DNA of 40,079 bases from Ghiorsea sp. (GTDB taxonomy: Bacteria > Pseudomonadota > Zetaproteobacteria > Mariprofundales > Mariprofundaceae): positions 1 through 40,079 of the forward strand of contig JALWRX010000103.1 of NCBI GenBank assembly GCA_027080505.1, in the 5' to 3' direction. A program made the translations under genes and the position numbers. Of this stretch, positions 1 through 40,079 are shown piece after piece. Numbering within the stretch: the stretch's first letter is position 1; the number at the start of each line of letters is the position of its first letter. The notes beneath the pieces are model-generated. The model ran no database searches and was not told the DNA's origin. It worked only from the letters and a program-made list of their open reading frames with translations.

Positions 1-354
1 TTGTGCTTCTTGAGGCAAGCCCTCAAATGTGTTTTTTGTATCCATATATGCGTAGCCAAACTTCATGCCATCATCTGTAAACAGTACAGGGCCATGTTGG
101 ATATGTGATGTCACCACCCATGTTACCTTTTTCATATTTGCTAAACCCAGATCTATTTCAAATGCTGTCACCGCAGTGGAAGAAAACCATGATTTCTCAT
201 ATGCCCTATGTTCAACGGTAATTTGTGTTTTATCCCATGGATAGTTATCAATACTTTGCCGATAAATATCTTGTGCAACATCCCCGACTAGCTTTGGTGC
301 AACCACCGCAGCAACCCCAAACAAAACAATGAGTCCCAACACTATTTTTTTCAT
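1..354 (-). CDS. DUF945/YdgA-like exported protein (N-terminal part, cut by window edge)
   Basis: The reading frame is open from an ATG at 354 to the window edge and gives 118 residues. The N-terminus has two lysines and then a hydrophobic stretch (IVLGLIVLFGVAAVVA), which reads as a signal peptide or membrane anchor. After it comes a pattern typical of DUF945 (YdgA-like) proteins: a YxxSIDNYPW segment, a YEKSWFSSTA segment and a HGP motif. A purine-rich ribosome site (GGAGAGGGGGAA) lies directly before the ATG and decides the start. The family function is not well defined; members are thought to act in the envelope. The gene lies outside the island repeat and so probably belongs to the original chromosome next to tRNA-His. 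The C-terminal part is beyond the window. Confidence 0.75.
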   Translation of the reverse strand, partial: MKKIVLGLIVLFGVAAVVAPKLVGDVAQDIYRQSIDNYPWDKTQITVEHRAYEKSWFSSTAVTAFEIDLGLANMKKVTWVVTSHIQHGPVLFTDDGMKFGYAYMDTKNTFEGLPQEAQ

Positions 355-390
355 TCTTCCCCCTCTCCGACAACAGGCAATCTATGTAAA

Positions 391-419
391 ACAGTACGCT
401 GAATATATAAATAAGGCAA
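391..419 (-). promoter_or_regulatory. Possible sigma-70 promoter of the DUF945 gene
   Basis: On the minus strand a TTGCCT box (414-419) and a TACTGT box (391-396) are separated by 17 bases. They lie about 40 bases before the DUF945 start codon. Both boxes match the consensus only in part, so this is a tentative call. Confidence 0.35.
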
Positions 420-520
420 CTTTACTATAAGAAACACTGCACACCCTGTTATTATTTAACGCTTTCCATTAGGGATCAATAAACTTTCAATTCTGCCTAA
501 GCCAGCATGCGTTTGAAGCA

Positions 521-547
521 AAAAACAACTTTAGAGCCCTTGTTTTT
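521..547 (-). terminator. Weak AT-rich terminator-like hairpin
   Basis: An 8-base arm (521-528) pairs with 540-547 around an 11-base loop and runs into T residues on the minus strand. It lies about 70 bases beyond the displaced tRNA-His 3' end. It may be the original terminator of that tRNA before the island inserted, but the stem has only one G-C pair. The rest of 420-615 shows nothing I can identify. Confidence 0.25.
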
Positions 548-615
548 TAGACATCTAACCACTAAAAGATGACTGAAAATAAACTTCTAAAGAACTGATT
601 CTAAAGGATAATTAA

Positions 616-673
616 GGGAAGAAAACTGGGGTGGACGACGGGACTCGAACCCGCGACAACCGCATCACAAGCC
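616..673 (-). repeat. Displaced 3' fragment of tRNA-His: distal attachment site of the island
   Basis: This 58-base stretch matches 33526-33585, which covers the 3' half of the intact tRNA-His gene plus about 12 bases beyond its CCA. It differs by two substitutions and two single-base gaps. The match runs from the anticodon region (CATCACAAGCC on the plus strand) through the T arm, acceptor stem and encoded CCA, then stops. The D arm and 5' acceptor strand are missing, so this is not a working tRNA. This geometry is expected when a tyrosine integrase crosses over in the anticodon region: the element restores the tRNA on one side and pushes the old 3' end to the far side. The changes fit decay after release from selection. 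Confidence 0.85.
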
Positions 674-911
674 AGTCATATCTACAATATTAATACGCAT
701 TATATGTCATAAATAGCTGTTTTATAATATATATTTTACTAATCATCCCTAATTTATTGTCAATATATCCCTATTAATAACTCAATACATGGGCTCATTT
801 TGAGAAAATAGAAACTACATGTTTGAAGAATTTAGACCACCAGCTTAGACTTCTAAATTATGATTTTTACTGATGTTATACTTTTCGGCGATTCTACTCT
901 TGCTTAGCTAA
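674..911. other. AT-rich island terminus before the recombinase pair
   Basis: About 240 bases separate the distal attachment repeat from the first large recombinase. The stretch is very AT-rich and has no credible gene. It probably holds the recombinase promoter and recombinase-binding sites, but I see no clear -35/-10 pair and no convincing repeat. Confidence 0.4.
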
Positions 912-3596
912 ATGAAAAAAGTAAGAAACCCAAAGCAAACACCTAATGAAAGTAGAGAATACCAAAATCTACTATCTTTTGCACGAGCAAACAAAGGTGA
1001 TGTTATAGCAATTCGGAAAATGCTCTGGCTCATTAATGCTCCCGCACATTTATATCTACTTATTCCAGTCTTAGTAAATTTAGATAGCATTGTTCAATTA
1101 GCACAGAGACGGCATCCTATCATTTTGTATGATTCTATACTTCCCAGTCTTCGCCCTTCAATTAAATTTATACTGCAAAACACCACAAAGCTTTCAGAGG
1201 TTATTGGCGCGCACATTAACCCAAATAACCTCAAGGAAAATGCGGTCGCAATGACAAGTAGAAGTTCTACACAACACCCTTGCCATGGCTATTGCCTTAC
1301 CACCCACCCTTTGTATGCAATGATACTAGACGATCAACAAGCATTACCACGTTTTCAAGAGACATACAGCTTTTTACAACTTCACATGATTAACGCCCAT
1401 GTAAAACTCTTAGCCGATGAAAGTAGCTTATGCCAATATGAAGATGCTGCAGAAGGCAAAGACTTTTTAGGGCCACTTCACAGCTCCATCACTGGAGCCT
1501 GCAGGAAGATGTTTTCTTTAACTGGAACTAAAGCCTACATACATTTAAAGTACCTATCAAAGGTTCCTATAAATGGAAATTTTAAGTATGTTAAACCTGA
1601 CCCGACACATGTTGTCAAAGCACTTCAACACACGCTTTTACTTTGCAATTACCATGGTCTAACTTTTGTCCAAGACCTAATAGATATTAACAAACACAAG
1701 CCCTCTATTGAGTTTCAAACATCCCAGTTTGGTCGCAACATTGCAGAAATACATAAAATGTATTCAAACACACTACAGGATAAGGGTATTCGGGAATTAG
1801 GAGCATTCCTGAATCGTGTGTTCATCGACCGCGAACCTAAGAAGAGTAAAGGTTCTGGGGCTAACCGAGGGACTATCCGCTTCGAAAAACATCTCGGCTA
1901 TACCATTTTATCCTCCACTTTCTTAAAATTTCATGTTTCCAGCGAAACTGGTGATAGTTTCACAATTGATCAAATTTCTGAAGACAACCCTTCAGATAGT
2001 GATTCAGTTGAAGATCTTCTATTTGGCGATGCAGCAACAGGTCAAGATATTTACCTTGTTAAGGACAAAGAGCCTGTTTATGAACGTTCATATCTTGCAG
2101 GCTATTTAGCAGCCCAAGGACAGGTTCGAAGACTCACAATGAACAATCAATTACTCAAAGGGCGCTGGAATACCATGACTCTTCATGAAGCCTCCAGTTT
2201 GACACAGCTTTGCATCAAAGAATTTAAGAAAAACATGCAGCTTGATATGACACCAGAAAACCTATTTTCTTTGAAAACTATCGTTCTGATTGAAACCATG
2301 TTTTGGACAGGAAGCTCGCTTGAGCGAGCAATCGATTTGCATATCCGCAAAAGTACTGGGTTAGAAAATGCAGAATTAACTTACATTGAAGATAAAAGGA
2401 CTTGGAGAATTGAAAATGACTTAATAAAACGAAAAATACCACCCACCATAGAACAGGAGGCTCTATGCAATAAGATAAATTTGACCATTAAACTGCCCGA
2501 TGTAACGCAATTAGGCGGTCACTTATTAACGCTAAAGCAGTTAAAACCCGAGCACCATTTGTTTCATAAAAATGCAACCGCGAAATATAAAAAGGAAATA
2601 TCTAAATTATTAAAAAAAATGCCCGAAGGATCAAGGGTCACACTAACTAGAATATCCCATTTCCTTTTCAATTTACTCATTGACCAGACTGGTGGTGACC
2701 TCACCTCGGCTTGCTTAATTACCGCAAAGCATCACTTTTTAGGTCGTACTTCTTTATATTATGCAACTTACGATAGAAGCAAGTTGGTAAACACTTACGT
2801 GAAAGCAGTCAAAACGTACTGTGAACTTATTAACCTTGAATGTCATTCTCAGTTATTTGATATACCTACACTTAATCCCAAGCAAGAGAATATTTGGGTG
2901 GGGAGTGATTTCTGTCCAACAACTAAGTCTGTCCAAAACCTTGTTAGTCACCTAAAGCTACAAATCACAAAACGCCCAAAAACAAATAACTTAAAAAACA
3001 TCATAAAGTATCACAATGCCTTTACAATCTATACCCAACAGATGATTGCTTATGCAACGGGGATTCGTGCTATCAAGAACCCTTTTGCTAACCAAGATGA
3101 TATTGATTGGCACTCAGGGCTAGCCAGCATCTCCGACAAAGATGATGAACACCTTTACCATTCGCGAATTGCATGGCTACCTGAAGTCGTAATCAAGCAA
3201 TTAGAACACTTTATACAACACCGTAAATTGATTATTCAGCAAGCTAAAAAAATTGATAAAGGGTTAAGAACAAGTGATTTACCTTTCTTTTTCCTCCTTA
3301 ATGAAGATTTTGAACCCCTTGACTTAAAGCCATCAAGTTTATCACCATATTTAAACACTGTTTTTCCGTTACCTGCCAACGTGAACAGGCGTTATGTTCG
3401 CTCACAGCTAGCAGGTAAGGGGTGTCCTGTAGAAATTATTCAATGTTTTATGGGTCACTGGGCGCGAGGAGAAGAGCCGTGGAGTAAACACTCATCATTT
3501 TCATTTGCTGAGTACCTCAGACAAATAAGAAAGTTCATTCCACCTATTTTAAAAGAGCTCAGATGGCAGGCTCGTAAAAGCCACTTAGCCTCATGA
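912..3596 (+). CDS. Large tyrosine recombinase-like protein, first of a tandem pair
   Basis: This 894-residue protein has no obvious signal peptide or membrane segment. The last 200 residues resemble a tyrosine recombinase catalytic domain: an arginine in a TGIRAIKNP context (about residue 716), RRYVRSQ in place of the usual HxxR box (about 824), MGHW (about 847), and a tyrosine in a FAEYLRQ context (about 866). The roughly 700 residues before this are unrecognised and far longer than the arm and core-binding domains of ordinary integrases. The stop codon overlaps the next gene's start in an ATGA, so the two are probably co-translated. No strong ribosome site precedes the ATG at 912. It may belong to one of the multi-recombinase systems found at island edges, but I cannot place it in a named family. 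The base composition looks more AT-rich than the hydrogenase genes. Confidence 0.7.
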   Translation: MKKVRNPKQTPNESREYQNLLSFARANKGDVIAIRKMLWLINAPAHLYLLIPVLVNLDSIVQLAQRRHPIILYDSILPSLRPSIKFILQNTTKLSEVIGAHINPNNLKENAVAMTSRSSTQHPCHGYCLTTHPLYAMILDDQQALPRFQETYSFLQLHMINAHVKLLADESSLCQYEDAAEGKDFLGPLHSSITGACRKMFSLTGTKAYIHLKYLSKVPINGNFKYVKPDPTHVVKALQHTLLLCNYHGLTFVQDLIDINKHKPSIEFQTSQFGRNIAEIHKMYSNTLQDKGIRELGAFLNRVFIDREPKKSKGSGANRGTIRFEKHLGYTILSSTFLKFHVSSETGDSFTIDQISEDNPSDSDSVEDLLFGDAATGQDIYLVKDKEPVYERSYLAGYLAAQGQVRRLTMNNQLLKGRWNTMTLHEASSLTQLCIKEFKKNMQLDMTPENLFSLKTIVLIETMFWTGSSLERAIDLHIRKSTGLENAELTYIEDKRTWRIENDLIKRKIPPTIEQEALCNKINLTIKLPDVTQLGGHLLTLKQLKPEHHLFHKNATAKYKKEISKLLKKMPEGSRVTLTRISHFLFNLLIDQTGGDLTSACLITAKHHFLGRTSLYYATYDRSKLVNTYVKAVKTYCELINLECHSQLFDIPTLNPKQENIWVGSDFCPTTKSVQNLVSHLKLQITKRPKTNNLKNIIKYHNAFTIYTQQMIAYATGIRAIKNPFANQDDIDWHSGLASISDKDDEHLYHSRIAWLPEVVIKQLEHFIQHRKLIIQQAKKIDKGLRTSDLPFFFLLNEDFEPLDLKPSSLSPYLNTVFPLPANVNRRYVRSQLAGKGCPVEIIQCFMGHWARGEEPWSKHSSFSFAEYLRQIRKFIPPILKELRWQARKSHLAS

Positions 3597-6500
3597 TTGA
3601 CCGAACATTTATTGATACCCTAGATAACACCTCTATCCAACCCATTTGGAATATGTCTTGGTGTAATCCATCTCATGACCTAAAATTAGCAAGAGATGCA
3701 CTCATCCCTGTTTTACAGGACTGCAACTTAGAAATTGCTCACTTTATTCTAACCCTCCAAGATCAATCTGGTTTCAGTTGGGTAGATCATTTTCATTATT
3801 CGGCTATTAAACGTTATGAATTTTCTCAGGATGATACCGATAACCTTGTAGATTACTTATTCTCCATAGAACCATCATCAGTTGCCGTAAAACAAATCGT
3901 GGTATTGGGTATTGTTTTAGAACAAGGAAATCGTATTAGTGCTTGGAAGATACCACTACCACCTCACCCCTTTCTTATCCGCCCAGAATCCAACCCTTGG
4001 GCAAACAACCCACTTAAAACTGCTAAATATGGTCGGTTATATGCTGACGTAGTTACCAAGTCACTAGAACTAGGGTATTTTCTTAGTGACCAAGCTATCA
4101 TTGGCAGAATTTTAGTGGCTGCAGTTACGCGAGGTGGCTTACTACAAAGAAATGCCTTGGAAGCTTTCCTTAAACAAATGGGGCAACCCATTCATGTTAT
4201 TAATAATATTTCATCCATTGACATATCTCTACGCTATAGAGGCCAGGATGACCAAGAGCATAGGCGCTGGTTTATCGACCCTCTAACCGAGTCCCTACTG
4301 CTGCAAAGTTCATTAACCAACTTAGAATCCAACTCTGAACCATGGCCTTTCATCAAAACATTCTTCCAAGAATGTGGACTAAAGGGCGCAGTAATGCCCA
4401 AAACGATTACTAAATTCTTAAAGTGTGTGTCCGACGATATCGGACAGAAAATTACACCCTTTCTAACTCAATATGCAACACGAAGAAATACATCTCACTC
4501 TCTCACCCATGATACATGGTTGAGGCTGAACAATTTAAGTAGTACCAACCATACCACGGAAGTTTACGATATAGAGGTTCTCTCTGAATCTGGCGAGGAA
4601 AACCCAAAAACTTTTGGGCACAGTGTATGGAGTCAGCCCATCAGGGAAGCATTACGCTGCAATAAAAAATCTGATGCACTGTCTAAATTGAAAATTATCA
4701 CCAGCCAGCAAAGTTCAGATACGTTATTTAAATATATTTCTGAGTTTGCCATCCACCTCATTCAACACGGCTCCTTTTTTCAAAAAGAACTAACAATTGG
4801 CACCATTCAAAACTATGTAAGCAGGCTCACCATAAGATTATATGGTGTAGTCAGTCATATTGATATAATCACACTAAATATTGAGGCTTTCGAAGATATT
4901 TATACGCAAATACTTGAAGAAGAAGCTGGGTCTAAAAGAACCATATCCAGAATACTACGTGAGTTTCATAATTACTTAAGTTTAACCTATGAAGTTCCAA
5001 AGATTGAAAATTCAGTTTTGGGTATTGGTAACTCCCTATGCCCCGTTGATGCAAATATTATCAACCTTGAAGAGCTTCTTGCTACGAACACTGCACTCGA
5101 AAAAAGCGATTTATATTTAATTCACCAAGACCTCAACACTATTGCAAAATTAATGACCTATTTAGCCTTCTTTTGCGGCTTTAGACGCAGTGAAATTCTA
5201 AAGCTTCGCTTAATTGATATTCAAGGTAACTATGAACCAGAAATTCTGGTACGCCCACACGCATCTCGTCGGCTAAAAACAAGAAGCTCTGAACGTAGAA
5301 TACCAATCCACGGGCTTCTTCCTCACCAGGCTTTAAAAGCTTTCATGAAATGGGTTTATAAAAGACGAAAACAAGAGAGTCATACCAAATACTCGGAATA
5401 TGTATTTAGTGTACCAGAGAGAAATTATGCCTTTGTACCCGAAGAAGTCATTTTTCCAGCTATTCACCAAGCATTACGTTTTGCGACTGGTGATGAAAGG
5501 TTAAGGTTTCATAGCCTCAGGCACTCATGCGCATCATGGACTTTGCTTCGATTATTGATTTCTGAACAGGGTGCACCAAAACTTTTCTTTGAATCAATGC
5601 CAAAAACAGCCTTATGGCTCGTTAAGTCTGCAAGATTAATACAAACTTTATATGGCTCAAACCAACCCACCCGCAAACATTTGTATCATATCACTGCAAT
5701 GCTTGGTCATGCCAACCCTAGCGTTACACTAGAGCATTATATCCACTGGTGTGACATCATGCTCAACCATAGTCTAGAAAAAGCATTAAACCCCATAGAC
5801 AAAAAAGTATGGCTACGACTAAGCAATCTCCCCTCTACCACAACATACCGCCTATTAAAGCAAGGGGGTGCTTTAGAGATACAAAAAAGACTCCGCAAAC
5901 AGTACCTAGATAAAATCATAGAATTTAAAAATGAGAAAAATAAACCTCAGAAAATAGCAGCTTCTAAAACAAACCTTAGCTACCTGTTACTTATGCGAAC
6001 ATGGAAACTTCTCTACCTACATAGCAACAATGCCATCCCCATTGATACTTTAGCAGAGCGCTACGCCTTTTCCGAACAAGAGGCAAAGAAAATAGTTCGT
6101 AAAACAAAAAAACTGCTCGCAGGAAATTTGACTTCTAATAAACCCAAGTTCCGAATGATGGTATCTAAAGACGGTTACGGACTACTCTGCCCTCGCAGGC
6201 CAACCACACATCAAGGTAAGACTTTAGCTGAAGATTTTACACGCAAACTACACAACCTGCTAGCAAACTCTGATACAAAAAAAGACTTTGAGTTTCTACT
6301 AAAATGCTACCTTAACAATGCTCGCCATGCTCCTAATGAAATATTATTTAAAAATGCGAAAAACGCACAAAGATTTTATCAAATACTACAAAATATTGGC
6401 ATAGCGAAAAAGTATATATTCTTAACTTGGCATCACGGTAAAGATATCAAAGGGCTAAGCAATACGAAACGCAAACAATATTGGAGAAGTGCTTTAAAAT

Positions 6501-6673
6501 TATCAAAAAATAAAAAGATTCACTCCAAACGAATCAACAGTCGTCCATTCGGAGAGTATGGTAAATTAAGTATTCGAATACTTGATTACTTAAATGATGA
6601 CAGCACCATCACGCAATCAACTGAAGCCTTTCGGTTCGTCTTTCTCATGTACAATATAGCAGCTTCTAGGTAG
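3593..6673 (+). CDS. Large tyrosine recombinase (phage integrase family), second of a tandem pair
   Basis: This 1026-residue protein has a recognisable tyrosine recombinase core in its middle: GFRRSEIL (catalytic Arg near residue 530), HSLRHSCASW (His-x-x-Arg box near 638), and LGHANPSVTLEHY (His near 704 and the likely nucleophile Tyr near 716). A tail of about 300 residues rich in Lys and Arg follows the tyrosine, and about 500 residues precede the core. Both extensions are unusual. It would break and rejoin DNA in the cytoplasm, probably with the protein encoded just upstream, whose stop overlaps this start by four bases (ATGA). It ends facing tatA on the opposite strand. The recombinase call is firm; the target site and the need for a partner are inferred. 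Confidence 0.8.
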   Translation: MIDRTFIDTLDNTSIQPIWNMSWCNPSHDLKLARDALIPVLQDCNLEIAHFILTLQDQSGFSWVDHFHYSAIKRYEFSQDDTDNLVDYLFSIEPSSVAVKQIVVLGIVLEQGNRISAWKIPLPPHPFLIRPESNPWANNPLKTAKYGRLYADVVTKSLELGYFLSDQAIIGRILVAAVTRGGLLQRNALEAFLKQMGQPIHVINNISSIDISLRYRGQDDQEHRRWFIDPLTESLLLQSSLTNLESNSEPWPFIKTFFQECGLKGAVMPKTITKFLKCVSDDIGQKITPFLTQYATRRNTSHSLTHDTWLRLNNLSSTNHTTEVYDIEVLSESGEENPKTFGHSVWSQPIREALRCNKKSDALSKLKIITSQQSSDTLFKYISEFAIHLIQHGSFFQKELTIGTIQNYVSRLTIRLYGVVSHIDIITLNIEAFEDIYTQILEEEAGSKRTISRILREFHNYLSLTYEVPKIENSVLGIGNSLCPVDANIINLEELLATNTALEKSDLYLIHQDLNTIAKLMTYLAFFCGFRRSEILKLRLIDIQGNYEPEILVRPHASRRLKTRSSERRIPIHGLLPHQALKAFMKWVYKRRKQESHTKYSEYVFSVPERNYAFVPEEVIFPAIHQALRFATGDERLRFHSLRHSCASWTLLRLLISEQGAPKLFFESMPKTALWLVKSARLIQTLYGSNQPTRKHLYHITAMLGHANPSVTLEHYIHWCDIMLNHSLEKALNPIDKKVWLRLSNLPSTTTYRLLKQGGALEIQKRLRKQYLDKIIEFKNEKNKPQKIAASKTNLSYLLLMRTWKLLYLHSNNAIPIDTLAERYAFSEQEAKKIVRKTKKLLAGNLTSNKPKFRMMVSKDGYGLLCPRRPTTHQGKTLAEDFTRKLHNLLANSDTKKDFEFLLKCYLNNARHAPNEILFKNAKNAQRFYQILQNIGIAKKYIFLTWHHGKDIKGLSNTKRKQYWRSALKLSKNKKIHSKRINSRPFGEYGKLSIRILDYLNDDSTITQSTEAFRFVFLMYNIAASR

Positions 6674-6731
6674 CCATCATTAGTAACAAAAACTCCAAAC
6701 CACTATGTAAAGTAGCCTCAATGGCTACCTA
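6667..6731. repeat. 11-base perfect inverted repeat between convergent genes
   Basis: TAGGTAGCCAT at 6667-6677 overlaps the recombinase stop codon, and its exact complement lies at 6721-6731. A competing shorter hairpin (GTAGCC/GGCTAC, 6712-6728) shares the right arm. It may act as a two-way terminator or mark the edge of the recombinase module. There is no T-run, so an ordinary rho-independent terminator is not supported. Confidence 0.45.
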
Positions 6732-6753
6732 AGTTAGAGAACAGAGGCATAAA

Positions 6754-6912
6754 CTATAAATCTGCCTTACCCTCATCTGTTTTAATATTTGTACGGAAAC
6801 TTTTAATACCTTTCGCAAGCCCTTCGCCAAGCCCTGGCAACTTTTTCGCACCAAACAATATCATCACAATCACTAAAATAAGTATTAACTCTGTTGTTCC
6901 TAAACCAAACAT
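6754..6912 (-). CDS. tatA: Twin-arginine translocase subunit TatA/TatE
   Basis: This short gene encodes 52 residues, from an ATG at 6912 to a TAG at 6754. The sequence starts [21 protein letters not shown], a membrane helix with the usual leading FG and the Glu found in TatA/E. It continues with the family hinge [20 protein letters not shown] and a short charged tail. TatA forms the pore-like part of the Sec-independent export system for folded proteins. The gene follows the nickel permease by 17 bases and is probably co-transcribed with it. Placing a Tat component at the end of a hydrogenase locus makes sense because the small subunit HupS carries a twin-arginine signal. No tatB or tatC is present, so the host must supply them. 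The C-terminal tail is shorter than in most TatA proteins and closer to TatE. Confidence 0.9.
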
Positions 6913-6929
6913 AAAAACCTCATCTTGTT

Positions 6930-7643
6930 TTAAAGCACCAAACCTTCTACAAATCCAATCTCATACATCACAAACATACCCAAGGCTATTGTGCCCATTC
7001 CAATAGTAGTTTGAAAAGCTTGGTAAAAACGTGTCATTTTTTGAGCTGAGTGTCTAAGGGGAACCATAATCACCGTTGCCAACACAGCCATCCCAACCAC
7101 CGATCCAAAACCAAACAAAGCTATATATACCAACCCCATAAATGGCGACTCGACCGTTTGCAATGTAAGGATAATCAGTGCTGCTGATCCAGCCATACCA
7201 TGCATCATACCGACAAACAAAGATCGGACATGAAAGCCTTTTGGGTGCGTGTGTCCATGCGCCGATTTTTTGTGTGCACCTTCACCTTGATGTGAGTGCG
7301 CATGAAAGTGTTTAATGCCATCATCATGTTTATGCAAATGAAAATGAACACGCTCTTTGAACATTCGACGAATCACATCAATACCCAAAAGCACTAACAT
7401 AATACCCACAACAAACTCCAATGATAATGCTAGGGTATCTGGAATCACTGATGTTGAGTAAATAACGATAGAACCAAATATGAAGAGAGTTAAGGTATGC
7501 CCTAATCCCCATGTAGCACCAAGTTTCATTGCTTCTTTAAATGAACTCGTTCGCGTTGCCATCGATGCAACAGCAGCCACATGGTCTGCTTCTACTGCAT
7601 GACGCATACCTAGCAGGAAACCTAAAAGTAAAACACTTAACAT
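6930..7643 (-). CDS. Nickel/cobalt permease of the NicO/UreH type
   Basis: This 237-residue polytopic membrane protein has about six hydrophobic segments. The first helix carries [12 protein letters not shown], the nickel-permease signature (RHAxDADH type), and a second segment has a matching [11 protein letters not shown] motif. The loop in between (about residues 95-135) is rich in histidine, as expected for metal handling. It most likely brings nickel into the cytoplasm for HypA/HypB and the hydrogenase active site. The gene has its own sigma-54 type promoter at 7674-7689 and is followed by tatA, so nickel supply and export capacity may rise together when hydrogen is sensed. Cobalt transport cannot be excluded from sequence. 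Confidence 0.88.
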
Positions 7644-7673
7644 GAACCCTCCAACCTAATCCAGTTCAATAGT

Positions 7674-7689
7674 CGCAACTTACATGCCA
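7674..7689 (-). promoter_or_regulatory. Sigma-54 promoter before the nickel permease and tatA
   Basis: The minus strand reads TGGCATGTAAGTTGCG, with GG and GC separated by exactly 10 bases and a near match to TGGCAYR-N4-TTGCW. The expected start of transcription is near 7662, about 20 bases before the ATG at 7643. The HoxA-like activator encoded in the same locus is the likely partner. Confidence 0.75.
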
Positions 7690-7773
7690 TGCACAAATAG
7701 CCTACTGGCATTACAGCAACTTACACATAGTGGATACTTCATTTTCACTTTGGATGCATGTTTGCATCTTAAG

Positions 7774-10080
7774 TTACATGTTTGCTGCTGCAATCACAGC
7801 CTGCCCTAAAGATAAACCGCCATCATTCAACGGGTAGTTCTGGGGAATCATTACTTGAAAACCATCCTCATCAAGTCGATGAAACACACCCTCCAAAAGA
7901 ATTTTGTTTTGAAAAACACCGCCGCTTAATACTACTATACTGAGCTGTTTTTTCTTTAACAGAAAAGTAGCCCTCTGTGATACTGCATGAATCACAGTTT
8001 GATGAAACCGCATTGCAATTTCGGGTTTTGCTACCCCTGCTTCCAAATCATGTAATATAGCTGCCCACATGAATGACCAAGATAACCGAATCAACCCATC
8101 TTGCTTTATTTCACCCACAGGATAAGGCTCTACTGATGATGAACTTTCTTTACTTGCCAAGACTTCCAGTGCCATTGCTGCTTGACCTTCAAACGCAGCA
8201 CGTTCAAAACAAATATCAAGTGCTGCTGCGACGGCATCAAACAAACGCCCCATAGATGAAGCTTGAGGCGAATTTAACCCCTTATCACACATCACTTGTA
8301 GGTTATGCACAGGTTTCTTAGAAAGTTTTTGAATCAGGGGTAAATCCGCATACTTTTCTATAACATTATCCCACCCCAAGGCATTGAGTTGAGCAAAGGT
8401 ATTGCGCCATGGTTCATACATGGCCTTTGCACCACCTAACAAAGCTGCAGTTTGAATACTACTCACTCGATACGATGATTGATATGAAACATGCAAAAAC
8501 TCACCGCCCCAAAGCTCTCCATGCTCGCCCATTCCTAGCCCATCTAGTGCAATACCCAGCACTTCACTTCCTAATGGCAAACCACACTCAGCCATACATG
8601 CTGCAATATGGGCATGATGATGTTGCACTTCACTAACTTCCAAACCCTTTGTGGACGCATAGTGTTTACCCCATTGGGTCGAAAAATAATCAGGGTGTTT
8701 ATCAACAGAAATATGCACAGGCTCAAAATCATATAGTTTCTGGTAAAGTGTTAAGTTCTTTTGGTAGTCACTATGTACAGCAGTATTTTCTAAATCACCC
8801 ATGTGCTGTGACATAATCGCGTGTCCGTGCTGTAATAAACAAAATGTATTCTTGAGCTCACCACCCATAGCCAATATACCATGTGCATTTTCAAAGCCTT
8901 TGGGCAATAATAATGCTGAAGGTGAAAAGCCTCGTGCACGACGCATTAACCTAGGTTTCGCTGCCATAACTTTAATCACTGAATCATCTAAACGATTTAC
9001 GATATCCCGGTTATGCAATAAAAAACCATCGGCAATGCTTGAAAGTCGACCCATGGCATCATTATTATCAATACATTGTGGCTCTTCGCTAACATTGCCC
9101 GAAGTCAGCACGATGGGATTATCAATTATTGCCAAGAGTAAGTGGTGCAGTGGTGTATAAGGCAGCATAAAGCCCAATGTACTTTGTCCTGGTGCCACAC
9201 TCGGTGCAATAGCATAATTCGGTTTGGCATTTAACACCACAACAGGTGCTTCTACTCCTTGCAATAACAAGGCCTCCTCTTGTGAGACATCTGCATATTG
9301 ACGAACTTGCATTTCATCTTTGGCCATCATGGCAAAAGGTTTGCCAAACCTGCATTTGCGTTGCCTAAGTATATTAACGACCTCTTCATTGCTCGCATCA
9401 CATGCCAAATGAATACCACCCAAACCTTTGACTGCAACAATTTTCCCTTGCTTTATCCAAGCCGCCGCAGCCTCAATATTATTTCCAGCAACAACAACTT
9501 TTCCTTCCGCATCCAAAAACTGCAGTTGAGGCCCACAATCTGGACACGCATTGGGTTGGGCATGAAAACGTCGATTTTTGTGATTTTCGTATTCTTTTTG
9601 ACAAGCCGTACACATTTCAAATGAAGCCATACTTGTATTTTTTCTATCATACGGAACTTCTCGAATAATCGATAAACGTGGTCCGCAATGGGTGCAATTG
9701 GTAAATGGATATTGATAATGCCTGTCGGCTGGGTTGTTTACATCTTGCAAGCATGCAACACACGTTGCCGCATCCGCTGCCACACCTGTTGAAGTATTGC
9801 CATCCACACTGGCGAGAATCTTAAAACCTTGAACTTCGCAAGTCTTAGTTAAAGTAGTGGTGGAAACATGCTGCACTTTAGCCAGCGGTGGTGCTTTAGA
9901 GGTAACATCCTGTACAAATTGTTGCAGGGTAGCATCATCACCCCACACTTGAATACCTACACCTTGAGCATCATTCCATACTTCACCGTTGAGCTGAAAA
10001 GATTCGGCGAGGTTAGCAATAAACGGACGAAACCCGACACCCTGAACCACACCTCGCACACGAATTTTTATACCCTTCAT
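7774..10080 (-). CDS. hypF: Hydrogenase maturation carbamoyltransferase HypF
   Basis: HypF makes the cyanide ligands of the [NiFe] active site: it uses carbamoyl phosphate and ATP to carbamoylate the C-terminal cysteine of HypE. The 768 residues show the normal order. An acylphosphatase domain (GVVQGVGFRPF, residues 10-20) comes first, then a double zinc finger (CVACLQD, CTHCGPR, CTACQKE, CPDCGPQ, about 105-185), a YrdC-like domain, and a Kae1-like domain with HHHAHIAACMAE and LSGGVFQN motifs. The length is usual for the family. It starts 11 bases after hoxC and is separated from the nickel permease by 130 bases that hold a sigma-54 promoter. Confidence 0.97.
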   Translation of the reverse strand: MKGIKIRVRGVVQGVGFRPFIANLAESFQLNGEVWNDAQGVGIQVWGDDATLQQFVQDVTSKAPPLAKVQHVSTTTLTKTCEVQGFKILASVDGNTSTGVAADAATCVACLQDVNNPADRHYQYPFTNCTHCGPRLSIIREVPYDRKNTSMASFEMCTACQKEYENHKNRRFHAQPNACPDCGPQLQFLDAEGKVVVAGNNIEAAAAWIKQGKIVAVKGLGGIHLACDASNEEVVNILRQRKCRFGKPFAMMAKDEMQVRQYADVSQEEALLLQGVEAPVVVLNAKPNYAIAPSVAPGQSTLGFMLPYTPLHHLLLAIIDNPIVLTSGNVSEEPQCIDNNDAMGRLSSIADGFLLHNRDIVNRLDDSVIKVMAAKPRLMRRARGFSPSALLLPKGFENAHGILAMGGELKNTFCLLQHGHAIMSQHMGDLENTAVHSDYQKNLTLYQKLYDFEPVHISVDKHPDYFSTQWGKHYASTKGLEVSEVQHHHAHIAACMAECGLPLGSEVLGIALDGLGMGEHGELWGGEFLHVSYQSSYRVSSIQTAALLGGAKAMYEPWRNTFAQLNALGWDNVIEKYADLPLIQKLSKKPVHNLQVMCDKGLNSPQASSMGRLFDAVAAALDICFERAAFEGQAAMALEVLASKESSSSVEPYPVGEIKQDGLIRLSWSFMWAAILHDLEAGVAKPEIAMRFHQTVIHAVSQRATFLLKKKQLSIVVLSGGVFQNKILLEGVFHRLDEDGFQVMIPQNYPLNDGGLSLGQAVIAAANM

Positions 10081-10091
10081 TCAAAGTCCAT

Positions 10092-11543
10092 TTAGTGAAC
10101 AGTACACACCATGCAAGGGTCAAAAGAGCGCACAATATGTTGCACAGAAACAGGTGTCTCTTCACCTTCTCGAATAGGTGCACCAAGCAGCGCTTGTTCC
10201 AATGCGCCAAGTTGTCCGTGCATATCTCTGGGAGCAAAGTTCCAAGTCGTAGGCGCAATGATTTGGTAGTTTAAAATACGTCCGTTTTTTACCCGTATCC
10301 AGTGTCCAAGACTACCTCGAGCTGCCTCCATCAAACCCGAACCTTCAGCCTCATTTGGCATAGATGAGATATGATAAAATGGTTGTTCAGGCTCTACTTC
10401 TTTCACCCATGTTTCCATCTCAATCACCACCAGCGCAAGCTCCAATAGTCTTGCAACAATACGGTTTCGCACATTACCACCTGACTCCGCCACCAAGCTC
10501 TTTATCAACGGGTGTCCATTTACAATTTGGCGTGCCAATGCACCAACCTCAACCACATCACCAGCCAAACGCGGTGCCTTACACCATGTATAACCATCTT
10601 TCATATCTGGATCAGGTATGGTGACACCTTCTCGAGGATGTTTGGGGTCACTACCTTTTTTCATCCAGCTATGTGACACATCTTCTTTAATGGTTTCAGG
10701 TTGCAAATGGGATACAACACCATCTTTCCAAACACCAGCTTGAAATAAACGTTGCCCATCTTTGGGATATACACCAAAACTCATAAAATGGTCTGTTGCA
10801 TTGCCCATCACAGCTAAATTTAAACTATCTGCAATTTGTAAAAACATACCAAAGTCACTTTGCTCGTGCTGCTCTTGCACCAACCAAGTTTGTAAACTTT
10901 TTACTGAAGATAAATTGGCAATGTTTTCTAATTTATCACCAAACAAGGTGTTTTCTAAAAAGCTTCTAAATTGATACAATACACCCAATAACCGCACCTT
11001 CTCTACTGAAGTAATCGCACGAGAAGTGCCACCAGGTTGAATAGATAATGTATGCGGCCATTTGCCTGCCAACATACCCATCATATGCATAAACTGAGCT
11101 CTAGCAGGTAACATGTCTTTGGCTGCAGTGCCTTTCACTGCGGTAAACCGTTGTGTAACGCCTGCATACCAAGATTCAGATTGGTATATTTCACGGGTAA
11201 AGTCTGGCATAAAAAACATATAAAAATGCGTTAAATGATCCGCTAAATTTTCATTGGCAAGAATGAGGTTTGTTGCTAACTCACCATTTCGTGGCATCTG
11301 AACACCTTGTGCATCAGCAATGGCATAAGCCGCAGCTACAGATTGTGCTACCGAACAAATGCCGCAAATTCTTGGCACATAACTCATGGCATCCATAGGG
11401 CTTTTGCCATGCAGCATTTGTTCAAAACCACGGTACATGGGTGACACCACCCAAGCATCATTCACTTGCCCAGCTTCAATATCCAATTGTACTTCTAAGT
11501 CACCTTCCACACGATTAAATGGACCAATAATTTTACGACTCAT
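10092..11543 (-). CDS. hoxC: Regulatory (H2-sensing) [NiFe] hydrogenase large subunit HoxC/HupV
   Basis: This 483-residue large subunit carries both nickel-binding cysteine pairs: RICGICSV near residue 60 and DPCMVCTVH at the very end. The protein stops exactly at the final histidine, so it has no C-terminal peptide to be removed by a protease. That is the hallmark of the H2-sensor class (group 2b) as opposed to energy-producing enzymes. It should bind HoxB and signal hydrogen to the HoxJ kinase in the cytoplasm. It overlaps hoxB in an ATGA and is followed by hypF after 11 bases. The SVAQ context after the first cysteine pair also differs from the catalytic large subunit in this window. Confidence 0.93.
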   Translation of the reverse strand: MSRKIIGPFNRVEGDLEVQLDIEAGQVNDAWVVSPMYRGFEQMLHGKSPMDAMSYVPRICGICSVAQSVAAAYAIADAQGVQMPRNGELATNLILANENLADHLTHFYMFFMPDFTREIYQSESWYAGVTQRFTAVKGTAAKDMLPARAQFMHMMGMLAGKWPHTLSIQPGGTSRAITSVEKVRLLGVLYQFRSFLENTLFGDKLENIANLSSVKSLQTWLVQEQHEQSDFGMFLQIADSLNLAVMGNATDHFMSFGVYPKDGQRLFQAGVWKDGVVSHLQPETIKEDVSHSWMKKGSDPKHPREGVTIPDPDMKDGYTWCKAPRLAGDVVEVGALARQIVNGHPLIKSLVAESGGNVRNRIVARLLELALVVIEMETWVKEVEPEQPFYHISSMPNEAEGSGLMEAARGSLGHWIRVKNGRILNYQIIAPTTWNFAPRDMHGQLGALEQALLGAPIREGEETPVSVQHIVRSFDPCMVCTVH

Positions 11544-12547
11544 GTTTTCCCCTTAAGGTGAATACTTGGAGCAATTTCAACATGATCAGCGACTGCATTC
11601 TTTTTCAAGCGTTCAGGTGTCGCTGCTTTAGATAATGATGCCAAGGCAACAAACCATGCTTTCGGCATATCTGTTGGCAATCCTACAGGTATACCCGCAA
11701 TTTTAGGTGTTTGTGTAAAAACATGTCCTGGTTCTTCAAAACCTGGAGCCGTACAGTTGATACAAGCATAGCCTCCTCGAATGCACGAGCCTTCCCCATT
11801 CCAAAGCCTTGTATTGCAGTCAGCATGCGCTTGCGTACCCACGCAGCCCATATGCTCCATCATACAGCCTAAGTCAGAAGGTTTTTCAGCACTGGCTTTA
11901 AATTCATAAAACTCATTTCGCGTACAACCATGGTGTACCAACTGATCCGCATAACTGCGTGGTCTACCCAGACTATCCATGTTTGCTTCCGTAAAATCAC
12001 CTATGGCAATTTCAGCCAATGTATCAGTGACCCAATTGGGATGCGTCGGACAACCTGCAATATTTACCACTGGCATATTGCTTCTAGAACGAAACTGAGC
12101 CCCCAAAAGTCCACCTTTTTTCTCACCATCATATTGCATACCACAAGCATCGGATGGGTTGCCTCCTGCAGCGGTAATACCTCCATAAGCCGCGCATGTA
12201 CCAACAGCAACAACATATTCAGCCTTAACAGATAAGCGTTCAATCCAATGCATCATGGGTTCACCTGTGCCCGCCAGCATATGAAACTTACCCGTATTAT
12301 TTGGCCCACAAATCACAGAGCCTTCTAAACATAGAATATCTAACTGAATTTCTCCTTCAACAATCGCATGTAAAATATCGCTTACATCTTGCCCTGTTTC
12401 CAAACTCAAGGATGGATGCCATAAAAGGTTGATGCCTGCCATATCCAAACAGCTCAACACATCAGGAGACTCCGCATTCAGCAATGACATAGTACAACCA
12501 CCACAACCACCAGATTGCAACCACAGTAAATTAAGCTGCTTCGTCAT
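11540..12547 (-). CDS. hoxB: Regulatory (H2-sensing) hydrogenase small subunit HoxB/HupU
   Basis: This 335-residue iron-sulfur subunit begins [21 protein letters not shown], which supplies the first cluster cysteines (CGGC). It has no twin-arginine signal peptide, unlike HupS, so it stays in the cytoplasm. Further cysteines occur in VAVGTCAAYG, NIAGCPTHP and the C-terminal CINCTAPGFE region, as in small subunits with three clusters. It pairs with HoxC to form the hydrogen sensor. It overlaps the kinase gene by one base (TAATG) and hoxC by four, so kinase and sensor are probably translated together. Confidence 0.93.
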   Translation of the reverse strand: MTKQLNLLWLQSGGCGGCTMSLLNAESPDVLSCLDMAGINLLWHPSLSLETGQDVSDILHAIVEGEIQLDILCLEGSVICGPNNTGKFHMLAGTGEPMMHWIERLSVKAEYVVAVGTCAAYGGITAAGGNPSDACGMQYDGEKKGGLLGAQFRSRSNMPVVNIAGCPTHPNWVTDTLAEIAIGDFTEANMDSLGRPRSYADQLVHHGCTRNEFYEFKASAEKPSDLGCMMEHMGCVGTQAHADCNTRLWNGEGSCIRGGYACINCTAPGFEEPGHVFTQTPKIAGIPVGLPTDMPKAWFVALASLSKAATPERLKKNAVADHVEIAPSIHLKGKT

Positions 12548-13890
12548 TAACTATGCTCATCATAAGGCAAAGCAATTGTAAACAGCGCTCCCCCATCCAC
12601 ATGATTATCAGCAGTCAACCGACCCTCACATTGCTCCACAATCAAACCATAACTAACATAAAGACCAAGCCCCGTGCCTTTACCCACATCTTTGGTGGTA
12701 AAAAAAGGATCGAAAATATTCAGTTTATCATGTTCCGAAATGCCTGGCCCATAATCTTTCACCGTTATTAGAACCTCTTCGCCTTGCTGATAACAACGGA
12801 CATCAATGCGAGCTACACCCTGATCTTCCATCGCATCTAAACTATTCTGAATTAAATTAACCAAAACTTGATGGATAAAGCCTTCATAGCTTAGAATACG
12901 TACATGCTCACCTTCAACAGATAAATTAGCTTGAACTTTTGATGTTTGTGTCACCCACTTGGCGGCATTACTCACTACATCCAATACATCAAATGTTGTT
13001 TTTTCTTCCCTGTGGCTACTAGAAAAACGGCGTAAGTCTTGAACAATCGTACTCACCCGCATAGTCCCTTCTAACCCTCCATCCACTAGAGATGGTATAT
13101 CATCTAAAATTCGGTCTATTTTGAGCTTTTGCCTGAGACTATTATCTAAACCATCTCCCAATTGTCCATGCAATGCTTCGATATATTCACGCAAACGATA
13201 ACCATACTTTTTGATAGCAAACATATTACTATGCACAAAACTAATCGGATTATTCAATTCATGGGCAACACCTGCTACCAAACGCCCCAATGATGCCATT
13301 TTTTCTGATTGCACCAACTGCGCTTGGGCTTGCTTGAGTTCAGTATGTGTTTCATTCAAGTCGTTATATGCTTTACGCAACTCACCAATAGGGCGACCAA
13401 TCAAGACCATACCCACAAGCGTGCCTTCATGGTCGTACCGTGGCGAACAGCGAATAACCAAAGGGGAAGCAGTACCTTTATTATCCGTAATAGACGCTTC
13501 CAACTCTGAGGTTTCACCACTACGCACACGCTCAAGGCTTGTTTCAATATTGGCTTGTGAATCTTGATCAAATAATGTGCCTAACATCCTACCCACCAAA
13601 CCATTTTCGACCGAACCCTGTAGTTGCGACAGTGCCAAGTTAGATTGCTCAATATACCCTGACAAATCACAAACTATTAAGACGTCCGTCATAGATGATA
13701 AAACACCACGAATAAACTGCTGCGCTTCTTCTAGGGCTGCATTTTTTTCTTCTAACTCTACCTGGTAATGTAGTAGGTCTGCATAAACCACATCCATTTT
13801 CTGGATAACTTCGATCCACATCTCTTCATTACCCTGCGTCATCGCATGTGTTGCGACATTGGTAATTTGCTGAGAAAGGGCTTGGGGCAT
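12547..13890 (-). CDS. hoxJ: Hydrogen-responsive sensor histidine kinase HoxJ/HupT
   Basis: This 447-residue soluble kinase has no membrane segments. A PAS domain spans about residues 65-180 ([20 protein letters not shown] start). The phosphorylation site is [14 protein letters not shown] (His near residue 209), and an ATPase domain follows with [15 protein letters not shown] and [13 protein letters not shown] motifs. In the known systems of Cupriavidus and Rhodobacter this kinase binds the regulatory hydrogenase through its PAS region and controls phosphorylation of the activator. Its position between hoxA and hoxB supports that role here. Which phosphorylation state activates transcription is not visible from sequence; in the known systems the unphosphorylated regulator is active. 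Confidence 0.92.
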
Positions 13891-13903
13891 GGCTAGAATT
13901 TAC

Positions 13904-15397
13904 TCAACTTTCCACGACTTGCAATGTGTCATCAGGCAAATCTAATGTTTCCACTTTTTCTAAGCCATACCTTTCAAGTTTGTTACGTAAACCCACACGC
14001 GACAAACCTAGCTCTTTGGCTGTTTTACTTTTATTCCATCGGTTTCGAATCAATGCTTCATGTACAATACGTGCTTCTAAGCTATCCAAGCGTTCACGCA
14101 ACGAGCCTTCTTGTGTCATTAGCCAGTCCAACTCTGCTTCATCTTCTTGTGGTGCTGCCCGCAAGACTTGTGCAGATAAAAGTTCTGCTCCCAAATAGTC
14201 GCCTGATGCCATCACCAACATGCGTTTAATTTCATTTTGTAATTCACGCACATTACCAGGCCAATGATAAGCCTGCATGCACGCCAAGGCTTCATCACTA
14301 AACCCCTTCACTTTTTTACCAAGCTCTTGCATAGCATTGGTTAAAATAGCACGTGCCAATAGTGGTACATCCTGCAAACGTTCAGACAACGGAGGAATTA
14401 TAATTTTGAATGTAGATAGTCTATAATATAAGTCTTCACGAAAACGACCTTCGCGCACCTCTTGCTCTAAATCTTTATTGGTCGCAGCAATAATTCGTAC
14501 ATTAATTTTCCTGCGCTCATTACTCCCCAACGGGCGTATTTCACCTTCCTGCAGTACACGCAAGAGCTTCACCTGAAACGCAGGTGTAGTATCCCCTACT
14601 TCATCCAAAAAGATTGTACCGCCTTCCGCCTCTTCAAACAAACCAATACGGTTGGTATTAGCACCTGTAAATGCACCTTTTTTATAACCAAACAGCTCAC
14701 TTTCAAGCAGTTCATCAGGTAAAGCTGCACAGTTTTCCGCAACAAAAGGTTTATCCGAGCGCAAACTACCATAGTGCAAAGCGCGTGCAGAAAGCTCTTT
14801 ACCTACACCCGAATCTCCCATTAATAATACCGACACATCAAAGGTTGCGACTTGGCGTATCACATCACACACTTGGTTCATACAACTATCAGGGGATCGC
14901 ACAATGCCGTAATCCACATCATAAGCATTGCTTAAACGCTGACGAATCTCTTGTAAACCTTCTTCAACAGAAGTGGGTAACATTTTAAGTTCTGTAGTTA
15001 ACTGTTGATTTTCACGATGTAGCTCAAATAAACGTACTGCATTTCGCACTGTTAACAATAAATTATTAGGATCCCAAGGCTTAGTAATATATTGATGAAT
15101 AGCAGCATCATTAATAGCAGTGATAATATCCTCAGCATCAGTATATCCCGAGATAATAATACGAATCACTTCAGGGAAACGCCCGCGAACTTCTTGTAAG
15201 AACTCAACGCCTGTCATTCCAGGCATTCGCTGGTCAGAAATTACGACTTGAATCCATTCATCTGCCATAGTCATCATGGCTTCATCAGGAGAGGTCGCAA
15301 GGTACACATCAAACTCATCTTCAAGTAAACGTTGCAAGGATTCTAACACACGGATTTCATCATCCACCAATAGAATGGATGGTAATATTTCGCTCAT
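13904..15397 (-). CDS. hoxA: Sigma-54 dependent response regulator HoxA/HupR
   Basis: A receiver domain at the N-terminus (ILLVDDE, VVISDQRMPGMTG, ITKPW) is followed by a AAA+ domain with GDSGVGKE (Walker A), the sigma-54 contact loop GAFTGA, and GTIFLDEVGD (Walker B). A Fis-type helix-turn-helix closes the protein (NKSKTAKELGLSRVGLRNKL). The length is 497 residues from the ATG at 15397. An upstream ATG at 15421 is less likely because a strong AAGGAGGG site precedes 15397 and that ATG overlaps the hypX stop in an ATGA. It should activate the sigma-54 promoters before hupS, hupD and the nickel permease when hydrogen is present. The GAFTGA loop is intact, so it should work with RpoN. Confidence 0.94.
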   Translation of the reverse strand: MSEILPSILLVDDEIRVLESLQRLLEDEFDVYLATSPDEAMMTMADEWIQVVISDQRMPGMTGVEFLQEVRGRFPEVIRIIISGYTDAEDIITAINDAAIHQYITKPWDPNNLLLTVRNAVRLFELHRENQQLTTELKMLPTSVEEGLQEIRQRLSNAYDVDYGIVRSPDSCMNQVCDVIRQVATFDVSVLLMGDSGVGKELSARALHYGSLRSDKPFVAENCAALPDELLESELFGYKKGAFTGANTNRIGLFEEAEGGTIFLDEVGDTTPAFQVKLLRVLQEGEIRPLGSNERRKINVRIIAATNKDLEQEVREGRFREDLYYRLSTFKIIIPPLSERLQDVPLLARAILTNAMQELGKKVKGFSDEALACMQAYHWPGNVRELQNEIKRMLVMASGDYLGAELLSAQVLRAAPQEDEAELDWLMTQEGSLRERLDSLEARIVHEALIRNRWNKSKTAKELGLSRVGLRNKLERYGLEKVETLDLPDDTLQVVES

Positions 15398-17091
15398 GCC
15401 GCCCTCCTTGTTTCCATGCATCGTACATTACGATGCTTCGCTAATGTTAATGGCGTTCGTGACTTACAAACTTTATAAACAAAATTATATCTTGCGACAT
15501 GATAGCTGGGGTCAAAGCCGTAAAAATTCTTCTTCATCTGCCTTAACTCTTCATCTCGATAAGCTGCCAAAGGCTTGGTCATTTCGTCTTGTTTTCGTTG
15601 TTTTTTCTTCTTGCGGAGAAACAATTCTAAATTCTTAAAACTAGCTAACCTACGAGCTTTACTTGTAACTTCCTCCAGCATATGACTTTTATCCCCACAT
15701 ATAATATCATCTACCAAACCTAAGTCTTTTGCTTCAATTACCCCCATTGGTAGACGAGCTTGTGTAATACGCGCAGCATGACCTTCACCACAGTATTTAG
15801 GTAGTAAATAGGTCCAATATTCTGAACCATATAGGTTTCCCATATCTTTATAATGTGGATTCAAAATAACATTCTCATGTGCCCAGACTTCATCAGCTGC
15901 CCGCGCTAAAAACACTCCACCAGCACCTGCATTACCTTGCATGGCTGAAATCACAAAGTGTGACGTTGTACAAATAATCGCTTGCGACAAATCATTCATG
16001 GCGTTGATATTTTTCCATGACTCATCAGCTGGACTTTTCGCTGCTTCAATCATGTTCAAATGAATCCCATTCGACCAAAAATCGGGGCCTCCCATTAAAA
16101 CAATTACTTTGGTATCTTTTTGGATTGCGGCTCTATAAGCCTCTAATAGCCGCTGACATTGCGCTGTGCTCATTGCGCCATTATAAAATGGAAAATGCAG
16201 GTATCCTACGCCACAATCTTCTTCATAATAAATATCTTGATAACCATGTTCAATTTCTAATAACTGTCTTGTTTCTTGAGCAAATAAAACGGTGGATGGA
16301 AGCTTAAAGTTATGATCATGACCCTTATCTTTCAAGTGACCAATCCAGATTGCACCATCAACTGTAGCTCTACAAATCGCCAAACCTGAACGTGCAATCA
16401 CTTCGCCTGGCATACCCTGTATTCCTTTTGCTACATGCGCATCATAGAGAAACACTTCTCGTCCAAAAAGTTCATCTTTCACTCCTGGAAAACCATCTGC
16501 ACCATTTATTTTTCGTAAAATGGTAGTTGTATCATCTACTAACCAATCAATTCGCCTATCATCTTGTGTCATCGCAGACCTAAGCTTTCCTTTGGCCGTC
16601 AATAAACATTGTTTAAGAGGTTTCGAAGTAAAGTTTGAGTTTTTAAATGAATCAATGGCTTCTTGCACGGCGTGCACTGCCGCTGTGGTGACTTCATTAC
16701 GGTAAATACTCGCTTTGGTTACATCACGCACAGGAAACTCTACGCTTGCCCAAATATCACCAGCATCCATCTCTGCATTGGCTTGCAGCACAGTCACACC
16801 CCAAATTTTTTCTTGGTTCATAATTGCCCAATCCAAAGATGAAGGCCCTCTATCGCCGATAATGCCAGGGTGAACAATCAAACATGTATGCTTTGCCCAA
16901 ATAGCCTCAGGAATTGCCCGCTTCAAATACGGGGCAACAATCAAATCAGGTTGAAACAAATCGATGGCTTCTTGCGCTGTTTCATCATTGATGTCGAACT
17001 CTATACTTACATCATGCCCATCTTGCTGCAATACCACAAACAACCTTTGCGTAAGGCTATTAAAGGCGTGGGTAAGCAACAAAATTCTCAT
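15394..17091 (-). CDS. hypX: Hydrogenase maturation protein HypX/HoxX (CO-ligand synthesis in air)
   Basis: HypX makes the carbon monoxide ligand of the active-site iron from formyl-tetrahydrofolate, which aerobic hydrogenases need. The N-terminal half is formyltransferase-like: MRILLLTHAFNSLTQ, then CLIVHPGIIGDRGPSSLDWA near residue 90, then NAEMDAGDIWA. The C-terminal half is like enoyl-CoA hydratase (YLHFPFYNGAMS, VLMGGPDFWSNGIHLNMI, MQGNAGAGG). I chose the ATG at 17091, giving 565 residues as is usual for the family. It follows the hypE stop by four bases and has AAGGA before it. A longer frame from 17232 would lie inside hypE and lacks family-like sequence. Its presence supports use of the enzyme in oxygen. 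Confidence 0.95.
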   Translation of the reverse strand: MRILLLTHAFNSLTQRLFVVLQQDGHDVSIEFDINDETAQEAIDLFQPDLIVAPYLKRAIPEAIWAKHTCLIVHPGIIGDRGPSSLDWAIMNQEKIWGVTVLQANAEMDAGDIWASVEFPVRDVTKASIYRNEVTTAAVHAVQEAIDSFKNSNFTSKPLKQCLLTAKGKLRSAMTQDDRRIDWLVDDTTTILRKINGADGFPGVKDELFGREVFLYDAHVAKGIQGMPGEVIARSGLAICRATVDGAIWIGHLKDKGHDHNFKLPSTVLFAQETRQLLEIEHGYQDIYYEEDCGVGYLHFPFYNGAMSTAQCQRLLEAYRAAIQKDTKVIVLMGGPDFWSNGIHLNMIEAAKSPADESWKNINAMNDLSQAIICTTSHFVISAMQGNAGAGGVFLARAADEVWAHENVILNPHYKDMGNLYGSEYWTYLLPKYCGEGHAARITQARLPMGVIEAKDLGLVDDIICGDKSHMLEEVTSKARRLASFKNLELFLRKKKKQRKQDEMTKPLAAYRDEELRQMKKNFYGFDPSYHVARYNFVYKVCKSRTPLTLAKHRNVRCMETRRAA

Positions 17092-17095
17092 CTGT

Positions 17096-18142
17096 TTAAC
17101 AAATCCTTGGTAGCTGTTCACCAGCCAACCAATCAACAATACGTGAACCGCCAAATGTGGTTTCCATCTGCACAAAGCCATGCTCATCTTCCACCACTTT
17201 ACCCACAATAGCAGCCTTTTTTCCATATTCATGGCTTTGCATAATGCTTAACAAAGTCTCTGCATGTTCTGGTGCACAAATACAAATAAGCTTGCCTTCA
17301 TTGGCAACATACATAGGGTCTAAACCCAACAATTCACATGCTGCCTTCACATCTTCATGCACAGGTACATCATCTTCGATAAGCTGCATTCCCACATTCG
17401 ATTGTAGGGCAATTTCATTCAATGTTGTAGCTAAACCACCACGGGTAGGGTCTCTTAAACAATGAATTTCAGGCACGGCTTCAACCATCTCAGTAATCAA
17501 ACCATTGAGTGCGGCTGAATCAGACAAGATTTCTGTTTCAAACTCTAATCCTTCTCGACTCGACATAATCGCCACGCCGTGGTCGCCCATCGTTCCACTT
17601 ACCAAAATCACATCGCCAACCTGCGCCTTATCACCTGAAATATGCACACCTTCAGGCACAACGCCTACACCTGTAGTGCTGATAAACACGCCATCACCTT
17701 TACCACGCTCTACCACTTTGGTATCGCCTGTTACCACCATCACGCCTGCTTTTTTAGCTGCCGCAGCCATGCTTTCAACAATACGATTAAGGTCAGACAT
17801 TGGGTAACCTTCTTCAATAATAAAACTTGCCGACAAATACAATGCTTTAGCCCCCGACATGGCTACATCATTCACTGTGCCATGCACCGATAATGAACCA
17901 ATATCACCACCTGGAAAAAACAAAGGTGAAATCACATGCCCATCACAACTCATCACCATGCGTCCTGCATCAACATTGAACATGGCTTGATCGTTGCCTT
18001 GGTCTAAAAGTGGGTTACGAAAATGTTTAACAAAGATTTCTTCTATCAACTGCGCCATGGCTCGGCCACCACTACCATGCACCATTTCAACCTTGCCTTT
18101 TTTCAGGTCAAGTTTCATAGGGAAACGTCTTGTTTCTTCCAT
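17096..18142 (-). CDS. hypE: Hydrogenase maturation protein HypE
   Basis: HypE receives a carbamoyl group from HypF on its C-terminal cysteine and dehydrates it with ATP to a thiocyanate, the source of the active-site cyanide. The 348 residues include EMVHGSGGRAM near the start, the ATP-binding GDTKVVERGKGDGVFI segment, and the required C-terminus PRIC. The start overlaps the hypD stop as TAATG. Confidence 0.97.
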   Translation of the reverse strand: MEETRRFPMKLDLKKGKVEMVHGSGGRAMAQLIEEIFVKHFRNPLLDQGNDQAMFNVDAGRMVMSCDGHVISPLFFPGGDIGSLSVHGTVNDVAMSGAKALYLSASFIIEEGYPMSDLNRIVESMAAAAKKAGVMVVTGDTKVVERGKGDGVFISTTGVGVVPEGVHISGDKAQVGDVILVSGTMGDHGVAIMSSREGLEFETEILSDSAALNGLITEMVEAVPEIHCLRDPTRGGLATTLNEIALQSNVGMQLIEDDVPVHEDVKAACELLGLDPMYVANEGKLICICAPEHAETLLSIMQSHEYGKKAAIVGKVVEDEHGFVQMETTFGGSRIVDWLAGEQLPRIC

Positions 18143-19302
18143 TATGCTGCCTCTTTTTCAATCTTGATGGCTTTTGTGTCAGGCTGACGAAAACGACCAT
18201 AAGACCAGTACGCTGCACAGGCACCTTCTGAAGATACCATACACGAACCCATAGGGTTCTCAGGCGTACACACTGTGCCAAACAGTTTACAGTCGGTGGG
18301 CTTCTTCACACCGCGCAAAATAGACGGGCATTCACAACCCTTTACATCATACGCCACAATTTTGGGTACGGAGAAACGAACTTCCGCATCAAACTCGGCA
18401 AACTCGTCTTTAATCGACAATGCTGAATAGGGAACCATACCCAAACCACGCCATTCAAACTCGCGGCGCAATTCAAACACTTCCGCCACCAAAGCTTGGG
18501 CTTTGAGATTACCTTCGCGTGTCACCACACGGGTATACTCATTCTCCACTTCCGAGCGACCTTCATTGAGCTGACGAATCAACATCAATGCCGATTGCAT
18601 CACATCTAAAGGTTCAAAACCTGCAATCACAACTGGGCGTTGAAACTCTTCAGCAAAAAACTCATAAGGCTCTGTGCCAATCACCGAACTCACATGCGAT
18701 GGACCAAAGAAGCCATCAATAGATACAGCTCCCATTTCACGCACTTCAGGAGATTGTAAAATATGCTGAATCGCTGCAGGTGTGAGCACATGATTGCAAA
18801 ATACAGTGAAATTTTTCAACCCTTCTTTTTGTGCCTGTTTAATCGCCACTGCAGTGGGTGGGGTAGTGGTTTCAAAACCGATGGCAAAGAAAATCACTTC
18901 TTTATCAGGAAACTCACGGGCCAACTTCAAGGCATCTTGCGTGGAGTACACCATACGCACATCTGCACCCGCAGCTTTGGCTTTGAGCAAACTTTTGCGA
19001 CCCGATGCAGGTACACGCATCATATCACCATAAGTGCAAAGGATGGTATCGTTGTCTTCCACCAAAGCAATCGCATTATCAATGCGTCCAATCGGCAGTA
19101 CACAAACAGGGCAACCCGGACCATGCACAAATTTCACATTATCAGGCATCAAATCTTGAACCCCATATCGGAAAATAGCGTGGGTATGCCCTCCACAAAA
19201 TTCCATCAAATTGTAAGTGCGATTTTCATCCGCTTCTGCAGCAATGGCTTTGCTTAGTTTACGCGCAAGTTTACCGTCTCGAAATTCATCCACATATTTC
19301 AT
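18142..19302 (-). CDS. hypD: Hydrogenase maturation protein HypD
   Basis: HypD is the iron-sulfur scaffold on which the Fe(CN)2CO unit is assembled together with HypC. This copy has 386 residues. The conserved FCGGHTH (about residue 35) and GPGCPVCVLP (about 63-72) motifs are present, as is a C-terminal cysteine set (GCECPSILRG, DCKLFGTVCTPENPMGSCMVSSEG) for the 4Fe-4S cluster. It overlaps hypC upstream by four bases and hypE downstream by one base pattern, TAATG, so hypC, hypD and hypE are tightly coupled. Confidence 0.97.
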   Translation of the reverse strand: MKYVDEFRDGKLARKLSKAIAAEADENRTYNLMEFCGGHTHAIFRYGVQDLMPDNVKFVHGPGCPVCVLPIGRIDNAIALVEDNDTILCTYGDMMRVPASGRKSLLKAKAAGADVRMVYSTQDALKLAREFPDKEVIFFAIGFETTTPPTAVAIKQAQKEGLKNFTVFCNHVLTPAAIQHILQSPEVREMGAVSIDGFFGPSHVSSVIGTEPYEFFAEEFQRPVVIAGFEPLDVMQSALMLIRQLNEGRSEVENEYTRVVTREGNLKAQALVAEVFELRREFEWRGLGMVPYSALSIKDEFAEFDAEVRFSVPKIVAYDVKGCECPSILRGVKKPTDCKLFGTVCTPENPMGSCMVSSEGACAAYWSYGRFRQPDTKAIKIEKEAA

Positions 19303-19556
19303 GCTTTCACCTCGGTGGTTTCGCCTGTAAATTCCTCAAGAATCTCTGCTTCATCAAACAGCGCAAGTGTTCGTGCAGCTTCTTCTTCAGATATTTTATG
19401 CAAGGCATAGCCCACATGTAGCAACACATACTCATCAATTTTGGCATCTTCAATCAAGGCAATGGAAATGTCTTTTTTCACATTACCCAATGTTACTGTT
19501 GCCATATCATTGGCTTCATCAATCGCCACAATGCGGGCTGGAATAGCTAAACACAT
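19299..19556 (-). CDS. hypC: Hydrogenase maturation chaperone HypC
   Basis: This small protein of 85 residues starts MCLAIPARI. The cysteine at position 2 is the residue that binds HypD and carries the iron unit to the large subunit precursor. It lies eight bases after hypB and overlaps hypD. A second member of the family (hupF, 24864-25181) is encoded elsewhere in the locus; this copy is the general one because it sits in the hypABCDE run. Confidence 0.95.
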   Translation of the reverse strand: MCLAIPARIVAIDEANDMATVTLGNVKKDISIALIEDAKIDEYVLLHVGYALHKISEEEAARTLALFDEAEILEEFTGETTEVKA

Positions 19557-19564
19557 ATCGACTC

Positions 19565-20437
19565 CTAAGCTGCTTTGGCTACGTCTTCTAACTTGGGTTG
19601 ATAACCAATCGTTGCCAACTGATGTGTCGCTTTAATCCATTGATACCAAGTATCCATACCTTCACCCGTGGTGGCTGAAACCTGAATGATTTTAATGCCA
19701 GGGTTTACGCGGCGTGCATATGACATACACTTTTCCACATCGAAATTAAGGTAAGGCAACAAATCAATTTTATTCAAAATCATCAAATCTGCAGCAAAAA
19801 ACATATCTGGATATTTCAGTGGCTTATCTTCACCTTCAGTCACCGAAAGAATGGCAACTTTATGTGCTTCGCCCAAATCAAATGCCGCAGGGCAAACCAA
19901 GTTGCCGACATTTTCAATGAACAACACACTTTTATCTTCAGGCGCAAGTGGTTCCATAGCATGCCCGACCATGTGTGCATCCAAATGACAACCTTTACCT
20001 GTGTTAATTTGTAAAGCTTTCACACCTGTTTCACGAATTCTATCCGCATCGTTTGCTGTTTGTTGGTCACCTTCAATTACAGATAATGCCAAATCATTTT
20101 TCAAATCTATTAAAGATTTAGTGAGCAATGTGGTTTTACCTGAACCTGGGCTAGACACAAGGTTTAATGCAAGAATGCCATGCTCAGCAAAATAATTGCG
20201 ATTGGCATTGGCATAGGCATTGTTTTTACCCAAAATATCTTGCTCAATCTGCACCATACGGCTTTGACTTAAACCAGGTGCGTGAGCGTGCGCAGGACCT
20301 TGTCCGTAATCATGGGTTTTATCATCATGGTGATGATGTTCATGTTCTTCATGAGAGTGAGCATGATCATGACTGTGGCTGTGTGCCTCCCCTTCAATAG
20401 TTGTTTCACCTTCACTGCATCCACAAACTGTACACAT
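19565..20437 (-). CDS. hypB: Hydrogenase nickel incorporation GTPase HypB
   Basis: HypB is a GTPase that delivers nickel to the large subunit together with HypA. The N-terminus has MCTVCGC, a CxxCxC metal site, then a long histidine-rich stretch (about residues 20-50) that could store nickel. The GTPase part shows [11 protein letters not shown] (P-loop near residue 98), VIEGDQQT and [11 protein letters not shown] place the start at the ATG at 20437, with the hypA stop overlapping as TGATG and GGAGGTGGA in front; a GTG three bases earlier would add one residue. Length 290 residues. Confidence 0.96.
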
Positions 20438-20778
20438 CACTCCACCTCCAATTCTTTAATCCGCAACTCATCGCCGCTGGATATTTGTAACTGATAACTA
20501 TCACATGACGGGCATGGCTCACCCCTACCTGTGACTTCAACTTCATTCATGCATTGCATACACCAAGCCTGCGCTGGCAATTCAATGATTTCCAGTGTGG
20601 AACCATCTGCAACTGAACCTTTCACAACCACATCATAACTAAACAACATGGCTTCATGCTCAACCCCAGACAATACACCAATCTCAAGCCAGACTTTTTT
20701 CACTTTCTTAAACCCTTGGGTCTTTGCGCTATCTTCCAACACGGTCAATACACCTTCACACAACGACATTTCATGCAT
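20437..20778 (-). CDS. hypA: Hydrogenase nickel metallochaperone HypA
   Basis: This 113-residue protein starts MHEMSLCEG. The His at position 2 and Glu at position 3 are the known nickel-binding residues of HypA. A zinc site lies at CMQC and CPSC (about residues 73 and 89). It passes nickel to HypB and the hydrogenase large subunit. The start overlaps the end of hupK by eight bases. Confidence 0.96.
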
Positions 20779-21949
20779 GATTTATCTCCAAATCAAACTT
20801 CACACATGGATCCATCGCATGAATCAAAAGCCTAGCTTGCTGTTCAATAACTTCTGCATCACCTTGAAGTGTTTCCAATGCATTTTTGAGTACACCACCA
20901 GGATGAAAGTTCCACTCGGTTGGCGCAACGATTTGATACGTTTTCACCTTTTGCGCTTCATCGAGCACAACACGATGCAATAAACGCCCTCTAGCCGCTT
21001 CCACAAAACCATAACCAGTGTTGGCCGATGTCTTACCTAGTAATTTACATTTGGACTCAAACTGCATCAACGCTTTTTCTAAATCCAAATATGTCTTGGC
21101 AAGCTCGAGTAACACAGCAGTAAAACGAACCAATAAACCCAAGCCATACTTTTGTTCAAGCTCAACAATCAATGGATGTGATTGTTGCCTTGCGTACGGT
21201 GTGCTTTCACAAGTTTCACCATCAACATTTGGCTGCTGCAAAAAAACTTCCGCACCATCACCTGACAAAGCTTTATCCAACCATGCCAACTCAAACTGCG
21301 GTAAAACCTTTGTACTGGTTTGCCCAATACATTGCCACCCCTTAAGCACTAATCTTTGCATGAACTGTGGCGCATTCATTTGTGTGTATTGCGCCCAAAG
21401 CAAATACTCCTCAGCACCTTTGCACGCATAAAAAGCTTTCGGTGGCATATAAAAAATATGCTCTTTAAGTAACGTCCCAAGTTTTAAAGCAATACTTGAT
21501 GCCTTACTTTTCAATGGTGGTTTCACCTCACCACCTAAAATAAATGCCTGATCATCTGCATCCAAACAAGTTTTCCACTCCTTATCCAATACCAAGACTT
21601 GTTTCATCAGTGCATGTTCTGCCACTCCTCCCCTAAGCAAAGGCCAATCCAAACAAATACGCCATAAATGCTCCCGAATCAGCTCCATACGTACCAACTG
21701 TGCTCGTACAGCACACGCATCATCTGATACTTGATTTTGACAGGCTTGTTCAATCGCAAACACAGATGCTGATGCCTGCGCCTTGGCACACAAATTAAAC
21801 ACTAATCCTATCTTCTGCGGTACATCTTTTGCATGTGAACCCGCAAGAAGTGCTTGAGCCAACAATGGTCGCTTTGATTTCACTATCGATCGCTGAACAC
21901 CCTGCTCTGAGAGCAACAGTGAAATGGACACATGACCTTCCAAACCCAT
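20771..21949 (-). CDS. hupK: Hydrogenase assembly scaffold HupK/HoxV
   Basis: HupK resembles a hydrogenase large subunit that has lost its catalytic centre, and is thought to act as a scaffold for the iron unit before insertion into HupL. In this 392-residue protein the C-terminal half shows large-subunit-like segments: EAARGRLLHRV, YQIVAPTEWNFHPGG, and a final HAMDPCVKFDLE with only one of the cysteines of a DPCxxC motif. The N-terminal half is poorly conserved, as is usual for the family. It lies four bases after the CxxCH membrane protein gene and overlaps hypA. Confidence 0.85.
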   Translation of the reverse strand: MGLEGHVSISLLLSEQGVQRSIVKSKRPLLAQALLAGSHAKDVPQKIGLVFNLCAKAQASASVFAIEQACQNQVSDDACAVRAQLVRMELIREHLWRICLDWPLLRGGVAEHALMKQVLVLDKEWKTCLDADDQAFILGGEVKPPLKSKASSIALKLGTLLKEHIFYMPPKAFYACKGAEEYLLWAQYTQMNAPQFMQRLVLKGWQCIGQTSTKVLPQFELAWLDKALSGDGAEVFLQQPNVDGETCESTPYARQQSHPLIVELEQKYGLGLLVRFTAVLLELAKTYLDLEKALMQFESKCKLLGKTSANTGYGFVEAARGRLLHRVVLDEAQKVKTYQIVAPTEWNFHPGGVLKNALETLQGDAEVIEQQARLLIHAMDPCVKFDLEINHA

Positions 21950-21952
21950 CAG

Positions 21953-22702
21953 TTAAGCCTCATCAATTACAGATGAATCATTGCGCTTTCTGAACCACAT
22001 TTCATAGACAGAGACAAACCACATAAAAGCAAATGCAGCCCCCATACCGCTGCCTCCAATCAACACTAACCAAGCAAATAAGGGGTCAAATTTGGTTAAC
22101 CACCATGATGTTATATCCATAACCTGTGAGACAAATGGCATAGCAATAGCAGCAGATTTCAGCCATACGGGCACACTTGTCGCAAAGACAAAAATGGCAC
22201 CCACAAAGAAGAAAATAAACGAAATACCAAACAAATGTATATGTGAAACACGCGTTAAAGACGCAATGCTTGCCCCAGTATCTTGCTTCGCACGCTCTTT
22301 AATATTTTCAAATTTTGTAAAATCAGGTAGCCCCATACCTGATTCTTCTGAGTGACAAGCAATACAAGTGTTTTCAAACACCATCTTTGCGCCACTGGAT
22401 TCAAACGTCGACTCTTTTGCACCATCACGAACCCATTTGATAATTGCTACCCTATCAGGCTCATCAGCCATATCTTTCATTGAGCCATTCAATTTGTTTT
22501 CAAGTAGTGTACCTGTGCGGTTGCCATAATAGCTGTATACAATATCATCCACAGATAAACCAAACTTTCCATCAGCCATACCATGGGTTAACAGTATTTG
22601 CGTAAATGCCATCATATAACCAATGCCTACCACACATAAATAACTGGTGAACAACACCTTAAGCGGTGTACCAATATTTGTGAGATTATAACCTTTCATC
22701 AT
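21953..22702 (-). CDS. Membrane protein with one c-type haem motif, hydrogenase-associated
   Basis: This protein has 249 residues from the ATG at 22702. Topology read from sequence: one membrane helix near the N-terminus (VLFTSYLCVVGIGYMMAF), a domain of about 100 residues holding CIACHSEES, then three further hydrophobic segments. The CxxCH motif predicts one covalent haem c, so the domain should face the periplasm. I chose 22702 because AAAGGAAA precedes it; a longer frame from 22756 would overlap hupJ. Genes of this kind occur in uptake hydrogenase clusters, sometimes under misleading names such as elongation factor, and I know of no proven function. It could pass electrons from the hydrogenase or sense redox state; both ideas are inference from context. 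Confidence 0.75.
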   Translation of the reverse strand: MMKGYNLTNIGTPLKVLFTSYLCVVGIGYMMAFTQILLTHGMADGKFGLSVDDIVYSYYGNRTGTLLENKLNGSMKDMADEPDRVAIIKWVRDGAKESTFESSGAKMVFENTCIACHSEESGMGLPDFTKFENIKERAKQDTGASIASLTRVSHIHLFGISFIFFFVGAIFVFATSVPVWLKSAAIAMPFVSQVMDITSWWLTKFDPLFAWLVLIGGSGMGAAFAFMWFVSVYEMWFRKRNDSSVIDEA

Positions 22703-22718
22703 TGCTACTACTTTCCTT

Positions 22719-23327
22719 TTACGTTTTATTTGATATTTTTTTAAAGAATCCGCCACGCAGTAGTTCTCGACGCGACAATGGTTTTTCTAAATTATCTTTT
22801 GCTATCGCACCTACAGTTTGAGCGCCATCTAGCATAGTTTCTACCATACTAGGGGCTTCTTCACTCACTGGAACTTCTTGCTCACCCCAAGGTTCCGACC
22901 CTAAAACCTCTTTGTTTTCCTCATTGAATATACCAACAACAATAGCCTCAGCTGTTTGCACCGCAGCTTCATGGTCTGCAAATTCAAACATGGGTGAAAA
23001 CATGGAGCAGCTCATGTATTTACCCAACCTCTCTTCTTCCCCCACAATAAATTCAAATAAACCTGCTTCAAATGTATAACTATGTTTGCTACCCACACCA
23101 TAAGTTGACCAGTCCGTCTCTTCTGTAGGTAACAACATCAAATTCATAAACCATGGGGTAATCAACACACCTAACACATGCTGGTTCCATTCACGGAAAC
23201 CTACGGCTTGTACCTTTAATTGATGGTTAAGAATCGGAATATCAACCATTCGAGTCACCCGAATATCATCATACAGTTGCTCTAGGTGATAAGCTGCACC
23301 CATAGGTGTTAAAGACTTGAGCAGCAC
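22719..23327 (-). CDS. hupJ: [NiFe] hydrogenase assembly chaperone HupJ (HybE family)
   Basis: This 202-residue protein resembles the HybE/HupJ/HoxT family: central segments WNQHVLGVLITPWFMNLMLLP and GLFEFIVGEEERLGKYMSCSMFSPM are typical. The family helps in maturation of exported hydrogenases and may check the Tat substrate. The likely start is GTG at 23327, directly after the hupI stop, as no better ATG with a ribosome site is seen; an ATG at 23303 is possible. The C-terminus carries LSRRELLRGGFFKK, which looks like a twin-arginine motif but sits at the wrong end of the protein. Confidence 0.87.
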   Translation of the reverse strand: MLLKSLTPMGAAYHLEQLYDDIRVTRMVDIPILNHQLKVQAVGFREWNQHVLGVLITPWFMNLMLLPTEETDWSTYGVGSKHSYTFEAGLFEFIVGEEERLGKYMSCSMFSPMFEFADHEAAVQTAEAIVVGIFNEENKEVLGSEPWGEQEVPVSEEAPSMVETMLDGAQTVGAIAKDNLEKPLSRRELLRGGFFKKISNKT

Positions 23328-23328
23328 C

Positions 23329-23556
23329 TTACTGATCTCTCAGGACAACCATAAAGTCTTCTTTTCTACCATCACACTCAGGACACTTCCAATGTTCAGG
23401 AAGCTCTGAGAAAGGTGTACCAGGCTCAATTTGCCAATAGTCATCGCCTTCGTTAGGCTTATATTGATACCAGCAAATCTTACACTCTAATATACTGGCA
23501 TCTGCAATCTTTTCACCATTACCACCATAAGAGTTAAAAAAGGTATCCTCACTCAT
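23329..23556 (-). CDS. hupI: Hydrogenase-associated rubredoxin HupI/HoxR
   Basis: This 75-residue protein has one rubredoxin domain with two cysteine pairs, CKICWYQY and CPECDGRK, that bind one iron. The spacing and the intervening EPGTPFSELPEHW are standard for rubredoxin. In known clusters this protein helps assemble the small-subunit iron-sulfur clusters under oxygen. The gene overlaps hupH by eight bases and is two bases before hupJ. Confidence 0.95.
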   Translation of the reverse strand: MSEDTFFNSYGGNGEKIADASILECKICWYQYKPNEGDDYWQIEPGTPFSELPEHWKCPECDGRKEDFMVVLRDQ

Positions 23557-24415
23557 TATCGTAGAGTTCCATCACTTCAACAAACCTATCGTAACTATCT
23601 CGAATATCTTCTTGAGCTGCACAAGCCACTTCAGGAATCGTACTAATTTCAAGTGTATCCAAAATTAACTTATCCTCTGAGTTAAAGTATTTGACCCACC
23701 ATACGTTCTTAGTCTCAGTACAAGCAATACGGCAGTTACCATAACCACGGGACAAAATGACCACTGGGCCAGAACCTAAGAGTTGGTCTAAAAACACTAA
23801 ATCTTCTTCCGTTTGCGGCAGCAAGCTGAAATTAATCACATGTGGCTCATCACCCTCTTTCCATGTTGCTACTTTATCATTCAACTCAGTAATTAAGGCT
23901 GGAGCATTCATAACCCGTTCAGGCAGGTTATCCGCATCATATTCAAGCTTTGTTTTTGCTTTGATAAACGATGAGTTTACTACGATTTCTGGCACGCTAG
24001 CAATCTCAATAAAATCTTTAACAATATTTCTATCTGAATCTAAGTAAATAATGCGCCAAACGCCAGCAAACACAGATTCTTGTATCTCTGTGCGCATACC
24101 GCCTTGATAAATCACACTAACTTCACCATGACCCAACATGGTGTTTACCCAGGCACGATTTTGATCATCTAAGTCCGTGATATCAATCATGGTCAGTTTA
24201 TCACTTAGTTTATACTTTTTAAGTGCATTTCGCACCAAACGAAGTGCCTGCATACCTTCTTGAAGGTTAGCCACATCTTCAGGCTCTGGCATATTCGATA
24301 CTTCAAACACACTCATCTCATGTGGCATAGGGATAAACTCTAAGGTTTTCCCATCCTCATCTGCAGGCTGTGAACCCACACCAATGGATGCAATCGGAAT
24401 ATGAATTTCAGTCAT
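23549..24415 (-). CDS. hupH: Hydrogenase accessory protein HupH/HyaF
   Basis: This 288-residue soluble protein shows family segments near the start (IPIASIGVGSQP, FIPMPHEM) and two similar halves, with GHGEVSVIY/GSGPVVILSRGYG and VWRIIYLDS/VWWVKYFNS. The repeated pattern fits the HupH/HyaF fold of two related domains. In Rhizobium HupH is required for maturation of the large subunit. It follows hupG by 11 bases and overlaps hupI. Confidence 0.9.
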   Translation of the reverse strand: MTEIHIPIASIGVGSQPADEDGKTLEFIPMPHEMSVFEVSNMPEPEDVANLQEGMQALRLVRNALKKYKLSDKLTMIDITDLDDQNRAWVNTMLGHGEVSVIYQGGMRTEIQESVFAGVWRIIYLDSDRNIVKDFIEIASVPEIVVNSSFIKAKTKLEYDADNLPERVMNAPALITELNDKVATWKEGDEPHVINFSLLPQTEEDLVFLDQLLGSGPVVILSRGYGNCRIACTETKNVWWVKYFNSEDKLILDTLEISTIPEVACAAQEDIRDSYDRFVEVMELYDNE

Positions 24416-24426
24416 GGCAAAACTCC

Positions 24427-24858
24427 TTAAACTTTAGCTGGCACTGAGCCAGGACAAACATTATCTAAATCAAAGGCAGGCGGTGGGGTTGGCGCAGTTG
24501 CCAACATGGTTTTAAATTCATCGATATACTCAAGCCAGTCACGCACCTTAGAGATTGTGCCTACATACTCTCCATCCCGCAAAAAAACCAATGCAGGGTA
24601 ACCTTTAAAACGATACTTGCGCTGCAACGGCCGTTCACTTTCACGACTTATCACTGCAGGGGTTAATTGGCCTTCAAATACCTTCATAATCTCAGGTAGA
24701 ATAATCGCCACATCATTACTTTCAGGGTAGTTGTTAGCATTTTCTGTAAAAAACAGCACCACATCTTTGTGTTCTTTTTGGAAGTCTTGCAACGAATCTT
24801 CCGTAAGCACGGGGTAACCATGCTTCTCAATCATTTCATCAATTAATGGTGTATACAC
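24427..24858 (-). CDS. hupG: Thioredoxin-fold hydrogenase accessory protein HupG/HyaE
   Basis: This 143-residue protein matches the HupG/HyaE type: a thioredoxin-like fold (DVVLFFTEN strand, FKGYPALVFLRDGEYVG) that lacks the CxxC active site of true thioredoxins. The family binds the signal-bearing small subunit HupS before export. The ATG at 24858 is five bases after the hupF stop. Confidence 0.87.
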   Translation of the reverse strand: MYTPLIDEMIEKHGYPVLTEDSLQDFQKEHKDVVLFFTENANNYPESNDVAIILPEIMKVFEGQLTPAVISRESERPLQRKYRFKGYPALVFLRDGEYVGTISKVRDWLEYIDEFKTMLATAPTPPPAFDLDNVCPGSVPAKV

Positions 24859-24863
24859 TTAAG

Positions 24864-25181
24864 TCACTCCTTATTTACTTCAGCTTGCAAATGAGGCGGC
24901 AGCTGCGGGCCACGCTCAATTATATCTGCAAACAAATCATCAATACCTGTACCATCACTACCCATGGCTAAATTCACAGCTTCAAGGGCATTGGTGACTT
25001 GCAACGCTTGGTCTTCATCAATCACTTCTCGTGCTGCATCAAGAAATGTAATCACCCACGTTCCTACGGGCTGTTCACCCACAAGGTTCATATCTATATT
25101 TTTTTGTTGACCCATGCCTTGGCAATGAGCGACATGTTCACTTAGCACACTGACAACCTGCATTGGAATACCGAGGCACAT
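24864..25181 (-). CDS. hupF: HypC-like chaperone HupF
   Basis: This 105-residue protein starts MCLGIPMQV, giving the HypC-family cysteine at position 2. It is longer than HypC in this window and has an acidic tail after about residue 75, which is the usual mark of HupF. HupF protects and delivers the HupL precursor when oxygen is present. It overlaps hupD at one base. Confidence 0.92.
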   Translation of the reverse strand: MCLGIPMQVVSVLSEHVAHCQGMGQQKNIDMNLVGEQPVGTWVITFLDAAREVIDEDQALQVTNALEAVNLAMGSDGTGIDDLFADIIERGPQLPPHLQAEVNKE

Positions 25182-25888
25182 TAGCGGTATTTATCCAAGT
25201 GGTGATCCACATCAACCTTCACAGGGCTATCGCCCACCTTTGCTAGCTCAGGTTCAGCCACACGAAACTCATCTGAAGCCAATATCCTATCATCACCCAT
25301 GCGACAAGCTTCAGCTTCGCTTGGGCGGCCTTGTTCATAGTTATCCATAGTAAGAATAGCATCTTCGCTAAAATCACCAGGGACAAAAGGAGCTGCTCGC
25401 TTGGTATAGCTAATACCATTGGCATCCATAAATGCCAATGCTTGCTCAACTGCAGGGTCTATTTGTGCTTTCACTACAGGACGCAAGCTTCCACCAAAAT
25501 CCTCAATATATTCTGGTTGAACACCAATAAGAATAATTTGTTCTGGGTAGTCCCCCATCATATCTGCTAACGCTAAAACTTCTTGAAATCCTGTTTGGTG
25601 CAAACTTACCTTTTTTGCTCCCATAAACTTTGGAACACCCTCATTTTTAATGATTTTCATAGTACCTGGAGCGAGCCCGTAATCAATCGCATCAAAGACA
25701 ATTAATATATCTGCATCCCTAACATCTTGAACCAAATATACACCTTGTGTACCACCATCCAAAAGAGTTACATTTTCTGGGAACTCATAGTGACTTTGTA
25801 AGTGCTCAAGAGTACGCACACCAAAACCTTCATCTGCCCAAAGGATATTACCTATACCTAAGACCAAAACTTTTTTCTGCTCACTCAC
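25181..25888 (-). CDS. hupD: Hydrogenase maturation endopeptidase HupD
   Basis: HupD removes the C-terminal peptide of HupL once nickel is in place. The 235 residues contain GNILWADEGFGV (nickel-binding Glu near residue 16), FDAIDYG (Asp near 67) and SLHQTGFQEVL (His near 95), the three metal ligands of the family. The start is GTG at 25888, fixed by GGAGGGACTTA just upstream. Known HupD proteins are about 195-205 residues; here about 30 extra polar residues follow the core and end in HHLDKYR. A sigma-54 type promoter lies about 40 bases upstream, making this the first gene of the long accessory operon. Confidence 0.94.
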   Translation of the reverse strand: MSEQKKVLVLGIGNILWADEGFGVRTLEHLQSHYEFPENVTLLDGGTQGVYLVQDVRDADILIVFDAIDYGLAPGTMKIIKNEGVPKFMGAKKVSLHQTGFQEVLALADMMGDYPEQIILIGVQPEYIEDFGGSLRPVVKAQIDPAVEQALAFMDANGISYTKRAAPFVPGDFSEDAILTMDNYEQGRPSEAEACRMGDDRILASDEFRVAEPELAKVGDSPVKVDVDHHLDKYR

Positions 25889-25927
25889 TAAGTCCCTCCG
25901 TCACCGCATATGCATTCAAACATACAA

Positions 25928-25944
25928 AGCATGGTATCTGCCAA
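25928..25944 (-). promoter_or_regulatory. Sigma-54 promoter before hupD
   Basis: The minus strand reads TTGGCAGATACCATGCTT, with GG and GC exactly 10 bases apart. The expected transcript start is near 25917, about 29 bases before the hupD GTG. This would drive the long hupD to hoxC/hypF run. Confidence 0.7.
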
Positions 25945-25992
25945 AGTGTAGTGGCATTATTATATTGTTGATTTATTGGAACTTTTTAATGT

Positions 25993-26004
25993 TTGTGAAA
26001 ACAA
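25993..26004. promoter_or_regulatory. Candidate activator site upstream of hupD
   Basis: TTG-N6-CAA inside a longer TTTG-N6-CAAA, about 82 bases before the predicted hupD transcript start. The same form occurs upstream of hupS (31141-31152) and, with one change, upstream of the nickel permease (7782-7793). HupR-type regulators bind TTG-N5-CAA in Rhodobacter, so the spacing here differs by one base. Tentative. Confidence 0.3.
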
Positions 26005-26047
26005 ATTTACTCTTTATGGGATATTATGCTTCCTTATTTTATAATAA

Positions 26048-26066
26048 ATGGATACTTAGTATCCAT
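26048..26066. repeat. 8-base perfect palindrome between hupD and the SEC-C gene
   Basis: ATGGATAC and GTATCCAT are separated by three bases. It lies about 75 bases after the stop of the SEC-C gene on the minus strand. It could be an operator or a weak terminator; the stem is AT-rich and there is no clean T-run. The rest of the 250-base gap 25889-26140 holds the sigma-54 promoter and otherwise looks empty. Confidence 0.4.
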
Positions 26067-26140
26067 AAAAAGAAGATTGCCAACTTATCATCATGCAAAA
26101 ACTTAAAACCGTAAATAAAGTTTACATAACCATACGCTTA

Positions 26141-27097
26141 TTAGTTAAGACAACATTTTTTAAATTTTTTGCCACTGCCGCACAAACAAAGTTCATTTCT
26201 TCCTAACTTCTTAGACCCTCGAACTACTGTCGTAGAGCGCCAACCCATTGGTGCTACTCGCTCACCAGGCACCACATCTTTATCCACAATAGGAACATCC
26301 AAAGCCTCATAATCTTTGCCTTTTTGTAGCAACTTCCTATCAGGGTACAGCCACCAGCTTAGCTCCTCAAAAGGCGACCTCATAAAACCGTCAACTACAT
26401 TATCCTTTAACTTTAAGGCTTCTTGAAAGGGCTGAGCCAAGCAACCTGCCAAAGACTCATGGTTTAGCACCACAGGTTCGATAAGTTTATCCTCTATAGC
26501 TTGTGTAAGCTGTTGCTCCAACTCTTTAGGATGTAAATCATAGGCAATCAATGCCACTGCATCCCAAACATAGCTTGGTTGCCGCTCAAGCTTATCGACT
26601 AACAACTCCTCAAGGTATTGCATCACATCAGCCCTGCTAATGACATCCTCTTTCCATAGCACCATGAACGAATCCAATGCTCCCGCACGAATCCAAGGGT
26701 CTAACTTTTCATTTTCAACCACGCTTTGAATACTCTTGATGTCACCATCATATACTGAGGCAAGCAGTCGTCCGAGAGCTTCAGTAAACACCTCACCAGT
26801 AAGTGCTAATACCAGTTTATCTTCAATTGAAATCAACTGAATGAGTTTAGAAAAAGCCTCTTTCTCTCGGAAATACGCAAGTAAAAAGACAGATAGAATA
26901 TGTCGTATATATGCTTTCCCTTTAGCTTCGATAGACAATGGATTTTGAATAAAACCATCCATTTCTTTCAGTAAATAAGGGGCCAGTTCTTTTTTGTTTT
27001 CAAGCATCTCAACAAAATCACCTTGGCATGGTGGCATTTCAACTGACACTAACGCATCAAACAATGTTTCGGCTCCTCTCTTTTTTTCACTAGACAT
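26141..27097 (-). CDS. DUF1186 protein with C-terminal SEC-C zinc motif
   Basis: This 318-residue protein is mostly helical, with HEAT-like segments (residues 30-220, for example WIRAGALDSFMVLW and VWDAVALIAYDLHP), which fits DUF1186. The C-terminus has GRNELCLCGSGKKFKKCC, a complete SEC-C zinc-binding motif as in SecA. I chose the ATG at 27097, with AGGGG in front, over a TTG at 27112. The gene lies between the terminator of hupSLC and the hupD promoter, in the same direction, so it is set apart from both hydrogenase units. Its role is unknown; binding to nascent or exported proteins is a guess from the SEC-C motif. Confidence 0.8.
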   Translation of the reverse strand: MSSEKKRGAETLFDALVSVEMPPCQGDFVEMLENKKELAPYLLKEMDGFIQNPLSIEAKGKAYIRHILSVFLLAYFREKEAFSKLIQLISIEDKLVLALTGEVFTEALGRLLASVYDGDIKSIQSVVENEKLDPWIRAGALDSFMVLWKEDVISRADVMQYLEELLVDKLERQPSYVWDAVALIAYDLHPKELEQQLTQAIEDKLIEPVVLNHESLAGCLAQPFQEALKLKDNVVDGFMRSPFEELSWWLYPDRKLLQKGKDYEALDVPIVDKDVVPGERVAPMGWRSTTVVRGSKKLGRNELCLCGSGKKFKKCCLN

Positions 27098-27133
27098 ATC
27101 AACCCCTATCAAAAAACACTATACTTTAAACAT

Positions 27134-27160
27134 AAAAAAAGCGGCATGAAAACATGCCGC
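27134..27160 (-). terminator. Rho-independent terminator after hupC
   Basis: A perfect 8-base stem (GCGGCATG/CATGCCGC, 27141-27160) with a four-base loop is followed on the minus strand by seven T residues (27140-27134). It lies 39 bases after the hupC stop and should end the hupSLC transcript. Confidence 0.9.
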
Positions 27161-27198
27161 CTCGATTGAACATCAGGAGGAAGTTCAAACTTTTTATA

Positions 27199-27915
27199 TC
27201 AAGGACGATTATCCTTGAACATCCGCCAACCACTAATCATTGTACTAACCATACTTTGTCTCGACATAATATCTTCACGAATGGCTGCATAAACATGAGC
27301 CATAATGAATACGATCAAGAACCACATACCTAAGTGATGGAATGTATGTACATCTTGGCTTTGTCCAAACAGCGGGATAACCCAAGAAGAGAACATATTA
27401 TACTGCCATGATCCCATACCAGTGCCCTCTCCATACAAGGCAAAACCTGTGATAATCATGAAAAATGTCCCAAACACAAACATGGTAAACATTGCCGCTT
27501 GTGCCAAAGGATTATGCCCTACACATTTAACAGACTCTTTTTCCAAGAAAGCATACCAACGAGCTTCATGAATCATACCTTTGATATGCTCTTTAGAAAC
27601 AGGAGGAATAAACAACTGTTTCGCATGGTGGTTACCCACAAGTGCCCAGTATATTCTTCCCAACATACCGACAGCTAAAACATAACCCGATGCAAAATGA
27701 GCAAAACGAATATACCCCATCAAGTAGCTTGAACTTGGGTCACCTGGCATCGTTGGCAACGGTGCACCAATAAAATAGCCCGTTACACACAGTACTGTAA
27801 TTGCTAATGCATTTACCCAGTGCCAAATACGTACTGGAGCTTCGTATACATAAACCGATTCGGTATGTTTAACAATGTCATGCGATGTGTCAGTTGTAAT
27901 TGAACTATCAGACAT
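27199..27915 (-). CDS. hupC: Hydrogenase cytochrome b subunit HupC/HyaC
   Basis: This 238-residue membrane protein with four to five helices anchors the hydrogenase to the periplasmic face of the membrane and passes electrons to quinone. Likely haem ligands are the histidines in PVRIWHWVNA, RFAHFASGY, HTFHHLGMW and IMAHVYAA. I chose the ATG at 27915 because AAGGAGAA lies just upstream; an in-frame ATG at 27939 sits before this site and is unlikely. It is the third gene after hupS and hupL, separated from hupL by 68 bases, and is followed by a terminator. Confidence 0.95.
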   Translation of the reverse strand: MSDSSITTDTSHDIVKHTESVYVYEAPVRIWHWVNALAITVLCVTGYFIGAPLPTMPGDPSSSYLMGYIRFAHFASGYVLAVGMLGRIYWALVGNHHAKQLFIPPVSKEHIKGMIHEARWYAFLEKESVKCVGHNPLAQAAMFTMFVFGTFFMIITGFALYGEGTGMGSWQYNMFSSWVIPLFGQSQDVHTFHHLGMWFLIVFIMAHVYAAIREDIMSRQSMVSTMISGWRMFKDNRP

Positions 27916-27983
27916 AATCAGTTCTCCTTGAATTTTCATGGCAGGTGGTCAAAAGACCACCTGCTAATAAATACGAGCACATA

Positions 27984-29795
27984 TTAGCGCACCTTAGCAC
28001 TAACAAGCTCTTCACCTTCTTCACTCATCACATGTGTTGAACAAGCAAGACAAGGATCAAAACTGTGTAAGTTACGAAGAATTTCTACTGGTTCTTCGGC
28101 GCGCTCAACTGGTGTACCAATCAAACAAGCCTCAAAGGCACCAATGTTTCCTTCAGGATCACGTGGTGAACCATTCCAAGTCGTTGGAACCACGCATTGA
28201 TAGTTCTCAATTTTACCATCTTTAATGCGAATCCAATGACCCAGCGCACCGCGTGGAGCAGCAGTAATACCGACACCCTTAGCTTCTTTTGGCCAAGTCG
28301 CAGGATCCCACTTTTCCATATTGGCTGTCGCAGTATCACCTGCTTTAATGTTATCCATCAGTCTATGCCAATCATCTACCATCATATCTGAGCAATATTG
28401 CGACTCAAGCGCACGTGCCAAAGTACGACCAATCGTAGATTGCAAAATTGGTTTTGCACCTAAATCGGTACCTGCGAGCGCATTAAATGCTGAAACACTT
28501 CGATGCACTTGGTCTTGCACATACTCAACACCTTGTGCATAAGCCAAGGTATAACGCGACAAAGGACCAACCTCAACGGCATGTCCACGCCAACGTGGTG
28601 CTTTAATCCAAGAGTATTTCGCATGTTCATCAATTTCTTCAATGTTGGTGTGAGTGCCTTTAGCAGAGCTAACATCATAATTGGGATCTGTGATACCGTC
28701 CCAAGGATGCAAACCTTTGCTTTCATCAGGATACTTATACCATGAATGATTCACAAACTCTTGAACTTGATCTGGATCACGTGGATCAACTTCCATCACA
28801 TTATCCCAGTTGTCATCAAGAATTACACCACCAGGAAGTTGGTCAGTAGATTTATCGTAATTCACTGTTGGGTAAGCGCCATAATCCATAACAGATTTAG
28901 CGCCAAGACCGCCGCCCCACAATTGCTTCTTGTAGAAACTAGCTATCGCCAACACATCAGGAATATAAACATTATCATTAAACGCTTTCATTTCATCAAT
29001 ACGTGCTTTAACAAAATTTAAACGTTCCATATTCAATGGTGCACCAGCAGCCATATCCCCATCCATATTGATTGCACATGGAACACCACCAACTAAATAG
29101 TTTGGATGTGGGTTTTTACCACCGAAGACAGTATGAAGTTTCACGAACTCTTTTTGTAAGTCCAAGGCTTCAAGATAATGCGTGACTGCCATCAAATCAG
29201 CCTCAGGACTTAACTTATAAGCAGGGTTATCCCAATAACCATTTTTAAACGGACCTAACTGTCCCGATTCGATGAACTTACGAATTCTTGTTTGTACATC
29301 TCGGAAATAACCAGGGCTTGAGTTCGGATGATTCGGACCAGTTAATTGCTGAAGCTTAGAAGTTGCTTTTGGATCAGCTTTAAGTGCATTCACTGGGTTT
29401 ACCCAGTCTAAAGCATGAAGATGATAAAAATGCACAACATGGTCATGAACCTGCAATGTTTTTGCCATCATTTCACGAATCAAAAATGCATTGTATGGGA
29501 TTTTAATATCCAACGCATCTTCCACTGCACGAACTGAGGTTAAAGCATGACAGCCTGTGCACACGCCACAAATACGCTCAACAAAAGCCCAAGCATCACG
29601 TGGGTCACGACCTTTAAGAATCACTTCTAAACCACGCCACATAGTTCCTGTGGATACTGCGTTTGTAATTACATTATTTGCATCTACGTTCACTTCGCAA
29701 CGCATATGCCCTTCAATACGCGTCACAGGGTCAACAACAACACGTTGTCCGCCAGTGTCTAAAGTATACCCATTCGGAGTTGTTGTTACGCTCAT
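27984..29795 (-). CDS. hupL: Membrane-bound uptake [NiFe] hydrogenase large subunit HupL
   Basis: This 603-residue catalytic subunit splits hydrogen at a nickel-iron centre in the periplasm. The two nickel-binding cysteine pairs are [10 protein letters not shown] (about residue 75) and DPCLACSTH (about residue 580). A tail of 15 residues follows the final histidine and should be cut off by HupD, unlike in HoxC. The sequence resembles the group 1d enzymes of Cupriavidus (HoxG) and E. coli HyaB. It overlaps hupS by one base (TAATG), so the two subunits are translated together. It has no export signal and must travel with HupS. Confidence 0.97.
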
Positions 29796-30883
29796 TATTT
29801 GTCTCCTTGATCTGCTTTATTCGTTGCAGATTTAATTGCTGAGGCTGCTGCATGCACAGCGATTGCGCCGCCTACAATAGCAGCTGCAGTTCCACCCACT
29901 TCATCGGCATTGGATTCAATACCAAACTGGTGAATGCCTGATAAACGGTCGTAAAAACTTCCTTTGTCCCAAAAACCATCTTCCGAACAACCAATACAGC
30001 CGTGTCCTGCTTGAATCGGGAATGACGTTCCCTCATTCCAACGAATGGTTGAGCAAGCATTGTATGTTGTTGGCCCTTTACAACCGACTTTATACAAGCA
30101 GTAGCCTTTACGGGCATATTCATCATCGTACTCTTCCACGAATTGCCCTGCATCAAAATGTGGGCGACGGTAGCATTTATCGTGAATACGCTGACTATAA
30201 AACATTTTCGGTCGTCCTTGACGATCCAGTGAAGGAATTTTGTCAAAAGTAATCATGTAGGCAATCACTGCTGTCATCACTTCCGCAATGGGGGGGCAAC
30301 CAGGAACCTTAATAATTGGCTTATTGGCAATACCTGGGTGTTTATGCGTAGGGACAGCATGTGTAGGGTTAGGTGAAGCCGCCTGAACACAACCCCAAGA
30401 TGCACAGGATCCCCAAGATATAATTGCCTTACAATGTTGAGATACTCGGTTTAACTGTTCCGAAAACGGCTTGCCTGCAATAATCATTGACATGCCATCT
30501 TGATTTAGTGGAGCATTGCCCTCAACGGCCAATAAAAATTGACCATCATATTTCTTAATCGTTTCTTCGATAATAGATTCAGCTTGGTGCCCAGCAGCAG
30601 CCATGATTGTGTCATCGTAATCAAGTGACAGCATTGAAAGAATAACATCTTTTGCTAAAGGATGAGCCGAACGAATAAAAGACTCAGAACAACATGTACA
30701 CTCTAACCCATGTAACCACAGCACAGGAAGCCTAGGTTTGGTTTCCATTGCATGTGCAATTTTTGGTGCGAAAGCGGGACTCAAACCCAATGATGCTGCC
30801 GTAAGGCTACAATATTTGAGGAAACTACGACGTGTAATTCCTTGCCTACGCATCACTTCATAAAACGTTTCTATCTTTGCCAT
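29795..30883 (-). CDS. hupS: Oxygen-tolerant uptake hydrogenase small subunit HupS
   Basis: This 362-residue precursor carries the iron-sulfur chain. The signal peptide contains the twin-arginine motif [11 protein letters not shown] and should be cut after IAHA. The proximal-cluster cysteines appear in LECTCCSES and WGSCASWGC. The extra Cys in TCC and the second Cys in the latter segment are the two added residues of the six-cysteine 4Fe-3S cluster that gives oxygen tolerance. A C-terminal hydrophobic helix (about residues 330-350) can anchor it to HupC. I chose the ATG at 30883 because TAGGAG lies five bases upstream; a frame from 30940 would start before the expected transcript leader. Confidence 0.97.
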
Positions 30884-30952
30884 AGATGCTCCTATTCTAT
30901 TAATTAGGAGAACAACCTCACTACCGATGCTCCCCAGCAATAAACTATTAAG

Positions 30953-30969
30953 AGCACCTTCAATGCCAA
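30953..30969 (-). promoter_or_regulatory. Sigma-54 promoter before hupS
   Basis: The minus strand reads TTGGCATTGAAGGTGCT with GG and GC exactly 10 bases apart. The expected transcript start is near 30942, giving a leader of about 59 bases to the hupS ATG. It should be switched on by HoxA when hydrogen is sensed. Confidence 0.75.
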
Positions 30970-31211
30970 AGACTATAAAGTCATATATACCAACGTTTAT
31001 CGCCTTTATTACTTTATTTTAATGTCACCTTCATTTCAACTTCACCCAAAAAAGTGGTAATTTTGTTTACACTATATTAGTGAACGATTCACACCTACAC
31101 GAATTGTTAAATTCAGTCATAAGTACGGCTTTTAATGCATTTGCCACCACAAAAGAAATAACGTAACTTTCTAAACTCGTGGCAATAACATAGCAACAAC
31201 AAACGTTTCAC
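30970..31211. promoter_or_regulatory. Upstream activating region of hupS (no gene)
   Basis: This AT-rich stretch of about 240 bases lies between the hupS promoter and the island integrase module. It holds a TTTG-N6-CAAA site (31140-31153), a short palindrome GTGAACGATTCAC (31080-31092), and an inverted repeat GAATT/AATTC (31101-31114). It is the right place for HoxA and IHF binding, but I could not assign sites with confidence. Confidence 0.4.
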
Positions 31212-31241
31212 ATATACAGGGGGCAATTACCCCCTGTATAT
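31212..31241. terminator. Strong 12-base stem-loop after the integrase operon
   Basis: The arms at 31212-31223 and 31230-31241 are exact complements (ATATACAGGGGG) with a six-base loop. The hairpin lies 14 bases past the stop of the small gene behind the integrase. It probably ends that transcript and protects it from reading into the hupS control region. It lacks a clean T-run on either strand. Confidence 0.6.
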
Positions 31242-31254
31242 ATACTTTCACCTT

Positions 31255-31527
31255 TTACTCTGCTCCAACCACATAACAACCAAAGTGATTTGTTAACTGT
31301 TCATTGATTTCAGATATCATTAAATGCAGCATTTCTAGACGCTCTAAATCTTGGTAGAAGTGATAGTGATCCATTACCCAAGACTTTATAGCAGCATGGT
31401 TCGAATAAGCATTAGGGTAACCAAGTGCCAACACAAACTCTCTACCTCCATTGATATTCAGCTTAAGTATAATTGAAAAAGCCAAGTCATTTATGATGCG
31501 GCTATAGTTTATATATACATCACTCAT
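31255..31527 (-). CDS. Small hypothetical protein behind the integrase
   Basis: I do not recognise this 90-residue protein. It has no signal peptide or clear motif and is rich in Leu, Ile and His, with a likely helical C-terminal half (HFYQDLERLEMLHLMISEINEQL). Its ATG overlaps the integrase stop as ATGA and GGAGGAGAAAGC precedes it, so it is a real, translationally coupled gene. The position suggests a role in island maintenance or excision, which is only inference. Confidence 0.65.
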   Translation of the reverse strand: MSDVYINYSRIINDLAFSIILKLNINGGREFVLALGYPNAYSNHAAIKSWVMDHYHFYQDLERLEMLHLMISEINEQLTNHFGCYVVGAE

Positions 31528-32696
31528 ACGCTTTCTCCTCCATGCTGCTTTAGTAACCTTTCGAAGGCTGAACCATCTTGTCGGGTCAGGTTAGGGATAT
31601 ACCTGGAGTATGTGCGAAACAGCATCTCACTTGTGGTATGACCCATCTGGCGAGCAATCCACTCAGGGCTTTCACCCGCTGCTAACCATAGTGTCGCTGC
31701 TGTATGCCGTGTTTGGTATGGTCGCCTAGCCCTTAGTCCTAAGTGACGCAGTAAAGGATGCCAAACTCGCCTTGTAACATTTCGATGGCTCAGTGTACCA
31801 CCCTGCGTATTACAAAAGACGAAATCATTTTGCCCCGTTGCAGTCTGTTGCTCCTTTAAAGCTCTATAGACTACATCAGACATATCAATCGCACGGTATG
31901 AGCCATCATTCTTGGTATAAATCAGTTCATCCATCACCAATGCCTGACGAATCAGGATTTGTCGTCGCTCAAAATCTACATACTGCCATTGCAGCCCATC
32001 AATTTCTGATGTGCGCATCGCAGTAAAGAATCGAACAGTGTAATAATGCTTAAAGTCAGGGCGCACCCGATTTAAAATTAACATCACTTCTTCCAAGGTG
32101 AATGGCTCAACATCAGTACGAGGAACTTTAAGGGACTTGATTCCATGATAAGGCGAGCTAAAATCAAACCTGTTAGCTGCTTCATTGAGTATCATGCGCA
32201 ATGGCGTCATGATATGGTTGATTCGTGAAGCTGATAGAGATTTTCCACTTCGGTTCTGAACTTTGGCGAGAGAAGACCGAAATGCGAGAATATCTGTCTT
32301 GGTGATGCAGCTAACGCCTTTTTCACCAAACCATTCTAATAAATACTGGTCTAGAATATCCTGAACCCCAAGCTTATGGGTCTTGCGCCACTGAATACTC
32401 ATTTCATCATACCAAAGTGCGGCAAACTCTTTAAATGTAGGAGCATTTGATAGCCTTGTATGAATCCTGCTTTGTTGGTGTTCAAATTGTTGAACACGAG
32501 GGCTACTCGGAAAATATGTAGCATAATCAAATGCTCCCAAGGTCATCTCAGCTTCCATCTTATCTAAAACACGCTGTAATTTCTTGCGATTGGCGGGAGT
32601 GTCTGTAAGTTGAGTATACTCTCTACATCTCCTGCCCATATACTGAAAATCAAAGAAAAGTTTTTGATTATTACTTCTTGCTCTTACACTAGCCAT
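31524..32696 (-). CDS. Island integrase (tyrosine recombinase)
   Basis: This 390-residue protein begins with an Arm DNA-binding domain of the DUF3596 type (NQKLFFDFQYMGRRCREYTQL). A core-binding domain follows (about 85-190), then a catalytic domain with AMRTSEIDGLQW (Arg), YTKNDGSYRAI (Lys), PYQTRHTAATLWL (box II with Arg and His), and QMGHTTSEMLFRTYSRY (His and nucleophile Tyr). All catalytic residues are present, with Tyr in place of the first box II His, as is common in this group. It lies near the 3' end of tRNA-His and most likely catalysed insertion there. I chose the ATG at 32696; a GTG at 32708 would add four residues and overlap the excisionase gene more. Confidence 0.93.
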   Translation of the reverse strand: MASVRARSNNQKLFFDFQYMGRRCREYTQLTDTPANRKKLQRVLDKMEAEMTLGAFDYATYFPSSPRVQQFEHQQSRIHTRLSNAPTFKEFAALWYDEMSIQWRKTHKLGVQDILDQYLLEWFGEKGVSCITKTDILAFRSSLAKVQNRSGKSLSASRINHIMTPLRMILNEAANRFDFSSPYHGIKSLKVPRTDVEPFTLEEVMLILNRVRPDFKHYYTVRFFTAMRTSEIDGLQWQYVDFERRQILIRQALVMDELIYTKNDGSYRAIDMSDVVYRALKEQQTATGQNDFVFCNTQGGTLSHRNVTRRVWHPLLRHLGLRARRPYQTRHTAATLWLAAGESPEWIARQMGHTTSEMLFRTYSRYIPNLTRQDGSAFERLLKQHGGESV

Positions 32697-32925
32697 GGCA
32701 CACACCACCGTTACCCATAGGAATTATTACGTTCTGCGATTGTGACTGTTCATACATATCTTGCTCAATGGTTTCCCAGATATATAAAATCTTTCTTCCA
32801 CCAAATGGACGGAAATAATGAACGCCTTCAAGCAGCACCGAATCTTTTAAGCTGTCTCGAATAGTTCTTGGATCATATTTTATGCGCTGTGATAATTCCT
32901 CTGTTGTTAAATATGTTTCATTCAT
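32689..32925 (-). CDS. Excisionase-like small HTH protein
   Basis: This 78-residue protein has a winged-helix DNA-binding look: YLTTEELSQRIKYDPRTIRDSLK, then a FGGRKILYIWETIE wing. This pattern resembles Xis-type proteins that direct excision. I chose the ATG at 32925, with GGAG eight bases upstream; an ATG at 32967 has no site before it. It overlaps the start of the integrase gene, the usual arrangement for xis and int. Confidence 0.75.
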   Translation of the reverse strand: MNETYLTTEELSQRIKYDPRTIRDSLKDSVLLEGVHYFRPFGGRKILYIWETIEQDMYEQSQSQNVIIPMGNGGVCHG

Positions 32926-32946
32926 AATTTTTCTCCACTTAAAGTA

Positions 32947-32978
32947 TTCATATGAACTAATTTTCATTCATATATGAA
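32947..32978. repeat. Two palindromes in the xis leader
   Basis: TTCATATGAA (32947-32956) and TTCATATATGAA (32967-32978) are perfect palindromes with the same half-site, 10 bases apart, just upstream of the excisionase ATG. They may be protein-binding sites or mRNA structures in the leader. Confidence 0.4.
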
Positions 32979-32980
32979 AC

Positions 32981-33073
32981 ATTGTATCACGTTGTTTAGA
33001 TATGTCAAATAAGATAATAATCATTCTTATATGCAACTATTTGACAGTTGATTCTTTAATTACAACTATTTGA
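32981..33073. promoter_or_regulatory. Divergent promoters with shared operator boxes between xis-int and the XRE regulator
   Basis: Leftward promoter: TTGACA (33003-33008) and TACAAT (32981-32986) with 16 bases between. Rightward promoter: TTGACA (33041-33046) and AACTAT (33064-33069) with 17 bases between. The box TATTTGACA occurs in both orientations over the two -35 elements (33003-33011 and 33038-33046), and TATTTGA recurs at 33067-33073 as part of an 11-base direct repeat (CAACTATTTGA). This is the layout of a repressor-controlled switch. Confidence 0.55.
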
Positions 33074-33093
33074 ATTATCAAAAGGGATAAAAT

Positions 33094-33330
33094 ATGATTA
33101 GAATACGATTAACGCAGATGCTTGATGATAAAAGTTTCGAGGAAAAACGAAGGATTTCTCTCAAAGAGGTTGCACAAAAGACAGGGTTATCTCAGCCAAC
33201 TTTATCACGAGTTTCTAATATTCCAGGGTACAACACGAATACAGATACAATTAATGCGTTATGTAAATACTTTAATTGTTCACCAGGTGAACTTTTAGAG
33301 TTTTACCCTGATGAAAATGATTCAAAATAA
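33094..33330 (+). CDS. XRE/Cro-CI type regulator of the island
   Basis: This 78-residue protein is almost entirely a Cro/CI helix-turn-helix domain: ISLKEVAQKTGLSQPTLSRVSN, then INALCKYFNCSPGELLEF, which is standard for small XRE regulators. It is divergent from the excisionase and integrase genes, with an operator-like region in between, so it most likely represses or balances excision. No protease or dimer domain is present, so it is more Cro-like than CI-like. Confidence 0.9.
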   Translation: MIRIRLTQMLDDKSFEEKRRISLKEVAQKTGLSQPTLSRVSNIPGYNTNTDTINALCKYFNCSPGELLEFYPDENDSK

Positions 33331-33419
33331 CCAGAGCCTAAACACCTGTTCGGCATTGAAAAATAATTCTGGCTAATACTCATATAATTTACTCAGGTAT
33401 TGATAACCTGAAAACTTTA

Positions 33420-33452
33420 GGCTCCACTAGGGCTCCAGCAGGGCCCCAACAA
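33420..33452. repeat. Three tandem 11-base repeats near the tRNA-His end
   Basis: GGCTCCACTAG, GGCTCCAGCAG and GGCCCCAACAA follow one another without gaps, 75 bases inside the right attachment site. Directly repeated short units beside an integrase site often serve as arm-type binding sites, which fits the Arm domain of the integrase. No other feature is seen between 33331 and 33462. Confidence 0.45.
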
Positions 33453-33462
33453 AATCACGCAC

Positions 33463-33494
33463 AAAAAAATAGATTTTCCCAGTTTTAGAAAATC
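33463..33494 (-). terminator. Terminator-like hairpin after the tRNA operon
   Basis: GATTTTC (33472-33478) pairs with GAAAATC (33488-33494), and on the minus strand the stem is followed by a T-rich run (33470-33463). It lies 44 bases after tRNA-His. The stem is AT-rich, so strength is uncertain. It is inside the island, so it would have replaced the original terminator. Confidence 0.5.
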
Positions 33495-33525
33495 CTTGTA
33501 ACAAGTTGATAATAAAGCATTATTT

Positions 33526-33585
33526 GGGAAGAACAACTGGGGTGGACGACGGGGCTCGAACCCGCGACCACCGGCATCACAAGCC
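33526..33585 (-). repeat. Proximal attachment repeat of the island (in tRNA-His)
   Basis: This is the right-hand copy of the direct repeat also found at 616-673. It covers the tRNA-His 3' half from the anticodon stem to CCA and about 12 bases beyond. The likely crossover is in or near the anticodon region, where the two copies stop matching. Confidence 0.85.
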
Positions 33586-33614
33586 GGGGCTCTACCAACT
33601 GAGCTACGTCCACC
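33538..33614 (-). tRNA. tRNA-His (GTG)
   Basis: The minus strand folds as a full cloverleaf: acceptor GTGGACG/CGTCCAC with discriminator C and encoded CCA (33538-33540), an extra 5' G at 33614 as required for tRNA-His, D arm AGCTCAGTTGGTAGAGC, anticodon loop TTGTGAT with GTG, and T arm with GGTTCGAGCC. It is the last gene of the tRNA-Pro, tRNA-Arg, tRNA-His set and the insertion target of the island. Confidence 0.97.
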
Positions 33615-33638
33615 ATAGTTCTTGAAACGGTTGCCGAA

Positions 33639-33715
<77 letters not shown>

Positions 33716-33746
33716 TTAATTCCAGCAGACCAAGGTTGTTTTTAAA

Positions 33747-33823
<77 letters not shown>

Positions 33824-33859
33824 ACATTTAAAACTTCTCCCAACTTTGGAAGGCGGCGA

Positions 33860-33888
33860 AACTTAGGGATTAATTGCCTATCCGTCAA
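33860..33888 (-). promoter_or_regulatory. Sigma-70 promoter of the tRNA operon
   Basis: On the minus strand TTGACG (33883-33888) and TAAGTT (33860-33865) are 17 bases apart. A GC-rich stretch (TCGCCGCC) follows the -10 box, as in stable RNA promoters under stringent control. Confidence 0.65.
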
Positions 33889-33963
33889 CCGCTTTTTATC
33901 CCTTGCAATATCCAGCACGATTATGAATAGTCAGTCTCACTGATAACAAAGGAGAAGTTCTCT

Positions 33964-34473
33964 GTGAACAATGCTTTTATCGCTTTGGGTGGAAACCTTG
34001 GCGATGTAAAACAAACATTCCAAACAGCATGTGATGCATTAAAAGAAACATGCAAAATCATTACAATATCCAAGCTTTATCACACGTCTGCTTTAACCAT
34101 GCCAGACAGTGCACCACAACCTGACTATTGGAATGCCGCCATTCATGTGCAAACGCAACTGCCTGCCGACACCTTACTGGCTGAATTGCATAGAGTTGAA
34201 GCACTGCATCATCGCAAGCGCATTGAACATTGGGGTTCACGAACATTAGACCTTGATCTAATTGCTTATGAACAACTTATATCAACGCATGCTGAGTTAA
34301 AACTACCCCACCCTGAAACACAGTCTCGGCTATTTGTCTTGCAACCACTCATGGACATTGCACCATTCTGGGTACATCCTGTCACTGGAGAGAGCCTCTC
34401 TACAATGATAACACACCTTACGGATGCAGGTGAAAAACTGCACAAAGGAGAAGCATGGCAACTTCAACATTAA
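33964..34473 (+). CDS. folK: HPPK, 2-amino-4-hydroxy-6-hydroxymethyldihydropteridine pyrophosphokinase
   Basis: FolK transfers pyrophosphate from ATP to the pterin in folate synthesis. The 169 residues begin with FIALGGNLGD (ATP/pterin-binding start), and contain SKLYHTSALTM and the signature WGSRTLDLDLIAY near residue 98. The start is GTG at 33964 with AAGGAG nine bases upstream. It overlaps the next gene by 19 bases. Length is usual for the family. Confidence 0.95.
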   Translation: MNNAFIALGGNLGDVKQTFQTACDALKETCKIITISKLYHTSALTMPDSAPQPDYWNAAIHVQTQLPADTLLAELHRVEALHHRKRIEHWGSRTLDLDLIAYEQLISTHAELKLPHPETQSRLFVLQPLMDIAPFWVHPVTGESLSTMITHLTDAGEKLHKGEAWQLQH

Positions 34474-35105
34474 ACCTCAACCACATTGCTATTGAAGGTG
34501 GTATTGGTGTAGGCAAAACAACTTTAGCCCAAGGATTAGCAACCAAGCTCAATGCTAACCTTCTCTTAGAAGACATTGATGACAACCCCTTTTTGGAGCT
34601 ATTTTACCAAGACCCTGAACGCCATGGTTTATCCGTTCAGTTATCTTTTTTATTTTCTCGCCTCAAGCAATGGCAAAGCTTAGCCCAGCAAGACCTCTTC
34701 CAATCCATGATGATTAGTGATTATATTTTTGCCAAAGACAGACTTTTTGCTATGACCAATTTATCTGATGAAGAGTTTGCTTTGTACAACCAAGTTGCGC
34801 AGGCTGTCACCTTTGACTTACCCAAGCCTGACCTTGTGATTTACTTGCAATCATCGCCTGACGTTGCCCTTAAACGCATACAGCAGCGCAATCGTAACAT
34901 GGAAAAAGGTGTCAATTTGGACTACCTCAAACAAGTTACCGAAACCTTTGATAAGTTTTTCTTTCACTACCAAGAAACACCTTTATTGGTAGTTCAAACC
35001 GATCGCATCAATTTTGCAGAACGCCCCGAAGCATTGGATATGCTGATTGCACGCATCACACAAATGGGCAGAGGCACAGAGTTTTGGGCTGATTATACAG
35101 AATAA
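34455..35105 (+). CDS. Deoxynucleoside kinase (dGK/dCK family)
   Basis: This 216-residue kinase has a P-loop EGGIGVGKTTLA near residue 14, DIDDNPFL in the position of the family's ENP-like motif, a SDYIFAKDRLFA segment with the DRS-like motif, and a lid region with LKRIQQRNRNMEKG. It would phosphorylate deoxynucleosides for salvage. Pairing with folK is common in proteobacteria. Which deoxynucleoside it prefers cannot be read from sequence. The ATG at 34455 follows AAAGGAG. Confidence 0.9.
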   Translation: MATSTLNLNHIAIEGGIGVGKTTLAQGLATKLNANLLLEDIDDNPFLELFYQDPERHGLSVQLSFLFSRLKQWQSLAQQDLFQSMMISDYIFAKDRLFAMTNLSDEEFALYNQVAQAVTFDLPKPDLVIYLQSSPDVALKRIQQRNRNMEKGVNLDYLKQVTETFDKFFFHYQETPLLVVQTDRINFAERPEALDMLIARITQMGRGTEFWADYTE

Positions 35106-35123
35106 AAGTCAAGAGGAATTCAA

Positions 35124-35279
35124 AAAAACAAGCTGCCTCTGTGGTGCTGTACAAATAACTGCCGAAAAATTAACCCAAAATTTACAATACGCTACTGTCA
35201 ATCATGCCGCCCTCAGGGAGCCTCCCTTTTTTCGCAATGCACTGTGGTACAAAAGTGTTTAGGCAAATCATTAAGGTAA
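35124..35279 (+). pseudogene. Remnant of a GFA-family gene
   Basis: Translation gives TSCLCGAVQITAEKLTQN in one frame, then RYCQSCRPQGASLFSQCTVVQKC in the next. CLCGAV and YCQSCRP are the two zinc-binding parts of GFA (glutathione-dependent formaldehyde-activating-like) proteins, now in different frames. A shift near 35170 and early stops leave about 50 of the usual 120-plus codons, so this is a decayed gene. Confidence 0.65.
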
Positions 35280-35318
35280 TTCACACCTTTATAACCATTA
35301 GCTTTTGTCCTCTTTTTA

Positions 35319-35331
35319 GGCTAAGTTAGCC
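35319..35331. promoter_or_regulatory. Small palindrome upstream of pgi
   Basis: GGCTAA and TTAGCC surround a single G, about 30 bases before the pgi start. It could be an operator. I see no clear promoter boxes around it. Confidence 0.25.
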
Positions 35332-35361
35332 CCGTTAAAGAGGTTTTTATTGGAGGATGGA

Positions 35362-37005
35362 ATGTCAAACTTAACCGACACTGCAAGTTGGCAAGCATTA
35401 GAAGCGCATGCAGAAGAAATGAAAAAAGTGCATATGCGCGACCTTTTTGCCCAAGACCCCAATAGGTTTGATAAATACTCTTTAAAACTGAATGATATTT
35501 TGGTGGATTATTCCAAAAACCTGATGACAGAAGAAACCAAAGCCAAGCTTCTGGATTTGGCAAGAGAACGAGGTTTGCCAGCGCGAATCCAAGAACTGTT
35601 TGCGGCAAAAAAAGTCAATGCCACAGAAAACAGATTGGTGTTGCACACGGCTTTACGCAATCGCTCCAATTACCCTGTCATTGTGAATGGTAAGGATGTA
35701 ATGCCTGATATTAACCGTGTATTAGGGCGTATGCGAGAGCTGGTGGATAAGGTGCATTCTGGAGCATGGAAAGGTAGCACTGGCAAGCCTATCACTGATA
35801 TTGTTAATATTGGTATTGGTGGCTCGGATTTGGGCTCGGTGATGATGACGGAAGCACTTAAACCTTATGGTCGAGCGGGCGGCTTGCATGTGCATTTCAT
35901 CTCCAATGTTGATGGTACACATGCGGTAGAAGTATTGCGGCACTTACACCGTGAAACCACGTTGTTTGTGATTACATCCAAATCATTCACAACTCAAGAA
36001 ACCATGACCAACGCCCGTACTGCGCGCGACTGGTTTTTAACCCGTGGCGGCACACTTCAAGCGGTCGCCAAGCATTTTATTGCGGTGTCTGCAAACATCA
36101 AAGCGGCGACCAACTTTGGTATTGCATCTGAAAATATATTTGAGTTTTGGGATTGGGTTGGCGGACGTTATTCGCTATGGAGTGCTGCAGGTTTATCCAC
36201 GGCTTTGTATATCGGCATGGATAATTTTGAAGCCTTGCTTGAAGGCGCGCATGACATGGATGAACACTTCAGAACTGCGCCCTTGGAAGAAAATATACCT
36301 GTAATATTGGGCATGCTTGGTATCTGGTACAATAATTTCTTTGATGCGGACTCCCATGCCTTGTTGCCATACGACCAGTATATGCACCGCTTTCCTGCTT
36401 ATATACAGCAGCTTGATATGGAAAGTAATGGTAAAAGCGTAACCATGGATGGTGAGCCAGTGAATTATTCTACGGGCCCTGTTGTCTGGGGTGAGCCAGG
36501 CACAAATGGGCAGCACGCATTCTATCAGCTTATTCATCAGGGCACCAAGCTTGTGCCCTGTGATTTTATCGCACCGATTGAGACCAAAAACCCAGTGGGC
36601 AGGCATCACCCCATTTTACTGACGCATTTTTTTGCTCAGGCTGAAGCCTTGATGCTTGGCAAAACAGAGGAAGAAGCCCGTGCTGATTTAAAAGGCAAAA
36701 CTGAAGAAGAAATTGCAAAGCTTTTGCCACATCTGGTGTTTGAGGGTAACCGCCCAAGCAATTCGATTTTATTTCAAATGCTGACACCCAAAACATTGGG
36801 TAGCCTGATTGCCATGTATGAACAAAAAGTATTTGTACAAGCTGAGATCTGGGGTTTAAATGCTTTTGATCAGTGGGGTGTTGAGCTGGGCAAGGTTTTG
36901 GCGAAGAAAATTTTGGCAGAGCTTGATGATTATGAAGAAGTTACTAGCCATGATTCATCAACCAATGCCCTCATCAATTATTATAAGGATAATCGTAAAG
37001 AGTAG
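35362..37005 (+). CDS. pgi: Glucose-6-phosphate isomerase
   Basis: Pgi interconverts glucose 6-phosphate and fructose 6-phosphate. The 547 residues contain [14 protein letters not shown] (phosphosugar-binding), [31 protein letters not shown] and GNRPSNS, all normal for the family. I chose the ATG at 35362, preceded by GGAGG, over a TTG at 35350 that lies before the ribosome site. It lies upstream of pgm and a glgB fragment, which suggests a sugar-phosphate and glycogen gene set. Confidence 0.97.
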
Positions 37006-38818
<1,813 letters not shown>

Positions 38819-38819
<1 letters not shown>

Positions 38820-39034
38820 TGTCTGCGCCTATTTTATCCCCTGAAGCATGGGCAGTTGTTGAAGCACGAAGCCATGATCCTTTTGCTTGGTTGGGCAGAC
38901 ATAAACACCCTGATGGCGGCATTATTATTCGTGCTTTAAAACCCCAAGCTGAAAAAATGTGGCTTGTGCCTAAAGGTGGTCGTGCTCAAGTGATGACACG
39001 CATTAAAGGTATCGATGCGTTTGGAAAACATTGA
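38819..39034 (+). pseudogene. glgB: Truncated glycogen branching enzyme (N-terminal stub)
   Basis: The 71 residues match only the N-terminal domain of branching enzymes: ARSHDPFAWLGRHKHPDGGIIIRALKP, then MTRIKGIDAFGK, where a stop follows. Full GlgB proteins have over 600 residues. The break lies a few bases before an IS1595-like transposase remnant, so an insertion followed by deletion probably removed the rest. The start is coupled to pgm by TGATG, so the gene was once the next in the operon. No GlgB catalytic domain is encoded in this window. Confidence 0.8.
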
Positions 39035-39171
39035 GAAAAGGAAGGGTTCTGACACCTAATAAAGTTCTTTGAGCAGTTTTTTGAGATCATCAAGCTGCTC
39101 TTTTGAAGAAGCTCGATTAAACCTCCTCTCGCATTCTTTCAAAAACAATTCAAAATGTGTGTAAGCGCAAT
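39035..39171 (-). mobile_element. Remnant of an IS1595-like insertion sequence
   Basis: On the minus strand, the codons ending in TAG at 39056 translate to HFELFLKECERRFN followed by a lysine- and leucine-rich tail that ends in KELY. This is close to the C-terminus of ISXO2/IS1595 transposases (LKECExRFN motif). Only about 35 codons remain. GGGTTCTGACACC at 39044-39056 may be one terminal inverted repeat, but the partner is absent. It lies just after the truncated glgB. Confidence 0.6.
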
Positions 39172-39201
39172 AAAAAAAGGCTCCACTTATTGCGGAGCCT
39201 T
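39172..39201 (-). terminator. Rho-independent terminator of ppa
   Basis: AAGGCTCC and GGAGCCTT form an 8-base stem with a nine-base loop (39177-39201), followed by T residues on the minus strand (39178-39172). It lies 22 bases after the ppa stop. Confidence 0.88.
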
Positions 39202-39222
39202 GGTTTACAGAATGCACATCAA

Positions 39223-39750
39223 TTAATCGTTATAACGCGCAATTGAATCCATAATTTCTTTTTTGGCTGCCGCAGCATCTGCCCAACCTGTAACTTTTAC
39301 CCATTTATTGGGCTCTAAATCTTTATAATTCTCAAAGAAATGTTCGATTTGATCAAGCAAAAATTTAGGTAAACTTTCTGGGCCTGTAACATCTTTATAT
39401 ACAGGAGTCAGCTTTGTAATTGGCACTGCCAATACTTTGGCATCCATACCTGCTTCATCTTCCATTTGTAATACTGCCACAGGGCGGCATGCCACTACAC
39501 AACCTGGTACCAATGCAAATTCTGATACCACCAATACATCTACTGGGTCACCATCTTCAGACAATGTGTTGGGCACAAAACCATAATTACATGGGTAATG
39601 CATCGCTGTGTGCATAAAACGGTCAACAAACACCGCACCTGAATCTTTATCCAACTCATATTTAATAGGGTCGGCATGTTGTGGTACTTCAATCACCACA
39701 TTCACTTCTTCGGGTGTATCTTTACCTGCTGGGATTTTACTAAGATCCAT
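39223..39750 (-). CDS. ppa: Inorganic pyrophosphatase
   Basis: This soluble family I enzyme hydrolyses pyrophosphate and so drives biosynthesis. The 175 residues match E. coli Ppa along their length: [47 protein letters not shown] and the metal-binding [10 protein letters not shown] near residue 66. Two ATG codons are adjacent; I prefer the second (39750) because it gives better spacing from AGGAG and the family length. It has its own terminator. Confidence 0.97.
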
Positions 39751-39801
39751 CATATTCTCCTAAAACACTTTAAGTGCGCATTGTAAGACAGAAAGTCTAA
39801 A

Positions 39802-40079
39802 TCACAACACCGTCAGGGCTGCATACTTTAGCATCAGCCGTTTTAAACCCACGGCATCAAACTCAATAGCTACACGCACTGCATCACCATCACCCTCTAA
39901 ATCCACAATCAAACCATCACCAAAGCTGGGATGATTCACATAAGCACCCACAGCAATACCCTGAACAGATGAAGCAGCTTGCGCTTGTTTAAACATTGTT
40001 GGTTGCTGTACTTTTTCAGATTTAAACAACACATCATCATCCAAATCTGCAATAAAACGACTTGGCATAGGGTAAGTCA
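39802..40079 (-). CDS. uvrD: UvrD/PcrA-type helicase, C-terminal end (cut by window edge)
   Basis: The frame stays open past the internal ATG at 40068 to the window edge (TYPMPSRFIADLDDD). PSRFI is typical of the end of the UvrD/Rep motor domain. The C-terminus VGAYVNHPSFGDGLIVDLEGDGDAVRVAIEFDAVGLKRLMLKYAAL is the small Tudor-like domain of UvrD/PcrA. The gene works in nucleotide excision and mismatch repair. Only about 90 residues are in the window, so UvrD is favoured but PcrA or Rep-like naming cannot be excluded. Confidence 0.85.
   Translation of the reverse strand, partial: TYPMPSRFIADLDDDVLFKSEKVQQPTMFKQAQAASSVQGIAVGAYVNHPSFGDGLIVDLEGDGDAVRVAIEFDAVGLKRLMLKYAALTVL

Follow-up and report, generated by a model that had tools for sequence, protein, structure and literature searches.

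Hydrogen oxidation occurs patchily in the genus Ghiorsea, raising the question of how a complete hydrogenase locus came to lie beside a tRNA gene in one of its members. We analysed an entire contig of 40,079 nt (hereafter the window) from a Ghiorsea-type, iron-oxidising deep-sea zetaproteobacterium. We observed the bounds of an insertion, an empty site in a relative, the gene content, conserved promoter-type sites and a conflict between gene trees and the species tree. Very probably, the locus belongs to an integrative genomic island of ~33 kb at tRNA-His, whose copies later exchanged segments between species.

Island boundaries and recombination genes

An intact tRNA-His marks the right end of the island, with an integrase adjoining it, and a copy of the tRNA 3' end in the same orientation lies opposite, the two enclosing ~33 kb. 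Both tRNA sequences, on which the earlier note had based a tRNA-bounded island, were confirmed.

616–673, minus strand: left repeat (flank plus displaced tRNA-His 3' end, 627–673), the distal boundary of the island; by alignment
33538–33613, minus strand: intact tRNA-His, repeated core 33538–33585; by tRNA call and alignment

The left repeat aligned to the 3' side of tRNA-His, its portion within the tRNA being 627–673. This core (47 bases) differs from 33538–33585 (48 bases) by two substitutions and one deletion, and the left copy thus shows decay. Since 627–673 is the second-best match to tRNA-His across the organism's own genome (E 8e-14), the repeat is not a chance resemblance. Recombination genes lie at both ends.

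912–3596, plus strand: TR1, large tyrosine-recombinase-like protein of 894 aa; partial-length matches at 22–26% identity to annotated plasmid integrases
3593–6673, plus strand: TR2, large tyrosine recombinase of 1026 aa; Pfam Phage_integrase 1.4e-9, PHROG integrase
31255–31527, minus strand: orf90, downstream of the integrase; weak homologue in one congener (G008)
31524–32708, minus strand: tyrosine integrase; Pfam Phage_integrase and Arm-DNA-bind_2
32689–32967, minus strand: putative excisionase, by position and by homologues beside integrases elsewhere
33094–33330, plus strand: Cro/C1-type repressor-like gene; PF13443 3.8e-16

Profile searches returned no match for TR1 (Pfam, PHROG or NCBIfam) and no family match for orf90 (PHROG among the sets searched). 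The integrase reported previously beside the tRNA was upheld by Pfam, whereas the identity of its excisionase-like neighbour was not: the best match was a PHROG 'transcriptional regulator' at a non-significant E of 0.02, although homologues of this gene adjoin related integrases at 6 other places. The TR1–TR2 pair (912–6673) and the repressor-like gene were absent from the finding in the earlier note. Relaxase and type IV secretion genes were not found among the 31 island genes scanned (Pfam or NCBIfam), and the island is not classed as an ICE.

Mechanistically, the island would have supplied a site that included a tRNA-His 3' end, and the integrase would have recombined this site with the tRNA gene of the host. 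The tRNA would thereby be kept intact at one end of the island, and the original 3' end of the host gene would come to lie at the opposite end, beside the DUF945 gene. Foreign composition was considered as a sign of transfer and rejected: the G+C content of the hydrogenase part (42.4%) matches that of the right flank (43.8%) and the host rpoB (42.2%) and secA (41.9%) loci, so the proposed comparison with the flanks lends no support to foreign origin. Both island ends are at 38.2%, and the left flank is likewise low (37.9%).

Hydrogenase locus and its predicted regulation

From left to right, the island holds the two large recombinases, tatA, a nickel-transporter-like gene and a full [NiFe]-hydrogenase locus with an H2 sensor and a sigma-54 activator; the integrase, putative excisionase and repressor-like gene form the tRNA-side end.

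6754–6912, minus strand: tatA; PF02416 2.8e-14, TIGR01411 above cut-off
6930–7643, minus strand: nickel-transporter-like gene; NicO 26.6 bits, just below the cut-off of 27.7
7774–10080, minus strand: hypF; TIGR00143
10092–11543, minus strand: hoxC/hupV, large subunit of the H2-sensing hydrogenase; PF00374, terminating at CTVH with no extension
11540–12547, minus strand: hoxB/hupU, small subunit of the H2-sensing hydrogenase; profiles, no Tat-signal match
12547–13890, minus strand: hoxJ, PAS histidine kinase; profile
13904–15421, minus strand: hoxA, sigma-54-type response regulator; profile
15394–17232, minus strand: hypX; formyltransferase and enoyl-CoA-hydratase domains, true start likely near 17097 judging from 567-aa homologues
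17096–20778, minus strand: hypE, hypD, hypC, hypB and hypA; profiles
20771–21949, minus strand: hupK/hoxV-like gene; profiles
21953–22756, minus strand: membrane protein with one CxxCH motif read off the sequence; no family match in Pfam or NCBIfam profiles
22719–24858, minus strand: hybE, rubredoxin, hupH and hyaE; profiles
24864–25888, minus strand: hupF (hypC-like) and the maturation endopeptidase hupD; profiles
26141–27112, minus strand: DUF1186/SEC-C gene; profile
27199–27939, minus strand: hupC/hoxZ, cytochrome b; PF01292
27984–29795, minus strand: hupL, uptake hydrogenase large subunit; profile
29795–30883, minus strand: hupS, uptake hydrogenase small subunit with Tat signal; TIGR01409 and PDB comparison

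Profiles thus bore out the earlier description of a complete, self-regulated locus with enzyme, maturation genes, sensor, kinase and activator, and TatA is genuine. The nickel-uptake gene is present, but its identity as a transporter is a weak call. In the PDB, HupS is closest to HoxK, with which it shares CTCC and SCASWGC; we take these to be the two extra cysteines of oxygen-tolerant group 1d small subunits. Together with the Tat signal and the cytochrome b partner, they place HupSL, as judged from sequence, among the group 1d oxygen-tolerant uptake [NiFe]-hydrogenases. HoxBC fits the group 2b regulatory hydrogenases, as it lacks both Tat signal and C-terminal extension and is linked to a PAS kinase and a sigma-54 regulator; H2 sensing is predicted.

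HupSL would oxidise H2 and feed the electrons into the quinone pool by way of cytochrome b (HupC). By homology, the hydrogenase-like sensor HoxBC and the kinase HoxJ may control HoxA, which with sigma-54 would switch on hupSLC, a putative hupD-hyp operon and the nickel-tatA pair. Sigma-54-type sites precede each of these units.

7675–7689, minus strand: site upstream of the nickel gene, kept in 8 of 9 genomes
25929–25943, minus strand: site upstream of hupD, kept in 7 of 7 genomes
30954–30969, minus strand: site upstream of hupS, kept in 6 of 6 genomes

No such site precedes any of the other 33 window genes. The spacing of the pattern was set after inspecting sequences upstream of hupS, and the hupS site is therefore not an independent test; the hupD and nickel sites came from a window-wide scan. 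With a looser pattern, TGGCA-N7-TGC, the window gave 8 matches where single-base shuffles predict 0.78; three matches are the sites named above, and the other five lie elsewhere, within genes.

The empty site and distribution among relatives

The earlier note had predicted that a relative lacking the hydrogenase would show tRNA-His followed directly by the DUF945 gene, and the congener G005, which lacks both the locus and the insert, has exactly this arrangement. The computed excision product was 96.0% identical to G005 over 1559 aligned bases. G005 is a single draft genome (90% complete, 6% contamination), and ancestral loss by precise excision would give the same site as a never-inserted state. 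G004 was rejected as a second empty site, since its contig stops 218 bases beyond tRNA-His; the sequence at that point resembles an island end in G015 (81% over 42 bases).

HupL is present in 7 of 16 genus genomes, and its setting varies. G008 carries the locus, a 92% identical integrase and tRNA-His on one contig, with no left tRNA fragment within the 75.9 kb searched. The locus also lies at tRNA-His in G002, where the integrase is absent and hupS is ~260 bases from the intact tRNA, and it lies away from tRNA-His in G006. Alternatively, the hydrogenase might long have stood next to tRNA-His on the chromosome in this genus, with unrelated elements inserting alongside and its place inside the repeats being accidental. 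The G002 arrangement agrees with such a history, as do a G015 locus outside a second, apparently tandem island next to it and a locus in G006 and G012 that is next to the gene which in G005 lies left of DUF945. We nevertheless regard it as unlikely: the window locus lies within the repeats, both locus and insert are missing from G005, a repressor-like gene of the integrase-end kind sits between hupS and the tRNA fragment in G015, and the gene trees disagree with the species tree.

A closer competitor to an island with continuing exchange is a single ancestral arrival, the island now being a fixed, non-excising remnant whose segments spread only through homologous recombination. The decayed left repeat, the lack of relaxase and secretion genes among the 31 island genes scanned and the rarity of the integrase (at least 88% identity only in G008 and G010 among 15 congeners) speak for it. 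Against it, the integrase, putative excisionase and repressor frames are open in the window, HupL is missing from the sister species G004 and G005, and one genome of another genus (G045) has the locus among related island genes, beside integrase-type genes. We consider this possible, at somewhat below an even chance. Separately, haem-protein genes next to tRNA-His in G003 and G011 were considered as remnants of the sister species' island; this was not supported, the G011 genes being 85% like G003 and 74% like G015.

Hydrogenase-bearing islands are already known in print, and the novelty is smaller than first thought. The available part of one account describes an integrase and a recombinase around the Ghiorsea bivora TAG-1 hydrogenase cluster, in the same genus as the window, and suggests horizontal origin; that part names no tRNA site, empty site, tandem island or interspecies exchange (PMC6501319). 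As excerpted there, the Hydrogenovibrio SP-41 hydrogenase gene cluster II, from a vent bacterium, is a group 1d and group 2b region of presumed horizontal acquisition, but its insertion position differs in H. thermophilus MA2-6, its gene orientations are mixed and no tRNA boundary is named (PMC6501319). The MBH/RH locus of pHG1 in Cupriavidus necator H16 resembles TAG-1 in arrangement, according to the same excerpt (PMC6501319); unlike the window island, it is on a megaplasmid. CMGI-2 and CMGI-3 of Cupriavidus metallidurans CH34 are likewise genomic islands with hydrogenase and hyp operons, but in the portion available they are Tn4371-type with a conjugative module and no H2-sensor hydrogenase, their hydrogenase genes thought to have been introduced by IS elements (PMC2864759). 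Our search of the published literature found no description of the exact tRNA-His site, the empty site, a tandem array or reassortment.

Excerpted reports propose H2 availability as a driver of niche division among Ghiorsea (PMC10734525) and distinguish two co-living Ghiorsea-type vent-shrimp strains by hydrogenase presence or absence (PMC8042907). An island whose bounds and empty site are known supplies a possible mechanism for this patchy distribution, and PCR at a single tRNA gene could show in which populations an entire energy metabolism is present, absent or subject to exchange.

Histories of the hydrogenase genes

As the earlier note had anticipated, hup and hyp trees conflict with the species tree: of six AU tests on hydrogenase gene trees, five rejected the species grouping, the exception being HoxA-HoxJ-HoxB (AU p 0.09). 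The locus is also a mosaic whose segments differ in history. Movement as one unit is thus not fully supported, given also that G008 (in the 75.9 kb searched) and G002 carry the locus without the left tRNA fragment, a pattern that the earlier note had listed as counting against its reading, and that it is not at tRNA-His in G006. Parts of the hydrogenase gene set appear to have passed between related species. Copies of the island in different species may afterwards have swapped segments, recombination being the presumed cause of the mosaic and the direction of transfer conjectural.

On a broader reading, to which we give an even chance, H2 oxidation in Zetaproteobacteria is a recombining cassette held in common. 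Islands targeted to tRNA genes would carry a recombinase module at each end, integrase-excisionase-repressor on one side and TR1-TR2 on the opposite side, and would deliver a ready-wired hydrogenase regulon. Segments would be swapped between species and with at least one other genus, and the capacity for H2 use would come, go and be rearranged as part of niche change. On the best tree, HupSL of G045 nested in Ghiorsea, although not significantly (AU p 0.234). HupL is 85–86% identical to gammaproteobacterial proteins, which alone is weak proof of transfer because most of the Alpha- and Betaproteobacteria listed already reach ~73–80%. In a HupL tree built by a quick method with SH-aLRT support only, Ghiorsea formed one clade within a mainly gammaproteobacterial set.

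The tRNA-His island and its empty site

The window is a complete contig (C103, 40,079 bases) of a genome of 2.03 Mb in 134 contigs that is 88% complete. It contains the following features.

616-673: left repeat, matching the 3' side of tRNA-His and oriented like it
33538-33823: tRNA-His, tRNA-Arg and tRNA-Pro
Island, left part: two large tyrosine recombinases (TR1, TR2), tatA, nickel-transporter-like gene, hypF, hoxC, hoxB, hoxJ, hoxA, hypX
Island, middle: hypE-D-C-B-A, hupK, membrane haem-c protein, hybE, rubredoxin, hupH, hyaE, hupF, hupD
Island, right part: DUF1186 gene, hupC, hupL, hupS, orf90, integrase, putative excisionase, repressor-like gene

Positions 616-673 are the second-best match to tRNA-His across the window's own genome (G000). 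The tRNA-His-bounded hydrogenase island described in the earlier note is real, and its key prediction, an uninterrupted tRNA-His/DUF945 site in a hydrogenase-free relative, was borne out by the congener G005. No HupL was found in the G005 genome; its DUF945 gene is followed by ~300 bases, an intact tRNA-His, and then FolK and dNK. When the window flanks were joined at the core, they matched G005 with 96.0% identity over 1559 aligned bases (36 gap columns), and the DUF945 gene is 97% identical over the part present in the window. The two substitutions of the left repeat co-occur in one of 12 compared intact tRNA-His genes, that of the sister species G004, and the window's intact copy is identical to that of G008. 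Exchange of 3' ends predicts such a pattern, which comprises two positions only. The G004 tRNA-His itself borders a probable island end.

As to content, TatA had been named correctly; the nickel-uptake gene does match a nickel transporter, but weakly, slightly below the Pfam cut-off. The island is well bounded, and hydrogenase islands as a kind are already known. In the available parts of the papers, the TAG-1 hydrogenase cluster is flanked by an integrase and a recombinase, with a common, horizontal origin suggested (PMC6501319); Ghiorsea hydrogenases place beside a Gammaproteobacteria MAG, with transfer proposed (PMC10734525); Tn4371-type islands carry hydrogenase operons (PMC2864759); and RB_MAG_00008 has hydrogenase genes that a second MAG lacks (PMC8042907). 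The available part of PMC9789115 has nothing on such an island. No published account linking hydrogenase, tRNA-His and a genomic island was found; the Ghiorsea species description may mention parts.

Locus context in congeners and related islands

HupL was found in 7/16 genus genomes (G000, G002, G006, G007, G008, G012 and G015) and in 8/74 family genomes, the eighth being G045; G001 and G010 have other parts of the locus. tRNA-His or its fragment is joined to the locus on one contig in four of the seven HupL-bearing genomes (G000, G008, G002, G015), and this arrangement is contradicted in one. A single G008 contig carries the locus, the integrase (92%) and tRNA-His; TR2 is retained from residue 387 onward only, DUF945 is missing, and no tRNA-His fragment lies within 75.9 kb left of tRNA-His. 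In G002, an intact tRNA-His stands ~260 bases from hupS, without an integrase. G010 has an integrase (89%) at tRNA-His, followed by IS21-type genes, and its hydrogenase part is on a separate contig. The G006 locus adjoins a gene found left of DUF945 in G005, and no hydrogenase gene was found in the 10.9 kb next to tRNA-His on that side. Contigs of G007 and G012 stop too early to show the locus context; in G007, the contig end on the hupS side and the end of the tRNA-His contig share a 118-base overlap at 99%.

One G015 contig (L080:1-1335) carries hupS, a repressor-like gene (called by eye and from a 70-base match, 76%, to the G010 integrase end), a 48-base tRNA-His 3' fragment, 236 bases, and the TR1 start (71%) at the contig end; the repeat-TR1 spacing in the window is 238 bases. 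The first 225 bases of the G015 contig with the intact tRNA-His (L082:1-299) are 89% like the G008 integrase-side end. We read this arrangement as two islands in tandem, on two contigs that are not joined.

Beyond the genus, the locus occurs with unchanged gene order in G045, one of the 11 genomes searched in genus g4, on a 41.9-kb contig (C46; L259-L261) and with HupL at 91%. Its hupS side has an integrase (50%), homologues of the excisionase (58%) and, weakly, of the repressor (30%), and a tRNA-Arg-like sequence that was read by eye, contains one N and was not called by ARAGORN; the orientation of this integrase set relative to hupS is unlike the window's. The other side has TatB- and TatC-type genes, genes resembling TR1 and TR2 (22-23%, partial length) and a tRNA-Met-like 3' end, read by eye. 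G064, G070 and the window's genome (contig C59) also have related integrase-excisionase-repressor sets with nearby TR-like matches, and no hydrogenase match within the 19 kb read. The sets with TR-like genes in stretches L262, L263 and L264, which show no hydrogenase in the part read, possibly form an island family, and related islands that combine two recombinase modules may not be confined to a single tRNA.

Several smaller observations were made around these loci. tRNA-Met-like or tRNA-Arg-like sequences are present alongside TR-like genes in L262, L263 and L264. In G008 (L076:4199-7609), the hydrogenase locus is separated from its usual left neighbour by two genes, one of cytochrome-oxidase-subunit-I type and one for an HPP membrane protein. 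Homologues of the membrane haem-c protein occur in two genomes without HupL: the one in G011 (L100:2106-2834) is 57 bases from tRNA-His, and the one in G003 (L099:7375-8106) follows a patatin-like gene that adjoins tRNA-His.

Hydrogenase type and regulation

In an alignment with HoxK of the membrane-bound hydrogenase, HupS retains the CTCC and SCASWGC cysteines, which mark the oxygen-tolerant type. HoxC ends in CTVH, without the extension found in HupL, and HoxB has no Tat-signal match; both are marks of a sensor hydrogenase. A sigma-54-type site (TGGCA-N7-TGC) lies upstream of hupS (6/6), hupD (7/7) and the nickel gene (8/9, all but G002), upstream of none of the 33 other window genes, and also upstream of hupS in G045. 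From these motifs, we infer a putative three-promoter regulon of HoxA and sigma-54.

Apparent exchange of locus segments between species

Some locus segments are closer between species than core genes, with core identity here being that of three genes only: HypA, B, D and E are 92-95% identical between G008 and G015 (core 81%), HoxC 95% between G012 and G006 (core 80%), HypF 94% and the nickel gene 98% between G007 and G010 (core 86%), and HyaE 95% between G006 and G007 (core 84%). The species tree (rpoB, gyrA, secA) reads (G012,(G008,(G005,(G000,G004)))), with bootstrap values of 96-100 for the nodes shown; less than half of its columns are covered by G012 and by G003, gyrA is missing in G000, and rpoB is missing in G012. 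Hyp/hup trees matching the species tree had been named as a sign against transfer; the species grouping was rejected in 5/6 AU trials (p = 5.6e-6 for HupL+HupC, 9.7e-51 for HypABDE, 7.5e-47 for HypF, 9.2e-8 and 7.1e-77 for the nickel gene) but not for HoxA-HoxJ-HoxB (0.09). Mis-binning is ruled out for the G008-G015 case because each stretch lies inside one contig. Locus segments appear to have been exchanged between species, which goes beyond the published accounts found.

Identity between the window and G008 is 67% for HypF and the nickel gene but 87-88% for HupS, HupL, HupC, HupD and HyaE (core 90%), so the two locus ends differ in their histories. For the window's genome, compared with its close relatives, 0/145 stretches of 900 sites exceeded the core maximum against G008 and 0/70 against G012. 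Against G006, G007, G015 and G002 together, 41/533 did; these were set aside as exchange evidence, the best being slowly changing HypD or HupS-HupL. In its HoxA-J-B-C segment, G045 falls with G000, G008 and G006, apart from G015, G007 and G002 (100%), and the placement of G045 HupSL within Ghiorsea was not significant.

The DUF1186/SEC-C gene (window 26141-27112) separates hupC from hupD in G045 and in the seven HupL-bearing congeners, once contig breaks in G012 are taken into account; none was seen in 76 compared loci of other lineages, many covering part of the cluster only. The nickel gene is oriented as hypF in G000, G001, G002, G015 and G045 and opposite to it in G006, G007, G008, G010 and G012, and tatA adjoins it in 8/9 genus genomes (the pair spans 6754-7643 in the window).

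Follow-up and report, generated by a model that had tools for sequence, protein, structure and literature searches.

What do two giant, overlapping recombinase genes do at the edge of a hydrogenase island that already carries a conventional integrase? The window analysed here is the whole stretch of 40,079 nucleotides of contig JALWRX010000103.1 from a Ghiorsea sp. assembly (GCA_027080505.1). Near its start lie recombinase A (894 amino acids; positions 912–3596, + strand) and recombinase B (1026 amino acids; 3593–6673, + strand), recognized from their open reading frames, family alignments and Foldseek matches, and in B also from a match to the Pfam Phage_integrase family. Both frames are uninterrupted and, as the initial annotation described, meet in an ATGA overlap, at 3593–3596. 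NCBIfam gives neither protein a specific name, and two further, divergent A–B pairs occur in the same genome (contigs C59 and C54). The reading that we prefer, with a probability of about 0.5, is that A and B are an obligate two-partner site-specific recombinase, carried in an exchangeable module that often includes a small upstream gene (X) and that is additional to the conventional integrase of the island (I).

The island is bounded by an intact tRNA-His gene (33538–33613, − strand; the right boundary and proximal attachment site) and by a duplicate of its 3′ half (630–675, − strand; the left boundary and distal attachment site), which has diverged from the intact gene in alignment. A 22-bp tRNA-His probe matches at 630 and 33541, with no match in shuffled sequence. 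The corresponding site is empty in a relative (G027), where sequences equivalent to window positions 1–673 (89% identity) and 33526–35106 (97%) lie on either side of a single, intact tRNA-His gene. This gives the island a length of about 33 kb and places A–B inside it, approximately 240 bp from its distal end. Pfam matches identify the cargo (6930–30940, − strand) as [NiFe]-hydrogenase structural, sensor, maturation, nickel-uptake and regulatory genes.

Pfam and homologue comparison identify I (31524–32708, − strand; 394 amino acids) as a conventional, P4-type tyrosine integrase with an Arm-DNA-bind_2 domain. Its module includes a 90-amino-acid protein (31255–31527, − strand) whose homologues adjoin related integrases and, judging from homologue neighbourhoods, an AlpA/excisionase-like protein of 92 amino acids conserved upstream of I (32689–32967, − strand) and a 78-amino-acid helix–turn–helix (HTH) protein conserved beside it (33094–33330, + strand). 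With an integrase beside an intact tRNA, a distant 3′ tRNA fragment and an empty site, the island has the make-up of a P4-type tRNA integrative element. In two relatives (G021 and G023), I is likewise found near tRNA-His. Because I adjoins the intact tRNA, the insertion into tRNA-His is best explained by I, which is most likely the integrase of the island. It follows that A–B probably did not place the island, contrary to the suggestion in the initial annotation that the pair could be the real mover of the cargo, and that A–B would be an additional recombination module and not the tRNA integrase. The pair may also be, as that annotation further suggested, a second mobile element nested in the island; separate termini for A–B were not found within the window.

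A hydrogenase cluster ‘surrounded by an integrase and a recombinase’ is mentioned for Ghiorsea bivora (PMC6501319). It shares the Mariprofundaceae host and the hydrogenase cargo with the island in the window and is very probably the same island or a sister island; the available portion of that report leaves the recombinases unanalysed. A contig from another relative (G034), in which A, the attachment site, the HTH gene and hydrogenase genes are joined, was considered as an excised circle and rejected. Because its ends do not overlap and its other end enters chromosomal glycogen genes, the junction may instead reflect a tandem arrangement or a rearrangement.

We compared 78 Mariprofundales genomes for relatives of A and B and found them as overlapping tandem pairs of constant order, in which the first gene is always A-like and the second always B-like. 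Across 84,980 species genomes, 75 loci were detected, approximately 50 of them with giant B genes, from Gamma-, Beta-, Zeta- and Alphaproteobacteria, Acidithiobacillia, Nitrospirae and others. In the records examined, most of these genes are named ‘integrase’ or ‘hypothetical protein’. The entries G048 and L053 have identical sequence. Among 54 non-redundant B genes of at least 700 amino acids with room upstream, A is directly adjacent (gap of −244 to +44 nt) or fused in 49. The other five still have A, or what is left of it, close by: at a distance of 127–411 bp (L028, L032 and L070), behind an insertion (L064) or broken (L080). Natural A–B fusions include proteins of 1807 amino acids in Thiomicrorhabdus (L078) and 1684 amino acids in Acinetobacter. 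Distances among A proteins closely follow those among B proteins (r = 0.92; permutation P = 0.0005). Most pairs are preceded by X, which encodes approximately 140–320 amino acids and is absent from the window.

Across the family, A and B evolve under purifying selection, with dN/dS values of 0.15–0.35 for A and 0.14–0.21 for B in six pairs of relatives. This bears on whether the pair in the island is only a remnant, a decayed recombinase pair with no present function. The missing X, the divergence of the tRNA-His repeat and a relative (G021) that retains the island but has lost A and has a truncated B are all in keeping with decay. Against it stand the intact state of both long reading frames, the constraint on the family and a dN/dS of 0.11 in comparison with G034, a value that covers 90 comparable codons with dS near saturation. 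We consider a remnant very unlikely, although the copy in the window may be inactive because X is absent.

Across the loci, the module lies at the ends of elements and the cargo after B changes. In Photobacterium, two loci (L073 and L074) share an 8.2-kb X–A–B–I block with different flanks, and in Polynucleobacter and in another pair of loci (L077 and L086) similarity is lost no more than about 40 bp from the B stop codon. The Acinetobacter plasmids, which represent a distant, fused, plasmid-borne branch, have a sharp left end approximately 150 bp upstream of X, beyond which flanks differ; in most of them similarity ends somewhere in the interval from about 14 bp ahead of the stop codon of the fused gene to a few hundred base pairs past it, and the cargo that follows varies (BREX, HNH/ATPase or phenol hydroxylase genes). 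The initial annotation had reasoned that proteins always found as a pair at element edges with varied cargo would define a mobile system; by that reasoning, the constant pairing, edge position and changing cargo together identify A–B as one.

We found no right terminus or target site for A–B itself; X–A–B has a sharp left end in the Acinetobacter plasmids and no right end that we could find. Searches for repeats at A–B ends gave nothing convincing, and we saw no conserved motif after the B stop codon. A candidate terminal inverted repeat in Acinetobacter was rejected, as its two inverted matches (L152 and L155) coincide with a gene for an IS6-family transposase.

Could A–B instead assist I, serving one family of integrative elements as a second recombinase pair needed for excision, directionality or the handling of cargo? 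This is the leading rival, although we think it rather less probable than not. The clade of I (E value of at most 1e-60) occurs in 7 of the 78 Mariprofundales genomes, and all 7 are among the 13 with A or B matches (hypergeometric P of approximately 6.5e-7, calculated by hand and ignoring relatedness); because the clade is found only in genomes with A–B relatives, an accessory role is conceivable. Eight of nine I copies in this order share a contig with A–B or its remains, I lies within the fetched stretch at 23 of 57 pair loci, and distances among B and I proteins correlate (r = 0.61). In the window, I and A–B stand at opposite ends of one island, and they bracket hydrogenase genes in the same way in a relative (G009). 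However, X–A–B is also found where I is missing: a large serine integrase at tRNA-Glu is its neighbour in one setting, plasmids of Vibrio and Acinetobacter carry it, and on a prophage-like IMG/VR contig it lies next to phage-tail-like genes (we found no A–B relatives in phage genomes). In the same loci I is far more conserved (mean identity of 53%) than A or B (18–19%), and the order and orientation of I relative to A–B vary. Given these different settings and the sharp left end, X–A–B behaves like a unit that can be parted from any particular integrase.

Less probable still is the alternative that the module is no mover but maintains or protects the element that carries it, through multimer resolution, a partition-like function or defence. 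The appeal of this reading lies in the weak ParB-N-like or HTH-like matches of two X proteins, in the fixed position of X–AB in many plasmids and in the BREX and type I restriction genes that are frequent neighbours of the module. However, no PADLOC model matched, cargo changes directly beyond B, and a resolvase would not need several domains of recombinase type whose active-site residues are invariant.

The Phage_integrase matches place the recombinase core centrally in B (residues 514–649; E = 1.4e-9) and C-terminally in A (residues 694–771; weak and sub-threshold, E = 0.13), as had been noted from the sequence. AlphaFold2 (AF2) models were built from 37-row alignments of each protein that left out plasmid-record rows. 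The model of B (mean pLDDT of 82) matches XerH, integron IntI and Tn1549 Int in the Protein Data Bank (Foldseek probability of 1.00). Its complete catalytic domain spans residues 492–731 (5066–5785, + strand) and carries Arg531, Lys562, His640, Arg643, His706 and Tyr716, each present in 37 of 37 aligned B proteins. The fold, the R-K-H-R-H series and the tyrosine thus appear in the order typical of the tyrosine recombinase superfamily. To judge from these residues, B is predicted to be a tyrosine recombinase of ordinary chemistry with added N- and C-terminal parts. In the N-terminal part, the AF2 secondary structure contains a degenerate catalytic-like fold (residues ~140–312; 4010–4528, + strand) with no conserved catalytic residues in the family alignment. 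The C-terminal tail (residues ~737–1026; 5801–6670, + strand), delimited by the model and by family comparison, is absent from shorter B subfamilies.

Protein A also has the superfamily fold: its model (mean pLDDT of 75) has tyrosine recombinases as best Foldseek matches, with probabilities up to 1.00 and a best E value of only 0.015. Two catalytic-like folds are predicted. The second (residues ~660–890; 2889–3581, + strand), defined by alignment and the AF2 model, contains Arg719, Lys743, Asn823-x-x-Arg826, His849 and Ser861 and has no tyrosine at the normal place: no conserved tyrosine follows His-III by 9–11 residues (Tyr868 is found in 19 of 37 proteins). The initial annotation had read RRYVR at the position of HxxR, which is a misregister; the equivalent is N823-V-N-R826, with the asparagine in 33 of 36 relatives and the arginine in 35. 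The first fold (residues ~412–640; 2145–2831, + strand) keeps only the invariant Tyr617 (codon at 2760–2762). We assign it chiefly from predicted secondary structure; in profile comparisons it resembles other catalytic domains only weakly (E = 0.001–0.03; hhalign probability of 2–20%). The extra predicted catalytic-like folds partly explain the size of A and B. Of the long regions first described as unexplained, each protein thus shows a second, degenerate catalytic-like fold in predicted secondary structure, and the description still applies to the first ~400 residues of A and the ~290-residue tail of B.

Tyr617, Arg719 and Lys743 are strictly invariant among 37 aligned A proteins that are 14–26% identical to A of the window, and His849 (36 of 36), Arg826 (35 of 36) and Ser861 (35 of 36) are nearly or fully so. 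All of Tyr617, Arg719, Lys743, Arg826 and His849 are kept in 17 of 17 further A sequences, some of which are close to members of the 37. Because the active-site residues persist at such low identity, we do not favour the view that A is a plain dead recombinase. The initial annotation had named the loss of catalytic arginine, histidine or tyrosine as grounds for doubting the system; this is only half borne out, as B is complete and A lacks only the histidine of HxxR, with its residues reordered.

As the first fold keeps only Tyr617 and the second keeps Arg/Lys/Arg/His without a tyrosine, the arrangement suggests that the active site of A is split or permuted, with Tyr617 from the preceding domain completing it. 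In the AF2 models Tyr617, which precedes Arg719 in the chain, follows a short helix and comes before a long one, like Tyr716 of B. A short Sphingobium A (339 amino acids) retains only the part between a point just before Tyr617 and the end of the second fold; an N-terminal half was not found upstream of it. When the Tyr617 segment was moved behind the second fold in a permuted-profile test, its score was equalled by 17 of 60 and by 7 of 60 random segments. Flp does between subunits what a split-site A would do in cis. The full proposal, in which A is a working recombinase whose Tyr617 attacks while Arg719, Lys743, Arg826 and His849 hold the phosphate, and which together with B powers a new class of mobile element, is in our view possible but doubtful.

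We hypothesize that the (X)–A–B core would sit at the end of a mobile element with variable cargo beyond B, and that A would be a double-domain partner, with phosphate-binding residues in its second fold and its sole conserved tyrosine in the first. By analogy with SE (strand-biased circularizing integrative) and GInt elements, in which proteins of recombinase fold are paired and are thought to act in this way, A and B probably bind the recombination site together, and they probably cut and rejoin the A-side end of the element. The module in the window, without X, would then ride on a 33-kb hydrogenase island that I placed in tRNA-His. A widespread, always-paired recombinase family carries metabolic and defence cargo, marks element ends and supplies testable model plasmids. 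If the tyrosine of A acts from the preceding domain, this would be a novel layout for the active site of a tyrosine recombinase, and it would point to a way in which incomplete partners such as Tfp and GinC could contribute.

In the literature searched, most of it outside subscription journals, we found no paper describing the A–B pair, and the family is apparently undescribed; a ‘putative tyrosine recombinase’ gene, tyr13, is reported to be a core gene of Acinetobacter GR13 plasmids (PMC9455709) and is a candidate for the fused A–B gene. The initial annotation could match the pair to no known multi-recombinase system, and neither gamma-mobile-trio (GMT) nor SE proteins matched in our searches. 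GMT elements (GmtX/Y/Z; Mahata 2024), as described in citing papers and by the NCBIfam model, resemble X–A–B in three-gene layout and defence-rich cargo. However, GmtY (NF040693) is a 441-position model of ordinary size, unlike the giant A and B, and it gave only a weak, below-cut-off match on another contig of the genome. GMT-named NCBIfam models matched neither A or B members (at E = 0.1–1) nor two X proteins. On these model searches and the ordinary size of GmtY, we rejected GMT membership. RIT elements likewise have adjacent, overlapping tyrosine recombinase genes, but have three, all with possible catalytic motifs, and Tn554-like tnpABC pairs one long recombinase (611–828 amino acids) with a normal one (~350 amino acids), whereas both A and B are giant (PMC3414803, PMC8138268).

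Resemblance extends to SE and GInt elements. Like A–B, the intA-tfp-intB-srap genes of SE elements overlap in an operon at one end of the element, encode proteins of recombinase fold and are accompanied by variable cargo, and the non-canonical Tfp directly precedes the large catalytic IntB as A precedes B (PMC10214605). Tfp is reported to lack RHRY, whereas A keeps R/K/R/H. The IntA, Tfp, IntB and Srap proteins of the pAQU1 SE showed no detectable similarity to A and B profiles (best E = 0.03), and no Srap-like gene was found; homology to SE, for which Tfp and Srap homologues would be expected, was rejected on the negative profile search. GInt islands (ginABCD), compared here by their published description, also have a recombinase operon at one end, cargo that begins at the stop codon of the last core gene and, in GinC, an incomplete active site like that of A; they differ in having three recombinases, of which the incomplete one is the third, and GinD, where the window has two genes (PMC5385486). 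The A–B arrangement thus resembles those of SE, from which it differs in the sequence tests made, and of GInt. We rate A–B as a variant among multi-recombinase mobile modules; a split active site, if real, would go beyond that.

The module formed by the two giant recombinase genes (A and B) and the small gene X that precedes them in most relatives also occurs with an integrase that is chemically unrelated to the conventional tyrosine integrase, I, the likely integrase of the island. On contig C54 of the window's genome (L027, 4501-11392), X-A-B adjoins a large serine integrase, the 3' end of which extends into a tRNA-Glu gene. Beyond the host genus, the nearest B that was found, at 46% identity, is encoded in an IMG/VR sequence (L143, 73-10892). 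It is accompanied there by X and A, and the genes upstream of the three resemble P2-type tail and late-control genes.

A second element with the arrangement X-A-B-I, carrying type I restriction genes, occupies approximately 28870-47730 of contig C59 in the window's genome. It matches contig C52 of G027, a relative with an empty tRNA-His site, over 18.9 kb at 99.97% identity (L026, L033 and L138), whereas the island flanks of the same two genomes are 89-97% identical; this disparity suggests that the element was recently transferred. Type III CRISPR-like genes occur directly outside the shared stretch.

In the relative G034, positions 3-1184 of contig C127 (L034) join the N terminus of A, a 3'-half tRNA-His site, the gene for the HTH protein and the end of the hydrogenase cargo, and integrase I is absent from this junction. 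Both island ends meet across an attachment site, the arrangement expected of a tandem array or of a circle formed by excision, although C127 is not a circular contig.

The cargo opens about 75 bp past the B stop codon with a short TatA-like frame on the minus strand (6746-6910); in G009, nicO is separated from X-A-B by tatABC-like genes. The G+C content of the A-B pair (912-6673; 0.37-0.40) is lower than that of the cargo (0.39-0.46), which is in line with a separate origin. Divergence is much more rapid in the pair than in the integrase that accompanies it: across the same 15-16 loci, mean identity is about 53% for I but only 18-19% for A and B. Natural A-B fusions occur in Thiomicrorhabdus marina (1807 aa; L078, 6245-11668) and Acinetobacter (1684 aa; L037, 10597-15651).

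Within A, Gly853 and Ser861 (residues 853-861, window 3468-3494) are near-invariant, each conserved in 35 of 36 sequences and mostly inside the motif GEEPWxxxS, at the place where other recombinases have the tyrosine helix.
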